DNA of 58,154 bases from Aeromicrobium sp. (GTDB lineage: Bacteria; Actinomycetota; Actinomycetes; Propionibacteriales; Nocardioidaceae). Location: contig JAOPXO010000059.1 of the NCBI GenBank assembly GCA_025965115.1, positions 1 to 58,154 of the forward strand, read 5' to 3'. This document shows, one piece after another, positions 1 to 58,154 of the stretch. Position 1 is the first letter of the stretch. Each line of letters starts with the position of its first letter. Made by a program: the position numbers and the translations under genes. The notes below the pieces were generated by a model. It searched no databases. It was not told the origin of the DNA and saw only the letters and a list, made by a program, of their open reading frames with translations.

Positions 1-383
1 TGATCTATCCCGGCGTCGAGATCTATGACGAATGGCCCTCAGAGGTCAACAACGTCCACGATCCGGTGCTGACCTCGGCCGGCATGCGTGCCTTCGGCCG
101 CCTCTATCTCGGCGATGACTACGGCACCGAGGACTTCCGGGCCTCGCCGATTCGCGCCGACTCCCACGCGGGACTGCCCAAGGCGTTCATCATCACCGCC
201 GAGTACGACCCCCTGCAGGACAATGGCGCGCACTATCGGGATGCGCTCGTCGCGGCCGGAGTGCCGGTGCGCTATGCCGAGTACGACGGAGCGATCCACG
301 GCTTCCTGAGCCTGCCCGGCGTCGTACCCGTGGCGAAGAAGGCGCTCGATGACATCGTGGAGTTCCTGTCCAGGGCATTGTGA
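1..383 (+). CDS. Alpha/beta hydrolase (HSL-type esterase), C-terminal part
   Basis: This is the 3' end of a carboxylesterase-like alpha/beta hydrolase; the start and the nucleophile serine lie outside the window. The frame is open from the left edge (codons from base 3) and ends at TGA 381-383. The visible part has the last two triad positions of hormone-sensitive-lipase-type esterases: an Asp in AEYDPLQD and a His in AIHGF, and the ending is family-like. The substrate cannot be told. The stop codon lies inside the promoter of the next gene, so the two genes have partly separate transcription. The family call is firm and the function is general. Confidence 0.85.
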   Translation, partial: IYPGVEIYDEWPSEVNNVHDPVLTSAGMRAFGRLYLGDDYGTEDFRASPIRADSHAGLPKAFIITAEYDPLQDNGAHYRDALVAAGVPVRYAEYDGAIHGFLSLPGVVPVAKKALDDIVEFLSRAL

Positions 384-406
384 CAGTTCTACTGTCACGA
401 TAAGAT
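378..406 (+). promoter_or_regulatory. Promoter with a perfect palindromic operator
   Basis: A -35-like TTGTGA (378-383) and a -10-like TAAGAT (401-406) are 17 bp apart. The spacer is almost filled by GTGACAG-TTCTA-CTGTCAC (380-398), a perfect 7-bp-arm palindrome. The start ATG at 415 is 8 bases after the -10, suggesting a leaderless transcript. A palindrome between -35 and -10 fits a TetR- or MarR-type repressor, but no regulator gene adjoins it in the window. It overlaps the end of the esterase gene. Confidence 0.6.
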
Positions 407-414
407 GCAGCGGT

Positions 415-1329
415 ATGAAGCGTGATCATTGGCAGCGCAAGATCGCCGGGCTCGACCCGGCGACCGACTTCGAGCAGATCATGCAGATCAACTCCTACTA
501 CGAGTTCCCCTGGGACATCCAGCAGGCGTTGAGCTTCGCGCTCTTCCGGACCTATGCGGTGCCGACGATCGGCCGGCTGCTCTACGACACCGGAGAGTTC
601 ACCACGGACACCCAGAAGCGCCACGACGACACGGCGCTCGTGCTCGAGTCGGTGCTGGTCGACGGCATGGAGTCGCCCAAGGGCCACGCTGCGGTGCGCC
701 GCATGAACCAGATGCACGGGAGCTATGACATCTCCAATGACGACATGCGCTATGTGCTGGCGACCTTCGTGGTCATTCCGGTGCGTTGGATCGCTGAGTA
801 CGGCTGGCGCAGGACCACAGCGGACGAGCTCACCGCCTCGGTGAACTACTACCAACGCCTCGGCAAGTTGATGGGCATCAAGGACATCCCGAAGGATTTC
901 GCCGGATTCGAGGAGCTGCTCGACAGCTATGAGGATGCGCACTTCGTCTTCGATGAGAAGTCGCGCGCCGTCGCCGATGCCACGCTCAGCCTCCTCGTGT
1001 CGTTCTACCCGCGGATCCTCCGGCGTCCGGTCGATGCGTTCAGTCGCGCGTTGATGGACGACCCGCTGCGCGAGGCGTTCCGGTTCAAGAAGCCGTCGCG
1101 CCCAGTCATCTGGCTGGCTCGGGGTGGCCTCAAGATGCGTGGACGTATTGAGCGGTTCATGCCGGCGCGACGCAAGCCCGTGCACGCCAATGACCTCAAG
1201 CGAGTCACCTCCTATCCCGGTGGGTTCATGGTCGAGAAGCTGGGCACGTTCCCGGCCGGAATGGGGGCACCTCCCGCGGACGCAGTCCGTGGGGGAACGC
1301 AGCTGAGTGACGAGTCCACGGTGGCCTGA
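415..1329 (+). CDS. Oxygenase MpaB family protein (DUF2236, Lcp-like)
   Basis: A 304-residue protein of the ER-bound oxygenase MpaB / latex-clearing-protein superfamily, whose studied members are heme b oxygenases. The signature RHDDTALVLESVL lies in the N-terminal third and is followed by MNQMHGSYDISNDD, typical of the family. No signal peptide is visible. I chose ATG 415 because it begins the conserved part and sits 8 bases after a clear -10; an in-frame upstream start at 349 would overlap the esterase and adds non-conserved sequence. The likely repressor site in its promoter suggests inducible expression. The substrate is unknown; actinobacterial paralogues of this family are rarely characterised. 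Confidence 0.8.
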   Translation: MKRDHWQRKIAGLDPATDFEQIMQINSYYEFPWDIQQALSFALFRTYAVPTIGRLLYDTGEFTTDTQKRHDDTALVLESVLVDGMESPKGHAAVRRMNQMHGSYDISNDDMRYVLATFVVIPVRWIAEYGWRRTTADELTASVNYYQRLGKLMGIKDIPKDFAGFEELLDSYEDAHFVFDEKSRAVADATLSLLVSFYPRILRRPVDAFSRALMDDPLREAFRFKKPSRPVIWLARGGLKMRGRIERFMPARRKPVHANDLKRVTSYPGGFMVEKLGTFPAGMGAPPADAVRGGTQLSDESTVA

Positions 1330-1390
1330 CGCACGTGACTTTGTGAACTGAGTCTCGTTGTGACCTTTCAGTAACCTGAGAGGACCCTGA

Positions 1391-3901
1391 ATGCCCAAGG
1401 TCACGCGTCATCGCCACTTCTGGCCGATCTCGATCGCGGTCACCACGATGGCCGTCACGATGGCGACCTTCCCGGCCTACGCGAGCTGGGCGCAGCAGTT
1501 CCACGGCACTCCCAAGACCGTTGTCGCAGGCAAGGTCATCGATGAGTCCAAGCCTCACTCGGACAGTGACCCCGCTACCAAGAACTCCGTCTCTCGTGCG
1601 GGCCAGGATTCCCAGACGCAGGACCCGACGACGGTCACCCAGGCGGTCGAGAACCTCAGCACCGTGGCGGCGCAGCGGGCTGAAGCCGACCCCACACTTG
1701 TCACGACCCCCGATGTCGCACCGCGCGCCAACGAACCTCAGGATCGCTACGCGATGGCCGGCGGCTGCTATGCGCTGCAGTCCGTGGCAAACCACAAGTG
1801 GGTCACCCCGGCCGGCAAGGGATACCAGGCGTCCGCGAGCTCGATCAGTGCCGCTGAACCATTCCACTTCCAGGCCACCGACCTCGGCAGCTACCTGTTG
1901 TACGGCGCCGGCAAGACCTTCCTGTCGGAGACGAAGGGAGCCTCAGCGACGGCCGCGTCCAAGCCGAGCCCCGCCGCCGAGTGGAATGCTGTCAAGACCG
2001 GATCGTCGTTCACCCTTACGCTGGTCAGCGGTGATGCTGGGCTGAACGTCGGCCCGTCCGGTGCGCTGACCGCCGGCACCGCGTCACCATTCGCGCTGCG
2101 CCTGACGACCGGATGTGATGTCTGGCCCGAGGTCGACGTCAACGTGACCGGCAACCCGTTCGCCGGCGCGACGCCTTACCAGGAAGTCCGCGGCTACCTC
2201 GACGGTCATACACACGGCATGGCCTTTGAATTCCTCGGCGGCGATGTGCACTGCGGCCGTCCGTGGCATCCGTACGGCGTGATCTACGCCCTCAAGGACT
2301 GCCCCGACCACACTCTGACTGCCGGAAGTGGCGCAGTCGTCGAGAACTTCCTCAAGGGCGGCATCCCCGTGGCGCCCCACGACACGGTCGGTTGGCCGAC
2401 ATTCAAGGACTGGCCGGCCCCGGACTCGCTGACCCACGAGGGGACCTACTACAAGTGGCTCGAGCGCTCGTGGCGAGGTGGCCAGCGCGTGCTGGTCAAC
2501 CTGCTCGTCGAGAACGACCAGCTGTGCAAGATCTACCCACTCAAGCGCAACTCGTGCGACGACATGACGTCGATCCGGTTGCAAGCTTCCGACATGCGCA
2601 AGATGGAGCGTTACATCGATGCGCAGAATGGCGGACCCGGCAAGGGCTGGTACCGCATCGTGACGGATCCGTTCCAGGCTCGTCAGGTCATCAACCAGGG
2701 CAAGCTCGCCGTCGTGATGGGCATCGAGACCAGCGTGCTGTTCGGCTGCGGCGAAACCCTCGGGCACCCCAAGTGCACCAACAGCTCGATCGACACCCAG
2801 CTCCAGGGCGTCTATGACCTCGGCGTTCGCCAGATGGAGCTCGTCAACAAGTTCGACAACGCATTGGCCGGTGTAGCGGGCGATACAGGCACCGCAGCCC
2901 CGCTGATCAACGCGGCGAACTTCCTGGAGACCGGCTCGTTCTGGGACATGCGCAAATGCACTGACCCCGATCCTGAGGTCTCCGACAAGACCCAGCTGAC
3001 TCTGCCGGGTGTGCTGCCTGCGCAGGACGCGCTGTTCGGGGCGATCGCTTCGCTCGCGCTGCCGATCAAGCTCCCGGTCTACAGCTCCGGCCCGCACTGC
3101 AACGCGCTCGGGTTGTCGACCCTCGGCGATCACACGATCGAGCAGATGGCCAAGAAGAAGATGATCTTCGACCCCGACCACATGAGCGTCGCGGCACGGA
3201 AGGCATCGCTCGATCTGGCCGAAAAGCTCAAGTACCCGGGCGTCATGTCGAGCCACTCGTGGTCGACCCCCGACGCGTACCCGCGCATCTACAAGCTCGG
3301 CGGCATGATCACGCCGTATGCAGGTGACAGCTCCGGCTTCGTCGAGAAATGGCGGAAGCACCTGACCTGGGCAGATCCGCGCTACTACTTCGGCTTCGGC
3401 TACGGCGCGGACATCAACGGTCTCGGCGCGCAGGGCAATCCGCGCGGTGCGAACGCGCCGAACAAGGTCACCTATCCGTTCAAGGGTCTCGGCGGCGTCA
3501 CGATCGACAAGCAGGTCAGTGGCAAGCGGGTCTACGACATCAATGTCGACGGAGTCTCGCACTACGGCTTGTACCCGGACTGGATCGAGGATCTGCGCAA
3601 GCAGGCCGGCAACGCCATCGTCGATGACATGTCGCGTGGCTCTGAGGCGTACCTCGACATGTGGGAGCGCGCCGAGGGCGTCAGCAACGATGCCTGCCGC
3701 GATCCGAAGGTGCTCAAGGATGAATCGGTCGTCAAGGGTCTGAAGAAGGGCACCAGCGTCAAGGATGTGCTCCTCAAGGCCGGTCAGCCGCACTCGCGCC
3801 TGGCGACGAAGTTCACGTACTGCACCAAGACGAGCAAGGGGAAGATGGTGCACCACACGGTGACGTTCTCGCAGAGTGGCACGGTCACCAAGGTCGCGTA
3901 G
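1391..3901 (+). CDS. Large secreted metal-dependent hydrolase (amidohydrolase/M19 dipeptidase-like)
   Basis: An 836-residue exported protein. The first about 32 residues form a signal peptide (basic start, hydrophobic core, end at AYA). Residues about 130-240 may be a small beta-rich or lectin-like module. The catalytic half begins near residue 270 with DGHTHG, an HxH metal motif, and contains DPDHMS (about 594) and SSHSW (about 620), reminiscent of the metal-binding strands of renal-dipeptidase or amidohydrolase barrels. Many cysteines suggest disulfides. ATG 1391 follows GAGAGGA at a good distance. Related long proteins are known in actinobacteria only as putative secreted hydrolases; the substrate is unknown, and the class call is family-level inference. 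Confidence 0.65.
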   Translation: MPKVTRHRHFWPISIAVTTMAVTMATFPAYASWAQQFHGTPKTVVAGKVIDESKPHSDSDPATKNSVSRAGQDSQTQDPTTVTQAVENLSTVAAQRAEADPTLVTTPDVAPRANEPQDRYAMAGGCYALQSVANHKWVTPAGKGYQASASSISAAEPFHFQATDLGSYLLYGAGKTFLSETKGASATAASKPSPAAEWNAVKTGSSFTLTLVSGDAGLNVGPSGALTAGTASPFALRLTTGCDVWPEVDVNVTGNPFAGATPYQEVRGYLDGHTHGMAFEFLGGDVHCGRPWHPYGVIYALKDCPDHTLTAGSGAVVENFLKGGIPVAPHDTVGWPTFKDWPAPDSLTHEGTYYKWLERSWRGGQRVLVNLLVENDQLCKIYPLKRNSCDDMTSIRLQASDMRKMERYIDAQNGGPGKGWYRIVTDPFQARQVINQGKLAVVMGIETSVLFGCGETLGHPKCTNSSIDTQLQGVYDLGVRQMELVNKFDNALAGVAGDTGTAAPLINAANFLETGSFWDMRKCTDPDPEVSDKTQLTLPGVLPAQDALFGAIASLALPIKLPVYSSGPHCNALGLSTLGDHTIEQMAKKKMIFDPDHMSVAARKASLDLAEKLKYPGVMSSHSWSTPDAYPRIYKLGGMITPYAGDSSGFVEKWRKHLTWADPRYYFGFGYGADINGLGAQGNPRGANAPNKVTYPFKGLGGVTIDKQVSGKRVYDINVDGVSHYGLYPDWIEDLRKQAGNAIVDDMSRGSEAYLDMWERAEGVSNDACRDPKVLKDESVVKGLKKGTSVKDVLLKAGQPHSRLATKFTYCTKTSKGKMVHHTVTFSQSGTVTKVA

Positions 3902-3943
3902 GGCGGCGGGAAGCATCGGCGCCGGGGTTGCGTTGACCCACAC

Positions 3944-4981
3944 GTGAGACTTTCCGTGCTTGATCTCGTGCCCGTACGTTCCGACCAGACGACCGGTGAC
4001 GCACTGGCCGCGACCGTCTCGCTGGCCCAGGTGGCCGACGGGCTCGGGTTCACCCGCTTCTGGGTCGCCGAGCACCACAACATGCCGGCCGTTGCCGCGA
4101 CCTCTCCGCCGGTGTTGATCGCGCACCTCGCGGCGCAGACCTCGTCGATCCGCCTGGGTTCCGGCGGGGTCATGTTGCCCAACCACGCTCCGCTCGCCGT
4201 CGCCGAGCAGTTCGCGCTGCTGGAGGCTGCGCACCCCGACCGCATCGATCTCGGCATCGGGCGTGCGCCGGGCTCCGATCCGGTCACGTCGATGGCGCTG
4301 CGTGGTGCGGCCGGCCGCGATGACACCGACATCGAGAATTTCCCGCAGTACCTCGACGATGTGATGGCGCTGATGGGCACCGAGGGCGTACGCGTGGCGA
4401 TCCCACGGCAGAACTACGTCCTCAAGGCGACGCCGGCGGCGGCCACCGAGCCACGGATGTGGCTGCTGGGTTCGTCGATGTATTCGGCCCACCTCGCCGC
4501 AGCCAAGGGGCTGCCATATGTTTTCGCGCACCACTTCTCAGGTCAGGGGACCGCCGAGGCGCTCGCGGTCTATCGCGCGGAGTTCCAGCCGAGCGAGCTG
4601 ACACCGGTGCCCGTGACGTTCCTGACAGTCAATGCCGTCGTGGCGGACACGTCTGACGAGGCGGCCGCGCTGATGCTGCCCAATCTCCAGCTCATGGCGA
4701 AATTGCGTACGGGCCAGCCGCTGAGCGCCCTCGACCTCGTAGAGGATGCCGAGGCCCAGGAACTCCACCCGCAACAGAAGGAACTGGTCGAGGCGGGTCT
4801 GGCCAGGGCCGTGGTTGGCGCGCCGGCCGACGCTGCAGCGCAGATCTGCGCGCTGGCCGAGACATTCGGCGTCGACGAGGTGATGATCAACCCGGTCGCG
4901 TCCGAGCGCCGCGGCACCGATCCGCGTACGGCACCTGGCCGCGAGCGCACCCTTGAGTTGCTCGCGAAGGAACTGCTCTGA
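3944..4981 (+). CDS. LLM-class flavin-dependent oxidoreductase (MsnO8-like)
   Basis: A 345-residue luciferase-like monooxygenase. The order is typical of the LLM/MsnO8 group: an N-terminal barrel strand (RLSVLDLVPV), WVAEHHNMP, the GSGGVMLPNHAPL loop, and DRIDLGIGRAPGSDP, which lines the flavin site. Such enzymes use FMNH2 or F420; which applies here cannot be read from the sequence. The start is GTG 3944, 42 bases after the previous stop, without a strong Shine-Dalgarno. It stands alone, on the same strand as the secreted hydrolase and converging on the Eis-like gene. Physiological substrate unknown. Confidence 0.85.
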   Translation: MRLSVLDLVPVRSDQTTGDALAATVSLAQVADGLGFTRFWVAEHHNMPAVAATSPPVLIAHLAAQTSSIRLGSGGVMLPNHAPLAVAEQFALLEAAHPDRIDLGIGRAPGSDPVTSMALRGAAGRDDTDIENFPQYLDDVMALMGTEGVRVAIPRQNYVLKATPAAATEPRMWLLGSSMYSAHLAAAKGLPYVFAHHFSGQGTAEALAVYRAEFQPSELTPVPVTFLTVNAVVADTSDEAAALMLPNLQLMAKLRTGQPLSALDLVEDAEAQELHPQQKELVEAGLARAVVGAPADAAAQICALAETFGVDEVMINPVASERRGTDPRTAPGRERTLELLAKELL

Positions 4982-4997
4982 GCGATCCAACCAGCGT

Positions 4998-6290
4998 CTA
5001 GAACCAGATGCTGAGCCACGGAGTGACCGTGGAATGGAACATCTCGTCGAGGCGCTCGGCGTCACCGGTGAGGCGTCCGGCTGTCGCCAGCGTCGTGGCC
5101 GGCACCCCTCCGAGGTAGATCGCACCGAGCTCACTGACCGACATCGACACCTCTGCAGGCGCGGCCACCTCGGTGACCGTCGCGGACCCGTCGGTGCCAA
5201 CCTCGAGTGCCCAGGTGCCGTCGGCGAATCCGAGAGGATCGGACACGCCGAGCACGATGCGACCTGGACTCGCGTAGGTGCGTGCCTCCAGCGCAGGTTT
5301 CACGTCGAGGATGCGGGTCCACAGGTGGTCGACGTCGCTGGTCCGGACGCTGCGGTAGTCGGCGACCATCCAACGAACCGGCTCGTTGAGAGGTCGCAGG
5401 TCGGCCTTCACCGTGGAGACGAGATCGGCTTCGAGCAGGAACCGCCACACGCCGGCGTAGGAGTCGTCGGTCGCCGCCATGAGGTAGTGGACGTTGAGCT
5501 CGTGCTCGGTGAAGTCGGTGTCGCTCTCCTTGAGGGTGAAGATTGCGAAGCCCTGTGGCGTGCCGTCGGCGTCGTCATAGCGCGCGAAGCGAAGCGGACG
5601 GACACCTTCCTCGCCGCCGATCACCCCGAGCAGCCGCTCCCAGAGGATGCCGTCGTACTGGATCTGACCCGGAGTCGAGAGGCGTGCGCGCTCGACGATC
5701 GCATGACCGTCGACCAGGAGCTGCTCCTGGGTGACGTACTGCACGCGACCGCTCGGAGTGGGGCCGGTCCAGCGGGCCCGACGGGTGTCGATGACGAGTT
5801 CGCTGGCCATCGCGGACGGACCGAACCCGAAGCGGCCATAGATCGTCGACTCAGACACGGTCAGCATCGCCACCGGGATCCCGAGGGCCGAGGCCGTGCG
5901 AAGCTCGCCCTCCATCATCGCGCGCGTGATGCCACGGCGGCGATGGCTGCCGGTCACGGCGACCGAGCTGATCGCCCACGCAAGCACAGAACCCGCTCCC
6001 GGGACCGTCAGATCGGCCGGCCAGGTGCGGAACGTCGCGACGGGCATCGAGGGGTCGGCGGCGCTGTCGTCCCAGACCCCGCTGAGGCGCATGTCGCCGT
6101 AGTAGGCCCGCACGCGCTCGATCTTGTCGAGCGGCTCGGCCGGCGCCAGGAAGTTGCGGGTGATCGACTGCGACCACGGTATGAACGCGACCGGGTCGGA
6201 CGAATCGACGAGGTCAAAGCGCAGGCCGTCTTCGGCCAGGAACTTTTGAGATGAGCTGTCGACCGGAATGGTGAGGAAGTTCTCAGTCAT
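4998..6290 (-). CDS. Eis-like GNAT N-acetyltransferase with sterol-carrier-like C-terminal domain
   Basis: A 430-residue protein with the layout of mycobacterial Eis: an N-terminal GNAT domain with the acetyl-CoA loop SSVAVTGSHRRRGITRAM (about residues 108-125), a second degenerate GNAT domain, and a C-terminal SCP2-like domain. It ends in a phenylalanine, as Eis does; in Eis the C-terminal carboxylate acts in catalysis, so this ending is meaningful. Eis enzymes acetylate amines, including aminoglycosides, but resistance cannot be inferred here. ATG 6290 follows a GATACG -10-like hexamer by 8 bases, so the mRNA may be leaderless. It converges with the LLM gene. Confidence 0.85.
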   Translation of the reverse strand: MTENFLTIPVDSSSQKFLAEDGLRFDLVDSSDPVAFIPWSQSITRNFLAPAEPLDKIERVRAYYGDMRLSGVWDDSAADPSMPVATFRTWPADLTVPGAGSVLAWAISSVAVTGSHRRRGITRAMMEGELRTASALGIPVAMLTVSESTIYGRFGFGPSAMASELVIDTRRARWTGPTPSGRVQYVTQEQLLVDGHAIVERARLSTPGQIQYDGILWERLLGVIGGEEGVRPLRFARYDDADGTPQGFAIFTLKESDTDFTEHELNVHYLMAATDDSYAGVWRFLLEADLVSTVKADLRPLNEPVRWMVADYRSVRTSDVDHLWTRILDVKPALEARTYASPGRIVLGVSDPLGFADGTWALEVGTDGSATVTEVAAPAEVSMSVSELGAIYLGGVPATTLATAGRLTGDAERLDEMFHSTVTPWLSIWF

Positions 6291-6334
6291 TTCTGCAGCG
6301 TATCGGCGCGCTCAGACGGCGATCGACGGCGCGG

Positions 6335-7633
6335 TCATGACAGCGGTTCGAAGACCGTGTCGATGACCGGGTCACCCGGCGAGAGCTGGGTCGCGGCTGG
6401 AGGCAGCTCGGCGAGTGCGCTGCTCAGCCGATTGCGCGAGACGTCGAGTGTCTCGTGATGGATGCGCTCGCCGTCCTTCACGAACTCGACCAGCAGCGAG
6501 CGGCCGGACCCGGCCGGGGGACCCCCGATGCCGATGACTTCGGTCTTCGCAACGCCGCCGGCGGTCTGCCGGCGCAACGCGTACTTGCGTCCGCCAACCG
6601 AGATCTTGCCCGTGCTGGCCTTCGCCACAGACACCATCGCGCCATCGTCACCCGCACGCGACACGAGCTTGTAGACGAAGCCACTGGTCGGGACTCCGGA
6701 GCCGGTGACCAACGCGGTGCCGACGCCGTAACCGTCAACCGGTGCGGAGGCGAGCGCGGCGATCGAGTCCTCGTTGAGGTCGCTGGTGACGGTGATCCTG
6801 GTGGTCGTCGCTCCGAGCTCGTCGAGCTGCGCACGAACCGTATGTGCCAGCGACACCAGGTCGCCGGAGTCGAGGCGTACGGCGCCCAGCTCAGGACCGG
6901 CGACGTCGACGGCGACCTGGACCGCCTCCGCGATCCCGTAGGTGTCGACCAGCAGGGTCGTGCCGGGTCCGAGCGCGCGCACCTGTGCCGCGAACGCCTC
7001 GCGCTCGGTGTCGTGCAGAAGCGTGAATGAATGTGCGCTGGTGCCGGTCGTCGGGATGCCGTAGCGGCGGCCTGCCTCCAGATTGGACGTTGCGGCAAAT
7101 CCGGCGACGTACGCGGCGCGCGCCGCGGCGACCGCCGACCACTCGTGGGTGCGGCGCGAACCCATCTCGATGCACGGTCGCCCACCGGCCGCCGTGATCA
7201 TCCGGGAAGCCGCGGAGGCGATCGCGGAGTCGTGATTGAGGATCGACAGGAAGATCGTCTCGAGGATGACGCACTCGGCGAACGTGCCCTCGACGATCAG
7301 CACGGGGGAGCTGGGGAAGTAGATCTCACCCTCGGGGTAGCCCCAGATCGAGCCGCTGAACCGGTAGGACGCCAGCCAGTCGATCGTGTCATCGTCGACG
7401 ACCTCGGCCTCTCGCAGCCAGGCGATCTCGTCCTCTCCGAAACGGAATTCCTCCAGCGCGTCGAGCAGACGCCCGACGCCGGCGACGACGCCATAACGGC
7501 GCCCTCCCGACAGCCTGCGGGTGAAGAGCTCGAATACCGACGCGCGTTGGGCGGTGCCATCGCGCAGCGTCGCCTGCAGCATCGTGAGCTCGTAGCGATC
7601 GGTCAGCAGCGCGGTGCCGGCGGCAGTGGTCAC
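6335..7633 (-). CDS. pncB: Nicotinate phosphoribosyltransferase
   Basis: A 432-residue enzyme that makes nicotinate mononucleotide from nicotinate and PRPP, the Preiss-Handler route to NAD. Recognised from the N-terminal [42 protein letters not shown], the [12 protein letters not shown] segment around the phosphate site, VRLDSGDLV and SDLNEDSI. The length fits the family. The start is GTG 7633, 6 bases after TAGCCT, consistent with a leaderless transcript. It is transcribed away from clpS; the two start codons are 87 bases apart, and this divergent pncB-clpS arrangement is common in actinobacteria. Confidence 0.95.
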
Positions 7634-7720
7634 CGACCAAGGCTAGCCGCGATGCGCACCCCGCAACCGTTGTCGGCCACGGCCTTGGGTGCGGTGATGC
7701 TCCTGCGACACAATGGGGGC

Positions 7721-8017
7721 GTGACCACCCCGACCCCCGTGGAGATTCTCGAGTCCGACGTCGATGACGTCGTCGAGCTCGAGGATCCGTGGGTCACGAT
7801 CGTCTGGAACGATCCGGTCAACCTGATGTCATATGTCGCGTATGTCTTCCGCAACTACTTCGGCTACACCGAGGAGAAGGCGCACGAGCTGATGCTCTCG
7901 GTGCACCATGAGGGGCGGGCGATCGTCGCCAGCGGCAGCCGCGAAAAGATGGAGCGTCACGTGCAGGCCATGCATGAGTACGGCCTGTGGGCCACTCTCG
8001 ACCGGGCCGATGCATGA
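7721..8017 (+). CDS. clpS: ATP-dependent Clp protease adaptor ClpS
   Basis: A 98-residue adaptor that hands N-degron substrates to the ClpC/ClpP protease. The conserved core is visible: [10 protein letters not shown] forms part of the N-terminal-residue pocket, and VHHEGRA follows in the next helix. GTG 7721 comes 6 bases after CACAAT (7709-7714), which has TTGGGT 18 bp upstream, and there is no well-spaced Shine-Dalgarno, so leaderless initiation is likely. The stop overlaps the next start (ATGA, 8014-8017), so clpS and the AosR-like gene form an operon, as in mycobacteria. Confidence 0.95.
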
Positions 8018-8598
8018 AGCCGTTCAAACGGCGGCGCCGCGGAGGTATGACCGCGACGTTCACCGCCGCGGAGGCTCACCTCCTCGCCAACCTCGCCGGG
8101 CAGGTCGTGGAGCTGCTGCGCGACCGCAACGGTCTGTCGGAGTCCGAGGCCGATCCGCTCGCGGCACAGCTCGGGATGGGCGGACCGTCGACACCGCCGG
8201 AGGACCCGGTCCTGGCGCGGCTGCTGCCCGACGCCTATCGCAGCGACGCCGACGACTCCAGCGAATTCCGCAGACTCACCGAGCGATCGCTGACCGCGGC
8301 CAAGGTCCACTACGCGGAGGATCTGATCGGCTCGCTGATCGATGGCGGACTCACCTTCGGCGCCGCGATCGAGGATGAGTCCGAAGACATCGAGATCGAG
8401 CTCAACCCCGATGCGGTCCAGTCCTGGCTGAAATGCCTCACCGACATCCGACTGTCTCTTGCCGTGCGGCTGGGCATCGAGAACGAAGAGGACGTCATGC
8501 TGGTCGCCGAGTCGGGCGATGAGGCGATCGCGGCGATGTCGGAGATCTACGACTGGCTCGGCTATGTGCAGGAGACACTCATTGGCGCCCTGGACTGA
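8014..8598 (+). CDS. DUF2017 protein, AosR-like
   Basis: A 194-residue DUF2017 protein in the position of mycobacterial aosR, directly after clpS. In Mycobacterium AosR is described as a redox-responsive regulator of the mec-cysO-cysM genes, and that operon lies 2.7 kb downstream here. The sequence has a basic start (MKPFKRRRR), an acidic central part and a C-terminal helical region. It has a single cysteine (WLKCLTD), so the closely spaced cysteine pair used for redox sensing in the mycobacterial protein is absent. It is translationally coupled to clpS by ATGA. The family call is firm; a regulatory role here is inference. Confidence 0.8.
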
Positions 8599-9013
8599 CG
8601 TCATCGGGGCCGACCCGACGTACGCCTTCGAGCCGCTCGACACGCTGCCCGACGCTGCGGGAGTGCGGGCGCGTGTGCTTGAGGGCGCGCACGCCAAGGC
8701 CGTCGCGTTGGTGGGCTATCGCGATGACACCGAGGCCAGCGAAGTCGCCCGGCACCTGCCCTATGGCCCCCACGGTGAGGGCATCGAGGAGATCGTCTTC
8801 GCGCGCGCCGTCCCGATCGCCAGGATCGTGGAGTTCGAGGATGACGCCTGGCCCGGTGAGGATCGCACGTACGTCCTCGATGACGTCCCCGGTGCGCTCG
8901 AGCTGATCACCCGCTTTGCCGTGGAGTACGGCGCCGAAAATTCCCTCGTGCTGGTCACCGGTCACGCCGGGTTCGTGGATGCCGTACGTGCGCGGCTCAC
9001 CGCTGACGACTGA
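8582..9013 (+). CDS. Uncharacterised 143-residue protein
   Basis: I do not recognise a family. The conserved-looking frame starts well inside the end of the AosR-like gene; TTG 8582 is the best start, with AGGAGA (8570-8575) six bases upstream and a 17-base overlap with the preceding stop. The protein is acidic and soluble, has no signal peptide or membrane segment, and looks like an alternating alpha/beta domain (AVALVGYRDD, ENSLVLVTGHAG). Being third in the clpS-aosR operon, it may share their role in proteolysis or redox control, but that rests on position only. Confidence 0.6.
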   Translation: MAPWTDVIGADPTYAFEPLDTLPDAAGVRARVLEGAHAKAVALVGYRDDTEASEVARHLPYGPHGEGIEEIVFARAVPIARIVEFEDDAWPGEDRTYVLDDVPGALELITRFAVEYGAENSLVLVTGHAGFVDAVRARLTADD

Positions 9014-9093
9014 CCGACCTACGCCCCACGACGTACGCCGGCGTCATCTTGCGGTGCGACGACACCGGTGGCCGGGTCGCCTACCGTGAGAGC

Positions 9094-10215
9094 GTGATCC
9101 CGTTCCAGGTCAGGCGGCGAGCGATCGTCGGTGCCGTCGCGCTGGCCGTCTTCCAGGTCGTGGGCACATTCGGCGCGAGCAACCACCAGACCGGAGTTCG
9201 GGACATCGATGCACTCGCGGTCGTGATCGTGGTGCTCGCCGCGTTGTCACTGTCAGTGGTGGTCCGCTGGCCACGTCAGGTGATATGGCTCGTCGTCGGA
9301 CTGATCGTCGTCTACCTGGTGCGCGACTACGCGTACGGACCGGTGCTCGCCTCATTGGCGATCGCGGCCGTGGTGACCGTCGTACGTGGTCATCGCCTGA
9401 CCGCCTGGCTTGGGCTCGGCACGGTAGTCGTCGCTATGTCCTTGGCGGCCGATGAATGGTCGTGGGGTTGGTTGTCCGGAGTCGTCGCGTGGTCGCTCCT
9501 GGTGCTCGCGATCGCCGAGGTCATTCGGATCAGGCGTGAGCGCATCTCCGCCTTCCGCCGGGCCCGCGCCGAGGCCGGGCGTCGGCAAGCCAACGAGGAG
9601 CGGTTGCAGATCGCCCGTGAGCTGCACGATGTCGTCGCGCACCACATCTCGCTGATCAACGTGCAGGCCGGTGTGGCCCTGCACATCGTCGACCGACGTC
9701 CAGAGCAGGCCGAGACCGCCCTGCAAGCGATCAAGGACGCCAGCAAGGAAGCGCTTGTCGAGCTGCGATCGCTCGTCGGCATCCTGCGCGACGACGGTGA
9801 GGCGGCGCCGCGCGAGCCGACCGGCACGCTGGCCTCGCTCGACGATCTGGTCGAACGCAGCGGCCACGCCGGCCTCGCGGTGACCAAGACCGTCGAGGGC
9901 GAGGCGCGACCGCTGGCGTCGTCGGTGGAACTCGCGGCCCTGCGAATCATCCAGGAGGCGATCACGAATGTCGTACGTCACTCGGGCGCGTCGCGAGCGG
10001 TCATCACCCTCGGCTACGCCGACCAGGACCTGACGGTGACGGTGGAGGATGACGGACGCGGGCTCACCACCGGAGATGGCACCGGGATCGCCGGCATGCG
10101 GGAGCGCGCTGAGGCCCTCGGCGGCACCTTGACGGTCGGCGGCGCCCGTCCGAAGGGCGTACGCGTGAGAGCCGTCCTGCCGATCCCGGTGCGCGACACC
10201 GTGGGGGAGTCATGA
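9094..10215 (+). CDS. Two-component sensor histidine kinase (NarL-type, HisKA_3)
   Basis: A 373-residue membrane sensor kinase. The N-terminal about 130 residues hold several hydrophobic segments with almost no extracellular loop, so it may sense membrane or intramembrane signals. A coiled linker rich in Arg leads to the dimerisation domain with the phospho-accepting histidine in ARELHDVVAHH (about residue 178). The ATPase domain follows, with VVRHSGAS, DDGRG and GIAGMRERA. GTG 9094 is 6 bases after TACCGT, suggesting a leaderless start. It overlaps the response regulator by 4 bases, so the two form a pair. The signal is unknown. Confidence 0.9.
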   Translation: MIPFQVRRRAIVGAVALAVFQVVGTFGASNHQTGVRDIDALAVVIVVLAALSLSVVVRWPRQVIWLVVGLIVVYLVRDYAYGPVLASLAIAAVVTVVRGHRLTAWLGLGTVVVAMSLAADEWSWGWLSGVVAWSLLVLAIAEVIRIRRERISAFRRARAEAGRRQANEERLQIARELHDVVAHHISLINVQAGVALHIVDRRPEQAETALQAIKDASKEALVELRSLVGILRDDGEAAPREPTGTLASLDDLVERSGHAGLAVTKTVEGEARPLASSVELAALRIIQEAITNVVRHSGASRAVITLGYADQDLTVTVEDDGRGLTTGDGTGIAGMRERAEALGGTLTVGGARPKGVRVRAVLPIPVRDTVGES

Positions 10216-10874
10216 TCCGGGTGGTGCTGGTCGATGATCAGGCTCTGCTGCGGGCCGGATTCCGGGCGCTGATCGACACCGAGGAGGACATCGAGGTGGT
10301 CGCCGAGGCGTCGGACGGTCAGGAAGCCATCGACGTCATCACCCTGCAGGTGCCCGACGTGGTGCTGATGGACATCCGGATGCCGAGCGTCGATGGCCTC
10401 GAGGCGACCCAGCAGATCACCGCGAACCCGGCGCTTGAGGGCGTGCGGGTCATCATCCTCACGACCTTCGACCTGGATGAGTACGTCTTCGAGGCGGTGC
10501 GCATCGGTGCCAGCGGATTCCTCGTCAAGGACACTGAGCCGGCCGAGCTGCTGGCGGGCATACGTGCTGTCGCCGCGGGTGACGCCCTGCTGTCGCCGGG
10601 TGTGACTCGCCGACTGATCTCGGAGTTTGCCGACCGCAGTCGGGGGACGGCCGATCCGAAGGCGCTCGAGCTGCTGACCGATCGCGAGCGCGAAGTCGTC
10701 GCACTGGTGGGCGAGGGACTCAACAACGACGAGATCGGCGCGCGCCTGTTCATGAGCCCGGCGACGGCAAAGACGCACGTCAGCAGGGCGATGATCAAGC
10801 TGCATGCTCGTGATCGAGCCCAGCTCGTGGTGATCGCCTACGAGTCGGGACTCGTACGCCCCGGCTGGTCCTGA
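10212..10874 (+). CDS. Response regulator, NarL/LuxR family
   Basis: A 220-residue response regulator paired with the upstream kinase (ATGA overlap). The receiver domain (residues 1-120) has the acidic pair VDD (8-9), the phosphorylatable Asp54 in VLMDIRMPS and a conserved Lys in FLVKDTEP. The C-terminal LuxR-type helix-turn-helix is LTDREREVVALVGEGL through TAKTHVSRAMIKL. The family binds DNA as a dimer. Targets cannot be read from the sequence; the adjacent SHOCT membrane protein is a plausible one by position. Confidence 0.93.
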   Translation: MIRVVLVDDQALLRAGFRALIDTEEDIEVVAEASDGQEAIDVITLQVPDVVLMDIRMPSVDGLEATQQITANPALEGVRVIILTTFDLDEYVFEAVRIGASGFLVKDTEPAELLAGIRAVAAGDALLSPGVTRRLISEFADRSRGTADPKALELLTDREREVVALVGEGLNNDEIGARLFMSPATAKTHVSRAMIKLHARDRAQLVVIAYESGLVRPGWS

Positions 10875-10884
10875 CCACCGCCGG

Positions 10885-10902
10885 GTACGCCCTCTGGCGT
10901 AC
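10885..10902 (+). terminator. Hairpin after the two-component system
   Basis: GTACGCC-CTCT-GGCGTAC forms a perfect 7-bp stem with a 4-base loop, 11 bases after the response regulator stop. There is no U-tract, which is common for actinobacterial terminators, so its strength is uncertain. Confidence 0.45.
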
Positions 10903-10989
10903 GCGAAGTGACTCCGCTCAGCCGATTTGCCGGCTCGTCGATCTGACGAGACTCGAAGGGTCAGAACAACCCTTCAAAGGAGCACCATC

Positions 10990-11238
10990 ATGTTGACCAC
11001 AGTCCTTGCGAATCACGACCACTGGGACGGACCGGGCCATTGGTGGCCGATCTTCCCACTCATCTGGCTCGCGTTCATCATCTTCCTCATCGCGATGTGC
11101 GGCCGGTTCGGCCGCCGCCGCTGGCACAGCGGTTCGTACGCCGGCCAGTCCCGGCTGGCTGAGCGGTTCGCCGCCGGCGAGATCGATGAGTCGGAGTATC
11201 GCGATCGCCTCGCCGTCCTCCGTGAGAAGGACAAATGA
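10990..11238 (+). CDS. Small SHOCT-domain membrane protein
   Basis: An 82-residue protein. A His/Trp-rich N-terminus (HDHWDGPGHWW) leads into one membrane segment (about residues 20-40), then a basic stretch and a C-terminal SHOCT motif (SRLAERFAAGEIDESEYRDRLAVL). SHOCT motifs are short helical oligomerisation or interaction modules. ATG 10990 has an AAGGAG site at ideal spacing. It lies alone between a hairpin and a strong terminator and just after a two-component system. The His/Trp-rich head could bind metal or sit at the membrane surface; this is inference. Confidence 0.8.
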   Translation: MLTTVLANHDHWDGPGHWWPIFPLIWLAFIIFLIAMCGRFGRRRWHSGSYAGQSRLAERFAAGEIDESEYRDRLAVLREKDK

Positions 11239-11276
11239 ACCGATTCGCCGTCGGGGTCGTCGCCTGATCTGCTTCC

Positions 11277-11312
11277 CGGTGTCTCAGCGAACGAGCGTCC
11301 GCTGAGACACCG
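11277..11312 (+). terminator. Strong terminator-like hairpin
   Basis: A perfect 13-bp inverted repeat (arms 11277-11289 and 11300-11312, starting CGGTGTCTCAGCG) encloses a 10-base loop. It lies 39 bases after the SHOCT gene and just before the mec promoter (GATAAA at 11324-11329). It most likely ends SHOCT transcription; an operator role for mec is the alternative because of its closeness to that promoter. Confidence 0.65.
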
Positions 11313-11337
11313 CGGTGATTGCCGATAAACTCCGCTG

Positions 11338-11796
11338 GTGCTGACGATCGACCAGGTCACGCATGACGCGATCATCGCGCATGCCCGGCGTGACCACCCC
11401 GATGAGGCCTGCGGCGTCGTGGCCGGCGCGATCGGCTCGGACCTGCCGACCCGACTCGTCCCGATGCTGAACGCCGCGATGTCGCCGACGTTCTACGAGT
11501 TCGACTCCGGCGATCTGCTCAAGCTCTATCGCGACATGGACGACCGGGACGAAGAGCCGGTGATCGTCTATCACTCGCACACCTCGACCGAGGCCTATCC
11601 GTCGCGAACCGACATCAACCTCGCCGGTGAGCCCGGTGCCCACTACGTGCTGGTCTCCACGCGAGATGGTGCCGATCAGGGCGGACCGGTCGACTTCCGG
11701 TCCTACCGGATCGTGGACGGCGAAGTCACCGAGGAAGAAGTTCGCGTGGTTGAGGCTTATACAGATGCTGAGCACTCTGAACAGAAGGAACACTGA
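11338..11796 (+). CDS. mec: Mec-type JAMM metallopeptidase acting on CysO-cysteine
   Basis: A 152-residue zinc peptidase of the Mov34/MPN/PAD-1 family. The full JAMM motif is present as HSHTSTEAYPSRTD (HxH-x7-S-x2-D). In Mycobacterium, Mec hydrolyses the CysO-cysteine adduct to release cysteine and regenerate the sulfur carrier. Order and overlaps with cysO and cysM support the same role here. GTG 11338 is 8 bases after GATAAA, so the transcript may be leaderless; the stop overlaps the cysO ATG by one base. The conserved order clpS-aosR-...-mec-cysO-cysM is kept but interrupted by a two-component system and SHOCT gene. Confidence 0.93.
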   Translation: MLTIDQVTHDAIIAHARRDHPDEACGVVAGAIGSDLPTRLVPMLNAAMSPTFYEFDSGDLLKLYRDMDDRDEEPVIVYHSHTSTEAYPSRTDINLAGEPGAHYVLVSTRDGADQGGPVDFRSYRIVDGEVTEEEVRVVEAYTDAEHSEQKEH

Positions 11797-12068
11797 TGGC
11801 CATCGAGGTCCGCATTCCCACGATCCTGCGCACATACACCGACGGCGAACGCGTCGTCGAGAGCGGTGGCGCCACGGTGGCTGAGCTCATTGACCAGCTC
11901 GAGACCGATCATGTCGGCATCAAGGAGCGCCTGATAGAGAACGCCGAGGTGCGCCGATTCGTCAACATCTACGTCAATGACGAGGACATCCGCTTCACCG
12001 GCGGGCTCGCCACGCCTGTTGCCGATGGCGACACCGTGGTCATCCTGCCGGCCGTCGCCGGCGGCTAG
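11796..12068 (+). CDS. cysO: Sulfur-carrier protein CysO (MoaD/ThiS family)
   Basis: A 90-residue ubiquitin-fold sulfur carrier. The C-terminus VVILPAVAGG ends in the Gly-Gly that is converted to thiocarboxylate by an MoeB/MoeZ-type enzyme (not in this window). The thiocarboxylate donates sulfur to O-phosphoserine on CysM. The gene overlaps mec by one base (TGATG) and lies 9 bases before cysM, so the three form one operon. Confidence 0.95.
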   Translation: MAIEVRIPTILRTYTDGERVVESGGATVAELIDQLETDHVGIKERLIENAEVRRFVNIYVNDEDIRFTGGLATPVADGDTVVILPAVAGG

Positions 12069-13025
<957 letters not shown>

Positions 13026-13060
13026 ATCCCGGACCTGTCCCTGTCATTTAGTTGGTGTGT

Positions 13061-13073
13061 CACAATAGTTGTG
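13061..13073. promoter_or_regulatory. Palindrome over the MarR gene start
   Basis: CACAA-TAG-TTGTG is a perfect 13-bp palindrome that includes the -10-like CACAAT and reaches the GTG start at 13073. This is the usual place for MarR autorepression. Confidence 0.5.
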
Positions 13074-13516
13074 TGAGTACAAGCAAAGCAGCAGGCTCAA
13101 CCACATCCCGCACCGCGACATGGATGGCGATGGCCACGCTGGTCATGGACAACAAAGGCACTTGGCGCGACACCGTCGCGACGGTCACCGGCATCCCGTT
13201 CGGCCGTTTCCGCGCGCTACGACGACTGGAGAGTGAGTCGAAGACGCAGGCCGAGCTCGGCGCGCAGCTCGGTATCGACGCTCCGGCCACTTCCGTGTTG
13301 GTCGGCGAGCTCCTGGCCGACGGCCTGGTCACCCGCGTGGTTGACCCGGCCGACGGTCGTCGCAAGCTGGTGAGCGCCACTGAGAAGGGGCGGGCGACCG
13401 TCCGGCGGGTGCGTGAGCTGCCCGAGGCCGCACCGCCGCCGCTGGACATGCTCAGTGACGACGAGGTGGCGACGCTTGCCGCGATCGTCCGCAAGATGCA
13501 AGGGGATGCATCGTGA
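13073..13516 (+). CDS. MarR-family transcriptional regulator
   Basis: A 147-residue winged-helix repressor. The helix-turn-helix is KTQAELGAQLGIDAPATSV, followed by the recognition helix and the wing with the DPADGRRKLV motif typical of MarR. Start GTG 13073 was chosen because it follows CACAAT by 6 bases; longer in-frame starts would read through the promoter. Its stop overlaps the MFS start (GTGA), so regulator and pump are co-transcribed, the classic arrangement in which the exported compound induces the operon. Confidence 0.88.
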   Translation: MSTSKAAGSTTSRTATWMAMATLVMDNKGTWRDTVATVTGIPFGRFRALRRLESESKTQAELGAQLGIDAPATSVLVGELLADGLVTRVVDPADGRRKLVSATEKGRATVRRVRELPEAAPPPLDMLSDDEVATLAAIVRKMQGDAS

Positions 13517-14961
13517 CGGCCACTCAGAAACCGGTTCGCGGGGTCCAGGCGCATGAGCTCGATCGCAAGGGCCGACGCTTCGTGCTCGCAACCTGCTGCA
13601 TGAGCCTGTTCATCGTCGGCCTTGATGTCTCGGGCCTCAATCTCGCCCTGCCCTCGATTGCCCGCGACCTGCATGCGCCATTCAGCGACTTGCAATGGAC
13701 GATCGACGCCTACGCCGTCGTCATCGCTGGCCTGTTGATGTTGTCGGGCTCGGTCGCCGACCGCGTCGGCCGGCGCCGCATCTTCCGCATCGGTCTGGTC
13801 GTCTTCGGCCTCGGCTCCGGCCTGTGTGCGGTGGCTCCGACCTCGGAGCTCTTGATCGCCGCCCGGGTGGTGCAAGCCGTCGGTGGCTCGATGCTCAACC
13901 CCGTCGCCATGTCGATCATCACCAATACCTTCCACGACGCCAAGGAGCGCGCGCAGGCCATCGGGGTCTGGGGCGGCACTGTCGGGTTGAGCTTGGCGCT
14001 CGGGCCGCTGATTGGTGGCGTGCTCGTGGAGACCGTCGGCTGGCGGGCGATCTTCCTGGTCAACGTGCCGGTGGTCCTGCTCGCCCTGGCTCTCACGGTC
14101 CGGTACGTGCCGGAATCGCGGGCCGATCGTCCGCGCGCCTTCGACCCGATCGGTCAGGCGTTGGTGATGGTCATGCTGGTCGCCCTCGTGTTCGGCATCA
14201 TCGAGGGTCGCGACCTCGGCTGGGGCGACTGGCGGGTCTTGGGTGCCTTCTTTGTGTCGGTCCTGTCGCTGTCAGCGCTGATCTGGTTCGAACGACGCTC
14301 AGCAGAGCCGTTGCTCAGCCCGGTGTTCTTCACCAGCATTCCGTTCACCGGCGCGATCCTGAGTGCCGTGCTGGGCTTCGCTGCGATGGGCGGATTTCTG
14401 TTCCTGAACACGCTCTACCTTCAGGATGTACGAGGGTTCACCGCGCTGCACGCAGGTTTGATGACTCTGCCGATGGCTGGCTTTGCCGCCGTCATGGCGC
14501 CTGTCTCCGGCCGTCTCGTCGGCACGATCGGACCACGGATCCCCATGGTGCTGGCGGGCGTCGGCATCACGGCGTCGTCGCTGCTCCTGGTGCATCTGAC
14601 ACCAGGGATGAACCTGTGGCTGCTCGGCACCGCATACGCGGCGTTTGGATTCGGGTTCGGCATGCTCAACGCGCCGATCACCAACGCCGCAGTCAGTGGC
14701 ATGCCACGCAGCCAGGCCGGCGTCGCCGCGGCAATCGCCTCGACCAGCCGCCAGGTCGGATCCGCACTGGGCGTTGCCGTGCTCGGAGCGATTGCCTTCG
14801 GACGTCTGTCCGGACCCGTGTCGAGCGGCTTCTCCGAAGCCACCCACGCGGCGTGGGTAGTGATGGCGGGCTGTGGGGTGGCGCTCGTCGTCATGGCAGC
14901 AGTGGTCACGAGCGGCGTTGCCCGACGCAGCGCCGAGCGCGTCGGTGATCTCGTCGCCTAG
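13513..14961 (+). CDS. MFS drug efflux transporter (DHA2, 14-TM)
   Basis: A 482-residue drug:H+ antiporter of the EmrB/QacA type. Fourteen hydrophobic segments can be placed. The antiporter motif A is seen as GSVADRVGRRRIFRIG, and NLALPSIARDL with DLQWTIDAY near TM1-TM2 is typical of DHA2 pumps. The gene overlaps the MarR regulator by 4 bases. The substrate is unknown, probably a hydrophobic or cationic toxic compound. Confidence 0.92.
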   Translation: MTATQKPVRGVQAHELDRKGRRFVLATCCMSLFIVGLDVSGLNLALPSIARDLHAPFSDLQWTIDAYAVVIAGLLMLSGSVADRVGRRRIFRIGLVVFGLGSGLCAVAPTSELLIAARVVQAVGGSMLNPVAMSIITNTFHDAKERAQAIGVWGGTVGLSLALGPLIGGVLVETVGWRAIFLVNVPVVLLALALTVRYVPESRADRPRAFDPIGQALVMVMLVALVFGIIEGRDLGWGDWRVLGAFFVSVLSLSALIWFERRSAEPLLSPVFFTSIPFTGAILSAVLGFAAMGGFLFLNTLYLQDVRGFTALHAGLMTLPMAGFAAVMAPVSGRLVGTIGPRIPMVLAGVGITASSLLLVHLTPGMNLWLLGTAYAAFGFGFGMLNAPITNAAVSGMPRSQAGVAAAIASTSRQVGSALGVAVLGAIAFGRLSGPVSSGFSEATHAAWVVMAGCGVALVVMAAVVTSGVARRSAERVGDLVA

Positions 14962-14988
14962 TCCGGAGTGGTCTCTGGGCCTAGGTGC

Positions 14989-15276
14989 TCAGACGGCGAC
15001 GTCGAGGCGCACCGTGACGAGATCGCCGGTGTCGAGTCCTTCCGCCTTGCGTACGGCGGCCTTCACTGGCACGACGTACTGCCCACCCTTCGGGAACAGC
15101 GCAGTCGTCCACACCGTCCCGTTGATGTGCGCTGTGACCGGGATCATTCCCCAGCCGTACGACACCATCGGCGACGCCGCTTCGAGCGGGCCACAGTCGT
15201 CATCCGGAACAGTGACGAAGTAGAAGGGTGACGGACCCTTCCAGAACCACACCTCACCGCTGAACTCAAGATGCAT
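14989..15276 (-). CDS. DUF1905 domain protein
   Basis: A 95-residue small beta-barrel protein of the DUF1905 family. Signature segments are FSGEVWFWKG at the start, MIPVTAHINGTVWTTALFPKGG in the middle and TGDLVTVRL at the end. The family is uncharacterised and often stands alone or next to YdeI-type proteins. ATG 15276 follows a CAGACT hexamer by 6 bases, a possible leaderless promoter. It converges on the MFS gene. Confidence 0.85.
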   Translation of the reverse strand: MHLEFSGEVWFWKGPSPFYFVTVPDDDCGPLEAASPMVSYGWGMIPVTAHINGTVWTTALFPKGGQYVVPVKAAVRKAEGLDTGDLVTVRLDVAV

Positions 15277-15372
15277 GAGCCCAGTCTGGCTCGAATCGAC
15301 CGCTTGCGCAGATGACGAGTCGGTCAGGAATCGAGAAGCGCCCGCCGCCCGCGCACCCCTAGCGTTGTCGGC

Positions 15373-15981
15373 ATGACATCAATCAACGCAATCGTTCTCG
15401 AAGTTCCCGACCCTGCGGCCGCCCGCGCGTTCTACTCCGCCGCATTCGATCTGGACCGACAGCTGGACCTGCGCGCGTCGGACGCGCCGACGAGTGGATT
15501 TCGCGGGTTCACCCTCTCGCTGGTGGTGTCCCAACCATCGACGGTCGACAGCCTCGTCGGTACCGCCATCAATGCCGGCGCCACGACGTTGAAGCCGGTC
15601 GCCAAGGGTATGTGGGGCTACGGCGGCGTCGTGCAGGCTCCGGACGGCACGATCTGGAAGGTCGCCACGTCGTCGAAGAAGGACAGTGGCCCCGCCACGC
15701 GACAGATCGACGACCTCGTGCTGTTGATCGGGGTAGCGGACGTCAAGGCCACGAAGCGCTTCTACGTCGATCGTGGCCTCACCGTGGGGAAGAGCTTCGG
15801 CAGCAAGTACGTCGAGTTCGACACCATCAACATCAAGCTGGCGCTCTATGGGCGCCGCGCCCTTGCCAAGGACGCCGGTGTCTCCGAGGAAGGCAGCGGA
15901 TCGCACCGGATTGTCATCTCCGGTGACGCCGGAACGTTCGAAGATCCTGACGAGTTCGCCTGGGAGTCCGCAGCGGTCTGA
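15373..15981 (+). CDS. Glyoxalase/bleomycin-resistance (VOC) family protein
   Basis: A 202-residue protein with two VOC modules (about residues 1-95 and 110-195), each beginning with a beta strand and a PDPAAARAFY or DVKATKRFY helix. VOC proteins bind a metal and catalyse isomerisation, dioxygenation or thiol transfer, or simply bind drugs; ligand residues are not clear enough to choose. ATG 15373 is 7 bases after TAGCGT, so leaderless expression is likely. Function unknown. Confidence 0.85.
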   Translation: MTSINAIVLEVPDPAAARAFYSAAFDLDRQLDLRASDAPTSGFRGFTLSLVVSQPSTVDSLVGTAINAGATTLKPVAKGMWGYGGVVQAPDGTIWKVATSSKKDSGPATRQIDDLVLLIGVADVKATKRFYVDRGLTVGKSFGSKYVEFDTINIKLALYGRRALAKDAGVSEEGSGSHRIVISGDAGTFEDPDEFAWESAAV

Positions 15982-16033
15982 CGTACCAGAGGTGGGCCGT
16001 TCTGTCGGCGGAGGATCGTAGGTTTGTGGGGTC

Positions 16034-16654
16034 ATGACAGCAGCTCGCAACCGCGTCACACCCCTCGGAGACATTGTGGCGACGCCGCTGCGCGGAGCCT
16101 GGACCGGCAACCGTGGCGGACGAATCCATTCCGGCCGGGAGATCGTCCGGTTCCACGCCAGCGATCTGTGGATCACCTGCGCCCTCGAGTTCCGCGGCTG
16201 GTGGAGCGAGCAGTGGCAGCCGAATCACTTCACCTGGCTGTTCTTCCACGACGAGGCCGTGTCGTTCGCGGCGGGCCATCGGCCGTGCGCCCTCTGTCGG
16301 CGCGGCAGCTATGACGCCTATCGGCAGGGTTGGGCCGATGAGCTGGGCGTGGAGGTGCCGTCCGCCAAGGAGATGAATGCCCAGCTCCATGGTGAGCGCA
16401 TCGTGCGTGGCACCCATCGTCGGCGGTTCCACCCGATGTCGTGGGGGTCATTGCCCGACGGCGTATTCGTGCTGGTCGACGACTCACCGTGGCTCGTCCA
16501 CCGTGAGGAGCTGGTCAGCTGGACTTCCGACGGCTACGGCCCTCGTCGTCGGATGCCGCACGACGGGACGGCCTCGGTCATCACGCCACCATCGACCGTG
16601 GCGGTGCTGCGCTCTGGCTATCCCGTCCAGATCGACGCCAGCGCTGACGGCTGA
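16034..16654 (+). CDS. Conserved-looking protein with a CxxC motif, function unknown
   Basis: A 206-residue soluble protein rich in Trp, His and Arg. I do not recognise a named domain. The most distinctive segment is AGHRPCALCRRGSYDAYRQGW at about residues 80-100, a CxxC preceded by His that could bind a metal or nucleic acid. Another feature is the repeated pairing of aromatic and basic residues (EFRGWWSEQWQPNHFTWLFF). The N-terminus TPLGDIVATPLRGAWTGNRGG looks like a beta-barrel start. It converges with the SCO1664-family gene, 11 bases apart. ATG 16034 lies 9 bases after TAGGTT. Confidence 0.7.
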   Translation: MTAARNRVTPLGDIVATPLRGAWTGNRGGRIHSGREIVRFHASDLWITCALEFRGWWSEQWQPNHFTWLFFHDEAVSFAAGHRPCALCRRGSYDAYRQGWADELGVEVPSAKEMNAQLHGERIVRGTHRRRFHPMSWGSLPDGVFVLVDDSPWLVHREELVSWTSDGYGPRRRMPHDGTASVITPPSTVAVLRSGYPVQIDASADG

Positions 16655-16665
16655 ACGCCTACACG

Positions 16666-17436
16666 TCAGAACGGTGGCCAGGGGATGGCCGGCATGCGAC
16701 CCCGTGGAGCGGGGAACCTGGGCTCCTGCAACAGCAGGTCGCAGCGGTCCGCAAGCGCGTCGATCTCGGCGTCGCTGAGCAACGGTGTCAAGGTCTCGCC
16801 GAGCTCTCCGGTCAGAGCGGTGCGCACTCGTTCGACCCCCGCCAGCTCATCGGCGTGGAGGTCCCGGCCCAGCCAGCCCCACAGGATCGTGCGCAGTTTG
16901 TGCTCGGTGTGGAACGTGATCCCGTGGTCGACACCATGGCGGTGCCCGCCGACCATCTCGAGCACGTGGCCGCCCTTGCGGTCAGCATTGTTGACGACGA
17001 TGTCGAACACCGCCATACGCCTCAAAGCGGGGGAGTCCTCGTGGATCAGAGACACCGGTCGGTCCTCGGCGTCGAGGCCGTCCAGGACATGGCACCACCC
17101 CTCGGGAGGCATGGTGTCGCCAGCGACCAACGTGACGGCTTCCTGCTCGGGATCTGGCTCCTGCCACAGCTGCACCATCCCGGCGCCCAGCGGACCTTCC
17201 CGCAACCAGGTGTGGGGGACGATATTCCAGCCGAGCGCCTCCGAGAGCGCGTACGCGGCCACCTCACGTTGCGCGAGATTGCCGTCCGGGAAGTCCCACA
17301 GCGGTCGCTCGCCCGCAATCGGCTTGTAGACGACGGTCACGTCACCGATGTGACCGACGAACGTCGCGTTCGAGGCGGCAACGATGCGACTGGCCAGCAC
17401 GATCTCGCCGTTGACGAGATCGGTCCGGAGGGTCAC
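16666..17436 (-). CDS. SCO1664 family protein (PI3/4-kinase-like fold)
   Basis: A 256-residue member of the actinobacterial SCO1664 family, distantly similar to phosphatidylinositol 3/4-kinases. Kinase-like segments are VVYKPIAGERPLWDFP (a possible nucleotide lysine), VFDIVVNNADRKGGH (catalytic-loop-like) and GVDHGITFH (metal-loop-like). It is the last gene of a three-gene operon with DUF3090 and a phosphomutase; its GTG start overlaps the DUF3090 stop (GTGA). In mycobacteria the same trio lies near mshC, the mycothiol ligase gene, but no mshC is found next to it here. The reaction is unknown. Confidence 0.85.
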   Translation of the reverse strand: MTLRTDLVNGEIVLASRIVAASNATFVGHIGDVTVVYKPIAGERPLWDFPDGNLAQREVAAYALSEALGWNIVPHTWLREGPLGAGMVQLWQEPDPEQEAVTLVAGDTMPPEGWCHVLDGLDAEDRPVSLIHEDSPALRRMAVFDIVVNNADRKGGHVLEMVGGHRHGVDHGITFHTEHKLRTILWGWLGRDLHADELAGVERVRTALTGELGETLTPLLSDAEIDALADRCDLLLQEPRFPAPRGRMPAIPWPPF

Positions 17437-17996
17437 TGGAATCCGTCGGGAAGCTCGCAGACGTGGTCTTCAGAGTCCATCGGGACGCTGCAGAGGGGAC
17501 AGATCGGCCGGCCAGCGCCCACCACCTCGCGCGTGCGCTTCGCGAAAGCCCGGGCGGTGCCGACCGGGATGCGTACGACCATGACCTCTTCGGGCTCGAC
17601 CTCGATCTCAATCTCCTCGAGACCGTCAAATTCCTCGGCGTCCACCTCGATGATCGGGAACGCCTCGATCACGATCTGCGCGGTCGCCGGGTCCCAGCCC
17701 AGCCCCATGGCACCGGCACGGAACTGCTCCTCGACCGGCTGCTCCAGAGGGTCGTTGTCGACGAGTCCCTCCGGCGTGAGGGCCGGGACACTGAACGGAT
17801 TGCCGTCCTCGGTCATCAACTCGTCGAGGATCTCCTCGATCCGCTCGGCCAGCGCCGCCGACTGCTGCTTCTCGAGCGCGATGCTCACGAGTTGTCTTCC
17901 GGCACGTGCCTGCAGGTAGAAGGTGCGTTCACCGGGCTGTCCGACGGTGCCGATGACCAGTCGATCGGGCCAGTCGAATCCGTGGACGATGGTCAT
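17433..17996 (-). CDS. DUF3090 family protein
   Basis: A 187-residue DUF3090 protein. The N-terminus IVHGFDWPDRLVIGTVGQPGERTFYLQA is the family signature. The C-terminus carries a zinc-ribbon-like CPLCSVPMDSEDHVC (two Cys, then His and Cys), suggesting a bound zinc. ATG 17996 is 7 bases after TAACAT, consistent with a leaderless internal promoter, although it lies only 10 bases downstream of the phosphomutase gene. Function unknown; always found with the SCO1664-type kinase-like protein. Confidence 0.88.
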   Translation of the reverse strand: MTIVHGFDWPDRLVIGTVGQPGERTFYLQARAGRQLVSIALEKQQSAALAERIEEILDELMTEDGNPFSVPALTPEGLVDNDPLEQPVEEQFRAGAMGLGWDPATAQIVIEAFPIIEVDAEEFDGLEEIEIEVEPEEVMVVRIPVGTARAFAKRTREVVGAGRPICPLCSVPMDSEDHVCELPDGFQ

Positions 17997-18006
17997 GGCC
18001 TCAATG

Positions 18007-18714
18007 TTAGGAGTCCGTCGAAACGTCGGCTTCGGGGCCCGCTCCGCCGCCGACCGGGGCATCCCCTGCCGTGGGCTGCTCGCGCAGCCAGGACAGGTCT
18101 CCGGCGACGGTGTTGATCGCCGCGACGGCTGGCCGGGCGGCCGAATATCGCACGATTGACGCCGACGCGGGGTTGACGCTGATGCGCTGGAACAGATCGA
18201 GATGCATACCGAGCGCGTCGGCAAGGATCGACTTGATGATGTCGCCATGGGTCACCGCCACCCATACCGCGCCCGGTCCGTGTTGTGCCTCGAACGCAGC
18301 GTCGTGTCGTCGGATCGCGGCGACCGATCTGGCCTGCATTGCGGCCAGGGACTCGCCTCCCGGGAAGGCGGCGGCGGACGGGTGCGCCTGCACCACGGAC
18401 CACAGCTCTTCCTTGGCCAGGTCCTTGAGGGCGCGGCCCTGCCACTCGCCGTAGTCGCACTCGGTGATGCCCTTCTCGAGCGGCGACGCGGGGGAGCCGG
18501 TCTGCTGGTCGAGGATCGCCCGCGCAGTTTGGCGGCAGCGCTCCAAAGGGCTGGAGACGACCGCGACCAGCGGAACCACGGCGAGGCGCTCTGCGGTCCG
18601 TAACGCCTGGTCCCGCCCGGCCTTGTCGAGCTTGATGCCGGCAGCGCGACCCGCCAGCACGCCGCTGGCGTTCGCGGTCGTGCGCCCGTGCCGCACCAGG
18701 ATGACTGTGGCCAT
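18007..18714 (-). CDS. Histidine phosphatase, MSMEG_4193-type phosphomutase
   Basis: A 235-residue histidine phosphatase superfamily enzyme. The catalytic motif is [10 protein letters not shown] (His9), with [11 protein letters not shown] and the second catalytic histidine in [12 protein letters not shown]. The C-terminal about 30 residues are Gly/Ala-rich and probably disordered. It heads the operon with DUF3090 and SCO1664-type genes. ATG 18714 is 7 bases after TAGGCT. The substrate is not known. Confidence 0.9.
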
Positions 18715-18751
18715 GCCCGCGAGCCTAGTGCGCCGCGGATATGGTGATGCC

Positions 18752-19186
18752 GTGGTGGACGTGACGAAGCTTGAGGCCGAAGATCGCGGCGCCTGGGAGA
18801 CGCTGTTTCGCGGCTACATCGACTTCTATGGGCGTTCCGAACCGCAGGAGATGTATGACCGTGCGTGGCTTGAGTTCCAGGCTGACACCCGGCTCCACGC
18901 GCTCGGCGCGAAGCGTGACGGACAGCTAGTCGGCATCGTGCATTTCCTGGTGCACCCGAGCACGTCCTCGCGTGATGTCTGCTATCTCCAGGACTTGTTC
19001 ACCGTGCCAGAGGCACGTGGCCACGGAGTTGCCCGCGCGCTGATCAGCGCTGTCACCGATCACGCCAAGGATCGCGACTGCGATCGGGTCTATTGGACGA
19101 CCAAGACCTCGAACGCCGTGGCTCGTGCGTTGTATGACCAGGTTGCCGAAGACCGAGGCTTCATGGTCTACCGCATCCCGCTCTGA
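18752..19186 (+). CDS. GNAT family N-acetyltransferase
   Basis: A 144-residue GNAT enzyme. Motif A is [21 protein letters not shown], with the acetyl-CoA pyrophosphate loop (RGHGVA); [18 protein letters not shown] is the second conserved helix. The fold covers nearly the whole protein. The start was set at GTG 18752, 6 bases after TATGGT; GTG 18755 is an equal alternative. It is divergent from the phosphomutase operon with 37 bases between starts. Substrate unknown. Confidence 0.87.
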
Positions 19187-19189
19187 GCC

Positions 19190-19801
19190 TCAGTCGACTG
19201 GTGCGATGAGGGTCATGAGTGCGGTGAAGAAGGCATCTTGACCGGGCACGCCCTTGCGCTGACCGAACAGCTTCGGCTGCGCCGCGCGCTGGAACGCGTC
19301 GCTCACGATGAGGTAGGAAATGATCTTCGGGTCGATGTCGGACCGGATGACGCCGGCCGCCTGCTGCTCGGCCAGATAGTGGCCGATACCGGCGATTCCG
19401 CGGTGCGGTCCGTAGTCGTTGCCGACGAGGAAATCGACGACGACTCCTCGTAGCTCTGCGTCGGCCTGTGCGGCGATCAGGACATCGAGACCTGAGTCGA
19501 GGAAATCGGCGATCACCTTGGCGAAGGTGTTGAGCGTCGTCCGTATGTCGTTGCTCGCATATGCCGCGCTGGTGAGGTTCTTCATACCGTCGAGCGAGTT
19601 CTCGAACACGGCCTTGAGCAGGCCCGGACGGTCGACGAAGTGATAGAAGATGCTGCCCTCTGAGACCCCGGCTCGCTCGGCTACTTCGCGAGTCGTCAGT
19701 CGGGCGATGCCGCGCTCGCGCAGCACATCGAGGGTCGCCTTGAGGATCTCCTCGCGGCCGCCCGACGGCGGCCTGCCACGGGTCTTCTTCATCTCTGTCA
19801 C
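19190..19801 (-). CDS. TetR-family repressor, likely of the adjacent MFS pump
   Basis: A 203-residue TetR regulator. The DNA-binding domain (residues about 12-58) reads GREEILKATLDVLRERGIAR and then TREVAERAGVSEGSIFYHF, the helix-turn-helix; the rest is the helical ligand domain. GTG 19801 is 6 bases after TAAGGT; ATG 19792 is an alternative start. It is divergent from an MFS gene, and two identical TGAGT-N4-ACTCA palindromes lie between them, so it most likely represses both itself and the pump. Confidence 0.9.
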   Translation of the reverse strand: MTEMKKTRGRPPSGGREEILKATLDVLRERGIARLTTREVAERAGVSEGSIFYHFVDRPGLLKAVFENSLDGMKNLTSAAYASNDIRTTLNTFAKVIADFLDSGLDVLIAAQADAELRGVVVDFLVGNDYGPHRGIAGIGHYLAEQQAAGVIRSDIDPKIISYLIVSDAFQRAAQPKLFGQRKGVPGQDAFFTALMTLIAPVD

Positions 19802-19831
19802 CTCGGTACCTTAGCGCGGTCACCTGATTAT

Positions 19832-19876
19832 TGAGTTCATACTCAGGATATGGAATAGTATCTGAGTACACACTCA
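19832..19876. promoter_or_regulatory. Paired TGAGT-N4-ACTCA operators
   Basis: Two palindromes, TGAGT-TCAT-ACTCA (19832-19845) and TGAGT-ACAC-ACTCA (19863-19876), are 31 bp apart, about three helical turns. They lie between the divergent TetR and MFS genes. The identical half-sites with different 4-bp centres mark them as binding sites of one dimeric protein, presumably the adjacent TetR. Confidence 0.75.
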
Positions 19877-19890
19877 AGAAAGAAGTGATC

Positions 19891-21321
19891 ATGACCATCA
19901 CGACCCCCGCGCCCACGGCGCTGGCCACGAACCGCGGCAAGCTGATCCTGGCGTTGCTGTGTGCAGTCGGCTTCCTTGACTTCATCGATGTGACGATCGT
20001 CAACGTCGCACTTCCATCGATCCGTTCCGATCTCGGGTTCTCGGTGCAGGAGCTGCAGTGGGTCCCGAGCGGCTACCTGCTGACGTACGGCGGCTTCATG
20101 CTCCTTGGCGGCCGAGCCGCTGACCTGCTCGGACGTCGCCGAGTTCTCGTTGCCGGCATCGTGCTGTTCGGCATTGCCTCGCTGGTCGGCGGCTTCGCCA
20201 ACACGTCCGAGGTGCTTGTCGCCTCACGCATGATCCAGGGCATCGGCGCGGCGATGACCCTCCCCGCCGCGCTCTCGGTGCTCACCACGACCTTCGCGGA
20301 GGGTTCCGATCGCCATACCGCATTGGGCGTATGGGGTGGCGTCGCCGGGCTGGCCTCCGCGGTCGGCGTCCTCCTGGGCGGCATCATCACCGAAGGTCCC
20401 GGTTGGCGCTGGGTCATGTTCATCAATCCGGTGATCTGCGTACTGCTGCTCCCGGCGGTCTATCGGCTCATCGGGGACGATCGCCGCAAGCCGTCCCGCG
20501 CCAACTTCGACGTCCTGGGCACGCTCATGGTGACCGGATCGATGTTGCTGCTGGTCTACACGCTGGTCGAGGCACCCGAAGTCGGTTGGGGCACGTTTCG
20601 CACGATCGGCGGCCTGGCCGGTGCGCTCGCCCTGGTCGTGGCCTTCCTGGTCACCGAGGCGCGTTCGCGCAATCCGCTGGTGCCGCTCTCGATCTTCAAG
20701 GTCCGCGGCCTGGCCGCCGCCAACACCACCCAGCTGATCGCGTTCGCCGGGTTCGTCTCGATGTTCTTTTTCCTCACGCTCTACATGCAGAACGTTTTGG
20801 GCTACTCGCCAATCAAGACCGGTCTGGCCTACCTGCCGCTGTGCTTCGCGATCGGCATCTCCGCCGGCATCTCGTCCCAGCTCATCACCAAGGTCGGCAC
20901 CCGCCCGCTGATCGTCGCGGGGGCGCTCATCACTGCGCTCGGCGTCTTCCTGTTGTCGCACATCCCGGTCGATGGTTCATTTCTCTCGGACCTCCTGCCC
21001 GGAATGCTGGTCCTGTCGTTCGGCATCGGTGCGGTGTTTGTGGCTACCGCCACGGCCGCCAATGCCGGAGTGGCCAGCGAGCAGGCGGGGCTGGCTGCGG
21101 CGTTGCTCAACTCTTCGCAGCAGATCGGTGGCGTGCTCGGACTCGCCGTCCTGTCGGCGATTGGCACCGCGCGTACGAACGACCTGCTTGCCGCACGGGC
21201 CGACCTGCCCGACGCTCTCACCGAGGGATTCCAGCGCAGCCTGCTGGTCGGCAGCATTTTCCTCTTGACCGCAGCGTTCATCGGCCTGCGCGTCACCAAC
21301 ACCCACGAGGTTGAGGCATGA
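19891..21321 (+). CDS. MFS drug efflux transporter (DHA2)
   Basis: A 476-residue EmrB/QacA-type transporter with about 14 membrane segments. DVTIVNVALPSIRSDL and ELQWVPSGYLLTYGG near TM1-TM2, the motif A loop GRAADLLGRRRVLVAG, and GVWGGVAGLASAVGVLLGG (motif C-like) are clear. ATG 19891 has a purine-rich GAAAGAAG upstream. It is controlled by the paired operators above and overlaps the DUF1772-like gene by 4 bases. The substrate is unknown. Confidence 0.92.
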   Translation: MTITTPAPTALATNRGKLILALLCAVGFLDFIDVTIVNVALPSIRSDLGFSVQELQWVPSGYLLTYGGFMLLGGRAADLLGRRRVLVAGIVLFGIASLVGGFANTSEVLVASRMIQGIGAAMTLPAALSVLTTTFAEGSDRHTALGVWGGVAGLASAVGVLLGGIITEGPGWRWVMFINPVICVLLLPAVYRLIGDDRRKPSRANFDVLGTLMVTGSMLLLVYTLVEAPEVGWGTFRTIGGLAGALALVVAFLVTEARSRNPLVPLSIFKVRGLAAANTTQLIAFAGFVSMFFFLTLYMQNVLGYSPIKTGLAYLPLCFAIGISAGISSQLITKVGTRPLIVAGALITALGVFLLSHIPVDGSFLSDLLPGMLVLSFGIGAVFVATATAANAGVASEQAGLAAALLNSSQQIGGVLGLAVLSAIGTARTNDLLAARADLPDALTEGFQRSLLVGSIFLLTAAFIGLRVTNTHEVEA

Positions 21322-21875
21322 GGATCGTCGAGCCGGTCGCCCGGGTCGTGAGCGTGGTGTTCGGCGGAATCTTCACCGGCTTCCTGCTCACGATCCTCGT
21401 GCTCGAGCTCTCGCTGCGGAGGTTCGACGCGTCGATCTACACCCAGGTCCGGCAGGTCGAGCTCGTGCGCATGGACGATCTGGCCACCGCGACCCTGGTG
21501 CCCACGATCATCGCGACGGTGGTCCTCACAGCCATCGGGCTGACGCTAGGGCGGCCCGGGCTCGGTCTGACCTCGATTGCCCTCGGGCTTCTCGTGGTTG
21601 TCCTGGTCACGACGGTCGTGGTGAACCTGCCGATCAACTCCGACCAGCTCGACTGGTCGGTCGCCAGGCCGCCGTCGGACTGGGCGAGCGACCGGGATCG
21701 CTGGCAGGTTGCTCATGCGATCCGCACCGTCGCCGCTGGTCTCGCCTTCGTCTGCCTGGTCTTCGCCGCGGGTTTGCGTCGCTCATACCGCGTGGCATCG
21801 GTGTCGGACAGCGCGGACGTTCACCGGGGAGTAGCCATTCGTACACCTGACGGTTCTGCAGCGGTCCTACGTTGA
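21318..21875 (+). CDS. DUF1772-like (anthrone oxygenase-type) membrane protein
   Basis: A 185-residue protein with about four membrane segments (residues 10-30, 57-77, 80-102, 133-153) and the INSDQLDWSVARPPSDWASDRDRW loop typical of DUF1772 proteins. The family includes anthrone and tetracenomycin-type oxygenases, but most members are uncharacterised. ATG overlaps the MFS stop (ATGA), so it belongs to the TetR-controlled efflux operon and could modify or sense the exported compound. Confidence 0.7.
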   Translation: MRIVEPVARVVSVVFGGIFTGFLLTILVLELSLRRFDASIYTQVRQVELVRMDDLATATLVPTIIATVVLTAIGLTLGRPGLGLTSIALGLLVVVLVTTVVVNLPINSDQLDWSVARPPSDWASDRDRWQVAHAIRTVAAGLAFVCLVFAAGLRRSYRVASVSDSADVHRGVAIRTPDGSAAVLR

Positions 21876-21879
21876 CCGG

Positions 21880-22785
21880 GTGAGCACAGACTTCCGCCCG
21901 CCGGCGATCATCGACATCGATCAGCTTCGCGACTATTCCGTGGTCGACATCGACGACGACGATCCGGTTCTGCTGGATCTCGACAACCAACCGGTCGACA
22001 CCTGGCGCGACGGCTACCCGTATGACGCGCGGATGGACATCCAGGAGTACGAGCTGCAGAAGCGCTTGCTGCAGATCGAGATGCTGAAGCTCCAGAACTG
22101 GATCAAGGGCACTGGCGCGCGGTTGGTCATCGTGTTCGAGGGGCGTGATGCCGCGGGCAAGGGCGGCACGATCAAGCGATTCACCGAGCACCTCAATCCG
22201 CGAGGCGCACGGGTGGTGGCACTGGAGAAGCCCAATGAGCGCGAGTCGACCCAGTGGTACTTCCAGCGCTACATCCAGCACCTGCCGGCGGCCGGCGAGA
22301 TCGTGATGTTCGACCGTTCCTGGTACAACCGCGCGGGGGTGGAGCGGGTCATGGGCTTCTGCTCGGACGAGCAGTATCACGAGTTCATCCGCCAGGCTCC
22401 GCAGTTCGAGCAGATGCTGGTCAGCGAGGGGCTCGACCTCATCAAGTTCTGGTTCTCGGTGTCCGCAGCCGAGCAGCGCACCCGCTTCGCGATCCGGCAG
22501 GTCGATCCCGTGCGCCAGTGGAAGCTCTCGCCTATGGATCTGCTGTCGCTCGACAAATGGGATGCATACACGCAGGCCAAGGAGACGATGTTCGCCCGCA
22601 CCGATACGCCCGACGCCCCGTGGACCGTGGTGAAGAGCAATGACAAGAAGCGCGCACGCGTCGAGGCGATGCGGCACGTCCTGTCGCAGTTCGACTACGA
22701 CAACCGCGACGAGGAGCTCGTCACTCGGGCCGATCCGCTGATCGTCGGGCCGGCGGCCGAGATCTTCCGCAACGCCGCCGACTGA
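21880..22785 (+). CDS. ppk2: Polyphosphate kinase 2
   Basis: A 301-residue class I PPK2, which transfers phosphate between polyphosphate and nucleoside diphosphates. Key parts: Walker A GRDAAGKGGTIKRF (about residues 90-103), VALEKPNERE, Walker B-like FDRSWYNRAGVERVMGF, and the lid segment QRTRFAIRQVDPVRQWKLS. An acidic N-terminal extension of about 60 residues precedes the core. GTG 21880 lies 5 bases after TACGTT, so it has its own likely promoter inside the end of the preceding gene. The role may be energy storage or stress response. Confidence 0.95.
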   Translation: MSTDFRPPAIIDIDQLRDYSVVDIDDDDPVLLDLDNQPVDTWRDGYPYDARMDIQEYELQKRLLQIEMLKLQNWIKGTGARLVIVFEGRDAAGKGGTIKRFTEHLNPRGARVVALEKPNERESTQWYFQRYIQHLPAAGEIVMFDRSWYNRAGVERVMGFCSDEQYHEFIRQAPQFEQMLVSEGLDLIKFWFSVSAAEQRTRFAIRQVDPVRQWKLSPMDLLSLDKWDAYTQAKETMFARTDTPDAPWTVVKSNDKKRARVEAMRHVLSQFDYDNRDEELVTRADPLIVGPAAEIFRNAAD

Positions 22786-23361
22786 CTAACTCTTGGTCGG
22801 AGCGGACAACGCCCCGAGCTCAGCGAAGATTTCGCGCTCGAGGTCGATCAGCGATCTCGTGGAGCCGGGGGCGATCCACTGCCCGAACGCCAGCCGGAAG
22901 ACCGTGACCCCGGACTCGGCCGAGAGGGTGGCGGCCGGCTCGGTCACACCGCGCTCATCCAGTGCTGCGGCGATGGCCGTGGCAAGCGCCGCCATCTTGA
23001 GGAGCTCACGCTCTTGTAGCTCGGGAGTGGCGGAGATGACAGTAGATCGCTGACGCGAGTACGCGCGTCGATCATCACCGAAGAAATCGGCCGCCGAGAT
23101 CACGGCCGACGCGACCGTCTCCAGCGGCGTCGCATCCTTCGGTGCACCGGCAACACCGTCGATGAATGCCTTCTGGAACAATTCCTGCCCGGCGAAGATC
23201 ACCTCGCGCTTGTCGGCGAAGTAGCGGAAGAAGGTGCGCTCGGTGAGTCCGGCGGCCTGGGCGATCTCGACGACGGTCGTCTCCTCGAAGCCCTTCGTGG
23301 CATACAGATCGAGCGCTGCCTCTTGCAGTCGCTCACGCGCACCGGGTTCCCATCGCACCAT
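22786..23361 (-). CDS. TetR-family repressor
   Basis: A 191-residue TetR regulator. The helix-turn-helix region is ALDLYATKGFEETTVVEIAQAAGLTERTF with RYFADKREVIF. ATG 23361 is 6 bases after TAGGAT, suggesting a leaderless transcript. It is divergent from an NAD-dependent epimerase-like gene; two 17-bp palindromic sites between them are the likely operators. It ends directly against the ppk2 stop (convergent, no spacer). Confidence 0.9.
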   Translation of the reverse strand: MVRWEPGARERLQEAALDLYATKGFEETTVVEIAQAAGLTERTFFRYFADKREVIFAGQELFQKAFIDGVAGAPKDATPLETVASAVISAADFFGDDRRAYSRQRSTVISATPELQERELLKMAALATAIAAALDERGVTEPAATLSAESGVTVFRLAFGQWIAPGSTRSLIDLEREIFAELGALSAPTKS

Positions 23362-23379
23362 GGCTCAATCCTAACAGCG

Positions 23380-23427
23380 ATGACAGTGACTGACATAAAG
23401 GTGTACGCTCATGTCAGTAACTGACAT
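23380..23427. promoter_or_regulatory. Paired TetR-type operators
   Basis: ATGACAGTGACTGACAT (23380-23396) is a near-palindrome and ATGTCAGTAACTGACAT (23411-23427) a perfect one. They share 15 of 17 bases and are 31 bp apart. They lie between the divergent TetR and SDR genes and cover the expected promoter region of both. Confidence 0.75.
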
Positions 23428-23471
23428 TAGTCGCTCCGTCGGAGATCGGCGGGCAGAAGGAGATCAGACTC

Positions 23472-24368
23472 ATGCGCGTATTTGTTACCGGAGCTTCCGG
23501 ATGGATTGGCACTGCAGTGGTGGACGAGCTTCTCGTTGCCGGTCACGACGTTATCGGGCTCGCCCGTTCTGATGCCTCGGCCGCTGCGATCGAGGCGAAG
23601 GGTGCTGAGGTGCTTCGCGGTGACCTCGACGACCTCGACAGCCTCCGCGCGGGGGCGAAGGACGCCGACGCCGTCATCCACCTGGCCAACAAGCACGACT
23701 TCGACAACCCCGCGGTCTCGAATGCGGCCGAGCGCGGCGCCGTGGAGACCATCGGCGACACCCTGGTCGGATCGGACCGCCCCTTCGTGATCGCCTCGGG
23801 CGCCGCGGGCCTCGCAGTAGGGCGCCCCTCGACCGAGGCCGACCCGTCACCGTTCCACGGACTGGATTCCATGCGTGGTGGGACTGAGAACCTCGGTCTC
23901 GAGTACGCCGATCGCGGCGTTCGCTCGATGAGTGCGCGATTCGCGCCGACCGTTCACGGCGCCGGGGATCACGGATTCATCGCGCAGCTCGTGGGCATCG
24001 CCCGGGACCGCGGCATCGCCGGCTACGTCGGTGATGGCGCCAATGTCTGGCCGGCCGTTCACCGCTCCGATGCGGCACGTCTCGTACGCCTGGGGCTCGA
24101 GCGGGCGCCAGCGGGGACGATCCTGCACGCAATCGCCGAGGAGGGTATTCCGACACGCACGATCGCCGAAGCCATCGGACACGGGCTGGGTCTGCCCGTC
24201 GAGTCGATTGCTGCCGAGGACGCGGCCGCCCACTTCGGCTGGATCGGCGCCTTCTTCGGCATGGACCTTCCGGTCACCAGCGCTGTCACCCAGGAGCGGT
24301 TCGACTGGTCGCCGGCCGGACCGACGCTCCTCGAGGACCTGGCCAACGGGGCGTATTTCCCGGTTTAA
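23472..24368 (+). CDS. NAD(P)-dependent epimerase/dehydratase-like protein (atypical SDR)
   Basis: A 298-residue extended/atypical SDR. The Rossmann nucleotide loop is VTGASGWIGTAV (residues 5-16), followed by RGDLDD and the strand DAVIHLA. The classical YxxxK pair is not obvious, as in NmrA-like and atypical members, so it may be a redox sensor or a reductase. ATG 23472 follows AAGGAGA. It is under the divergent TetR. The last 4 bases overlap the convergent lipase gene. Confidence 0.87.
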   Translation: MRVFVTGASGWIGTAVVDELLVAGHDVIGLARSDASAAAIEAKGAEVLRGDLDDLDSLRAGAKDADAVIHLANKHDFDNPAVSNAAERGAVETIGDTLVGSDRPFVIASGAAGLAVGRPSTEADPSPFHGLDSMRGGTENLGLEYADRGVRSMSARFAPTVHGAGDHGFIAQLVGIARDRGIAGYVGDGANVWPAVHRSDAARLVRLGLERAPAGTILHAIAEEGIPTRTIAEAIGHGLGLPVESIAAEDAAAHFGWIGAFFGMDLPVTSAVTQERFDWSPAGPTLLEDLANGAYFPV

Positions 24369-25702
24369 GGCGTTGGCAGGGGAGCGAGGGAGTTGCCGGC
24401 GGCGATCGACGAGCAGTTCTGTGGTGCGGCGGCGCCGGCGAAGCGCTGGTTCAGCCAGCTGATCGCGGACGGCAGCCATTGGGGCACCGACGTGACGTGG
24501 CTGGTCAGGTCGTACTGGGCGTACTTGATCGTGGCGCCGTGGCTGCAGTACTGGCGGGCCAGACTGCGTACGTCGCCGGCGATCATCACCCCGTCACCCT
24601 TGCCGATGCCGGGCTTGTTCCCGGGGGTGCCCTCGAGCACGCCACCGGCGCCCTGGCCGATGAACATCGGCGCGGTCGGGGTGCCGACGCTGCCGAGGTT
24701 CAGCTTGTTCACGGCGCGGACGTAGACCGGAATGCTCTCTGGCGTTTGATAGGCGGGCTTGGCGAGCTTTGCCCAGGTCAGCCCCGGATACGCGCCAAGA
24801 ACCGTCTCGATCGAGGCTGCGTGCAGCTTGTTGTACAGCGACAGACCATAGGCGTTGAGGTACGGCGTCAGGTCGATGTGGAACGCACGCGAGATGCCGA
24901 TCACGGCCATGACGGTGACTCCCGACCAGACCAGGCTTCCGTCGATGTAGTGCAGGTTGTGCGCCGGGTTGACGAGCACGCCCCCCTCGGCGGCACCGAC
25001 GAGCTGGCGATTGACGTCGGGAGCGTACGTGGGTGCGAGAGCCGAGGCCCACCCCGTGGCGATCGCGCCGCCGGAGTAGCCGATCATCCCCACCTTGGTG
25101 GACTTCGAGAGGCCGGCGCTCTTTGAGCTCGACGCCGCCCGGATGGCATCCAGCGTGAGGGTGCCGTATTCGGGCCCGGCGGCGAAGTCGGCGGTCTGAC
25201 CTTCGGTGTCAGGAATGATGATGCTGTAGCCCTGCAGCAGGAACGGCCCGAACAGACCGAGCTCGACATTCGGGATCATGCCGCCGAGGGTGAGCCCGCC
25301 GCTGATGGCGTACGAGGGTTCATCGGCGGGATTGAGCGAGTCGTAGAACGACTGATAGGAGATGGCGCGTGCGGAGGTCGTGTGGCCCGGCGCGCTGACC
25401 ACGGACGTGACGTTGACCGACGGCTTTCCCAGCTGATCGGTCGACCGATACAGGAGCTGTGTCGCCTTCAGCGGCAGTGCGAGACCGACGATGTGGTACG
25501 AGATCGTCCGCGTCTTCAGCACCGTGCCGGGCTTGATGCTCGCCAACGTCTTGCCTGCCGTGTAGCGGTAGAACGGGTCCGTCGTCGGCGTCGGGACAGC
25601 GGCCTGTGCTGGCAGGGATGTCACGAGTGCCGACACCAGCGCGACTCCCAAGGCGAACCGGATAAGCGGCTTCCGGTGACTGACTGCGCGAACGCGTGGC
25701 AT
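24365..25702 (-). CDS. Secreted LIP-family lipase
   Basis: A 445-residue exported lipase/esterase of the secretory lipase (LIP) family. The signal peptide spans about residues 1-35 (basic start, hydrophobic core, end PAQAA). The nucleophile elbow is GYSGGA (Ser210), and the C-terminal TSHVTSVPQW supplies the likely catalytic His. Family members hydrolyse triacylglycerols or other esters outside the cell. ATG 25702 follows GAGGGAG. It is divergent from the fur gene and ends against the SDR gene. Confidence 0.87.
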   Translation of the reverse strand: MPRVRAVSHRKPLIRFALGVALVSALVTSLPAQAAVPTPTTDPFYRYTAGKTLASIKPGTVLKTRTISYHIVGLALPLKATQLLYRSTDQLGKPSVNVTSVVSAPGHTTSARAISYQSFYDSLNPADEPSYAISGGLTLGGMIPNVELGLFGPFLLQGYSIIIPDTEGQTADFAAGPEYGTLTLDAIRAASSSKSAGLSKSTKVGMIGYSGGAIATGWASALAPTYAPDVNRQLVGAAEGGVLVNPAHNLHYIDGSLVWSGVTVMAVIGISRAFHIDLTPYLNAYGLSLYNKLHAASIETVLGAYPGLTWAKLAKPAYQTPESIPVYVRAVNKLNLGSVGTPTAPMFIGQGAGGVLEGTPGNKPGIGKGDGVMIAGDVRSLARQYCSHGATIKYAQYDLTSHVTSVPQWLPSAISWLNQRFAGAAAPQNCSSIAAGNSLAPLPTP

Positions 25703-25764
25703 ACAGAACTCCCTCGGACCGACTGTGTAACCGGAATTTACACCAGATTTCGATCCGACCTAGA

Positions 25765-28497
<2,733 letters not shown>

Positions 28498-28502
28498 TCT
28501 TT

Positions 28503-28557
28503 TGTAACCCAGGGGTTGCACATCCCTGATTGGTATGTGTAATCTTTGGGTTACACA
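28503..28557 (+). promoter_or_regulatory. Promoter of the SRPBCC-ArsR operon with two direct 20-bp sites
   Basis: Two 20-bp sites of form TGTAA-N5-GGGTTRCACA start at 28503 and 28538, 35 bp apart. TTGCAC (28516-28521) inside the first and TGTAAT (28538-28543) inside the second are spaced 16 bp, a good -35/-10 pair. A repressor on these sites would block the polymerase; the ArsR protein encoded downstream is the obvious candidate. Confidence 0.6.
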
Positions 28558-28568
28558 TACCAATCAGG
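28525..28568. repeat. Perfect inverted repeat, 18-bp arms and 8-base loop
   Basis: Arms 28525-28542 (starting CCTGATTGGTATG) and 28551-28568 are exact complements around TCTTTGGG. The right arm runs into the ribosome binding site AGGAGG (28566-28571) of the SRPBCC gene. In a transcript reading through from katG it would form a very stable hairpin, possibly ending katG transcription or hiding the SD. Transcripts from the promoter above would start inside the repeat and escape it. Confidence 0.85.
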
Positions 28569-28578
28569 AGGAACCGCC

Positions 28579-29031
28579 ATGAACACCAACACCATCGAGC
28601 GCGAGGTCGCGATCGCCGCTCCCATCGACCGCGTCTGGACACTGATCACCGAGGCAGAGCACCTTGGCACCTGGTTCGGTGATGCCGGCGCCGAGATCGA
28701 CCTCCGTCCCGGCGGTGCGCTCGCCGTGCGATGGGACGGACATACGCTCCTGGGCACTGTCGACGCCGTCGAGCCCACCAGCCGGTTCGCGTTCCGCTGG
28801 CACCAGCTCGATACTCCGGCCGGCGCCGAGCTCAGCGAACGCAACTCGACGCTCGTCGAGTTCTCGTTGACCACCGACGGTGACACCACCAACGTACGCG
28901 TCGTCGAGAGTGGCTTCAGCTCGCTGGCGCTCCCGGAAAGCGAGCAGCAGGAGATGCACGCCGGTCACTCCGAGGGCTGGACCATGGAGCTCGCAGAGCT
29001 CGAGACCCACGCGCTTCGTGTGGCGGCCTGA
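28579..29031 (+). CDS. SRPBCC/AHSA1 domain protein
   Basis: A 150-residue protein of the START-like SRPBCC superfamily with AHSA1-type features: EREVAIAAPIDRVWTLITEAEHLGTWF at the start and a long C-terminal helix (HAGHSEGWTMELAEL). These proteins form a hydrophobic cavity. Pairs with an ArsR-type regulator in one operon are widespread in actinobacteria and usually of unknown substrate. ATG 28579 has an excellent AGGAGG. The gene ends directly at the ArsR ATG. Confidence 0.88.
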   Translation: MNTNTIEREVAIAAPIDRVWTLITEAEHLGTWFGDAGAEIDLRPGGALAVRWDGHTLLGTVDAVEPTSRFAFRWHQLDTPAGAELSERNSTLVEFSLTTDGDTTNVRVVESGFSSLALPESEQQEMHAGHSEGWTMELAELETHALRVAA

Positions 29032-29349
29032 ATGACCGCCCTCGCCGAGACCGAGGTGTTCAGCGCGCTCGGCGATCCGACACGGTGGCAGGTCCTGGTC
29101 GCGCTCGCCGAGCGTGGCGAGGGCTCGGCCACCGTGCTGGCGCGCGAGCTGCCGGTGAGCAGGCCGGCGGTGATCAAGCACCTCTTGGTGCTCGATCGCG
29201 TCGGACTCGTGGGGTCTCGGAAGGTTGGCCGCGAAGTGCTCTACTCGCCGCGTACCGAACGCCTCGAAGCCACCGCCCGCCGGATGGCCGAACTCGCCCG
29301 CGCCTGGGACACCCGACTGGCAGCCCTCAAGAAGCTGGCCGAGGGCTGA
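29032..29349 (+). CDS. ArsR-family repressor
   Basis: A 105-residue winged-helix regulator. The recognition region is ATVLARELPVSRPAVIKHLLVLDRVGLV with the wing SRKVGREVLYSP. No cysteine metal site (CxC) is seen, so it probably senses something other than arsenic, such as a hydrophobic ligand or the state of its SRPBCC partner. Its ATG abuts the SRPBCC stop. It presumably binds the direct-repeat sites upstream of the operon. Confidence 0.87.
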   Translation: MTALAETEVFSALGDPTRWQVLVALAERGEGSATVLARELPVSRPAVIKHLLVLDRVGLVGSRKVGREVLYSPRTERLEATARRMAELARAWDTRLAALKKLAEG

Positions 29350-29352
29350 GGC

Positions 29353-29366
29353 GGGACGTTCGTCCT
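29353..29366. promoter_or_regulatory. DevR-type box upstream of adhP
   Basis: GGGAC-GTTC-GTCCT matches the GGGAC-N4-GTCCC pattern with one mismatch. Its centre is 82 bases before the alcohol dehydrogenase start, the same distance range as the other boxes of this island. Confidence 0.6.
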
Positions 29367-29415
29367 GCCACCTCCCGCCCTTCGACGGTGCCCATCGAGT
29401 CGACGCCGAGCAACG

Positions 29416-29443
29416 ATGGCGGTCTACTCAAGGAGACCGCCAT
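29416..29443 (+). repeat. Hairpin covering the adhP start codon
   Basis: A perfect 10-bp stem, ATGGCGGTCT / AGACCGCCAT, closes an 8-base loop ACTCAAGG. The loop holds most of the SD AAGGAG (29430-29435), and the stem takes in the first two bases of the ATG at 29442. In RNA this would restrict initiation; as DNA it could be an operator. Confidence 0.6.
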
Positions 29444-30452
29444 GAAGGCAGCCGTCGTCACTGATTTCGCCGCACCGCTGGAGATCCAGGAGCGCGACAT
29501 CCCCAAGCCCGCACGAGGGCAGGTGCTCGTACGCATGGAAGCGTGCGGCCTCTGCCACACCGACATCCATGCGGCGCATGGTGACTGGCCGGCCAAGCCC
29601 ACACTGCCGTTCGTCCCGGGCCACGAGGGCATCGGGATCGTGACAGAACTCGGCGCCGGCGTCACTGAGCACCAGGTCGGCGACCGGGTCGCGATCGCCT
29701 GGCTCGGCAGCGCGTGCGGCCACTGTCGCTACTGCATCGATGGGCGCGAGACGCTGTGCCAGGGTCAGCAGAACAGCGGGTATTCGGTCGATGGCGCATT
29801 TGCCGAGTTCGCCGTCGCCGATGCACGGTTCACGGTCGCCGTGCCTGCCAGTATCGAATCCCTCGACGCTGCCGCGTTGACCTGCGCGGGCGTGACCTCA
29901 TACAAAGCCGTCAAGGTCGCCGGGATTGCACCGGCCGAGACGGTCGCGGTCTTCGGAATCGGCGGACTTGGCCACCTGGCAGTGCAGTACGCGCGGCTGG
30001 TCGGTGCCACTGTCATCGCGATAGACATCGACGCCGACAAGCTCGAGCTCGCCACCTCGCTCGGCGCGGACCACGTGGTCAACGCACTCGAGGTGGATCC
30101 GATCGAGGCGATCAGGGAACTGGGCGGCGCGGATGTGTCACTTGCCTTCGCGGTGACGCCGAAGGCGTTCCAGCAGGCCTTCGCCTCGCTGAATCCGGGC
30201 GGCCGACTGGTCTGCGTGGCGATGCCGCCGGAGGGAACCATGAGTATCCCGATCTTCGACACCGTCATCAAGGGCCTGAAGATCATCGGTTCGATCGTGG
30301 GTACGCGTCAGGACCTGGCTGAGGTCTTCGAGCTGCACGCCAGTGGGCGTACGCGTGTGGTCGCCGAGGGCCGCAAGCTCGATGAGGTCAACCAGGCGAT
30401 GAGCGAGGTGCTCTCCGGCGAAGCGTTGGCCCGTCTCGTCTTCGAGTTCTGA
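29442..30452 (+). CDS. adhP: Zinc-dependent alcohol dehydrogenase
   Basis: A 336-residue medium-chain alcohol dehydrogenase, AdhP-like. Catalytic zinc ligands are in ACGLCHTDIH and GHEGIG; the structural zinc has four cysteines in CGHCRYCIDGRETLC. The NAD-binding loop is GIGGLGHLAVQYA (about residues 170-182) and IDIDADKLELA suggests NAD preference. It likely reduces acetaldehyde to ethanol, or the reverse, helping dispose of NADH when oxygen is low. It begins the hypoxia-like island, with a DevR-type box and a start-codon hairpin upstream. Confidence 0.93.
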   Translation: MKAAVVTDFAAPLEIQERDIPKPARGQVLVRMEACGLCHTDIHAAHGDWPAKPTLPFVPGHEGIGIVTELGAGVTEHQVGDRVAIAWLGSACGHCRYCIDGRETLCQGQQNSGYSVDGAFAEFAVADARFTVAVPASIESLDAAALTCAGVTSYKAVKVAGIAPAETVAVFGIGGLGHLAVQYARLVGATVIAIDIDADKLELATSLGADHVVNALEVDPIEAIRELGGADVSLAFAVTPKAFQQAFASLNPGGRLVCVAMPPEGTMSIPIFDTVIKGLKIIGSIVGTRQDLAEVFELHASGRTRVVAEGRKLDEVNQAMSEVLSGEALARLVFEF

Positions 30453-30476
30453 CCTGCGGGACCGCCAAGGAGTGTC

Positions 30477-30490
30477 GGGACCTTCGACCC
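30477..30490. promoter_or_regulatory. DevR-type box upstream of devR
   Basis: GGGAC-CTTC-GACCC fits the shared pattern with one mismatch. A further half-site GGGACC (30458-30463) lies 19 bp before it. The centre is 94 bases before the devR start, so autoregulation is likely. Confidence 0.65.
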
Positions 30491-30577
30491 TCGACACCCC
30501 GTGAGCAGCGCTTGATACTGACAAGGTCGGCCTGCCATGTGCGCTCACCAGGTCGGCCCACAACATGAGGAGTTCCG

Positions 30578-31219
30578 GTGACGATTCGCGTGTTCCTGCT
30601 CGATGATCACGAGCTGGTCCGTATGGGACTTCGCAAGCTGCTCGAGAGCGGTGGCGACATCGAGGTCGTCGGTGAAGCGGGCACCGCTGCGTCGGCGATC
30701 GCGCGCATACCGGCACTCAAGCCCGATGTGGCGATCCTCGACGCGAGGCTCCCTGATGGGAGCGGCATTGAGGTATGTCGTCAGATACGCTCCGCTGAGC
30801 CGGCGACCAAGGCGATCATCCTCACCTCTTTTGACGATGACGAGGCGTTGTTCGCGGCGATCATGGCCGGAGCTGCGGGTTACATCCTCAAGCAGGTCAC
30901 CAGCCAGGACCTGCTGGCGGCGGTACGCCACGTGTCGGCCGGCGGTTCCCTGCTCGATCCGAGCGTGACCGAGCGGGTCATGCAGCGGTTGCGCGATGGC
31001 GGTCCTGGCGAGCCTGAGGAACTCAAGGGGCTGAGTGCCCAGGAGCGTCGCATTCTCGAGCTGGTCGCCGAGGGATTGACCAACAAGCAGATCGGCGAGC
31101 GGCTGTTCCTCGCCGAAAAGACGGTGAAGAACTACATGTCGAACGTCCTGTCCAAGCTCGGCCTCACCAGTCGCACACAGGCTGCGGTGTTTGCGACCCG
31201 GCTCGTGGGCGGACCCTGA
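30578..31219 (+). CDS. devR: DevR/DosR-like response regulator
   Basis: A 213-residue NarL-family regulator most similar in build to mycobacterial DevR (DosR): a receiver domain with the acidic pair LDD (9-10), phospho-acceptor Asp55 in AILDARLPDGSG and GYILKQV, then a linker and a LuxR helix-turn-helix (LSAQERRILELVAEGLTNKQIG to KTVKNYMSNVLSKL). DosR switches on the hypoxia/NO dormancy regulon in Mycobacterium. GTG 30578 follows AGGAG. Boxes with the DosR-box layout precede it and its neighbours. It lies tail to tail with the sensor kinase. Confidence 0.9.
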   Translation: MTIRVFLLDDHELVRMGLRKLLESGGDIEVVGEAGTAASAIARIPALKPDVAILDARLPDGSGIEVCRQIRSAEPATKAIILTSFDDDEALFAAIMAGAAGYILKQVTSQDLLAAVRHVSAGGSLLDPSVTERVMQRLRDGGPGEPEELKGLSAQERRILELVAEGLTNKQIGERLFLAEKTVKNYMSNVLSKLGLTSRTQAAVFATRLVGGP

Positions 31220-31220
31220 C

Positions 31221-32915
31221 TCAGACCGGGACGGTCCAGACGACCTGAGTTCCGCCGCCTGTGCCCTGATGGATGTTGAATGATCCGCCATGCGAGATTG
31301 CCCGCGAGCGAAGATTGGCGAGGCCGCTGAGTCGTGGACTCTTGCCCGGGCCGTCACCGTCGTCGGTGACGTCGACCGTGACATGCCCGGCGGCGGCCGT
31401 GATCGTGACCTCCACCTTGGAGGCATTGGCGTGGCGCACCGTATTGGCCAACGCCTCGGTCACGACCGCGGTGACGTCATCGGTCAGCGAGGCGTCAGCC
31501 ATCAGGTCGACGGGCCCGAGGAATGTCACCCGAGGTCGCACCCCCTGCTCGTCCTCGATCCGATCGACCACTTCGAGCACCCGGGCTCGCAGGCTCACGG
31601 AGGTGACGTCGCCGGCCTGGTGGAGCGCGAAGATGCTCTGCCTGATCTGGGCGATCGCGCCATCGATCTCGGTGATCTGCTCGACGATGCGTTTTGCAGC
31701 TTCCGGGTCGAGTCCGGCGGCGGCGGCCTGGAGGCTGAGACCGGTCGCGAACAGTCGCTGGATGACGTGATCGTGGAGATCGCGCGCGATTCGGCTGCGG
31801 TCCTCGAGCAGGGCCACTCTGCGGCGGATCATGCGTGCTTCGGCCCGGTCGATCGCGACGCTGATGTGGCTTGCGAACGACGTGCCCATGTCGAGGTCGC
31901 GGGTGTCGAAATCGGAGCGATCGAGGTGCCGCACCAGGCCAAGGACTCCGGCATTGCCCTCGCCGAGCGTGAACGGGATGACCAAAGCGTTGCCGAACTT
32001 GGGTTGCTCACTGAAGCCGAGGTCCTCGAGAACAGCGCCACGGGGGAGGTTGACGGGCTTGCCAGTGCGAATCGCCTGGCCGGCGATGCTTTCGTCCATC
32101 GCGAACGACATGGCGGTCAGCTCGGTCGCTCCGGAGCCGGCGGCGCGATCGATGACCAGGAAGTCTCGTTGCGGGGTGACGAGGCCGATGTAGACGAGAT
32201 CGGCCTCGGCCAGCTCCTTGACCCGGTCGACAAGGAAGCCGAGGTGCTCGTCGTCTTCGTCCTGCATCAGGCGGCGCGCCGTCTCGGCGAGCGCCGACGC
32301 CCATCGTTCACGGTATATCGAGTCCTCGAAGAGACGGGCGTTGGCGATCGCGATGCCGGCTGTCGCTGCGAGTGCCTGGGCCAGCTCCTCGTCATCGGCG
32401 GAGAACTCGCCATTCTTGCTGTCGGTGAGATAGAGATTGCCGTAGACCGCATCTCGTACGCGGATCGGCACACCGAGGAAGCTCTTCATCGGCGGGTGAT
32501 TGGCGGGGAATCCGCTCGAGCGCTCATCGTCGCCGATCGTCGCCAGGCGTACGGGGCTCGGGTCCGCGATCAGCACGCCGAGCAGACCCTTGCCCTCTGG
32601 CAGGTGCCCGATCCTGGCGATGTCCGCGTCATCGATTCCGACCGTGATGAACTGCTCAAGGGTCTGATCGTCGGCGATGACACCCATCGCGCCGTAGCGC
32701 GCTTCGATCAGCTCGGTGCCGATCTCGACGATGCGGCGAAGAACGGTCGCGAGGTCGAGGTTGCTCGTGAGGTCGTTGTTGACCCTGATCAGATCGCGAA
32801 GTCGGCTCTGTGAATGCACCATCTCGTCGGCTCGTTCGACCAGGTGGGCCAGGAGCGTTTCGAACTCGAGCTTGGGTCCGGGCGCCGCCGCACGTGCTGG
32901 TGCGTGGTGTGGCAT
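31221..32915 (-). CDS. devS: DevS/DosT-like GAF sensor histidine kinase
   Basis: A 564-residue soluble kinase with two GAF domains (about residues 55-195 and 220-365) and a HisKA_3/HATPase_c module with phospho-histidine H381 in ARDLHDHVIQ. GAF-A contains FPANHPPMKSFLGVPIRVRD; His140 in it corresponds in context to the region that carries the heme-ligand His in DevS/DosT, so a gas- or redox-sensing heme is likely. The ATPase part shows NTVRHANASKV and DDGDGPG. ATG 32915 follows AGGAG. One base separates its stop from that of devR; it is divergent from usp. Confidence 0.88.
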   Translation of the reverse strand: MPHHAPARAAAPGPKLEFETLLAHLVERADEMVHSQSRLRDLIRVNNDLTSNLDLATVLRRIVEIGTELIEARYGAMGVIADDQTLEQFITVGIDDADIARIGHLPEGKGLLGVLIADPSPVRLATIGDDERSSGFPANHPPMKSFLGVPIRVRDAVYGNLYLTDSKNGEFSADDEELAQALAATAGIAIANARLFEDSIYRERWASALAETARRLMQDEDDEHLGFLVDRVKELAEADLVYIGLVTPQRDFLVIDRAAGSGATELTAMSFAMDESIAGQAIRTGKPVNLPRGAVLEDLGFSEQPKFGNALVIPFTLGEGNAGVLGLVRHLDRSDFDTRDLDMGTSFASHISVAIDRAEARMIRRRVALLEDRSRIARDLHDHVIQRLFATGLSLQAAAAGLDPEAAKRIVEQITEIDGAIAQIRQSIFALHQAGDVTSVSLRARVLEVVDRIEDEQGVRPRVTFLGPVDLMADASLTDDVTAVVTEALANTVRHANASKVEVTITAAAGHVTVDVTDDGDGPGKSPRLSGLANLRSRAISHGGSFNIHQGTGGGTQVVWTVPV

Positions 32916-32993
32916 GTCACTCCTGGACGAGCCTTGAGGATGACTTCACCCTACGCGCAGTGTCGGTCACGCCCCTCGTCCGAGATCGGTGCG

Positions 32994-33007
32994 GGGACCT
33001 AGGTCCC
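32994..33007. promoter_or_regulatory. DevR-type box between devS and usp
   Basis: GGGACCTAGGTCCC is a perfect 14-bp palindrome and the best match to the shared pattern. It is 90 bases from the usp ATG and 85 from the devS ATG, so it may act on both divergent genes. Confidence 0.75.
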
Positions 33008-33090
33008 TCTGGGAGTGGCCCTCAGGCGGTGTTGCCACAACGTCCGGGCGCCGATGCTGGTAGCAGAACATCACGCCAGAGGAGAAGACC

Positions 33091-33951
33091 ATGAACACAG
33101 CGTCGCGTCCCGTCGTCGTCGGAGTCTCGAGCAAGCAGGGCACCGTCGTGAGGTATGCCCTCGCCGAGGCCGCGCGCCTGAAGACGAGCCTCCGCGTCGT
33201 GCACTGCTACGCGCTGCCGATACAGGCGGCCGAGTTCTATGTCGGCGGCGATGTTCTCGACTCGATGCGGTTGTCCGGCGAGGAAGTGATCGAAGAGGTC
33301 CAGGCGATCATCGAGGCGGAGTCGCCCGAGATCGAGGTCGCGTACGTCCTGGCCAATGGCATGCCGGGAGCCGTGCTCCTCGCCGAGTCCGCCACCGCGC
33401 AGTCGATCGTCATGGGTGCCGACGACATCCCCTGGTTCGACCGCATGCTGGGCGGGGAGATCTCCGGTCATCTGGCGCGCAAGGCGTCCTGCCCCGTCGT
33501 CGTGGTGCCTGAAGTTGATCAGCGCGGTGCTGGCCAGCCCGGCGTCCGACACGGTGGCGTCGTCGTCACGATCGACGGCGACACCTCTGCGTCGAGCCCG
33601 CTGCGCTACGGCTTCGAGCAGGCCGACATCCGCGGAGAGATCTTGCACGTACTGCACGCGGCACCGGCCGCCACGCTGCAGGATGACTTCGACAACCGCC
33701 GCGCCAATGTCGCCGAGATACTTGCCGGCTGGGCCGAGCTGTATCCCGATGTGCGGGTCCTGTCGTCACTGACATCGGGGGATCCGATCGAGACCTGCGT
33801 CGCGGCCACCGAGCACGCATCGCTCGTCGTGATCGGCCGGCCGCACAGCCACACGGTGTTGTTTGCGCTCGCTCGGCCATTGGCCATGCAAGTGCTGCGC
33901 CGGGCACATTGCCCAGTCGCTGTTGTCGCCTCTGACTATCGCGGCGCCTAG
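33091..33951 (+). CDS. Universal stress protein with two USP domains
   Basis: A 286-residue tandem USP. Domain 1 (residues about 5-140) contains VVVGVSSKQGTVVRYALAEA and QSIVMGADDIPWFDRMLGGEISGHLARKASCPVVVV; domain 2 (about 150-285) ends VVIGRPHSHTVLFALARPLAMQVLRRAHCPVAVV. The ATP-loop glycines are partly replaced in domain 2. Tandem USPs of this size are typical DosR-regulon members in mycobacteria. ATG 33091 follows GAGGAGAAG. The upstream palindrome suggests DevR activation. Confidence 0.93.
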   Translation: MNTASRPVVVGVSSKQGTVVRYALAEAARLKTSLRVVHCYALPIQAAEFYVGGDVLDSMRLSGEEVIEEVQAIIEAESPEIEVAYVLANGMPGAVLLAESATAQSIVMGADDIPWFDRMLGGEISGHLARKASCPVVVVPEVDQRGAGQPGVRHGGVVVTIDGDTSASSPLRYGFEQADIRGEILHVLHAAPAATLQDDFDNRRANVAEILAGWAELYPDVRVLSSLTSGDPIETCVAATEHASLVVIGRPHSHTVLFALARPLAMQVLRRAHCPVAVVASDYRGA

Positions 33952-34067
33952 TTCGCTTGGCGCCTTCGTGTGATCCACGTGTGGACCGGGAGTTTCGCCC
34001 GAAGGATCACGGATGTCCGCTCCTCCAGCGCCACACGCTGACGCTCGAGGAGCGGGCCACATCCCGC

Positions 34068-34081
34068 GGGACCTTTGCCAC
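34068..34081. promoter_or_regulatory. DevR-type box upstream of the phosphoketolase gene
   Basis: GGGAC-CTTT-GCCAC matches the pattern with two mismatches and follows a CCCGCGGG palindrome. The centre lies 72 bases before the xfp ATG. The 195-base gap 33952-34146 holds no gene; a weaker GGGAG-type sequence sits at 33988. Confidence 0.5.
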
Positions 34082-34146
34082 TGCCTTCTCTGACGGCGCG
34101 ATGACACGCTGATCATCAGGACGATTCGACTACTACGGGGCCACAC

Positions 34147-36525
34147 ATGACGAACACCACGGAAGCATCCGACCGTACGCTCGAGGCGCACGAGCTCGCG
34201 CTGATCGATGCGTACTGGCGAGCGGCGAACTATCTGTCGGTGGGGCAGATCTACCTGATGGACAATCCGCTGCTGCGTGAACCGCTCCTCGCCGAGCACG
34301 TCAAACCACGCCTGCTCGGGCACTGGGGCACGACGCCGGGACTCAACCTGCTCTACGTGCACATGAACCGGGTCATCAAGGCGCGTGACCTCAATGTCGT
34401 GTACATCGCCGGACCCGGCCACGGTGGGCCCGGATTGGTGGCGAATGCCTATCTCGACCGTACGTACACCGAGGTCTATCCCTCCGTGGCGGAGGACGAG
34501 GATGGCATCCGCGCACTCTTCCGTCAGTTCTCGTTCCCTGGCGGGATTCCCAGCCACGTCGCGCCCGAGACGCCGGGTTCGATCCACGAGGGTGGTGAGC
34601 TGGGCTATGCGCTCGTGCATGCGTACGGCGCAGCGTTCGACAACCCCGATCTGCTGGTCATGTGCGTCATCGGCGACGGCGAGGCCGAGACCGGACCGCT
34701 TGCCGCGAGCTGGCACTCCAACAAGTTCCTCGACCCGGCCAAGGACGGCGCCGTTTTGCCGGTCCTGCACCTCAATGGCTACAAGATCGCCAATCCCACG
34801 GTCCTGGCCCGCATCCCCGAAGCCGAGCTGGCTGATCTGCTGCGCGGCTATGGTCACGACCCGATCTTCGTCAGCGGTGACAACCCCGAAGATGTCCACG
34901 AGCAGCTCGCGACCGCGCTGGATCGCTGCCTGGACCTGATCGCCTCGATCCAGATCGAGGCGCGCAATGGCATCTCGTCTGAGCGTGCCCGCTGGCCGAT
35001 GATCGTGCTGCGTACGCCCAAGGGCTGGACCGGGCCGAAGGTCGTCGACGGGCTCCAGGTCGAGGGCACCTGGCGTGCGCATCAGGTGCCGCTGTCGGAG
35101 ACGCGTACGAACGCGGAACACCGGACGCTGCTCGAGGCATGGCTGCGGAGCTACCGCCCGGAGGAGCTCTTCGACTCCAGGGGCCGGCTCATACCCGAGC
35201 TGCAGGCCCTCACCCCGGTCGGGGATAGACGTATGAGTGCCAACCCGCACGCCAACGGCGGCCGGCTCATGCGCGACCTGGTGATGCCGGACTTCCGCGA
35301 CTTCGCCGTGACCGTCGAACATCCCGCCGTCGCCACGAGCGAGGCGACGCGCGTGCTCGGCGACTTCCTGGCCGGCATCATCGCCAAGAATCCGGACAGC
35401 TTCCGATTGATGGGACCCGACGAGACGGCATCGAACAGGTTGTCCGGTGTGTTCGCCGAGACCGACCGGGCCTGGGACGCGATCACGCTCCCTGGCGACG
35501 ACCACCTGGCCCCGGACGGCCGGGTCATGGAGGTCCTCTCGGAGCACCTCTGCCAGGGCTGGCTCGAGGGCTATCTGCTCACCGGTCGCCATGGGTTGTT
35601 CAATTGCTACGAGGCGTTCATCCACATCGTCGACTCGATGTTCAACCAGCACGCCAAATGGCTCAAGTCGACCCGCCGCATCCCGTGGCGTGCGCCGATC
35701 GCCTCGCTCAACTACCTGCTGTCATCACACGTCTGGCGACAGGACAACAACGGGTTCTCACACCAGGACCCCGGCTTCCTCGACCACGTCGTCAACAAGA
35801 AGGCGGAGGTCGTACGCGTCTATCTCCCGCCGGACACCAATACGCTGCTCTCGGTCGCCGACCACTGCCTGCGAAGCCACAACTACGTCAATGTCATCGT
35901 TGCAGGCAAGCAGCCGGCGCTGACATACCTCACGGTCGACGAGGCGATCGCGCACTGCACCCGCGGGCTCGGCATCTGGCCGTGGGCGAGCAGTGGCGAG
36001 AGCGAGCCCGACGTGGTGCTCGCCTGCTGCGGAGACATCCCCACGCTCGAGGCGATTGCGGCCGCCGACCTGCTGCGGATGCATCTGCCCGAACTCAAGG
36101 TGCGGTTCATCAATGTCGTCGACCTGATGCGGCTCGAGCCCGAGACAGAGCATCCTCATGGGCTGTCCGACCGCGACTTCGACGCGCTGTTCACCACCGA
36201 CAAGCCAGTCGTGTTCGCCTTCCACGGCTATCCGTCGCTGATCCACCGGCTGACCTATCGTCGTACCAATCACCACAACATGCATGTGCGCGGCTACAAG
36301 GAGGAGGGGACGACCACGACCCCGTTCGACATGGTCATGCTCAATGACCTCGATCGCTTCCACCTCGTGATGGATGTCATCGACCGCGTGCCGTCCTTGG
36401 GTTCGCGCGCGGCAACGCTGCGACAGGAGATGTCCGACGCCAGACTGGCCGCGCGGGCATACACGCGGGAGCACGGGGAGGACGACCCGGCGATTGCGGG
36501 ATGGACCTGGCCCGGACGGGAGTGA
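34147..36525 (+). CDS. xfp: Xylulose-5-phosphate/fructose-6-phosphate phosphoketolase
   Basis: A 792-residue thiamin-diphosphate phosphoketolase, full length for the family. Signature parts are [28 protein letters not shown], the ThDP/Mg motif [21 protein letters not shown] and, in the C-terminal half, [25 protein letters not shown]. It splits xylulose-5-P (or fructose-6-P) with phosphate to glyceraldehyde-3-P (or erythrose-4-P) and acetyl phosphate. Together with the acetate kinase after it, it gives ATP without oxygen. The DevR-type box upstream ties it to the island. Confidence 0.97.
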
Positions 36526-36528
36526 TTG

Positions 36529-37626
36529 ATGCGGATCCTCGTCGTTAATGCGGGTTCGTCGAGCCTCAAGCTCAGCCTGCTCGACGGTGCTGACGTCCTC
36601 GAGCACTCGGTGAATCTGGCTGCGGGTGATGCGCCGCTCGACACGGATGCGCTCGCTGAGGCCGTGCGGGGGTGGTCGACGCCCGATGTCGTCGCCCACC
36701 GCGTCGTGCACGGCGGCAACCTGTTCACCGGCGCGACCCGCATCGAGGGGCAGGTGCGCGATCAACTCCAGGAGCTGACCGATCTGGCGCCGCTGCACCA
36801 GCCGAAGTCTCTCGCCGGAATTGACGCGGTCACCAACCTGCTTCCCGATGTGCCGGCCGTAGCGTGCTTCGACACCGCATTCCACACGTCGATCCCCGCG
36901 GCCGCGTCGACCTATGCCGTTCCGGAGGAGTGGCGTCGGCGCTGGGCGATCAAGCGCTATGGATTCCACGGGCTCTCGCATGCATACGCCTCTCGCCGCG
37001 CGGCTGAGCTCGTTGACCGACCCGTCGAGGAGCTCAGGATCGTCACCTGCCACCTGGGCGCGGGTGCCTCGCTGTGTGCGGTGGTCGGCGGCCAGAGCAT
37101 CGACACGACGATGGGCTTCACCCCGCTTGAGGGCCTGGTGATGGCCACTCGTTCGGGGACCGTCGACCCGGGCCTCGTCCTGTGGCTCGAGGAGCATGAG
37201 CACCTGGCGCCGCACGAAGTGGCTCAGGCGCTCGAGCACCGCTCGGGCCTCGCCGCACTCGCGGGCACCAGCGACATGAGAGAAATCCAGGCTCGGGCTG
37301 GCAAGGGCGATGCCGATGCGAGCCTTGCTTTGGACGTTTTCATCCACAGCCTCGCTGCCCACGTTGCGGCCATGACGGCTTCGACGGCCGGCCTCGATGT
37401 GCTGGTCTTCACCGGCGGGGTCGGGGAGAATTCCGCGGTCGTACGGCGCCGTGCGGCTGAGCGGCTGACCTTCCTCGGCGTCGACATCGACGACGAGCTC
37501 AACGACAGCGGGCCGGTCGATCTGGAAGTGACAGCAGACGGCGCGTTGGTTCGTGCGGTGGTTGTCGCGGCCCGCGAAGACCTTCAGATGTCGCGCGAGA
37601 CACGGTTGCTCGTCGACGCCGATTGA
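36529..37626 (+). CDS. ackA: Acetate kinase
   Basis: A 365-residue acetate kinase of the ASKHA fold. Motifs are LVVNAGSSSLKLSLL at the start, ACFDTAFHTS, KRYGFHGLSHAY, LGAGASLCAV and FTGGVGENSAVVR. It converts acetyl phosphate made by phosphoketolase plus ADP into acetate and ATP. I chose ATG 36529 (GGGAG seven bases before); TTG 36526 directly after the phosphoketolase stop is the alternative. The xfp-ackA pair is one operon. Confidence 0.95.
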   Translation: MRILVVNAGSSSLKLSLLDGADVLEHSVNLAAGDAPLDTDALAEAVRGWSTPDVVAHRVVHGGNLFTGATRIEGQVRDQLQELTDLAPLHQPKSLAGIDAVTNLLPDVPAVACFDTAFHTSIPAAASTYAVPEEWRRRWAIKRYGFHGLSHAYASRRAAELVDRPVEELRIVTCHLGAGASLCAVVGGQSIDTTMGFTPLEGLVMATRSGTVDPGLVLWLEEHEHLAPHEVAQALEHRSGLAALAGTSDMREIQARAGKGDADASLALDVFIHSLAAHVAAMTASTAGLDVLVFTGGVGENSAVVRRRAAERLTFLGVDIDDELNDSGPVDLEVTADGALVRAVVVAAREDLQMSRETRLLVDAD

Positions 37627-37630
37627 GTCG

Positions 37631-38068
37631 TCAGTGACTCGAGACCCGACGTCCCTCCATCGAGCGCGGGTCGAGGCGGATGACCACGCCACGCTCGCCG
37701 CCGGCCCATGGGTGGAGCCGCGACCACGACATGACCTGTTCATGGACTACCGGATCTGTGACGCGGAACGTCGAGCCCTTGACCGTGACATTCCAGCCGT
37801 CGCGGTAGTGCGGGGCGTGGTAGTCGACGCCGAAAACGACTTCGTCGACGCCGTCGGCGAGATCGTTCAAGATGCTGTCGGTCGACGTACGGAAGAAGAT
37901 GTAGCCGTCGATGACGGCGAAGTTCAACGGGATCAGCTGGAGCCCGTCGTCGTTCACGAAGGCTACCCGCCCCACAGTCGTGGACTCGAGCAGATCACGG
38001 CATTCCGCATGGGGAATCACCGTGAGATGGCTATCTCGCTGGTTGTCGTTCATGTGATCAACGGTCAT
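37631..38068 (-). CDS. Pyridoxamine 5'-phosphate oxidase-fold protein
   Basis: A 145-residue split-barrel flavin/F420-binding-type protein. ECRDLLESTTVGRVAFVNDDGLQLIPLNFAVIDGYIFF is the family core. Such small proteins bind FMN or F420; small flavin- or F420-binding members occur in the mycobacterial DosR regulon. ATG 38068 follows AGGAG. It is the last gene of the cydABDC operon, 25 bases after cydC, and ends 4 bases from the convergent ackA. Cofactor and substrate unknown. Confidence 0.87.
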   Translation of the reverse strand: MTVDHMNDNQRDSHLTVIPHAECRDLLESTTVGRVAFVNDDGLQLIPLNFAVIDGYIFFRTSTDSILNDLADGVDEVVFGVDYHAPHYRDGWNVTVKGSTFRVTDPVVHEQVMSWSRLHPWAGGERGVVIRLDPRSMEGRRVSSH

Positions 38069-38093
38069 GGTGCTCTCCTTGTGGTTGCGGTGG

Positions 38094-39710
38094 TCACGCG
38101 TGTGACATCTCGGGATGGATCGCGCTGTCGGTGGCTCCGTCGGCGTGCAGCTGCAGAACTCGATCGCACCGGTCGAGCACGTGAGGCGAGTGCGAGATGA
38201 CCAGCACCGCGTGATCGTCGGCGAGCAGTCGTATGTCGTCGAGAAGGGCCTCGGCGGCCGGCTGGTCGAGGTGCTCGGTCGGCTCGTCAAAGATCAGGAC
38301 GGCGTGCTTGGCCAGGATCAATCGGGCGAGTCCCAATCGCTGACGTTCGCCGCCGCTGAGGCGGCCACCTCGCTCACCAACGGGTGTGTCGAGGCCACGT
38401 GGGAGGGCGCGTACGAACCCACCGAGTCCGGCTCGATCGAGGACCGCGCCCATCGAGTCGTCGTCGGCCCGTGGATCGGCAATCCGGAGGTTCTCGCGGA
38501 TCGTGGTGTCGAACAGGACGTCGTCCTGGCTCGAGATGCCGATACGGGTGCGGATGTCGGTCCCGTCGAGGTCGGTCAGATTGACGCCGCCCAAACGTAC
38601 GCGACCGGCTTTTGACCCGATGAGTCCAACCAGGGTCATGGCCAAGGTGCTCTTGCCGGCTCCGCTGGGGCCGCCGACACCGATCAGGTCGCCCCGCACG
38701 AGTCGGAACGAGATGTCATGGGCGATCGTGCGATCCCAGCCGATCGCGAGATCCTCGACCAGGAGCGTGGTGGAGGCAGGCAGCCGGCGCGGTGAAGCCG
38801 GACGCGCGACTGGAGCCGGCGCAGTGGACAACTCGTCGAGGCGTGCTCGGGCAGCGACGACGGCAGGGCGTAGGCGCTCGCACTCGGCCAGCGACTCGAG
38901 CGGTTCAAGCAGGGCGACCGGCGCCAACAGGAGAACGCCGGTGACCACAGCTGGCACGTCTGAGCCGAGGAGCCCGAGAGCCGCCACGGTGATGCCCGTG
39001 GAGGCGAGGACGAAGGCCGAGCCAAGTCCGCCGATCCACGCATTTGCCCGTTGCACGGCGGCGAGCTCGCGGAAGGAGGCATCCATCGTCCGACCGACGT
39101 CGCGTGCGGCTCCGTACGCAATCAGGTCACGGGAGGCGAGCACCAGGAGCGACGCGTCGGCGGCCACGGCACCGTGGAGAGCGGAGGCGTTCCGTCGCCG
39201 GTCTGGCGACATGCGCGCGACCACAAGTCGTACGAAGGTGGCACACGCCAGCACATGGAGTGCGACGAACACGGCTGCGATCGGGGAGATGAAGGCCAGC
39301 AGCACGATGACGCATGCGGAGGACACCATCGCGTAGATCCATGGCAGGCGGATACGGAGCAACCGGTCCTGGGCCGTGTCGACATCGGCGACGATCCGAC
39401 TGACGATGTCGCCGCGTCGTTGCCGGGGCAGTCCTGTGGGGGCGACCCGGTCGAGCTGCTGATAGGTGCTCACCCGCTCCTCGACCGTCAACGACAAGGC
39501 GGCGTCGTGGGTCAGGAGCCGCTCGGCGTAGCGGAAGACCGCCCTACCGAGTCCGAAGAAGCGCACCGAGACGATCGCGACCATGAGGTAGAGCACGGGA
39601 GGATGCTCAGCGGCACGCACGATCAGCCAGGCGGAGGTGAGGAGCAGGCCGGCCGAGCAGAGCTGGGCGAGGATGCCGAGCCCGGCGCCTGCGACCAGTC
39701 GGCGGGTCAT
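38094..39710 (-). CDS. cydC: ABC transporter subunit CydC
   Basis: A 538-residue half-transporter: six membrane helices (about residues 1-290) and an ATPase domain with Walker A GPSGAGKSTL, Q-loop region, signature LSGGERQRLGLARL and Walker B VLIFDEPTEHLD. With CydD it forms the heterodimer needed for cytochrome bd assembly (heme or thiol handling across the membrane). Its ATG overlaps the cydD stop (ATGA). The extra C-terminal tail (AIHPEMSHA) is short. Confidence 0.93.
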   Translation of the reverse strand: MTRRLVAGAGLGILAQLCSAGLLLTSAWLIVRAAEHPPVLYLMVAIVSVRFFGLGRAVFRYAERLLTHDAALSLTVEERVSTYQQLDRVAPTGLPRQRRGDIVSRIVADVDTAQDRLLRIRLPWIYAMVSSACVIVLLAFISPIAAVFVALHVLACATFVRLVVARMSPDRRRNASALHGAVAADASLLVLASRDLIAYGAARDVGRTMDASFRELAAVQRANAWIGGLGSAFVLASTGITVAALGLLGSDVPAVVTGVLLLAPVALLEPLESLAECERLRPAVVAARARLDELSTAPAPVARPASPRRLPASTTLLVEDLAIGWDRTIAHDISFRLVRGDLIGVGGPSGAGKSTLAMTLVGLIGSKAGRVRLGGVNLTDLDGTDIRTRIGISSQDDVLFDTTIRENLRIADPRADDDSMGAVLDRAGLGGFVRALPRGLDTPVGERGGRLSGGERQRLGLARLILAKHAVLIFDEPTEHLDQPAAEALLDDIRLLADDHAVLVISHSPHVLDRCDRVLQLHADGATDSAIHPEMSHA

Positions 39711-41326
39711 GCGGCCACCACCGTGCTGGCTGTCAGGCGCAGGACCCGGTCGGCTGCTGCGATGATCTCGGGTCGATGTGCCACGACGATGACAGTGACC
39801 GGCAGTGCACGCAGGGCATTGAGCACGTCGCCCTCACGGGTCGCATCGAGGCCGGCGGTCGGCTCGTCGAGCAGCATCAGCGCGGCGCCCTCGGTGCGCA
39901 CGCGCAGGAGTGCGCGTGCGATGGCGATCCTGCGGCGTTCACCTGCGGAGATGTCGTCGGCTGACTCGCTCAGCCAGCGGCGGGGATCCAGGTCTGCGGC
40001 ACCGACCTCGCGGAGAGCCGCTGACACCTGTGCGGGAGTCGCGTCGTTGTTGGCCATACGTACGTTGTCGGCGACCGTGCCCTCGATCAGGCCGGGGAAC
40101 TGTGGCACCCAGGCGATCTGCCGCCGCCAGAGCTCCGGATCGATCGCGCAGAGGTCGACGGTCCCCACGGTGACTCGGCCACGGGTCGGTGCGACGAATC
40201 CGAGCAGCACGTCGAGGAGGGTCGACTTGCCGGAGCCAGAGGGACCGGTCACCGCGACGAACTCGCCGGGTCGGATGGTCTCGGCGTCCAGCCGCAGAGC
40301 CGGCGCCGAACGGTCGTCGTGCTCAACCACGAGAGATTCGATGATGAGGTCGACCCGTGCGATGTCCGGTGAGCTGGCCCAGCCGGCATGCCGATCGTGG
40401 TCGAGCAGCTCGAAGGCATCGCCGACGGCTTCGGCCCCCGCCGTGCTGTCGTGGAACATCATGCCGAGCTGACGCACGGGTAGGTATGCCTCGGGTGCCA
40501 GCAGCAGCACGATCAGCGCACGCTGCAGCGTCATGTCGTCGTCGACGACCCGCAGACCAACGCTCACCGCGACCAGTGCGACCGACAAGGTCGCGACCAG
40601 CTCGAGCACGAGCGAGGACAGGAATGCGACCCGGAGCGCACGGACGGTCTCGCGCCGGTGTCGGTCACCGACCTCGCGCAGACCGCGCTCCTGGCGTCGG
40701 CCGAAGATCTTCAGGACGACGAGACCATCGAGCACGTCCGCGAAATGGCGTCCGAGCCGCTCCAGCGACTGCCACCGCTTGTCGAGGGTGTCGCGGGTGA
40801 CGAGTCCGATCAGCACCATGAACACGATGCTCAGAGGCAGGGTGATGCCGACGATGAGCCCTGACAGCGGATCGACGACCAGCACAGCACCGATCACCAG
40901 CACGGGCACGATCGAGGCGAGCACGAACTGCGGAAGGAACCGGCCGACATACCCGTCGAAGGAGTCGAGACCCGGGCCGAGGAGCGTGATGACTCGCGAG
41001 CTACTGGGCGCCGGGCCCTGTCGTCGCGGGTCGAGCAGATCGTTGACGATCTCGCCCCGGAGCTCCGACTTGACCGCGACGGCCGAGCGGGATGCCACGA
41101 CCTCATGCGCCCAGCGCAGTGCCGCCCGCAATCCGAAGCAGGCGACCACGGCAAGGATCGGGCCGACAACGGATTGGGAGTGGAACAGGCGCCCGACCGA
41201 TACCGCGATCAGGACGGCCTGGGCGACGATTGCGACCGTCGTGACCAGCCCGATTGCCACGCCGACCACCAGGTAGCGGCGTACTGCCCGCGACCTTCTG
41301 ATCAGCCGTGGATCGAGCGGCTTCAT
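39707..41326 (-). CDS. cydD: ABC transporter subunit CydD
   Basis: A 539-residue half-transporter, partner of CydC. It has N-terminal membrane helices (VVGVAIGLVTTVAIVAQAVLIAVSVGRLF first), Walker A GPSGSGKSTL, a degenerate signature ISAGERRRIAIARAL instead of LSGGE, and Walker B ALMLLDEPTAGLD. One normal and one altered signature is common in asymmetric ABC pairs. ATG 41326 overlaps the cydB stop; a longer upstream frame would overlap cydB and lacks support. Confidence 0.92.
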   Translation of the reverse strand: MKPLDPRLIRRSRAVRRYLVVGVAIGLVTTVAIVAQAVLIAVSVGRLFHSQSVVGPILAVVACFGLRAALRWAHEVVASRSAVAVKSELRGEIVNDLLDPRRQGPAPSSSRVITLLGPGLDSFDGYVGRFLPQFVLASIVPVLVIGAVLVVDPLSGLIVGITLPLSIVFMVLIGLVTRDTLDKRWQSLERLGRHFADVLDGLVVLKIFGRRQERGLREVGDRHRRETVRALRVAFLSSLVLELVATLSVALVAVSVGLRVVDDDMTLQRALIVLLLAPEAYLPVRQLGMMFHDSTAGAEAVGDAFELLDHDRHAGWASSPDIARVDLIIESLVVEHDDRSAPALRLDAETIRPGEFVAVTGPSGSGKSTLLDVLLGFVAPTRGRVTVGTVDLCAIDPELWRRQIAWVPQFPGLIEGTVADNVRMANNDATPAQVSAALREVGAADLDPRRWLSESADDISAGERRRIAIARALLRVRTEGAALMLLDEPTAGLDATREGDVLNALRALPVTVIVVAHRPEIIAAADRVLRLTASTVVAA

Positions 41327-42333
41327 TTGGTCAGGACATCCATCGGTATGTGCTGGACGCCGATCCGCTTGCGGAAGACCCAATAGGACCAGCTCTGGTA
41401 CATCAGCACGATCGGGGTGAAGATCACCGCGACCCACGACATGATCACCAGCGTGTAGTGGGTGGATGACGCATTGTGGGTCGTGAGGTTCCAAGCCGCA
41501 TCGAGCGACGACGGCATGACGTCGGGGAACAACCCCGTGAAAAGCATGATCGCCACGAGCCCGATGGTCAGCGACGTCGCGGTGAACGCGACGCCCTCGC
41601 GGCCTCGGAAGATCGCGACGATCGCCCCGACGAAGGCACCGGCGGCGAGCAGGCCCAGCAGCCACACGGCGAGCTTGCCCTGGTCGAAGCCGGTCCAGAC
41701 GATGAAGGCGACGGCGAGGACCGCCGCAAGTGCGCCGACCTTGAGAGCGAGGATCCGGGCCCGTTTGCGGATGTCTCCGACGGTCTTGAGCGCCACGAAC
41801 ATCGAGCCGTGCACGATGAAGACGGTGAGGGTCACGAGCCCGCCGAGCAGGGCGTATGGATTGAGCAGCGTGAAGAAGCTGCCGACGTACTCCTTGTGGC
41901 TGTCGATCGGGACACCGTGGACGATGTTCGCGAGGGCAACCCCCCAGAGCAGTGCCGGCACCGTCGACCCGACGATGATCGCCGCGTCCCAGCGGCGACG
42001 CCACATCGCCTCGGGACGCTTGCCGCGGAACTCCAGCCCGACTCCGCGGACGATCAACGCCATGAGAATGAGGAACAGCGGCAGGTAGAACCCGCTGAAC
42101 AACGTGGCGTACCACTCCGGGAAGGCTGCGAAGGTCGCACCGCCCGCGACGAGAAGCCAGACCTCGTTGCCGTCCCACAGCGGACCGATCGTGTTGATCA
42201 GGACGCGGCGCTCGGTGTCATTGCGAGCCAGCAGGCCGATCAGCATGCCGACTCCGAAGTCGAAGCCTTCGAGCACGAGGTAGCCGACCCACAGGACGGC
42301 GATCAGGATGAACCAGAAGGTGGTGAGTTCCAT
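41323..42333 (-). CDS. cydB: Cytochrome bd ubiquinol/menaquinol oxidase subunit II
   Basis: A 336-residue membrane subunit with about eight to nine helices. FWFILIAVLWVGYLVLEGFDFGVGML at the start and GPLWDGNEVWLLVAGGATFAAFPEWYATLFSGFY are the hallmark of CydB. It stabilises the heme-bearing CydA. It lies 13 bases after cydA and overlaps cydD by 4 bases. Confidence 0.96.
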   Translation of the reverse strand: MELTTFWFILIAVLWVGYLVLEGFDFGVGMLIGLLARNDTERRVLINTIGPLWDGNEVWLLVAGGATFAAFPEWYATLFSGFYLPLFLILMALIVRGVGLEFRGKRPEAMWRRRWDAAIIVGSTVPALLWGVALANIVHGVPIDSHKEYVGSFFTLLNPYALLGGLVTLTVFIVHGSMFVALKTVGDIRKRARILALKVGALAAVLAVAFIVWTGFDQGKLAVWLLGLLAAGAFVGAIVAIFRGREGVAFTATSLTIGLVAIMLFTGLFPDVMPSSLDAAWNLTTHNASSTHYTLVIMSWVAVIFTPIVLMYQSWSYWVFRKRIGVQHIPMDVLTK

Positions 42334-42346
42334 GATCAGATTCCGA

Positions 42347-43747
42347 TCAGTAGGCGAACGCGAGTGGCGCGTCGGAGTCGTCGGAGGGAACGGTGGTGTC
42401 GACCTCGGGGAGGCCGGCCTGGATGTACTTCAGCAGGAGCTTGACCTCGACGACTGCGAGGACGCCGTAGAGCGCGGTGAAGCCGATCAGTGAGGTCAGC
42501 ACCTCAGCCGCTGTGGTGCCGGGGGAGACCCCGGCCGCCGTGGGCATCAGCCCGAACACCGCCCAGGGTTGGCGACCCATCTCGGTGAAGATCCAGCCGA
42601 ATGACATGCCCACCAGCGGCAACAATGGCAGGGCGAGCGCCGTGCGGAGCATCCACTTCGAGGTGGGCATGCGCTGTCGCCTGGTGGACCACAGCATCCA
42701 CGCCCCGCCGGCCATCGCCAGGAAGCCGACCGTGATCATGGCGCGGAACGTCCAGTACGTGATCGGGATGTTGGGGGAGTAGTCGCCGGGTCCGTACTTC
42801 TGCTCGTACTCAGACTGCAGGGCGTTGATGCCCTTGACCTGACCGTTGACAGATCCGGTGCCGAGGTATGACAGCAGGCGCGGGACCTCGAGCTTGTAGA
42901 CCGACTTCGAGCCGTCGAGCGTGCCGATCGTCAGCAATGAGAAGGGCGCCGGTTGCTTGGTCTCGTAGAGTCCCTCGGCGGCTGCCATCTTCATGGGCTG
43001 CACCTCGGTCATGACCTTGCCCTGGCTGTCGCCGGTGACGACGGTGGCGAGTCCGGCGATGATCAGGGTCGCGCCTCCGAGCCGCAAGGCGGTGAGGAAT
43101 GCTTCGGCGTCGCGGGCTGGGTGGCGTACGAGGTGCCACATCGCGATGCCGGCGACGAAGGCCCCGCCCACCATGAAGCAGGACGCGATCGTGTGCGGGA
43201 ACGTCACCAGCGCGACCTTGTTGGTCAGCACTGCTCCGAAGTCGGTGAGCTCGGCGCGGTTCTTGGCGGCATTGAACGTGTAGCCGACCGGGTGCTGCAT
43301 GAAGGAGTTGGCGGCCAGGATGAAGTACGCCGAGAGCAGGGTGCCCACCGCGGCGATCCAGATCGTCGCGAGGTGCACGCCAGGCTTGAGCCGGTCCCAG
43401 CCGAAGATCCAGAGGCCCAGGAATGTCGACTCGAGGAAGAAGGCGAGCAGGCCCTCGATCGCCAGAGGCGCACCGAAGATGTCACCGACGAAGCGGGAGT
43501 AGTCGCTCCAGTTCATGCCGAACTGGAACTCCTGCACGATCCCGGTCGCGACACCCATTGCGAAGTTGATCAGGAAGAGCTTGCCGAAGAATTTCGTCAG
43601 CTTGAGGTACTTTTCCTTCTTGGTCCGCCACCATGCGGTCTGCAGGCCGGCGACCAGGAACGACAGTCCGATCGTGACCGGCACGAAGAAGAAGTGGTAA
43701 ACGGTGGTGATGCCGAACTGCCACCTGGCAATGTCCAGTGCGTCCAT
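42347..43747 (-). CDS. cydA: Cytochrome bd oxidase subunit I
   Basis: A 466-residue heme subunit of the high-affinity quinol:O2 oxidase. Visible features are WQFGITTVYHFFFVP (His near residue 19, a heme b ligand), LAFFLESTFLGLWIFGW (conserved Glu), and GRQPWAV of the quinol-binding region. The length fits the short Q-loop type of Gram-positive bacteria. ATG 43747 follows AGGGGA; a longer start would add unrelated sequence. It heads cydABDC-PPOX and is divergent from the DoxX-like gene across two DevR-type boxes, so induction by low oxygen is likely. Confidence 0.96.
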   Translation of the reverse strand: MDALDIARWQFGITTVYHFFFVPVTIGLSFLVAGLQTAWWRTKKEKYLKLTKFFGKLFLINFAMGVATGIVQEFQFGMNWSDYSRFVGDIFGAPLAIEGLLAFFLESTFLGLWIFGWDRLKPGVHLATIWIAAVGTLLSAYFILAANSFMQHPVGYTFNAAKNRAELTDFGAVLTNKVALVTFPHTIASCFMVGGAFVAGIAMWHLVRHPARDAEAFLTALRLGGATLIIAGLATVVTGDSQGKVMTEVQPMKMAAAEGLYETKQPAPFSLLTIGTLDGSKSVYKLEVPRLLSYLGTGSVNGQVKGINALQSEYEQKYGPGDYSPNIPITYWTFRAMITVGFLAMAGGAWMLWSTRRQRMPTSKWMLRTALALPLLPLVGMSFGWIFTEMGRQPWAVFGLMPTAAGVSPGTTAAEVLTSLIGFTALYGVLAVVEVKLLLKYIQAGLPEVDTTVPSDDSDAPLAFAY

Positions 43748-43854
43748 GCGGTCTGTCCCCTCAGCGCGCGATGACCGCAGGTTCGGTCTGGATTCGCCCC
43801 ACCAGACTCGCGGATCAGAGAGCGCGGTCACACCGCCGTAAAGCACGATCCCGC

Positions 43855-43903
43855 GGGACCTTGGTCCCCCGAATCGGCACGCTGGGGGCCGGACCTTTGG
43901 CCC
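43855..43903. promoter_or_regulatory. Two DevR-type boxes between cydA and the DoxX-like gene
   Basis: GGGACCTTGGTCCC (43855-43868) has perfect 6-bp arms; CGGACCTTTGGCCC (43890-43903) is a second copy with two mismatches, 35 bp apart. They lie in the 240-base divergent region, 91 bases before the DoxX-like ATG (second box) and 114 before the cydA ATG (first box). Nothing else was seen in this gap. Confidence 0.7.
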
Positions 43904-43987
43904 TCTGGATCACATCCAAGGACCCTGCTGCGCGGCTGGCGATGCGGCGATGCTCGAGGTAACGAACAACCGACTGAGGAGACCATC

Positions 43988-44530
43988 ATGACCGCCACTG
44001 TTACAGCTGGCCGTATCGCCGCTCGACCTGTCACCGCCGAACGGGCGACCCCACTCCAGTACGTCATCGGAGTGACCCGCCTGGCCCTGGGCTGGACCTT
44101 CCTGTGGCCCTTCCTCGACAAGATGTTCGGCCTCGGACACGAGACCGCGTCGGCCGATGCCTGGATCCACGGAGGCAGCCCGACGTCCGGATTCCTCGGT
44201 CACGGCACCGCCGGCCCGTTCGCCAGCTTCTACCAGGGCATGGCCGGACACGCGGTGTTCGACTGGCTCTTCATGCTCGGTCTGCTCGGCATCGGTGTCG
44301 CCCTGATCGCGGGAGTGGCCGTACGACTCGCCGCCGCCGCGGGTGCCCTGCTCCTCGTACTCATGTGGTCCGCAGTCCTGCCTCCGGCGAACAACCCGTT
44401 CATGGATGAGCACCTCATCTATGCGCTGACCCTCGGAGTGCTGGCCCTCGCCGGCGCCGGTCATACGCTCGGCCTCGCCTCCACCTGGGAGAACCTGCCG
44501 ATCGTCAAGCGCCTGCCGTTCCTGCGCTGA
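43988..44530 (+). CDS. DoxX-like membrane protein
   Basis: A 180-residue protein with four membrane segments (about 27-47, 90-112, 115-137, 142-162). VTRLALGWTFLWPFLDKMFGLG is a DoxX/DoxD-like start, and a conserved polar loop (HETASADAWIHGG) follows. DoxD-type proteins transfer electrons to quinones in some organisms; most are uncharacterised. ATG 43988 follows GAGGAGA. It shares DevR-type boxes with cydA and ends at a strong terminator, so it is probably a hypoxia-induced single gene. Confidence 0.8.
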   Translation: MTATVTAGRIAARPVTAERATPLQYVIGVTRLALGWTFLWPFLDKMFGLGHETASADAWIHGGSPTSGFLGHGTAGPFASFYQGMAGHAVFDWLFMLGLLGIGVALIAGVAVRLAAAAGALLLVLMWSAVLPPANNPFMDEHLIYALTLGVLALAGAGHTLGLASTWENLPIVKRLPFLR

Positions 44531-44540
44531 TCAGTTCGAC

Positions 44541-44575
44541 AACGGTGCCCGATCTCGACGAGATCGGGCACCGTT
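44541..44575 (+). terminator. Strong terminator after the DoxX-like gene
   Basis: A perfect inverted repeat with 17-bp arms (44541-44557 and 44559-44575, starting AACGGTGCCCG) about one central base. It folds into a stem of about 15 bp, 11 bases after the stop. No U-tract follows. Confidence 0.8.
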
Positions 44576-44607
44576 CGCATTGGCCACGAAAAGTTCCGCA
44601 TCCATAC

Positions 44608-44635
44608 TTGCGCAACAGATAGTGCGCAATATAAC
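44608..44635 (+). promoter_or_regulatory. Promoter with a TTGCGCA-N8-TGCGCAA palindrome
   Basis: TTGCGC (44608-44613) and TATAAC (44630-44635) are 16 bp apart, a strong promoter by sequence. The 7-bp arms TTGCGCA / TGCGCAA (44608-44614, 44623-44629) fill the space from -35 to -10. The ATG at 44644 is 8 bases after the -10. The palindrome suggests tight control by a DNA-binding dimer not encoded next to it. Confidence 0.65.
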
Positions 44636-44643
44636 GTGCAGGT

Positions 44644-44763
44644 ATGAACAAATACCTCAAGCGCACCCGCCGCCTCCGTATGCGCGAGGCACTCGACCGT
44701 CGCCAGGCGCAGGCTGATCGCGCGGCATATTTCATGGCCACGCACGGCTCCCGGCCACGCTAG
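44644..44763 (+). CDS. 39-residue basic microprotein
   Basis: A short frame with ATG 44644 and TAG 44761-44763 encodes a 39-residue peptide starting MNKYLKRTRRLRMREALDRR. It is highly basic, mostly helical by composition, with no membrane segment and no cysteine. It sits alone between the DoxX terminator and a secreted-protein gene, directly behind a strong promoter with a palindrome, which supports it as real. It could bind nucleic acid or a negatively charged partner. I recognise no family. The rest of the 376-base gap 44531-44906 has no other gene. Confidence 0.6.
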   Translation: MNKYLKRTRRLRMREALDRRQAQADRAAYFMATHGSRPR

Positions 44764-44906
44764 ACAGCGGCATAGTTCCAGATAACTAGATTCGCCCAAA
44801 CCGCTTGACGCGGCCCGAATCTGCCGCCAGAGTGATCTCGCTCTCACTCCCATCTACAGCAGGAGCGCGCCAAGGGGGGCTGCTGTCGTCCCCGAAGGGT
44901 TCCCGT

Positions 44907-46832
44907 ATGAAGGTCAACTCAGGGCGGCTTTTCCGCGCTTCAAAGCAACGTCGCAGGATTTCTGTGACGCTTCTCGCCTCTTCATTGGTCGTCGCGGTCG
45001 CCGCGCTCGGGCCAGCCACCTCGGCCGATGCGGCCACGACAGTCACACCGACGCAGCCCGGCACTCCGCCCGTGGTGCGTGACGCCACCGTGCACATCGC
45101 TGTCGACCGGAGCGCACTGAGCTACTTCCGGACGAACGCCACTGCAACGTTCAGCGCCCAGGGTGCCGGGGCAGCCTTGGTCGGTGCGACGGTGTGCCGT
45201 GGAGACATCACGGCTACCAACAACTCGCCTCGGACCACGGTGAAGGTCACCGACCCGACCAATGCCACGCTGCTTGAGGTGACCAGCCCGGTGCGCAACG
45301 TGTCCATCAGCAGCTTCACGACCACGCCGAAGAACCAGCCGCTTGCGCCGCAACCCGCCGCGTCCGCGACGAACTACCGTGGTGACTTCCCGGTCACGAC
45401 GGGCGACAACACCTATCACGGCATGACGGCGGACGTGAACCTCGCCGGTAAGCCGGCAGGCATCTACACGGTCACCACGACCAACCAGAACATGGTGAAG
45501 ACAGGGACCACGTGCAGCATCGGTAAGCCGGGCACTGACAACAAGACCGTCATCCCCGGCGTCGAGCAGACCGTGCAGACGTTTGAGTACCGCCCGTGGC
45601 AGGTCACGTTCAACGACGTGTTCGGCAAGGGTCACGTCTCGGCCAACACGAGCCCGTCGGAGTTCACGTTCGCGGTGGACACCAAGACGTCGCCGATCTA
45701 CACCGGCACCAGCCAGACACAGAAGTTCTACTCGCTGTCGACCGATGGATTCGCTCTCCCGAGTGACCCGGCGGTCTGTGCGACTGACCCGTCGTCGTGT
45801 CTGCCGGCAGCTGCCACGGTGTGCGACCCATCAGCCGGCTGCACGCCACGCCTGATGATCATCAACCGACCCAAGACCCTGCTTGATCCCAAGGGTCTCC
45901 AGGGTGTCTTTGACCTCGCCACGAAGGCCTTCATCGCCCTCGCCCAGATCGACGGCACCAAGCGCACGTTGATGTCGCTGGGTACGGAGAACGACGCCAA
46001 GTATCACGCGTTGCTGACCAGCCTCTCGGCCAGCGCAGCGTCGCAGGGCATCGATCTGCCATCGATCCTGGCCACCAAGGTCCTGGTCGACACCGGCGGA
46101 ACGAGCCAGCGTATTTCGCTCAGCCTGCTCGACGGTCTGCAGGTTGATCCGACCAGCGGCAAGGGTGGAGTGCAGATCAGCTCCGACTCGACAGCGCAGG
46201 CCGGAATCATCCTCGACATCAACAGCTCGCTGCGCAGCAGTGGCGGAGCCTGTGTCGCGCACACCGGCGGTTCGGCGAGCGGGCCTGACCGTTATACGCG
46301 CAACGAGGACAACGGCTACACCGTCACCAAGTCCGATCTGTTGCCGTCCATCCCGAAGGTGGGACCGCTCGGTGCAATTGTCGGCGGGCCGATCTACCAC
46401 ATCGTCGGGAAGTTCAACTCCGATGCGTTGGTGAACTCGGCCTCCGCGGTCGTCGGTCTGGACACGGCAGTCAACGAGCCCAACGGGTACCCGGTGTGGT
46501 TCGAGCCGTTCATCAGCACGCCGACGCATGTGGCGAAGCCGCGCACGATGGACTTCGTCGGCACCGCCACCTGGTCGGCGAGTGAATCGCCGCTCGGCGC
46601 GGGCTGCCTGGTGGTCGACTTCCTGCTGGGTACGGGTGTGGCAGTGTTCAACAACCCGCTGCCGGTCGGTCTGGGTACGATCTTCGACCCGTTGGCCAAG
46701 CCGACACCGGCCGCACAGCAGTTGACTGACACGGTCAACGACGCGGTCGACCAGGTGACCACTCAGGTCTCTGCCAACCCGACCGTCGCCTCACTGCTCG
46801 GCCAGCTCACGGCGTTGTTGCCGCTGTCCTGA
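44907..46832 (+). CDS. Large secreted protein of unknown function
   Basis: A 641-residue exported protein. ATG 44907 has GAAGGG nearby and starts a signal peptide: basic region with KQRRR, hydrophobic LLASSLVVAVAAL, end near SADA. The mature part is rich in Ser, Thr, Val and Asp, has paired cysteines, and shows beta-sandwich character (NATATFSAQGAGAALVGATV and similar). The C-terminal part (residues about 520-641) ends in a hydrophobic TVASLLGQLTALLPLS. No catalytic motif is clear; no LPxTG anchor is seen. Terminated by a strong hairpin. Function unknown, probably surface or extracellular. Confidence 0.8.
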   Translation: MKVNSGRLFRASKQRRRISVTLLASSLVVAVAALGPATSADAATTVTPTQPGTPPVVRDATVHIAVDRSALSYFRTNATATFSAQGAGAALVGATVCRGDITATNNSPRTTVKVTDPTNATLLEVTSPVRNVSISSFTTTPKNQPLAPQPAASATNYRGDFPVTTGDNTYHGMTADVNLAGKPAGIYTVTTTNQNMVKTGTTCSIGKPGTDNKTVIPGVEQTVQTFEYRPWQVTFNDVFGKGHVSANTSPSEFTFAVDTKTSPIYTGTSQTQKFYSLSTDGFALPSDPAVCATDPSSCLPAAATVCDPSAGCTPRLMIINRPKTLLDPKGLQGVFDLATKAFIALAQIDGTKRTLMSLGTENDAKYHALLTSLSASAASQGIDLPSILATKVLVDTGGTSQRISLSLLDGLQVDPTSGKGGVQISSDSTAQAGIILDINSSLRSSGGACVAHTGGSASGPDRYTRNEDNGYTVTKSDLLPSIPKVGPLGAIVGGPIYHIVGKFNSDALVNSASAVVGLDTAVNEPNGYPVWFEPFISTPTHVAKPRTMDFVGTATWSASESPLGAGCLVVDFLLGTGVAVFNNPLPVGLGTIFDPLAKPTPAAQQLTDTVNDAVDQVTTQVSANPTVASLLGQLTALLPLS

Positions 46833-46851
46833 GCAGGCGTACGACTGGAGA

Positions 46852-46892
46852 GCCCGGGCCGGGTGGGACGTGATGTCCCGCCCGGCCCGGGC
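46852..46892 (+). terminator. Strong GC-rich terminator
   Basis: An 18-bp stem (46852-46869 with 46875-46892, one G-U pair) and a GTGAT loop lie 19 bases after the secreted-protein stop. Arms begin GCCCGGGCCGGG. Confidence 0.8.
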
Positions 46893-47007
46893 TTCGGTCT
46901 CAGGTCACCGGCTCGCGGCAATATTCCCGCAGGCCTTCCCACCACGAGTGGTCGTCACATAGGTTCCAAATGGCAATTGCCACTCACCACACAATTCGGG
47001 GGAATTC

Positions 47008-48243
47008 ATGAGAACACGTATACCCATGGGGCTGTTCGCGGCGATCCTGCTCGCAGCCCTTGCCGTCGGCACAGGCTCGGCCCAAGCAGCCCATGTCAGC
47101 CAGCGTGCAGTGCACCATCCGTCAGTGAGCTACCTGAAGTCGCATTTCACGGCACATCGATCCTGCTCGGCCTCTCCGGCCAAGGGCAGTGCCACCTGCG
47201 GAGCCCGTCACCTCGAGGTCAAGTCCGGCCTCAGCGCTTCCGCCGCCAAGAGTGCCCGCAAGACGGCAGCAGCCATCTCGGGTCTCACACCGGCAAATAT
47301 CCAGTCGGCCTACAAGCTCTCGGGTCTGACCACTGGCTCGACGGTGGCGATCGTTGATGCCTACGGCTACCCCAATGCGGCCGCCAACCTGGCGACCTAC
47401 CGTGCGCAGTTCGGACTTCCGGCCTGCACCACGGCGAGTGGCTGCCTCAAGATCGTCAACCAGACCGGCGGCACGACCCTGCCGGCGTTCAACCTCGGTT
47501 GGTCGCAGGAGCAAGCACTCGATCTTGATGCGGTGTCGGCGGCCTGCCCGTCGTGCAAGATCCTGCTCGTCCAGGCCAAGACGGCAAGCTTCGCCAACCT
47601 CGGCACCGCGGTCAACACCGCGGCAGCCGGCGCGGGCGTCAAGGCGGTCTCCAACAGCTACGGCGGCGGCGACGCATCCGATGCGACGTACGCGAAGTAC
47701 TACCAGCACCTCAACGTCGCGGTCACCGCGTCCGCTGGTGACGATGGCTTCCAGGGCGCCAGCTACCCGGCGAGCTCGCAGTACGTGACCGCAGTCGGAG
47801 GCACCAGCCTCACGACATCGTCCTCGACTCGTGGATGGAGTGAGACGGTCTGGGCCGGCACCGGTTCGGGCTGCAGCACTCTCAACGCCCATCCGAATGG
47901 TCAGACCACGACCATGACCGGCTGCGCGGGGCGCACCATCAACGATGTCGCGGCGGTCGCCGATCCCAACACGGGTCTCGCGGTCTACGCACCCACATCG
48001 CGTACTGCGTCGTCATGGGCTCAGTACGGTGGCACGAGCCTCTCGTCACCCATCATCGCGTCGGTATTCGCGCTGTCGGGCAACACCAGCGGCTACTCCA
48101 ACCGGTTGCCTTACGCCACCCCGTCAGCACTCAATGACGTGACGACGGGCAGCGATGGCACGTGCGCGACGTTCTGCACGGCCAAGGCCGGGTATGACGC
48201 ACCAACCGGCCTCGGCACACCTGCGGGAGTCGGAGCATTTTGA
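47008..48243 (+). CDS. Secreted S53 (sedolisin)-type serine-carboxyl peptidase
   Basis: A 411-residue exported peptidase. After a signal peptide (residues about 1-27) and a short pro-region, the catalytic domain has Glu168 and Asp172 in SQEQALDLDA, the oxyanion Asp245 in SAGDDGFQG and the nucleophile Ser344 in YGGTSLSSP, the sedolisin set. The end DVTTGSDGTC through GYDAPTGLGTPAG resembles the family calcium site. The pro-region is much shorter than in classic kumamolisins. It follows, on its own, a secreted protein of unknown role; it could process surface proteins. Substrate unknown. Confidence 0.88.
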   Translation: MRTRIPMGLFAAILLAALAVGTGSAQAAHVSQRAVHHPSVSYLKSHFTAHRSCSASPAKGSATCGARHLEVKSGLSASAAKSARKTAAAISGLTPANIQSAYKLSGLTTGSTVAIVDAYGYPNAAANLATYRAQFGLPACTTASGCLKIVNQTGGTTLPAFNLGWSQEQALDLDAVSAACPSCKILLVQAKTASFANLGTAVNTAAAGAGVKAVSNSYGGGDASDATYAKYYQHLNVAVTASAGDDGFQGASYPASSQYVTAVGGTSLTTSSSTRGWSETVWAGTGSGCSTLNAHPNGQTTTMTGCAGRTINDVAAVADPNTGLAVYAPTSRTASSWAQYGGTSLSSPIIASVFALSGNTSGYSNRLPYATPSALNDVTTGSDGTCATFCTAKAGYDAPTGLGTPAGVGAF

Positions 48244-48284
48244 TCGACGGGTGACTCCGCCTGCGTAGCAGGCTTATCGCCGTC

Positions 48285-48320
48285 AGGCCCCTGATCAGCA
48301 GAGATGCTGGTCAGGGGCCT
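48285..48320 (+). terminator. Terminator after the S53 peptidase
   Basis: A 16-bp stem (48285-48300 with 48305-48320, one G-U pair) closes a GAGA tetraloop. Arms begin AGGCCCCTGA. Confidence 0.75.
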
Positions 48321-48340
48321 CATCGTGCGGCGGACGCCGG

Positions 48341-48490
48341 CTATTCGGGCGGACTGTCAGGAGCGTCCTCGCCGCCTGGCAGTACCTCGGGAAAGGCCGG
48401 GTCGGGCAGGTCTGGCGCCTCGGGCTTGTCGGGTACGTCTTCGCCCGGCAGCGACGGCTCCTGAGCGGGTTCTGGAGGTGCTTCAGACAT
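48341..48490 (-). CDS. Small proline/acid-rich protein
   Basis: A 49-residue peptide starting MSEAPPEPAQEP, built of Pro, Glu, Asp, Ala and Gly, with no hydrophobic segment and probably disordered. ATG 48490 has GAGGAG six bases before it, which decides the start over a longer in-frame one. The next gene upstream, also minus, is a small Thr/Ser-rich anchored protein; the pair may be co-expressed. Function unknown; moderate support because low-complexity frames are common in GC-rich DNA. Confidence 0.5.
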   Translation of the reverse strand: MSEAPPEPAQEPSLPGEDVPDKPEAPDLPDPAFPEVLPGGEDAPDSPPE

Positions 48491-48547
48491 ATGTGCTCCT
48501 CGGTAGGGATACCCGGGAGTACCCCTCGTGAAGCAGCCCAATCGGCG

Positions 48548-48937
48548 TCAGGGGTTGGGATGGAGAATGTCGTACAACGCGCCGAGGAGTCCGGTGTTCG
48601 ACGAGGGCGACGGACTCGGACTGGGCGTCTGAGTTGGCGTGGTGGGGTGGCTGGTCGTCCCGCCGTGGGATGTGTTCGCTCGGTGGGAGGACCTCGAGGT
48701 GCCGGCGTTCCGCTGGGTGGCCTGGTCCTGTGCCGAGGGAGTCGACGTGGCGCTGGCCTTCGGCTTCGATGTGTGGCCGCTGACGTTCGGGGCGGTCGTC
48801 CCACTGACGCTCGGCACGACCGCGGCGCTCAGGGTGTTGGGCTTGGGGTCGTCGCCACGCGTGAACGTCAGGAGCGCCGCAGCGGCGACGGTCAGCGTCA
48901 CGGCGCTGGCGATTGCCGTGGGGATCGGTTTCGGCAC
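48548..48937 (-). CDS. Small membrane-anchored or secreted Ser/Thr-rich protein
   Basis: A 129-residue protein with an N-terminal hydrophobic helix (IASAVTLTVAAAALLTF, residues 8-24) acting as an anchor or signal, followed by a long Ser/Thr/Pro-rich, likely disordered and possibly glycosylated stretch, and a short C-terminal hydrophobic motif GLLGALYDILHP. GTG 48937 has GAGGAG at good spacing. No domain is recognised. The C-terminal motif could be an interaction site. Confidence 0.6.
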   Translation of the reverse strand: MPKPIPTAIASAVTLTVAAAALLTFTRGDDPKPNTLSAAVVPSVSGTTAPNVSGHTSKPKASATSTPSAQDQATQRNAGTSRSSHRANTSHGGTTSHPTTPTQTPSPSPSPSSNTGLLGALYDILHPNP

Positions 48938-49090
48938 GTGAGGCTCCTCGTGAAGGGGGCGCCACCGCAGGGAGTTGGAGGGTGCATCAGGATGGAGCGC
49001 CGTCAGACACGATATCGGTGGATGGGCACCTGCGTCACATCGTGTGTCCGACTAGACATTTCACGCGGTGGATGACCGACTGCTGCTTGA

Positions 49091-49999
49091 ATGCTCGGCA
49101 TGGAACTTGTGCTGCCGGTCGGAATGGAGTCTCGGCCGCTGGCGATGGCTGACGTCGACGCCGTCACTGCACTCTTGATCGCCTGCGAGCAGCACTACTT
49201 CGGTGAGGCGTTCGTCGATCGGGCCGACATTGCGTCGGCGTGGTCCTCGCCGGGCATTGATGTGGCGACTGACACGCGTGGGGTGGTCGAGGCGGGCCAA
49301 CTGGTCGGTGTGGTCGAGCTTGACCAGCACCGTCTCAACGTTGACGTACGCCCTACCCATCTGGGCCGCGGACTGGGCGAGGCGATGCTGGAATGGGGAG
49401 AGAGCCTTGCGCGGGAGCGGGGCATCACTGACGTGACTCAGGAAATACCCGGGCCTGACCTCACGGCCGCCACGATCCTGACGTCCCGTGGGTATGTGCA
49501 CAGCTACACCAGCTGGATCCTGCGGATGCCTGCGGGCACGCCCCTCATCCACCACTCAGTCCCCGATGACGTCACGATTCGTGGCTTCAAGCCCGCCGAC
49601 GCGGAGCCCGTGCATCGGGCGATCGAGGATGCGTTCTCGGGCTGGCCCGGCCGGTCACGACGCTCGTTCGAGGAGTGGCGAATTCAGAACCTCGAGCGCG
49701 ATGGCACTGACCCAGCCCACTTCTTCGTCGCCACGGTCGGCGATGACGTCGTGGGTGCTTGCGTCGTGCACGACAACGAGACCACCGCCTGGGTGCATCA
49801 GGTGGCCGTGGCCGACGATCGTCGGGGGCAGGGGATCGGCCAGGAACTGCTGGCCGAGGCGTTCGAGGCGGGACGACGGCGCGGGCTGCTGGTCGGGGAG
49901 CTGTCGACCGACACGCGTACGGGCGCGGTCGGCCTCTACGAGAGACTCGGTATGCGCATCGTCGTGGAGTTCACCAACTGGCGCAAGGACCTCAGTTGA
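49091..49999 (+). CDS. Protein with two GNAT acetyltransferase domains
   Basis: A 302-residue double GNAT. The N-terminal domain (about 1-150) has a weaker acetyl-CoA loop (THLGRGLGEAML); the C-terminal domain (about 155-300) has the standard VAVADDRRGQGIGQELLAEAF and a GAVGLYERLGMRIV helix. Two-domain GNATs such as MshD use only one active site. MshD itself makes mycothiol, but this protein lacks enough similarity by eye to claim that. ATG 49091 or 49100 may be the start. Convergent with the membrane protein gene. Confidence 0.85.
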   Translation: MLGMELVLPVGMESRPLAMADVDAVTALLIACEQHYFGEAFVDRADIASAWSSPGIDVATDTRGVVEAGQLVGVVELDQHRLNVDVRPTHLGRGLGEAMLEWGESLARERGITDVTQEIPGPDLTAATILTSRGYVHSYTSWILRMPAGTPLIHHSVPDDVTIRGFKPADAEPVHRAIEDAFSGWPGRSRRSFEEWRIQNLERDGTDPAHFFVATVGDDVVGACVVHDNETTAWVHQVAVADDRRGQGIGQELLAEAFEAGRRRGLLVGELSTDTRTGAVGLYERLGMRIVVEFTNWRKDLS

Positions 50000-50000
50000 C

Positions 50001-50417
50001 TCAGGCAGTGCCGGCGAGCAGCTGCTCGCGGCGGGACCACGACCAGCGCAGGGCGATCAGTGAGAAGCCGAGGGTGATGAGATTGATCCCGGCTTCGATG
50101 AAGCCGCCGGCACCCTTGCCGTAGATGTCGTTCTGCAGGTCGTAGAGCACATCCATACCGAACAGATAGAGACCCGCGGCGCCCGCGGCTATCAGCCAGA
50201 GCAGCGCGGTGGACCACCGACGCCCAAGGGCGATGAACGCGAAGACGCAGGTCAGCCCGAGCCATCCGTCGGCCAGCGGGAACGCATTCTCGAATGCGAT
50301 GTACGCCGCGGTCGTGTCACTCTCGACCCACGAGCGGTGCGTGAACCAGATCGTCCAGTAGGCCACCAAGATGATGACGGCGACCACCAACATGACCCGG
50401 ATCCCGCGCACGCTCAT
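50001..50417 (-). CDS. Four-helix membrane protein of unknown function
   Basis: A 138-residue protein with four hydrophobic segments (about 7-25, 52-66, 70-88, 106-124) and short loops. WESDTTAAYIAFENAFPLADGW and the following helices suggest a small conserved actinobacterial membrane family; I do not recognise a name. Stands alone between a GNAT gene and the L36 gene. ATG 50417. Confidence 0.7.
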   Translation of the reverse strand: MSVRGIRVMLVVAVIILVAYWTIWFTHRSWVESDTTAAYIAFENAFPLADGWLGLTCVFAFIALGRRWSTALLWLIAAGAAGLYLFGMDVLYDLQNDIYGKGAGGFIEAGINLITLGFSLIALRWSWSRREQLLAGTA

Positions 50418-50436
50418 GGGGAGAGCGTAGGGCGTA

Positions 50437-50559
50437 TCAGCCCTGGCGGGCCTTCAAACGCGGGTTGAGCCGGTTGATGACGTACGTGCGACCGTGTCGG
50501 CGTACGACCTGGGAACCGGGCTGGTTCTTGAGCGAACGAAGTGAATTGCGGACCTTCAT
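50437..50559 (-). CDS. rpmJ: Cysteine-free ribosomal protein L36 paralogue
   Basis: A 40-residue L36 starting [16 protein letters not shown] and ending [10 protein letters not shown]. The fold-defining [15 protein letters not shown] is kept, but the C-x2-C...C...H zinc ligands of the standard L36 are missing, so this is the zinc-independent (C-minus, YkgO-like) form. Such paralogues replace the zinc form under zinc starvation. ATG 50559 follows GGAAGGA. A Zur-like box 49 bases upstream (50608-50622) supports zinc control. Confidence 0.93.
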
Positions 50560-50607
50560 GATTGTCCTTCCGTGCAGACCCATTCGTAGGAGAGCGGGTT
50601 GCTTAGA

Positions 50608-50622
50608 TGAAAACGATTGTCA
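50608..50622. promoter_or_regulatory. Zur-like box before the L36 paralogue
   Basis: TGAAAACGATTGTCA closely matches the actinobacterial Zur operator form (TGAAAATGATTTTCA), with a nearly palindromic layout. It lies between arfB and rpmJ, upstream of rpmJ on its strand. Confidence 0.7.
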
Positions 50623-50630
50623 GGTCGTGG

Positions 50631-51041
50631 CTATTCCCACGGGCTCTTGCGACCCTGTTTGAGAGCGCTCCGGCGTTTCTTCGAGTCGATCCTTCGCTGT
50701 GTGGAGGCCCGGCTCGGCCTGGTCGGCCGCCGTGGTGTCGGCGGAATGATCGCCTGGGTGACGAGCTCTTCGAGGCGTACGCGCGCCGCCTCCCGATTGC
50801 GGTGCTGGGAGCGATATTGCGACGACACCACCACGATCGTCCCGTCGACCAGTCGGTTGCTCAGCCTCTGCGAGGCGAGCTCCTTCTGGGCGGGGGAGAG
50901 CGCGGTGGTGTCGGTCAGCGACCAGATCAGCTCGACGCGAGTATCGGTCGTGTTGACGTGCTGGCCGCCGGCGCCCGAAGAGCGAGAGAACCGCCAGGTC
51001 ATCTCACTCTCGGGCAGGGAGAGGCGTCCTTTATGACTCAT
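50631..51041 (-). CDS. arfB: Alternative ribosome-rescue peptidyl-tRNA hydrolase ArfB
   Basis: A 136-residue class I release-factor-like protein. The catalytic GGQ is in SSGAGGQHVNTTDTRVEL (about residues 21-38), and the C-terminus is a basic, probably disordered tail (RRIDSKKRRSALKQGRKSP) that enters the empty mRNA channel. ArfB frees ribosomes stalled on truncated mRNA. ATG 51041 overlaps the padR stop by 11 bases, so the two are likely coupled; a TTG three codons upstream is less likely. Confidence 0.93.
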   Translation of the reverse strand: MSHKGRLSLPESEMTWRFSRSSGAGGQHVNTTDTRVELIWSLTDTTALSPAQKELASQRLSNRLVDGTIVVVSSQYRSQHRNREAARVRLEELVTQAIIPPTPRRPTRPSRASTQRRIDSKKRRSALKQGRKSPWE

Positions 51042-51627
51042 CGTCCGCAAGTATGCGGTACATGGCCTTCCGGGCGTCCTCGAGTACGAGCGTGGCCTTG
51101 AGCCGTTGCTCGGGAGTGCCGGCCTGGGCGATCTGCTTCCAGGCGTTGATGAAACCCTTCAGGCTGTGCGCGAAGGCGCGCATCTCCTGGCTGGGATCGC
51201 CTTGGGCGTCTTCCCACGGGGTGCCTAGCTGCTCGCGGTTCTCGTCGACGTAGGCCTGGCCTTCGTCGGTGAGAGTGGCGGTCTTGCGACCGTCGACCCG
51301 CTCGAACGAGATGAATCCCTCGTCCTCGAGCTGCTGGAGCACGGGGTAGATCGAACCGGGGCTCGGTGTCCACGCTCCATTGGAGCGCTCGCCGATCTCC
51401 TGGATCAGCTGGTAGCCGTGCTGGGGCTGCTCATCGAGCAGGAGCAGGGCAGCGGCGCGAACGTCGCCACCTCGTCCTCCGCGACGACGACCACGAGGGC
51501 GACCGGGACCGCCGAAGCCGGGACCGAAGTCACGGCTGAACGGGAAGTCGCCGCCGAAGTCACGGCTGCGTCCGCGCCGACGATCGGCCGGATTGCGGTG
51601 TTCTGAATGCTGTGTGTGGTTACGCAT
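51031..51627 (-). CDS. PadR-family regulator
   Basis: A 198-residue PadR repressor. The N-terminal about 50 residues are Arg/Gly/Phe-rich and likely disordered (RDFGGDFPFSRDFG); the winged helix follows (AALLLLDEQPQHGYQLIQEI, SPGSIYPVLQQLEDEGFISF) and a helical dimerisation domain ends the protein. ATG 51627. Clustered TATCGA palindromes upstream suggest autorepression. It is in an operon with arfB, an unusual partner. Confidence 0.9.
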   Translation of the reverse strand: MRNHTQHSEHRNPADRRRGRSRDFGGDFPFSRDFGPGFGGPGRPRGRRRGGRGGDVRAAALLLLDEQPQHGYQLIQEIGERSNGAWTPSPGSIYPVLQQLEDEGFISFERVDGRKTATLTDEGQAYVDENREQLGTPWEDAQGDPSQEMRAFAHSLKGFINAWKQIAQAGTPEQRLKATLVLEDARKAMYRILADDES

Positions 51628-51670
51628 GGGGGTTACCCACTTTCTGTGTTGCGTGGCGCCGGATAGGCGC

Positions 51671-51715
51671 TATCGATTCATTCGATACCTTAACGATATA
51701 TCGATAACCTATCGA
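51671..51715. promoter_or_regulatory. TATCGA-repeat operator cluster before padR
   Basis: TATCGA-TTCAT-TCGATA (51671-51687) and TCGATA-ACC-TATCGA (51701-51715) are perfect palindromes built from one half-site, with CGATATATCG (51694-51703) between. The stretch is strikingly AT-rich for this genome and lies upstream of padR; no gene fits it. Confidence 0.65.
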
Positions 51716-51747
51716 ATGCAAGTCGGCAACACAGATTCTTTCGCGCG

Positions 51748-52179
51748 TCAGCCGCCCGCGACGTACTTGTTGAGCTGATCGCGCTCGAATTCCAGCTGAT
51801 CGGTTCGGTACTTGACCGCGTCGCCGATGCTGAGCACGCCCACCAGCTTGCCGTCGTCCAGCACCGGGACGTGCCGGACGCGGTGCTCAGTCATCACGAG
51901 CATCAGCGAACCGAAGGAGTCTTCGGGAGCGCACACCTGCACATCGGTGGTCATGATGCTGGTCACCGGCATGTCGCGGGGGTTGTCGACATCGCGAAGC
52001 TTGCGGACGATGTCGCGCTCGGACACGATGCCGAGCATCTTCTCGCCGTCGTCGCTGACCACCACGGCGCCGATGTTGCGCTCTGCCAGGACATCGAGCA
52101 GTTCGCGGATCGAAGCTTCGGGCAGGATCGTGAAAACGGCATCGCTGCCCTTCGATGCCAGGACGTCACTCACGCGCAT
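51748..52179 (-). CDS. CBS-pair protein (Hrp1-like)
   Basis: A 143-residue protein made of two CBS motifs (about residues 1-65 and 70-130). SERDIVRKLRD and HRVRHVPVLDDGKLVGVLSIGDAV are the conserved strand-helix parts. CBS pairs bind adenosyl compounds and act as energy or ligand sensors; Hrp1, a close-looking mycobacterial protein, is induced in hypoxia, but no DevR-type box was seen before this gene. ATG 52179. Stands alone. Confidence 0.9.
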   Translation of the reverse strand: MRVSDVLASKGSDAVFTILPEASIRELLDVLAERNIGAVVVSDDGEKMLGIVSERDIVRKLRDVDNPRDMPVTSIMTTDVQVCAPEDSFGSLMLVMTEHRVRHVPVLDDGKLVGVLSIGDAVKYRTDQLEFERDQLNKYVAGG

Positions 52180-52250
52180 ACGGAAACACTCCTCAGGTGG
52201 TGGTTCTCGAACTGTAACGCCGGTACCACCCGAGCGCGAGGACGTTTGGC

Positions 52251-53168
52251 CTACGGCAGGTCCTGGCTGGGTTCGCGGGTGAAGTCGAAGGTGCGGACGT
52301 TGTCGAGCTGCTCATCGGGCTCGGGCTCCGGCTCGTCCGCCCACGAAGGATCGGGCGGCCCCTGGTCGGGGAAGTGCCCGAGGTAAGCCATCGCCGCATC
52401 GTGCAGCCGGCCGTTGGTGGCGAGTGCATTGTCGCCCCAGGGTCCGGGCTGCCCGGCGAGACTGGTGAACATGCCGCCGGCCTCGCGGACGATGATGTCG
52501 AGCGCGGCCATGTCCCAGACCTTGAGCTCGGGCTCGGTCGCGATGTCGACGGCACCCTCGGCGAGCAGCATGTACGACCAGAAGTCGCCGTACGCACGAG
52601 TGCGCCAGCAGCGCCGCATCAGCGCGATGAACGCATCAGCCTTGTCGATCGCATCCCATCCGCCCATCGACGCATAGGAGAGCGAGGCGTTGTCGAGATC
52701 TGAGACCTGGGAGACCCGGATGTCGCGGGCCGACATGAACGACTTGCCAGTCTGGGCCCCGGCGTCCTTCGCAGCCCACCAGCGGCGGCCGAGTGCAGGG
52801 GCCGACACGCAGCCGACGACGACTTCGCCGTCCTCCTCGAGGGCGATCAGTGTCGCCCAGACCGGGACACCACGGACGAAGTTGGAGGTGCCGTCGATCG
52901 GGTCGATGATCCAGCGTCGCCCGCCCGGCCCCGATGTGCCCTCGACCTCACCGTGCTCCTCGCCGAGCACGATGTCGCGAGTGCGCGCGGATTTGAGGGT
53001 GCGACGTATCGCTGCTTCGACGGCTTCGTCGGACTCGGTCACGTACGTCATGTCGGGCTTGGTCGCGACCTCGAGGTCGATCGCACCGAACCTGTCCATC
53101 GACAGATTGTCGGCATTGTCGGCGAGCACGTGAGCGAGGCGCAGGTCGTCGTTGTACGAGTGAGCCAT
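52251..53168 (-). CDS. hisN: Histidinol-phosphatase, inositol-monophosphatase family
   Basis: A 305-residue Mg-dependent phosphatase. Metal motifs are GEEHGE, WIIDPIDGTSNFVRG and VWDMAALDIIVREAGG. In actinobacteria this gene next to rsgA and aroA encodes HisN, which removes phosphate from histidinol phosphate in histidine synthesis. The C-terminal about 45 residues are acidic and Pro-rich (PSWADEPEPEPDEQ), an extension beyond the usual core. ATG 53168 follows TACTCT by 7 bases. Confidence 0.88.
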   Translation of the reverse strand: MAHSYNDDLRLAHVLADNADNLSMDRFGAIDLEVATKPDMTYVTESDEAVEAAIRRTLKSARTRDIVLGEEHGEVEGTSGPGGRRWIIDPIDGTSNFVRGVPVWATLIALEEDGEVVVGCVSAPALGRRWWAAKDAGAQTGKSFMSARDIRVSQVSDLDNASLSYASMGGWDAIDKADAFIALMRRCWRTRAYGDFWSYMLLAEGAVDIATEPELKVWDMAALDIIVREAGGMFTSLAGQPGPWGDNALATNGRLHDAAMAYLGHFPDQGPPDPSWADEPEPEPDEQLDNVRTFDFTREPSQDLP

Positions 53169-53232
53169 GACCCTCAGAGTACGGCGTGGACGGCGAAAAT
53201 CGCCGAATGGCGCACCCGTGGCGGGCACGCGG

Positions 53233-54216
53233 TCAGTAGTCGTCCTTCTGGTTCATGCTGGCCAGGATGCGGCGGAACGACTCGACGCGCTGGGCCGGGA
53301 TCGTGCCGTCCGCAACCGCGATGTCGAGCGCACACTCCGGCTCCGTCGCCGAGTGCAGACAGCCTCGCGGACAGTCGCGAGCGGCGTCCTGCAGATCGGG
53401 GAACGCCTTGATCAGATTGTCGACCTCGACGTGCGCCAGTCCGAACGAGCGGATGCCAGGGGTGTCGATGATCCAACCCCCGAACGGCAGCTCGAGGCTG
53501 ATGGCCGAGGTGGATGTGTGGCGCCCGCGACCGGTCACGGCATTGACATAGCTGACCGATCGGTGGGCATCGGGTACGAGTGCGTTGACGAGCGTCGACT
53601 TGCCCACGCCGCTGTGACCGACCAGCACGCTGGTGCGGTCACGGAGCGCGTCGCGTACGGCATCGAGATCGCCGTCCTGCTGGGTGACGACAACACGTAC
53701 GTCGAGGGGTTCGAGCAGGGCGAGCAGCTCGTCGGGGGAGCCGAGATCGGCCTTCGTGAGGCAGACCAGTGGCTCCATTCCGGCGTCATAGGCGGCCACC
53801 AGACATCGGTCGATGAGCCCCGGACGAGGCGGCGGATCGGCCAGCGCGGCCACGATGACGAGCTGATCGGCGTTGGCGACGATGATGCGCTCGATCGGGT
53901 CGTCGTCATCGGCGGAACGGCGGAGCACGGTACTCCGTGGGAGCACCTCGACGATGCGCGCGAGCGATCCTTCTTCGCCGCTGAGATCGCCGACGATCCG
54001 TGCCTCGTCGCCGACCACGACCCCCTTGCGGCCGAGATTGCGCGACTTCATGGCGGTGAGTGTGCTGCCGTCGAGGGTCACGGTGTAGCGGCCACGGTCG
54101 ATCGTGACGACCCGGGCGACGGCGGCGTCCTCGTAGTTGGGGCGGTCCTTGGTGCGCGGTTTGGTATGTCGTCGCGGCCGCTCGAACTGCGCGTGCTCGT
54201 CGTCCTCCGGTCTCAT
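53233..54216 (-). CDS. rsgA: Ribosome small-subunit-dependent GTPase A
   Basis: A 327-residue circularly permuted GTPase involved in late 30S assembly. It has an OB-fold start (AVARVVTIDRGRYTV), then G4 LTKADL, G1 GHSGVGKSTLVNAL, G3 DTPG and a C-terminal zinc finger CPRGCLHSATEPEC. ATG 54216 overlaps the aroA stop (ATGA), which decides the start against a longer frame. Confidence 0.95.
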   Translation of the reverse strand: MRPEDDEHAQFERPRRHTKPRTKDRPNYEDAAVARVVTIDRGRYTVTLDGSTLTAMKSRNLGRKGVVVGDEARIVGDLSGEEGSLARIVEVLPRSTVLRRSADDDDPIERIIVANADQLVIVAALADPPPRPGLIDRCLVAAYDAGMEPLVCLTKADLGSPDELLALLEPLDVRVVVTQQDGDLDAVRDALRDRTSVLVGHSGVGKSTLVNALVPDAHRSVSYVNAVTGRGRHTSTSAISLELPFGGWIIDTPGIRSFGLAHVEVDNLIKAFPDLQDAARDCPRGCLHSATEPECALDIAVADGTIPAQRVESFRRILASMNQKDDY

Positions 54217-55502
54217 GTCGCCAATTCCGTCATGAGCCGTTCCCATACCGGTGCGAAGTTGGGATAGGTCTTGATCGTGGTGACGACGTTCTCGACGAAG
54301 AGATCGGGTACCCGCAGACCGAGTACCACGGCTGCATGCGCCATCCGGTGGTCGTCGTACGTGCGGAACGTGTCGCCGTGCAGGGCACGTGGCCGGATCG
54401 CGATGCCGTTCTCGAGCTCTTCGGCATCGCCACCGAGGCGGTTGATCTCGGTGACCAGCGCCTCGAGGCGATCGGTCTCATGGCCGCGCAGGTGGGCGAT
54501 GCCGGTGAGCTTCGACGGCCCCTCGGCCAAGGCGGCTATCGCGGCGATGACCGGCGTCAGCTCGCCAACCTCGTGCAGGTCGAGATCGACTCCGTTGAGG
54601 GTGGGGCCCGCGGTGAACACGAGGTCGGCGCCGTCCTGCTGCACGGTGCCACCGAATGCGGGGGCGATGTCGCGCCAGGCGTCGCCGGCCTGATCGGTCG
54701 GTGCGGGCCAGTTGCGAATGCGCACGCTGCCACCGGTCACGAGTGCCGCGGCGATGAAGACCCCGGCGTTCGATAGATCGGGCTCGATCTCGACGTCGAG
54801 CGCCGCAATCGGCCCGGGATGGACGAGCCACCGGTGGGGCTCGTCGGTGTCGATACGGACTCCGCGCCGCCGAAGCTCGGCGACGGTCATGTCGATGTGG
54901 GGCATCGAGGGCAGAGTCGCGCCGACATGGCGCAGGTCGAGCCCCTCCTCGAAGCGGGCACCGACCAGCAGCAGAGCCGAGACGAACTGGCTCGACGCCG
55001 ATGCATCGACCTCGATCGGTCCACCGACGACCTGGCCCGATCCGCGTACGACGAACGGAAGCGAACCGCGCCCGTCATCGTCGACCACGACATCCAGCAG
55101 ACGCAGCGCTTCGATCGTCGTGGCCATCGGGCGTTTGCGCGCGTGCTCGTCCCCGTCGAATGTCACGGCCGCCGAGGTCAGCGCGGCGATTGCTGGCACG
55201 AACCGCATCACGGTGCCGGCGAGCCCGCAGTCGATCGTGGTGGGTTCTGACCGGTCGAGCGCGGTGGGGCCGACGGTCCAGACGACGCCTTCGCGGTCGA
55301 TCGTGGCTCCGAGCGCCGTGAGGGCGGCCGACATCAGATTGGTGTCGCGCGAACCCAATGGGCGGGTGAGCACCGACGGTCCGTCGCCGAGCGCAGCCAG
55401 GATCAGCACGCGATTGGTGAGCGACTTGGAGCCCGGCACCAGGACCTCGCCCACGAAGGGCGTGTCGCGGTATGGGGCGAGCCACGGTAGCGGGGCATTC
55501 AT
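54213..55502 (-). CDS. aroA: 3-phosphoshikimate 1-carboxyvinyltransferase (EPSP synthase)
   Basis: A 429-residue shikimate-pathway enzyme joining PEP and shikimate-3-P. Motifs include VPGSKSLTNRVLILAA at the start, LAGTVMRFV, ASSQFVSALLL and DDHRMAHAAVVLGL. It heads an operon with rsgA. ATG 55502 has both GGAGG and a TAGGCT hexamer 7 bases upstream. Confidence 0.95.
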   Translation of the reverse strand: MNAPLPWLAPYRDTPFVGEVLVPGSKSLTNRVLILAALGDGPSVLTRPLGSRDTNLMSAALTALGATIDREGVVWTVGPTALDRSEPTTIDCGLAGTVMRFVPAIAALTSAAVTFDGDEHARKRPMATTIEALRLLDVVVDDDGRGSLPFVVRGSGQVVGGPIEVDASASSQFVSALLLVGARFEEGLDLRHVGATLPSMPHIDMTVAELRRRGVRIDTDEPHRWLVHPGPIAALDVEIEPDLSNAGVFIAAALVTGGSVRIRNWPAPTDQAGDAWRDIAPAFGGTVQQDGADLVFTAGPTLNGVDLDLHEVGELTPVIAAIAALAEGPSKLTGIAHLRGHETDRLEALVTEINRLGGDAEELENGIAIRPRALHGDTFRTYDDHRMAHAAVVLGLRVPDLFVENVVTTIKTYPNFAPVWERLMTELAT

Positions 55503-55538
55503 CGCCTCCAGCCTATCGGCAGGCGGCGCGGCGGATCG

Positions 55539-56024
55539 TCAGTTGCGCAGGTGGTCGAGCTGGTCGGCCACCGATGAGGCCGCCTCGGTGACCTTGTCCT
55601 TGGCGCGGCGGCCGATGAACTTCTTGTGCGGATCGGGATCCAGCGTGGCCATCAGGAGTCCGCCGGTCATCGAGAGGTTCTTGAGGAAATGTATGCGCTG
55701 ATTGGCCTTGGCGGCCGGATCGGACTCATCCCAGTAGGCGTGGCCGACAACTGTTGTCGGGGGCATCGTCGCGGCAAGCACGAATGCGGCGATCCGCGGA
55801 AAATGGCCGGTGGCGAGGGCGGTGCCGGCAACCACTTGGACGCCGCCGCTGAAGCGGGTCAGACTGGCGCCGTCGACCGGAAGATCGGGTGCCACCCGCT
55901 TGATCAGATCGGCGACGGGCTGTGCCTTGGCAGCACGGGGACCGGGAGATTTGAGCGCCATCGCACCGCCGTAGACGAACATCGACGCGAGCATGGGACG
56001 AGCCACTGTGCGTAGAAGAGTCAT
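55539..56024 (-). CDS. DoxX family membrane protein
   Basis: A 161-residue protein with about four hydrophobic segments. ARPMLASMFVYGGAMALKSP and LTRFSGGVQVVAGTALATGHFPRIAAFVLAATM, then NLSMTGGLLMATLD, are typical of DoxX family members next to aroA in actinobacteria. The role may be quinone-linked redox or thiol stress defence. It is 36 bases upstream of aroA. Not closely similar to the DoxX-like protein at 44 kb. Confidence 0.87.
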   Translation of the reverse strand: MTLLRTVARPMLASMFVYGGAMALKSPGPRAAKAQPVADLIKRVAPDLPVDGASLTRFSGGVQVVAGTALATGHFPRIAAFVLAATMPPTTVVGHAYWDESDPAAKANQRIHFLKNLSMTGGLLMATLDPDPHKKFIGRRAKDKVTEAASSVADQLDHLRN

Positions 56025-56084
56025 GTTCCATTCATACCGGATGGGTGTGCGCGGGCAAGTTTTGCGAGCCGTCGCACGCGATGG

Positions 56085-57677
56085 TCAGATCGGCAACCAG
56101 AGCCCGGCGCTGAACGGTCGTGAGTTGTTGGCGGTGTTCGGGTCGCCTGAGGTCGACACGGTGACGACCCCGCGCTGGAACAGGCTCCGGGCCTTCGCGA
56201 TGAAGGTCGTGCCCTCGCCAGCCGCAAGCTGCTTGGTGCAGGTCAGGGTCGACAGGCGTTGGTTGCGCGTGGCGGCCCCACAGTTCCAGCCAGCGCTGAC
56301 GACGCCGCGAAACACCACCGGACGGCGGAAGGCGATCCGCATGGTCACGGTGTGCGCGACTGCGCGGCCGTGGGTGGTCGCCGAGATCGGGATCGTGTAG
56401 CGCCGCTGGAGCAAGGCGTCATCGTTGGTGACGCTGACCGCGGCGATGCCGTAGTCGGTCGGCGCCGACGGCGGAATCACTGGCGGGTTGCTCGGCGTGC
56501 TCGTCGGTGGATCGGTGGGAGCCGCCTCGGACGGAGCGGTCTCGGTCGGTGCCGGGACAATCGGCGCCACCGCCGGCGTCGGTGTCACGGCCGCTGTCGG
56601 TGTGGGCGTCGACGTGGTCTCTGTCGGTGTCGGGGTGCTCGGTCGTTGAGAGGGGACGACTGCCGGGGCAGTCGTGCTGATCGGTGACCGCTGCGAGACC
56701 GAATCGTGATGAGACGTGGTCACGACGGCCACCGTGCCGGCGGTCGCCAGCCCGGCGACGACGGTGACGGCCACGACACCCTGGGTGCCGGCGCCGGCCG
56801 CGACCGCCTTGACGGGTTCGAATGCGGCCCGAGCCGCGTGAGCGACCACACCCTTCAGGCCGAGCGCAGCGCCCGCGCCGGCTGCAGCCGCCCCGGTGCC
56901 GGCGAGGTAGCCGGCGGCGGCGGTGCCGAGCAGCGCCGGGCCGAGGATGCCGGACAGGTTGGAGTTGATCTCGGCGAGCTCGAGATACAGACCCGTGCAT
57001 CGGCTGCATCCATCGAGATGGGTCTCGACCTGCGCGGTGTCTCGCGCCGACAGACCTTTGCGTACGTATGAGCCAAGCAGGAGCGTCGTCTTGCGGCAGC
57101 CTTCGTGGAGCGTCGGTGCGAGATGTCCCTGGAGGTACGCCTGGCGCAGACCTTCGCGGGCTCGATAGGCGAGTGCCGAGACGCTGTTGGCGCTCATGCC
57201 CAGCAGTGGAGCGATCTCAGCGGGTTTCTGGCCCTCGACGTCGAGATGCCACAGCACGAGCTGCCAGCGTTCGGGGAGGGATGAGAACGCCGCCGCGGCA
57301 GCGCTCTTCTCGAATCTCATCGTCGCGGGGTCGACGAACTCAACAGCACGGTCGAGCTCGGCCTCATCGCCTGTCGAGGTGACCCGTTTCGATACGCGGA
57401 TCCGGTCGATGTGCAGCCGGCGGATCGACGTCAACAGGTACGCGCGGAACGACTCGTCGGGTCCCTTGCCTGCCTGGAGCACCGCAAGCACCCGGATGAA
57501 GGACTCCGCGACGAGGTCATCGGCGTCGGGCCCGGGCACCAGCTGGCGAGCCAGGCGGTTCGCCGCGTCGCGGTGGCGACCGAAGAGCTGGCCGTATGAC
57601 TCGGTGTCTCCCGCGCGGACGGCCGCGATCAGTTCGGCATCGCTGGAATCCGCGGTGGTGCTGAGCATGTCTGGCAC
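56085..57677 (-). CDS. ECF sigma factor fused to anti-sigma-like zinc domain, TM and ectodomain
   Basis: A 530-residue fusion. Residues about 15-95 are sigma region 2 (DADDLVAESFIRVL), about 125-180 region 4 (SSLPERWQLVLWHLDVEGQKPAEIA with a helix-turn-helix). Next comes a ZAS/zf-HC2-type domain with H220-x3-C224-x2-C227 (HLDGCSRC), hydrophobic Ala/Gly-rich segments and a likely membrane helix at about 301-320, a Pro/Thr-rich linker (330-408) and a C-terminal beta-rich domain (410-530). GTG 57677 follows AGGAGG. It probably senses an outside signal and frees or uses its own sigma part. Such sigma-anti-sigma fusions are known but rare. Confidence 0.88.
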   Translation of the reverse strand: MPDMLSTTADSSDAELIAAVRAGDTESYGQLFGRHRDAANRLARQLVPGPDADDLVAESFIRVLAVLQAGKGPDESFRAYLLTSIRRLHIDRIRVSKRVTSTGDEAELDRAVEFVDPATMRFEKSAAAAAFSSLPERWQLVLWHLDVEGQKPAEIAPLLGMSANSVSALAYRAREGLRQAYLQGHLAPTLHEGCRKTTLLLGSYVRKGLSARDTAQVETHLDGCSRCTGLYLELAEINSNLSGILGPALLGTAAAGYLAGTGAAAAGAGAALGLKGVVAHAARAAFEPVKAVAAGAGTQGVVAVTVVAGLATAGTVAVVTTSHHDSVSQRSPISTTAPAVVPSQRPSTPTPTETTSTPTPTAAVTPTPAVAPIVPAPTETAPSEAAPTDPPTSTPSNPPVIPPSAPTDYGIAAVSVTNDDALLQRRYTIPISATTHGRAVAHTVTMRIAFRRPVVFRGVVSAGWNCGAATRNQRLSTLTCTKQLAAGEGTTFIAKARSLFQRGVVTVSTSGDPNTANNSRPFSAGLWLPI

Positions 57678-57802
57678 GACGACGGCCTCCTGCTGAGATC
57701 AACGATGTCGGAGCCGCCCGGTCACGAATACCCTCGCTCGGTGGCGTCATGACCTGCGGTCATCACCGTCTCATACACGTCCGATCACGAAAGGGGGGCG
57801 CC

Positions 57803-58154
57803 GTGTTCAACTCGGGAATGAGCTTTGCGCTCCTGGAAGAGGCCGTCCGCGACGGTCGACCGGACGTAGCTGTCGTTGCACACGAGGTGGGAGCGAGTGC
57901 AGCGCAGATGGGCATCCCGCTCCACGAGGTCATGGATCACGTGGAGCGGGCGCATGCCCAGGGAGAGCCGTCCTTCGCGACGGTCCGTGCCGCAGCACTG
58001 GCATGGGTCGAGAAGGCTCTGCTGCACCAGGTGGACGTGTCGTGCGAGCATCCGTTGACCTCATTGGCGACGGTTCCGCATGTACGCTCCCGGCTCGGCG
58101 ACGTCTATCGGGGGGCCGAGCGGGCCGGGACGCGAGCCGCGGACACCCATGTCC
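57803..58154 (+). CDS. Unknown protein, N-terminal part
   Basis: The frame opens at GTG 57803 (AAGGGGGG just upstream) and stays open to the right edge, 117 codons. It starts MFNSGMSFALLEEAVRDG and is rich in Ala, Val, His and Glu, helical by look, without a membrane segment. No family is recognised. It is divergent from the sigma-fusion gene, with 125 bases between, and could be a target or partner of it; this is position only. Confidence 0.6.
   Translation, partial: MFNSGMSFALLEEAVRDGRPDVAVVAHEVGASAAQMGIPLHEVMDHVERAHAQGEPSFATVRAAALAWVEKALLHQVDVSCEHPLTSLATVPHVRSRLGDVYRGAERAGTRAADTHV

Follow-up and report, generated by a model that had tools for sequence, protein, structure and literature searches.

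A candidate DevR-type low-oxygen locus in Aeromicrobium with shared palindromic boxes ahead of cytochrome bd, phosphoketolase and stress genes

We analyzed a 58,154-nt stretch of contig JAOPXO010000059.1 from Aeromicrobium sp. (hereafter, the window), which carries a cluster of genes beginning with the zinc alcohol dehydrogenase gene adhP (29442..30452, + strand, start ATG; NCBIfam AdhP above cut-off). It is followed by devR (30578..31219, +), encoding a NarL/LuxR-type response regulator of the DosR kind by both profile and solved-structure match, and by devS (31221..32915, −), which is convergent with devR and encodes a sensor kinase with GAF-GAF-HisKA_3-HATPase domains. Next to these regulator genes lies usp (33091..33951, +), whose profile matches reveal two universal stress protein domains, and then come xfp, for phosphoketolase (34147..36525, +), and ackA, for a short acetate kinase of 366 aa (36526..37626, +), both assigned by profiles. 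The opposite strand holds a gene for a PPOX-type flavin protein (37631..38065, −; profile match, start uncertain), cydC (38094..39710, −; NCBIfam TIGR02868 above cut-off), cydD (39707..41308, −; start uncertain), cydB (41323..42333, −; profiles) and cydA (42347..43747, −; profile). CydD was called from its ABC membrane and ATPase domains and from gene order, and the retention of the cydA-B-D-C order in relatives supports this call. The cydA reading frame opens at 43846, and we place its likely start at 43747 because this position fits where the matches of close CydA relatives begin (query residues 15-35, mostly 26-35). The last gene encodes a DoxX-like membrane protein (43988..44530, +), with a Pfam DoxX score of 20.5 bits, below the cut-off of 23.6. 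The gene list of a preliminary description of this DNA is therefore borne out, mostly by profile, with CydD identified through domains and order and DoxX by a sub-cut-off match; its identification of devS also held, but it had overlooked the minus-strand orientation of this gene, its convergence with devR and its sharing of a box with usp.

The best solved match to the DevR protein is M. tuberculosis DevR (3c3w, E 1.2e-67), and the recognition stretch LAEKTVKNY is identical in the two proteins. For DevS, the best structural matches of the GAF-A domain are the haem GAF structures of DosS/DosT. His140 of DevS aligns with the His preceding PPM in DosS/DosT GAF-A, a counterpart that we take to be their haem-ligand His, and Tyr162 of the LYLT motif is kept. 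A GFPxxHPPM stretch is present in 11 of the 12 DevS proteins examined (all except that of relative G012). Judging by these sequence features, DevS is probably a haem GAF sensor kinase.

Rechecking of letters and mismatch counts located all six of the previously described boxes related to GGGAC-N4-GTCCC ahead of their named genes. With 1 mismatch each to this core, GGGACGTTCGTCCT (29353..29366) precedes adhP and GGGACCTTCGACCC (30477..30490) precedes devR, while a perfect palindromic box, GGGACCTAGGTCCC (32994..33007, 0 mismatches), is common to devS (−) and usp (+) and, since devS lies on the minus strand, would serve the two as a divergent pair. A weak box with 2 mismatches, GGGACCTTTGCCAC (34068..34081), stands before xfp, and the region between cydA and the doxX-like gene contains both GGGACCTTGGTCCC (43855..43868, 0 mismatches) and a second, weaker box, CGGACCTTTGGCCC (43890..43903, 2 mismatches). 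Distances from box centre to gene start, earlier given as 72-94 bases for five genes and 114 for cydA, were recomputed as 82.5 for adhP, 94.5 for devR, 90.5 for usp, 72.5 for xfp and 91.5 for the doxX-like gene (range 72.5-94.5), with 114.5 for cydA given a start at 43747; the centre of the box shared with usp lies 85.5 bases before devS.

Counting the bare core with up to two mismatches, as had been proposed for an enrichment test, proved uninformative: the window contains 46 matches against a shuffled mean of 66.8, and 99 of 100 shuffles had at least 46. The fuller motif GGGACCTTNGTCCC occurs at 3 places in the window within one mismatch (60 shuffles: mean 0.05, largest 1) and at 8 places within two (shuffles: mean 1.47, largest 5). 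All 8 of the latter fall inside the island, six in promoter regions and two within genes (37156 in ackA and 43152 in cydA). Across the 3.03 Mb assembly, 3 of 7 places within one mismatch lie in the 15-kb island, as do 8 of 71 within two mismatches, compared with 0.36 expected by length (counts made from 76 rows, with both strands of one place taken as one place). Because the motif was first seen in the window and derived from it, these window and assembly counts are partly circular; tests in relatives are free of this circularity. The lack of over-representation of the bare core and the choice of motif in this same window are what would be expected if the boxes were chance similarities in a G+C-rich genome, picked post hoc; against this stand the replication with the window excluded and the contrast between cydA loci, both described below, and we regard chance as a very improbable explanation.

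The comparative data are the main support for the box reading. In 13 stretches of relatives, with the window excluded, a box within one mismatch precedes 24 of 51 island genes vs. 5 of 272 other called genes (Fisher 1.5e-17), compared with 0 of 51 and 1 of 272, respectively, for a reversed-pattern control; allowing two mismatches, the counts become 32 of 51 and 22 of 272. The cluster's share of genome-wide places within one mismatch is 3/8 in G041, 4/9 in G024, 4/13 in G023 and 3/6 in G021, in all of which the cluster bounds were set partly by the boxes, such that P values from these genomes flatter.

At the level of individual genes, adhP is preceded by a box in G015, G021, G023 and G049 (one mismatch) and in G013 (two mismatches), and no box within two mismatches was found upstream of adhP at locus L060 of Root472D3. 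The 14 letters of the devR box recur identically before devR in G041 and at Root472D3 locus L062, and the perfect devS/usp box recurs letter for letter between the same two genes in G041, which likewise has paired boxes in the cydA/doxX-like region, 39 bases apart. Upstream of xfp, we found GGGACCTTTGCCGC in G015 and GGGCCGTTGGTCCC in G041; the surroundings of xfp in G039, G023 and G013 contained none, even at two mismatches. The earlier picture of regulator, sensor and shared box as one physical unit gains from this recurrence at corresponding genes of related species.

Beyond the genus, we searched the 200 bases before devR in 80 named loci and found a box within one mismatch in 8 (vs. 3 of 800 control stretches) and none in the other 72. 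Six of the eight boxed loci lie outside Aeromicrobium, in a Propionibacteriales MAG, Phytohabitans, Nocardioides, an Acidimicrobiaceae MAG, Acrocarpospora and Streptomyces. A looser pattern, GGGNC-N4-GNCCC, was found in 27 of the 80 loci vs. 17 of 800 controls. An open dyad search before the 80 devR genes ranked other words first (e.g., CAGTAT/ATACTG), with GGG-N8-CCC reaching a z of 11.9 (37 of 80 devR genes vs. 69 of 800 controls), so de novo discovery alone would not single out the box across orders. Genome-wide motif totals set against the reversed pattern likewise failed to separate genomes with and without a close DevR, and for this reason we used the position of boxes rather than totals.

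The cydA family offers a test case within a single gene family. Among 25 cydA loci examined in the genus, all 5 of the island lineage are boxed (in relatives: G041, G023, G024 and G039), vs. none of the other 20, even at two mismatches. Core genes reject the five genomes with island cyd genes as one clade (p-AU 0.00014; the clades tested here and below were chosen after trees or identities had been seen), probably due to the grouping of G023 with G021, G049 and G040 (100/99), in which no close cydA was found. A clade of eight genomes, comprising the window genome, G024, G039, G041, G023, G049, G021 and G040, is not rejected by the core data (p-AU 0.178), and cydA could therefore have descended vertically.

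We also considered that another NarL/LuxR-type regulator might bind the boxes, besides or in place of this DevR. At E 0.001 or better, DevR has 26 matches in the assembly (itself included), one of which falls inside the window at 10212-10838. Where the best DevR relative of a genome is only 56-66% identical, boxes still outnumber the reversed control (e.g., G019 with 18 rows vs. 5, G018 with 10 vs. 0), and in G023 a second DevR-like gene, 63% identical, has a one-mismatch box, GGGACCTAAGTCCC, 262 bases before its match; on both counts, the motif is not exclusive to this DevR. However, the next best DevR relative in the window's assembly is only about 43% identical, the boxes gather round devR and precede it in several species, and the recognition stretch is that of M. 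tuberculosis DevR, and we consider binding by another regulator rather unlikely.

Taking together the identified genes, the boxes ahead of them, the retention of these boxes at the corresponding genes of relatives and their absence at the examined cydA loci outside the island lineage, we think it likely that the cluster is a DevR/OsdR-type low-oxygen dormancy locus in which DevR acts via GGGACCTTNGTCCC-like boxes on the genes listed above. DevR is here taken to be the binder, activation the effect and oxygen the signal, and the metabolic roles are those suggested by the named protein families. Under this model, DevS would respond to a drop in oxygen (or to NO/CO or redox state) by phosphorylating DevR, and phosphorylated DevR would bind the palindromes about 70-115 bases ahead of genes. 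The genes turned on would be devR itself, adhP, xfp-ackA, devS and usp (from the single box between them), and the divergently oriented cydABDC(-PPOX) and doxX-like gene. The predicted high-affinity quinol oxidase, with its CydDC exporter, would consume the last oxygen, phosphoketolase and acetate kinase would yield ATP without respiration, alcohol dehydrogenase would discharge NADH, and the universal stress protein would serve stasis.

The cluster had also been described as potentially movable, and a synteny comparison among Aeromicrobium relatives indeed placed it at differing chromosomal sites. In the window it lies ~10 kb from aroA, flanked by blocks that are conserved in related genomes, whereas the 40 kb on the aroA side of G041, G023, G012, G049 and G021 contain no devRS and the cluster lies elsewhere, with one alternative site common to G041, G021 and G049 and another to G012 and G013. 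Trees of DevRS and core genes also disagree: DevRS groups G003 with the window, G039 and G015 (100/100) and rejects G003, G012, G043 and G048 as one clade (p-AU 8.5e-37), whereas core genes place G003 with G012, G043, G048, G008, G047 and G052 (100/100). Such observations would fit a horizontally moving genomic island in which the regulator passes between Aeromicrobium species along with its boxes and targets. Other hallmarks of mobility were nonetheless not found in the window: there was no integrase or transposase among 50 ORFs scanned with Pfam (mostly the larger ones), and no tRNA. A scan of the window with Rfam at gathering scores gave no match. The longest exact repeats across the flanks are 13 bases (direct) and 14 bases (inverted), with up to 14 in 50 shuffles, and GC is 0.661 both within and outside the cluster, with no composition step. 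Moreover, the eight-genome clade that includes the window is not rejected by core data, and paralogue loss could mimic transfer, as Root472D3 has two devR genes, ~21 kb apart. Variable place and order speak for movability, the discordant DevRS tree may do so, and the missing hallmarks speak against it; we view a travelling island as possible but on the unlikely side, and vertical descent with rearrangement and loss may account for the pattern.

With the mycobacterial DevRS/DosRST system the cluster shares its DevR and DevS families; the DosR box of Mycobacterium has the same GGGAC-N4-GTCCC core, and usp adjoins the regulator in Rv3134c-devR-devS. Mycobacterial DevR targets are scattered over the genome. 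Unlike in mycobacteria, devS is convergent with devR here, as it is at many loci of Streptomyces and Isoptericola. In M. smegmatis, cydAB lies outside the DevR regulon according to the available part of one report (PMC7739888), so control of cyd genes cannot simply be transferred from mycobacteria.

Closer in layout is the OsdKR locus of Streptomyces coelicolor, which, as described in PMC5069765, has a regulator and a sensor of this type, has most operons of the neighbourhood preceded by palindromic sites, and includes usp, alcohol dehydrogenase, PPOX-type (SCO0214) and osdR genes in its cluster. There, eight sites control 20 of the 22 genes between SCO0198 and SCO0219, and those predicted sites that were assayed by EMSA were bound by OsdR, many of the sites lying 50-102 bases upstream of starts (PMC5069765). 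The OsdKR locus differs in having nitrate reductase with a transporter, pyruvate phosphate dikinase and several usp genes, as well as a consensus of AGGGCCGATCGGCCCT rather than the Aeromicrobium motif (PMC5069765); the Aeromicrobium cluster differs in having cydABDC, xfp-ackA and the DoxX-like gene, and none of the scanned genes of the window encodes a nitrate reductase. Physical clustering of a DevR-type regulator with its targets is thus already known from SCO0198-SCO0219 (PMC5069765), and the earlier contrast with scattered mycobacterial regulons tells only part of the story.

As far as our search reached, what is new is the presence of cydABDC and xfp-ackA as boxed members and the occurrence of the cluster at three or more chromosomal sites within one genus. 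In searches covering few subscription papers, no title among the matches listed described a DevR-type locus with cydABDC or xfp, and no literature was found on Aeromicrobium with DosR; no mention of dormancy clusters in non-mycobacterial hosts was found in the available part of PMC3388012.

This cluster appears to have recruited a respiratory enzyme that uses oxygen with high affinity, together with a pathway that makes ATP and acetate. We tentatively suggest, at somewhat short of even confidence, that the regulon grows by physical capture, the cytochrome bd operon of one Aeromicrobium lineage having been relocated a single time to the vicinity of devR from a site lacking a box and having acquired a DevR box in the process, and with the neighbourhood swapping ATP modules (xfp-ackA here; arginine deiminase genes or CoA-transferase in relatives) while regulator and boxes are kept and content, order and place change. 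The related cydABDC operons of the genus, which carry a box in the island lineage and lack one in every other case examined, offer a natural experiment in how regulons acquire new members, and cytochrome bd, outside DevR control in M. smegmatis, is placed in a predicted DevR-type regulon. Aeromicrobium can be studied more easily and safely than tubercle bacilli, and whether dormancy clusters are disseminated or put together as units becomes a testable question in this system.

Rechecking of the window (contig C187 of a 3.03-Mb, 293-contig assembly that is 88% complete) confirmed the six boxes of the preliminary description, at 29353, 30477, 32994, 34068, 43855 and 43890, together with their distances to the starts. 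To the left of the island lie an AHSA1 gene (28546-29031) and, recognised by eye, an ArsR-like gene (29032-29349), after which the order is box, adhP (+), box, devR (+), devS (-), box, usp (+), box and xfp-ackA (+); in the right half, PPOX, cydC, cydD, cydB and cydA occupy the minus strand, followed by two boxes and the doxX-like gene (+). The layout described previously had missed that devS runs in the opposite direction, convergent with devR, and shares its box with usp, an order that among the named devR loci compared is also common in Streptomyces, Isoptericola and other loci. AckA (36526-37626) is short at 366 aa, and its Pfam and NCBIfam alignments begin only at profile positions 84 and 89 though the protein opens MMRILVVNAGSSSLKL, so that a stretch of the N-terminal region seems to be missing. 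Directly left of the island, a peroxidase-family gene (26113-28497), catalase-peroxidase-like by size, has no box within two mismatches; on the other side, two ORFs of 675 and 411 aa (44805-46832 and 47008-48243) look secreted and have no Pfam match at 0.01, the latter resembling a sedolisin-type protease in its motifs.

The best explanation of the locus is, with good probability, a DevR/OsdR dormancy cluster. The window DevR, whose best named matches are from Aeromicrobium (MAG RYN_187, 92%; strain Root472D3, 90%), aligns with Mycobacterium tuberculosis DevR across 207 residues, the sequence LAEKTVKNY being identical in both, and DevS retains the residues aligned with DosS/DosT GAF-A that we take to be the haem ligand and distal Tyr. 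The DevS of relative G012 (L189/L190), 50% identical, has neither the His of GFPxxHPPM nor the Tyr of LYLT and may therefore sense something else. A second pair in the window (9049-10874) consists of a HisKA_3 kinase and a NarL-type regulator 43% identical to DevR. DevR is predicted to activate from sites 70-115 bases before the starts, and the window sites agree in position with many of those listed for Streptomyces coelicolor OsdR in Table 1 of PMC5069765.

Scanned as the bare core GGGAC-N4-GTCCC with up to two mismatches, as the preliminary description had proposed, the box shows no excess over chance in the window (46 found, 66.8 expected). The fuller form GGGACCTTNGTCCC occurs at eight places in the window within two mismatches, all eight inside the island, and across the whole assembly three of seven places within one mismatch fall there (binomial 4e-6). 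Because the motif was first noticed in the window itself, we tested it in other genomes, mostly of Aeromicrobium (G numbers). Places within one mismatch lay inside the cluster in 3/8 (G041), 4/9 (G024), 4/13 (G023) and 3/6 (G021) cases genome-wide, and in fragmentary assemblies in 3/8 (G015) and 1/3 (G013), with 2/6 on the devR contig of G003; since cluster bounds in relatives were set partly by boxes, per-genome P values are a guide only. One of two such places in G039 lies before cydA, a fifth in G024 (1187555) stands in front of a doxX-like gene in the aroA region of that genome, and none of 12 in G012 is within 10 kb of devR.

We also compared 13 stretches from relatives, excluding the window, and kept those called genes that had at least 200 bases available. 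A box within one mismatch preceded 24/51 island genes vs. 5/272 others, and within two mismatches 32/51 vs. 22/272; with boxes common to divergent neighbours and stretches related to one another, these counts are not independent. Per gene, at one mismatch, these were usp 5/13, devS 6/11, devR 5/10, doxX-like 2/5, cydA 3/4, adhP 3/5 and xfp 0/3, with some starts misplaced through use of the longest ORF (cydA of the same genomes reaches 4/4 in the dedicated test). A box was also present at 8 of 80 named devR loci, six of them outside Aeromicrobium, vs. 3 of 800 control stretches.

That a regulator other than the DevR of this locus binds the boxes is unlikely, but a one-mismatch box in G023 (C7:2846578-2846591) precedes, by 262 bases, the match of another DevR-like gene, 63% identical, which counts against exclusivity of DevR; two DevR-type regulators may share sites. 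Because that gene is boxed, we hold the DevR reading slightly less firmly and its rival slightly more so. Genomes with a distant DevR relative only also carry boxes in excess of a reversed control (18 vs. 5 in G019, 10 vs. 0 in G018 and 8 vs. 1 in G014, as rows on both strands), an excess that may stem from other DevR-like regulators or from coding bias. Within the window's own assembly, exact GGGACCTTGGTCCC copies lie at L141:10777-10790, where the copy follows one gene by 4 bases and stands 96 bases ahead of the ORF for a secreted protein with repeats, and at L140:4322-4335, before the likely start of a gene that by eye resembles glyA; these genes are possible further regulon members.

For cytochrome bd, 39 of 41 genus genomes gave CydA matches; in G021, G022, G040 and G049 the sole match is a distant form (~31-32% identity), which G016 carries alongside mere fragments of a close one. 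Of the 34 genomes in which a long CydA match reaches at least 69%, 25 supplied loci, and in these we sought boxes in the 300 bases upstream of cydA. All five most similar cydA (window, G039, G041, G023 and G024) have a box within one mismatch and form one clade (support 98/95, tree of 16 rows); none of the other 20 (69-77% identity) has one in those 300 bases even at two mismatches. The cydA-devR spacing is 8-21 kb in four of the five boxed genomes, G039 having the two on different contigs, and 0.54-0.70 Mb in box-less G012, G043 and G048, whose DevR is moderately close (72-73%). With four of the boxed copies near devR and the three box-less copies measured far away, cydA box and devR linkage go together in these genomes, which is what one would expect of a functional box and of an operon recruited to the regulon when it moved.

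Xfp is rare in the genus (7/41 genomes, one of these fragmentary), and xfp is close to devR in G033, from another family. At named devR loci, xfp was nearby in 2/80 and cyd in 1/80: xfp lies ~7 kb from devR in Lentzea nigeriaca (L099), with the box-like palindrome GGGACCTGAGTCCC before it at 16986-16999, and in Streptomyces varsoviensis (L107), with the looser GGGCCGAAGGGCCC at 17385-17398; cydA and cydB matches lie ~3 kb from devR in Streptomyces palmae (L111:1-5862), with GGGCCGTTCGGCCC at 3531 and 5056. These few cases hint that both pairings recur and that cyd next to devR occurs beyond Aeromicrobium as well.

The content, order and place of the cluster also vary among relatives. G041 has the window's set without adhP, ordered xfp-ackA, box, devR, devS, box, usp, PPOX, cydCDBA, box pair and doxX-like, but here xfp-ackA lies on the opposite side, and xfp is preceded by a weak box; in G023 the entire set is spread over ~34 kb with additional genes in between. 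Among relatives' clusters, of which ten representatives were scanned, there are also genes for arginine deiminase, ornithine carbamoyltransferase, an amino-acid kinase family member (from its context carbamate kinase), an amino-acid permease, a CoA hydrolase/transferase, a flavodoxin-like protein and more Usp. Genes of the arginine-to-ATP route lie at L185:11252-16128, L177:4913-10845, L189:10123-18168 and L267:9418-16762, some of these clusters having a P-type cation ATPase; no convincing box was found for the arginine deiminase genes of relatives' clusters, except a two-mismatch site in G012. The window cluster lies in a variable stretch between two blocks conserved with relatives, one comprising the genes at ~15-18.7 kb (starting at 5 kb in the comparison with G041) and the other those at 49-57.7 kb. 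At the same place G024 has AHSA1, ArsR, usp, PPOX, box and doxX-like, its devRS and cyd being ~1.1 Mb away, and no devRS was found there in G041, G023, G012, G049 or G021 (40 kb taken; in G021 the far block lies beyond the stretch). A second site is common to G041, G021 and G049, and a third to G012 and G013. The DevRS tree disagrees with the core tree for G003, behind which hidden paralogy is possible because Root472D3 carries two devR, ~21 kb apart. The earlier suggestion of a movable module may hold and agrees with the variation in place and order, but no mobility machinery was found in the window (50 Pfam-scanned ORFs, tRNA, flanking repeats and base composition).

The literature searched yielded no description of this locus in Aeromicrobium. 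For S. coelicolor osdR, PMC5069765 already documents the clustering and the presence of usp, alcohol dehydrogenase, PPOX-type and regulator genes. For M. smegmatis, according to PMC7739888, cydAB are not among the 49 DevR regulon genes, and cydA induction in a devR mutant is described as much like wild type (data not shown there). Collectively, the cluster is real and conserved, and what appears new relative to known DevR/OsdR clusters, as far as the literature searched shows, is its enlargement by cytochrome bd and phosphoketolase and its variability of content and place.
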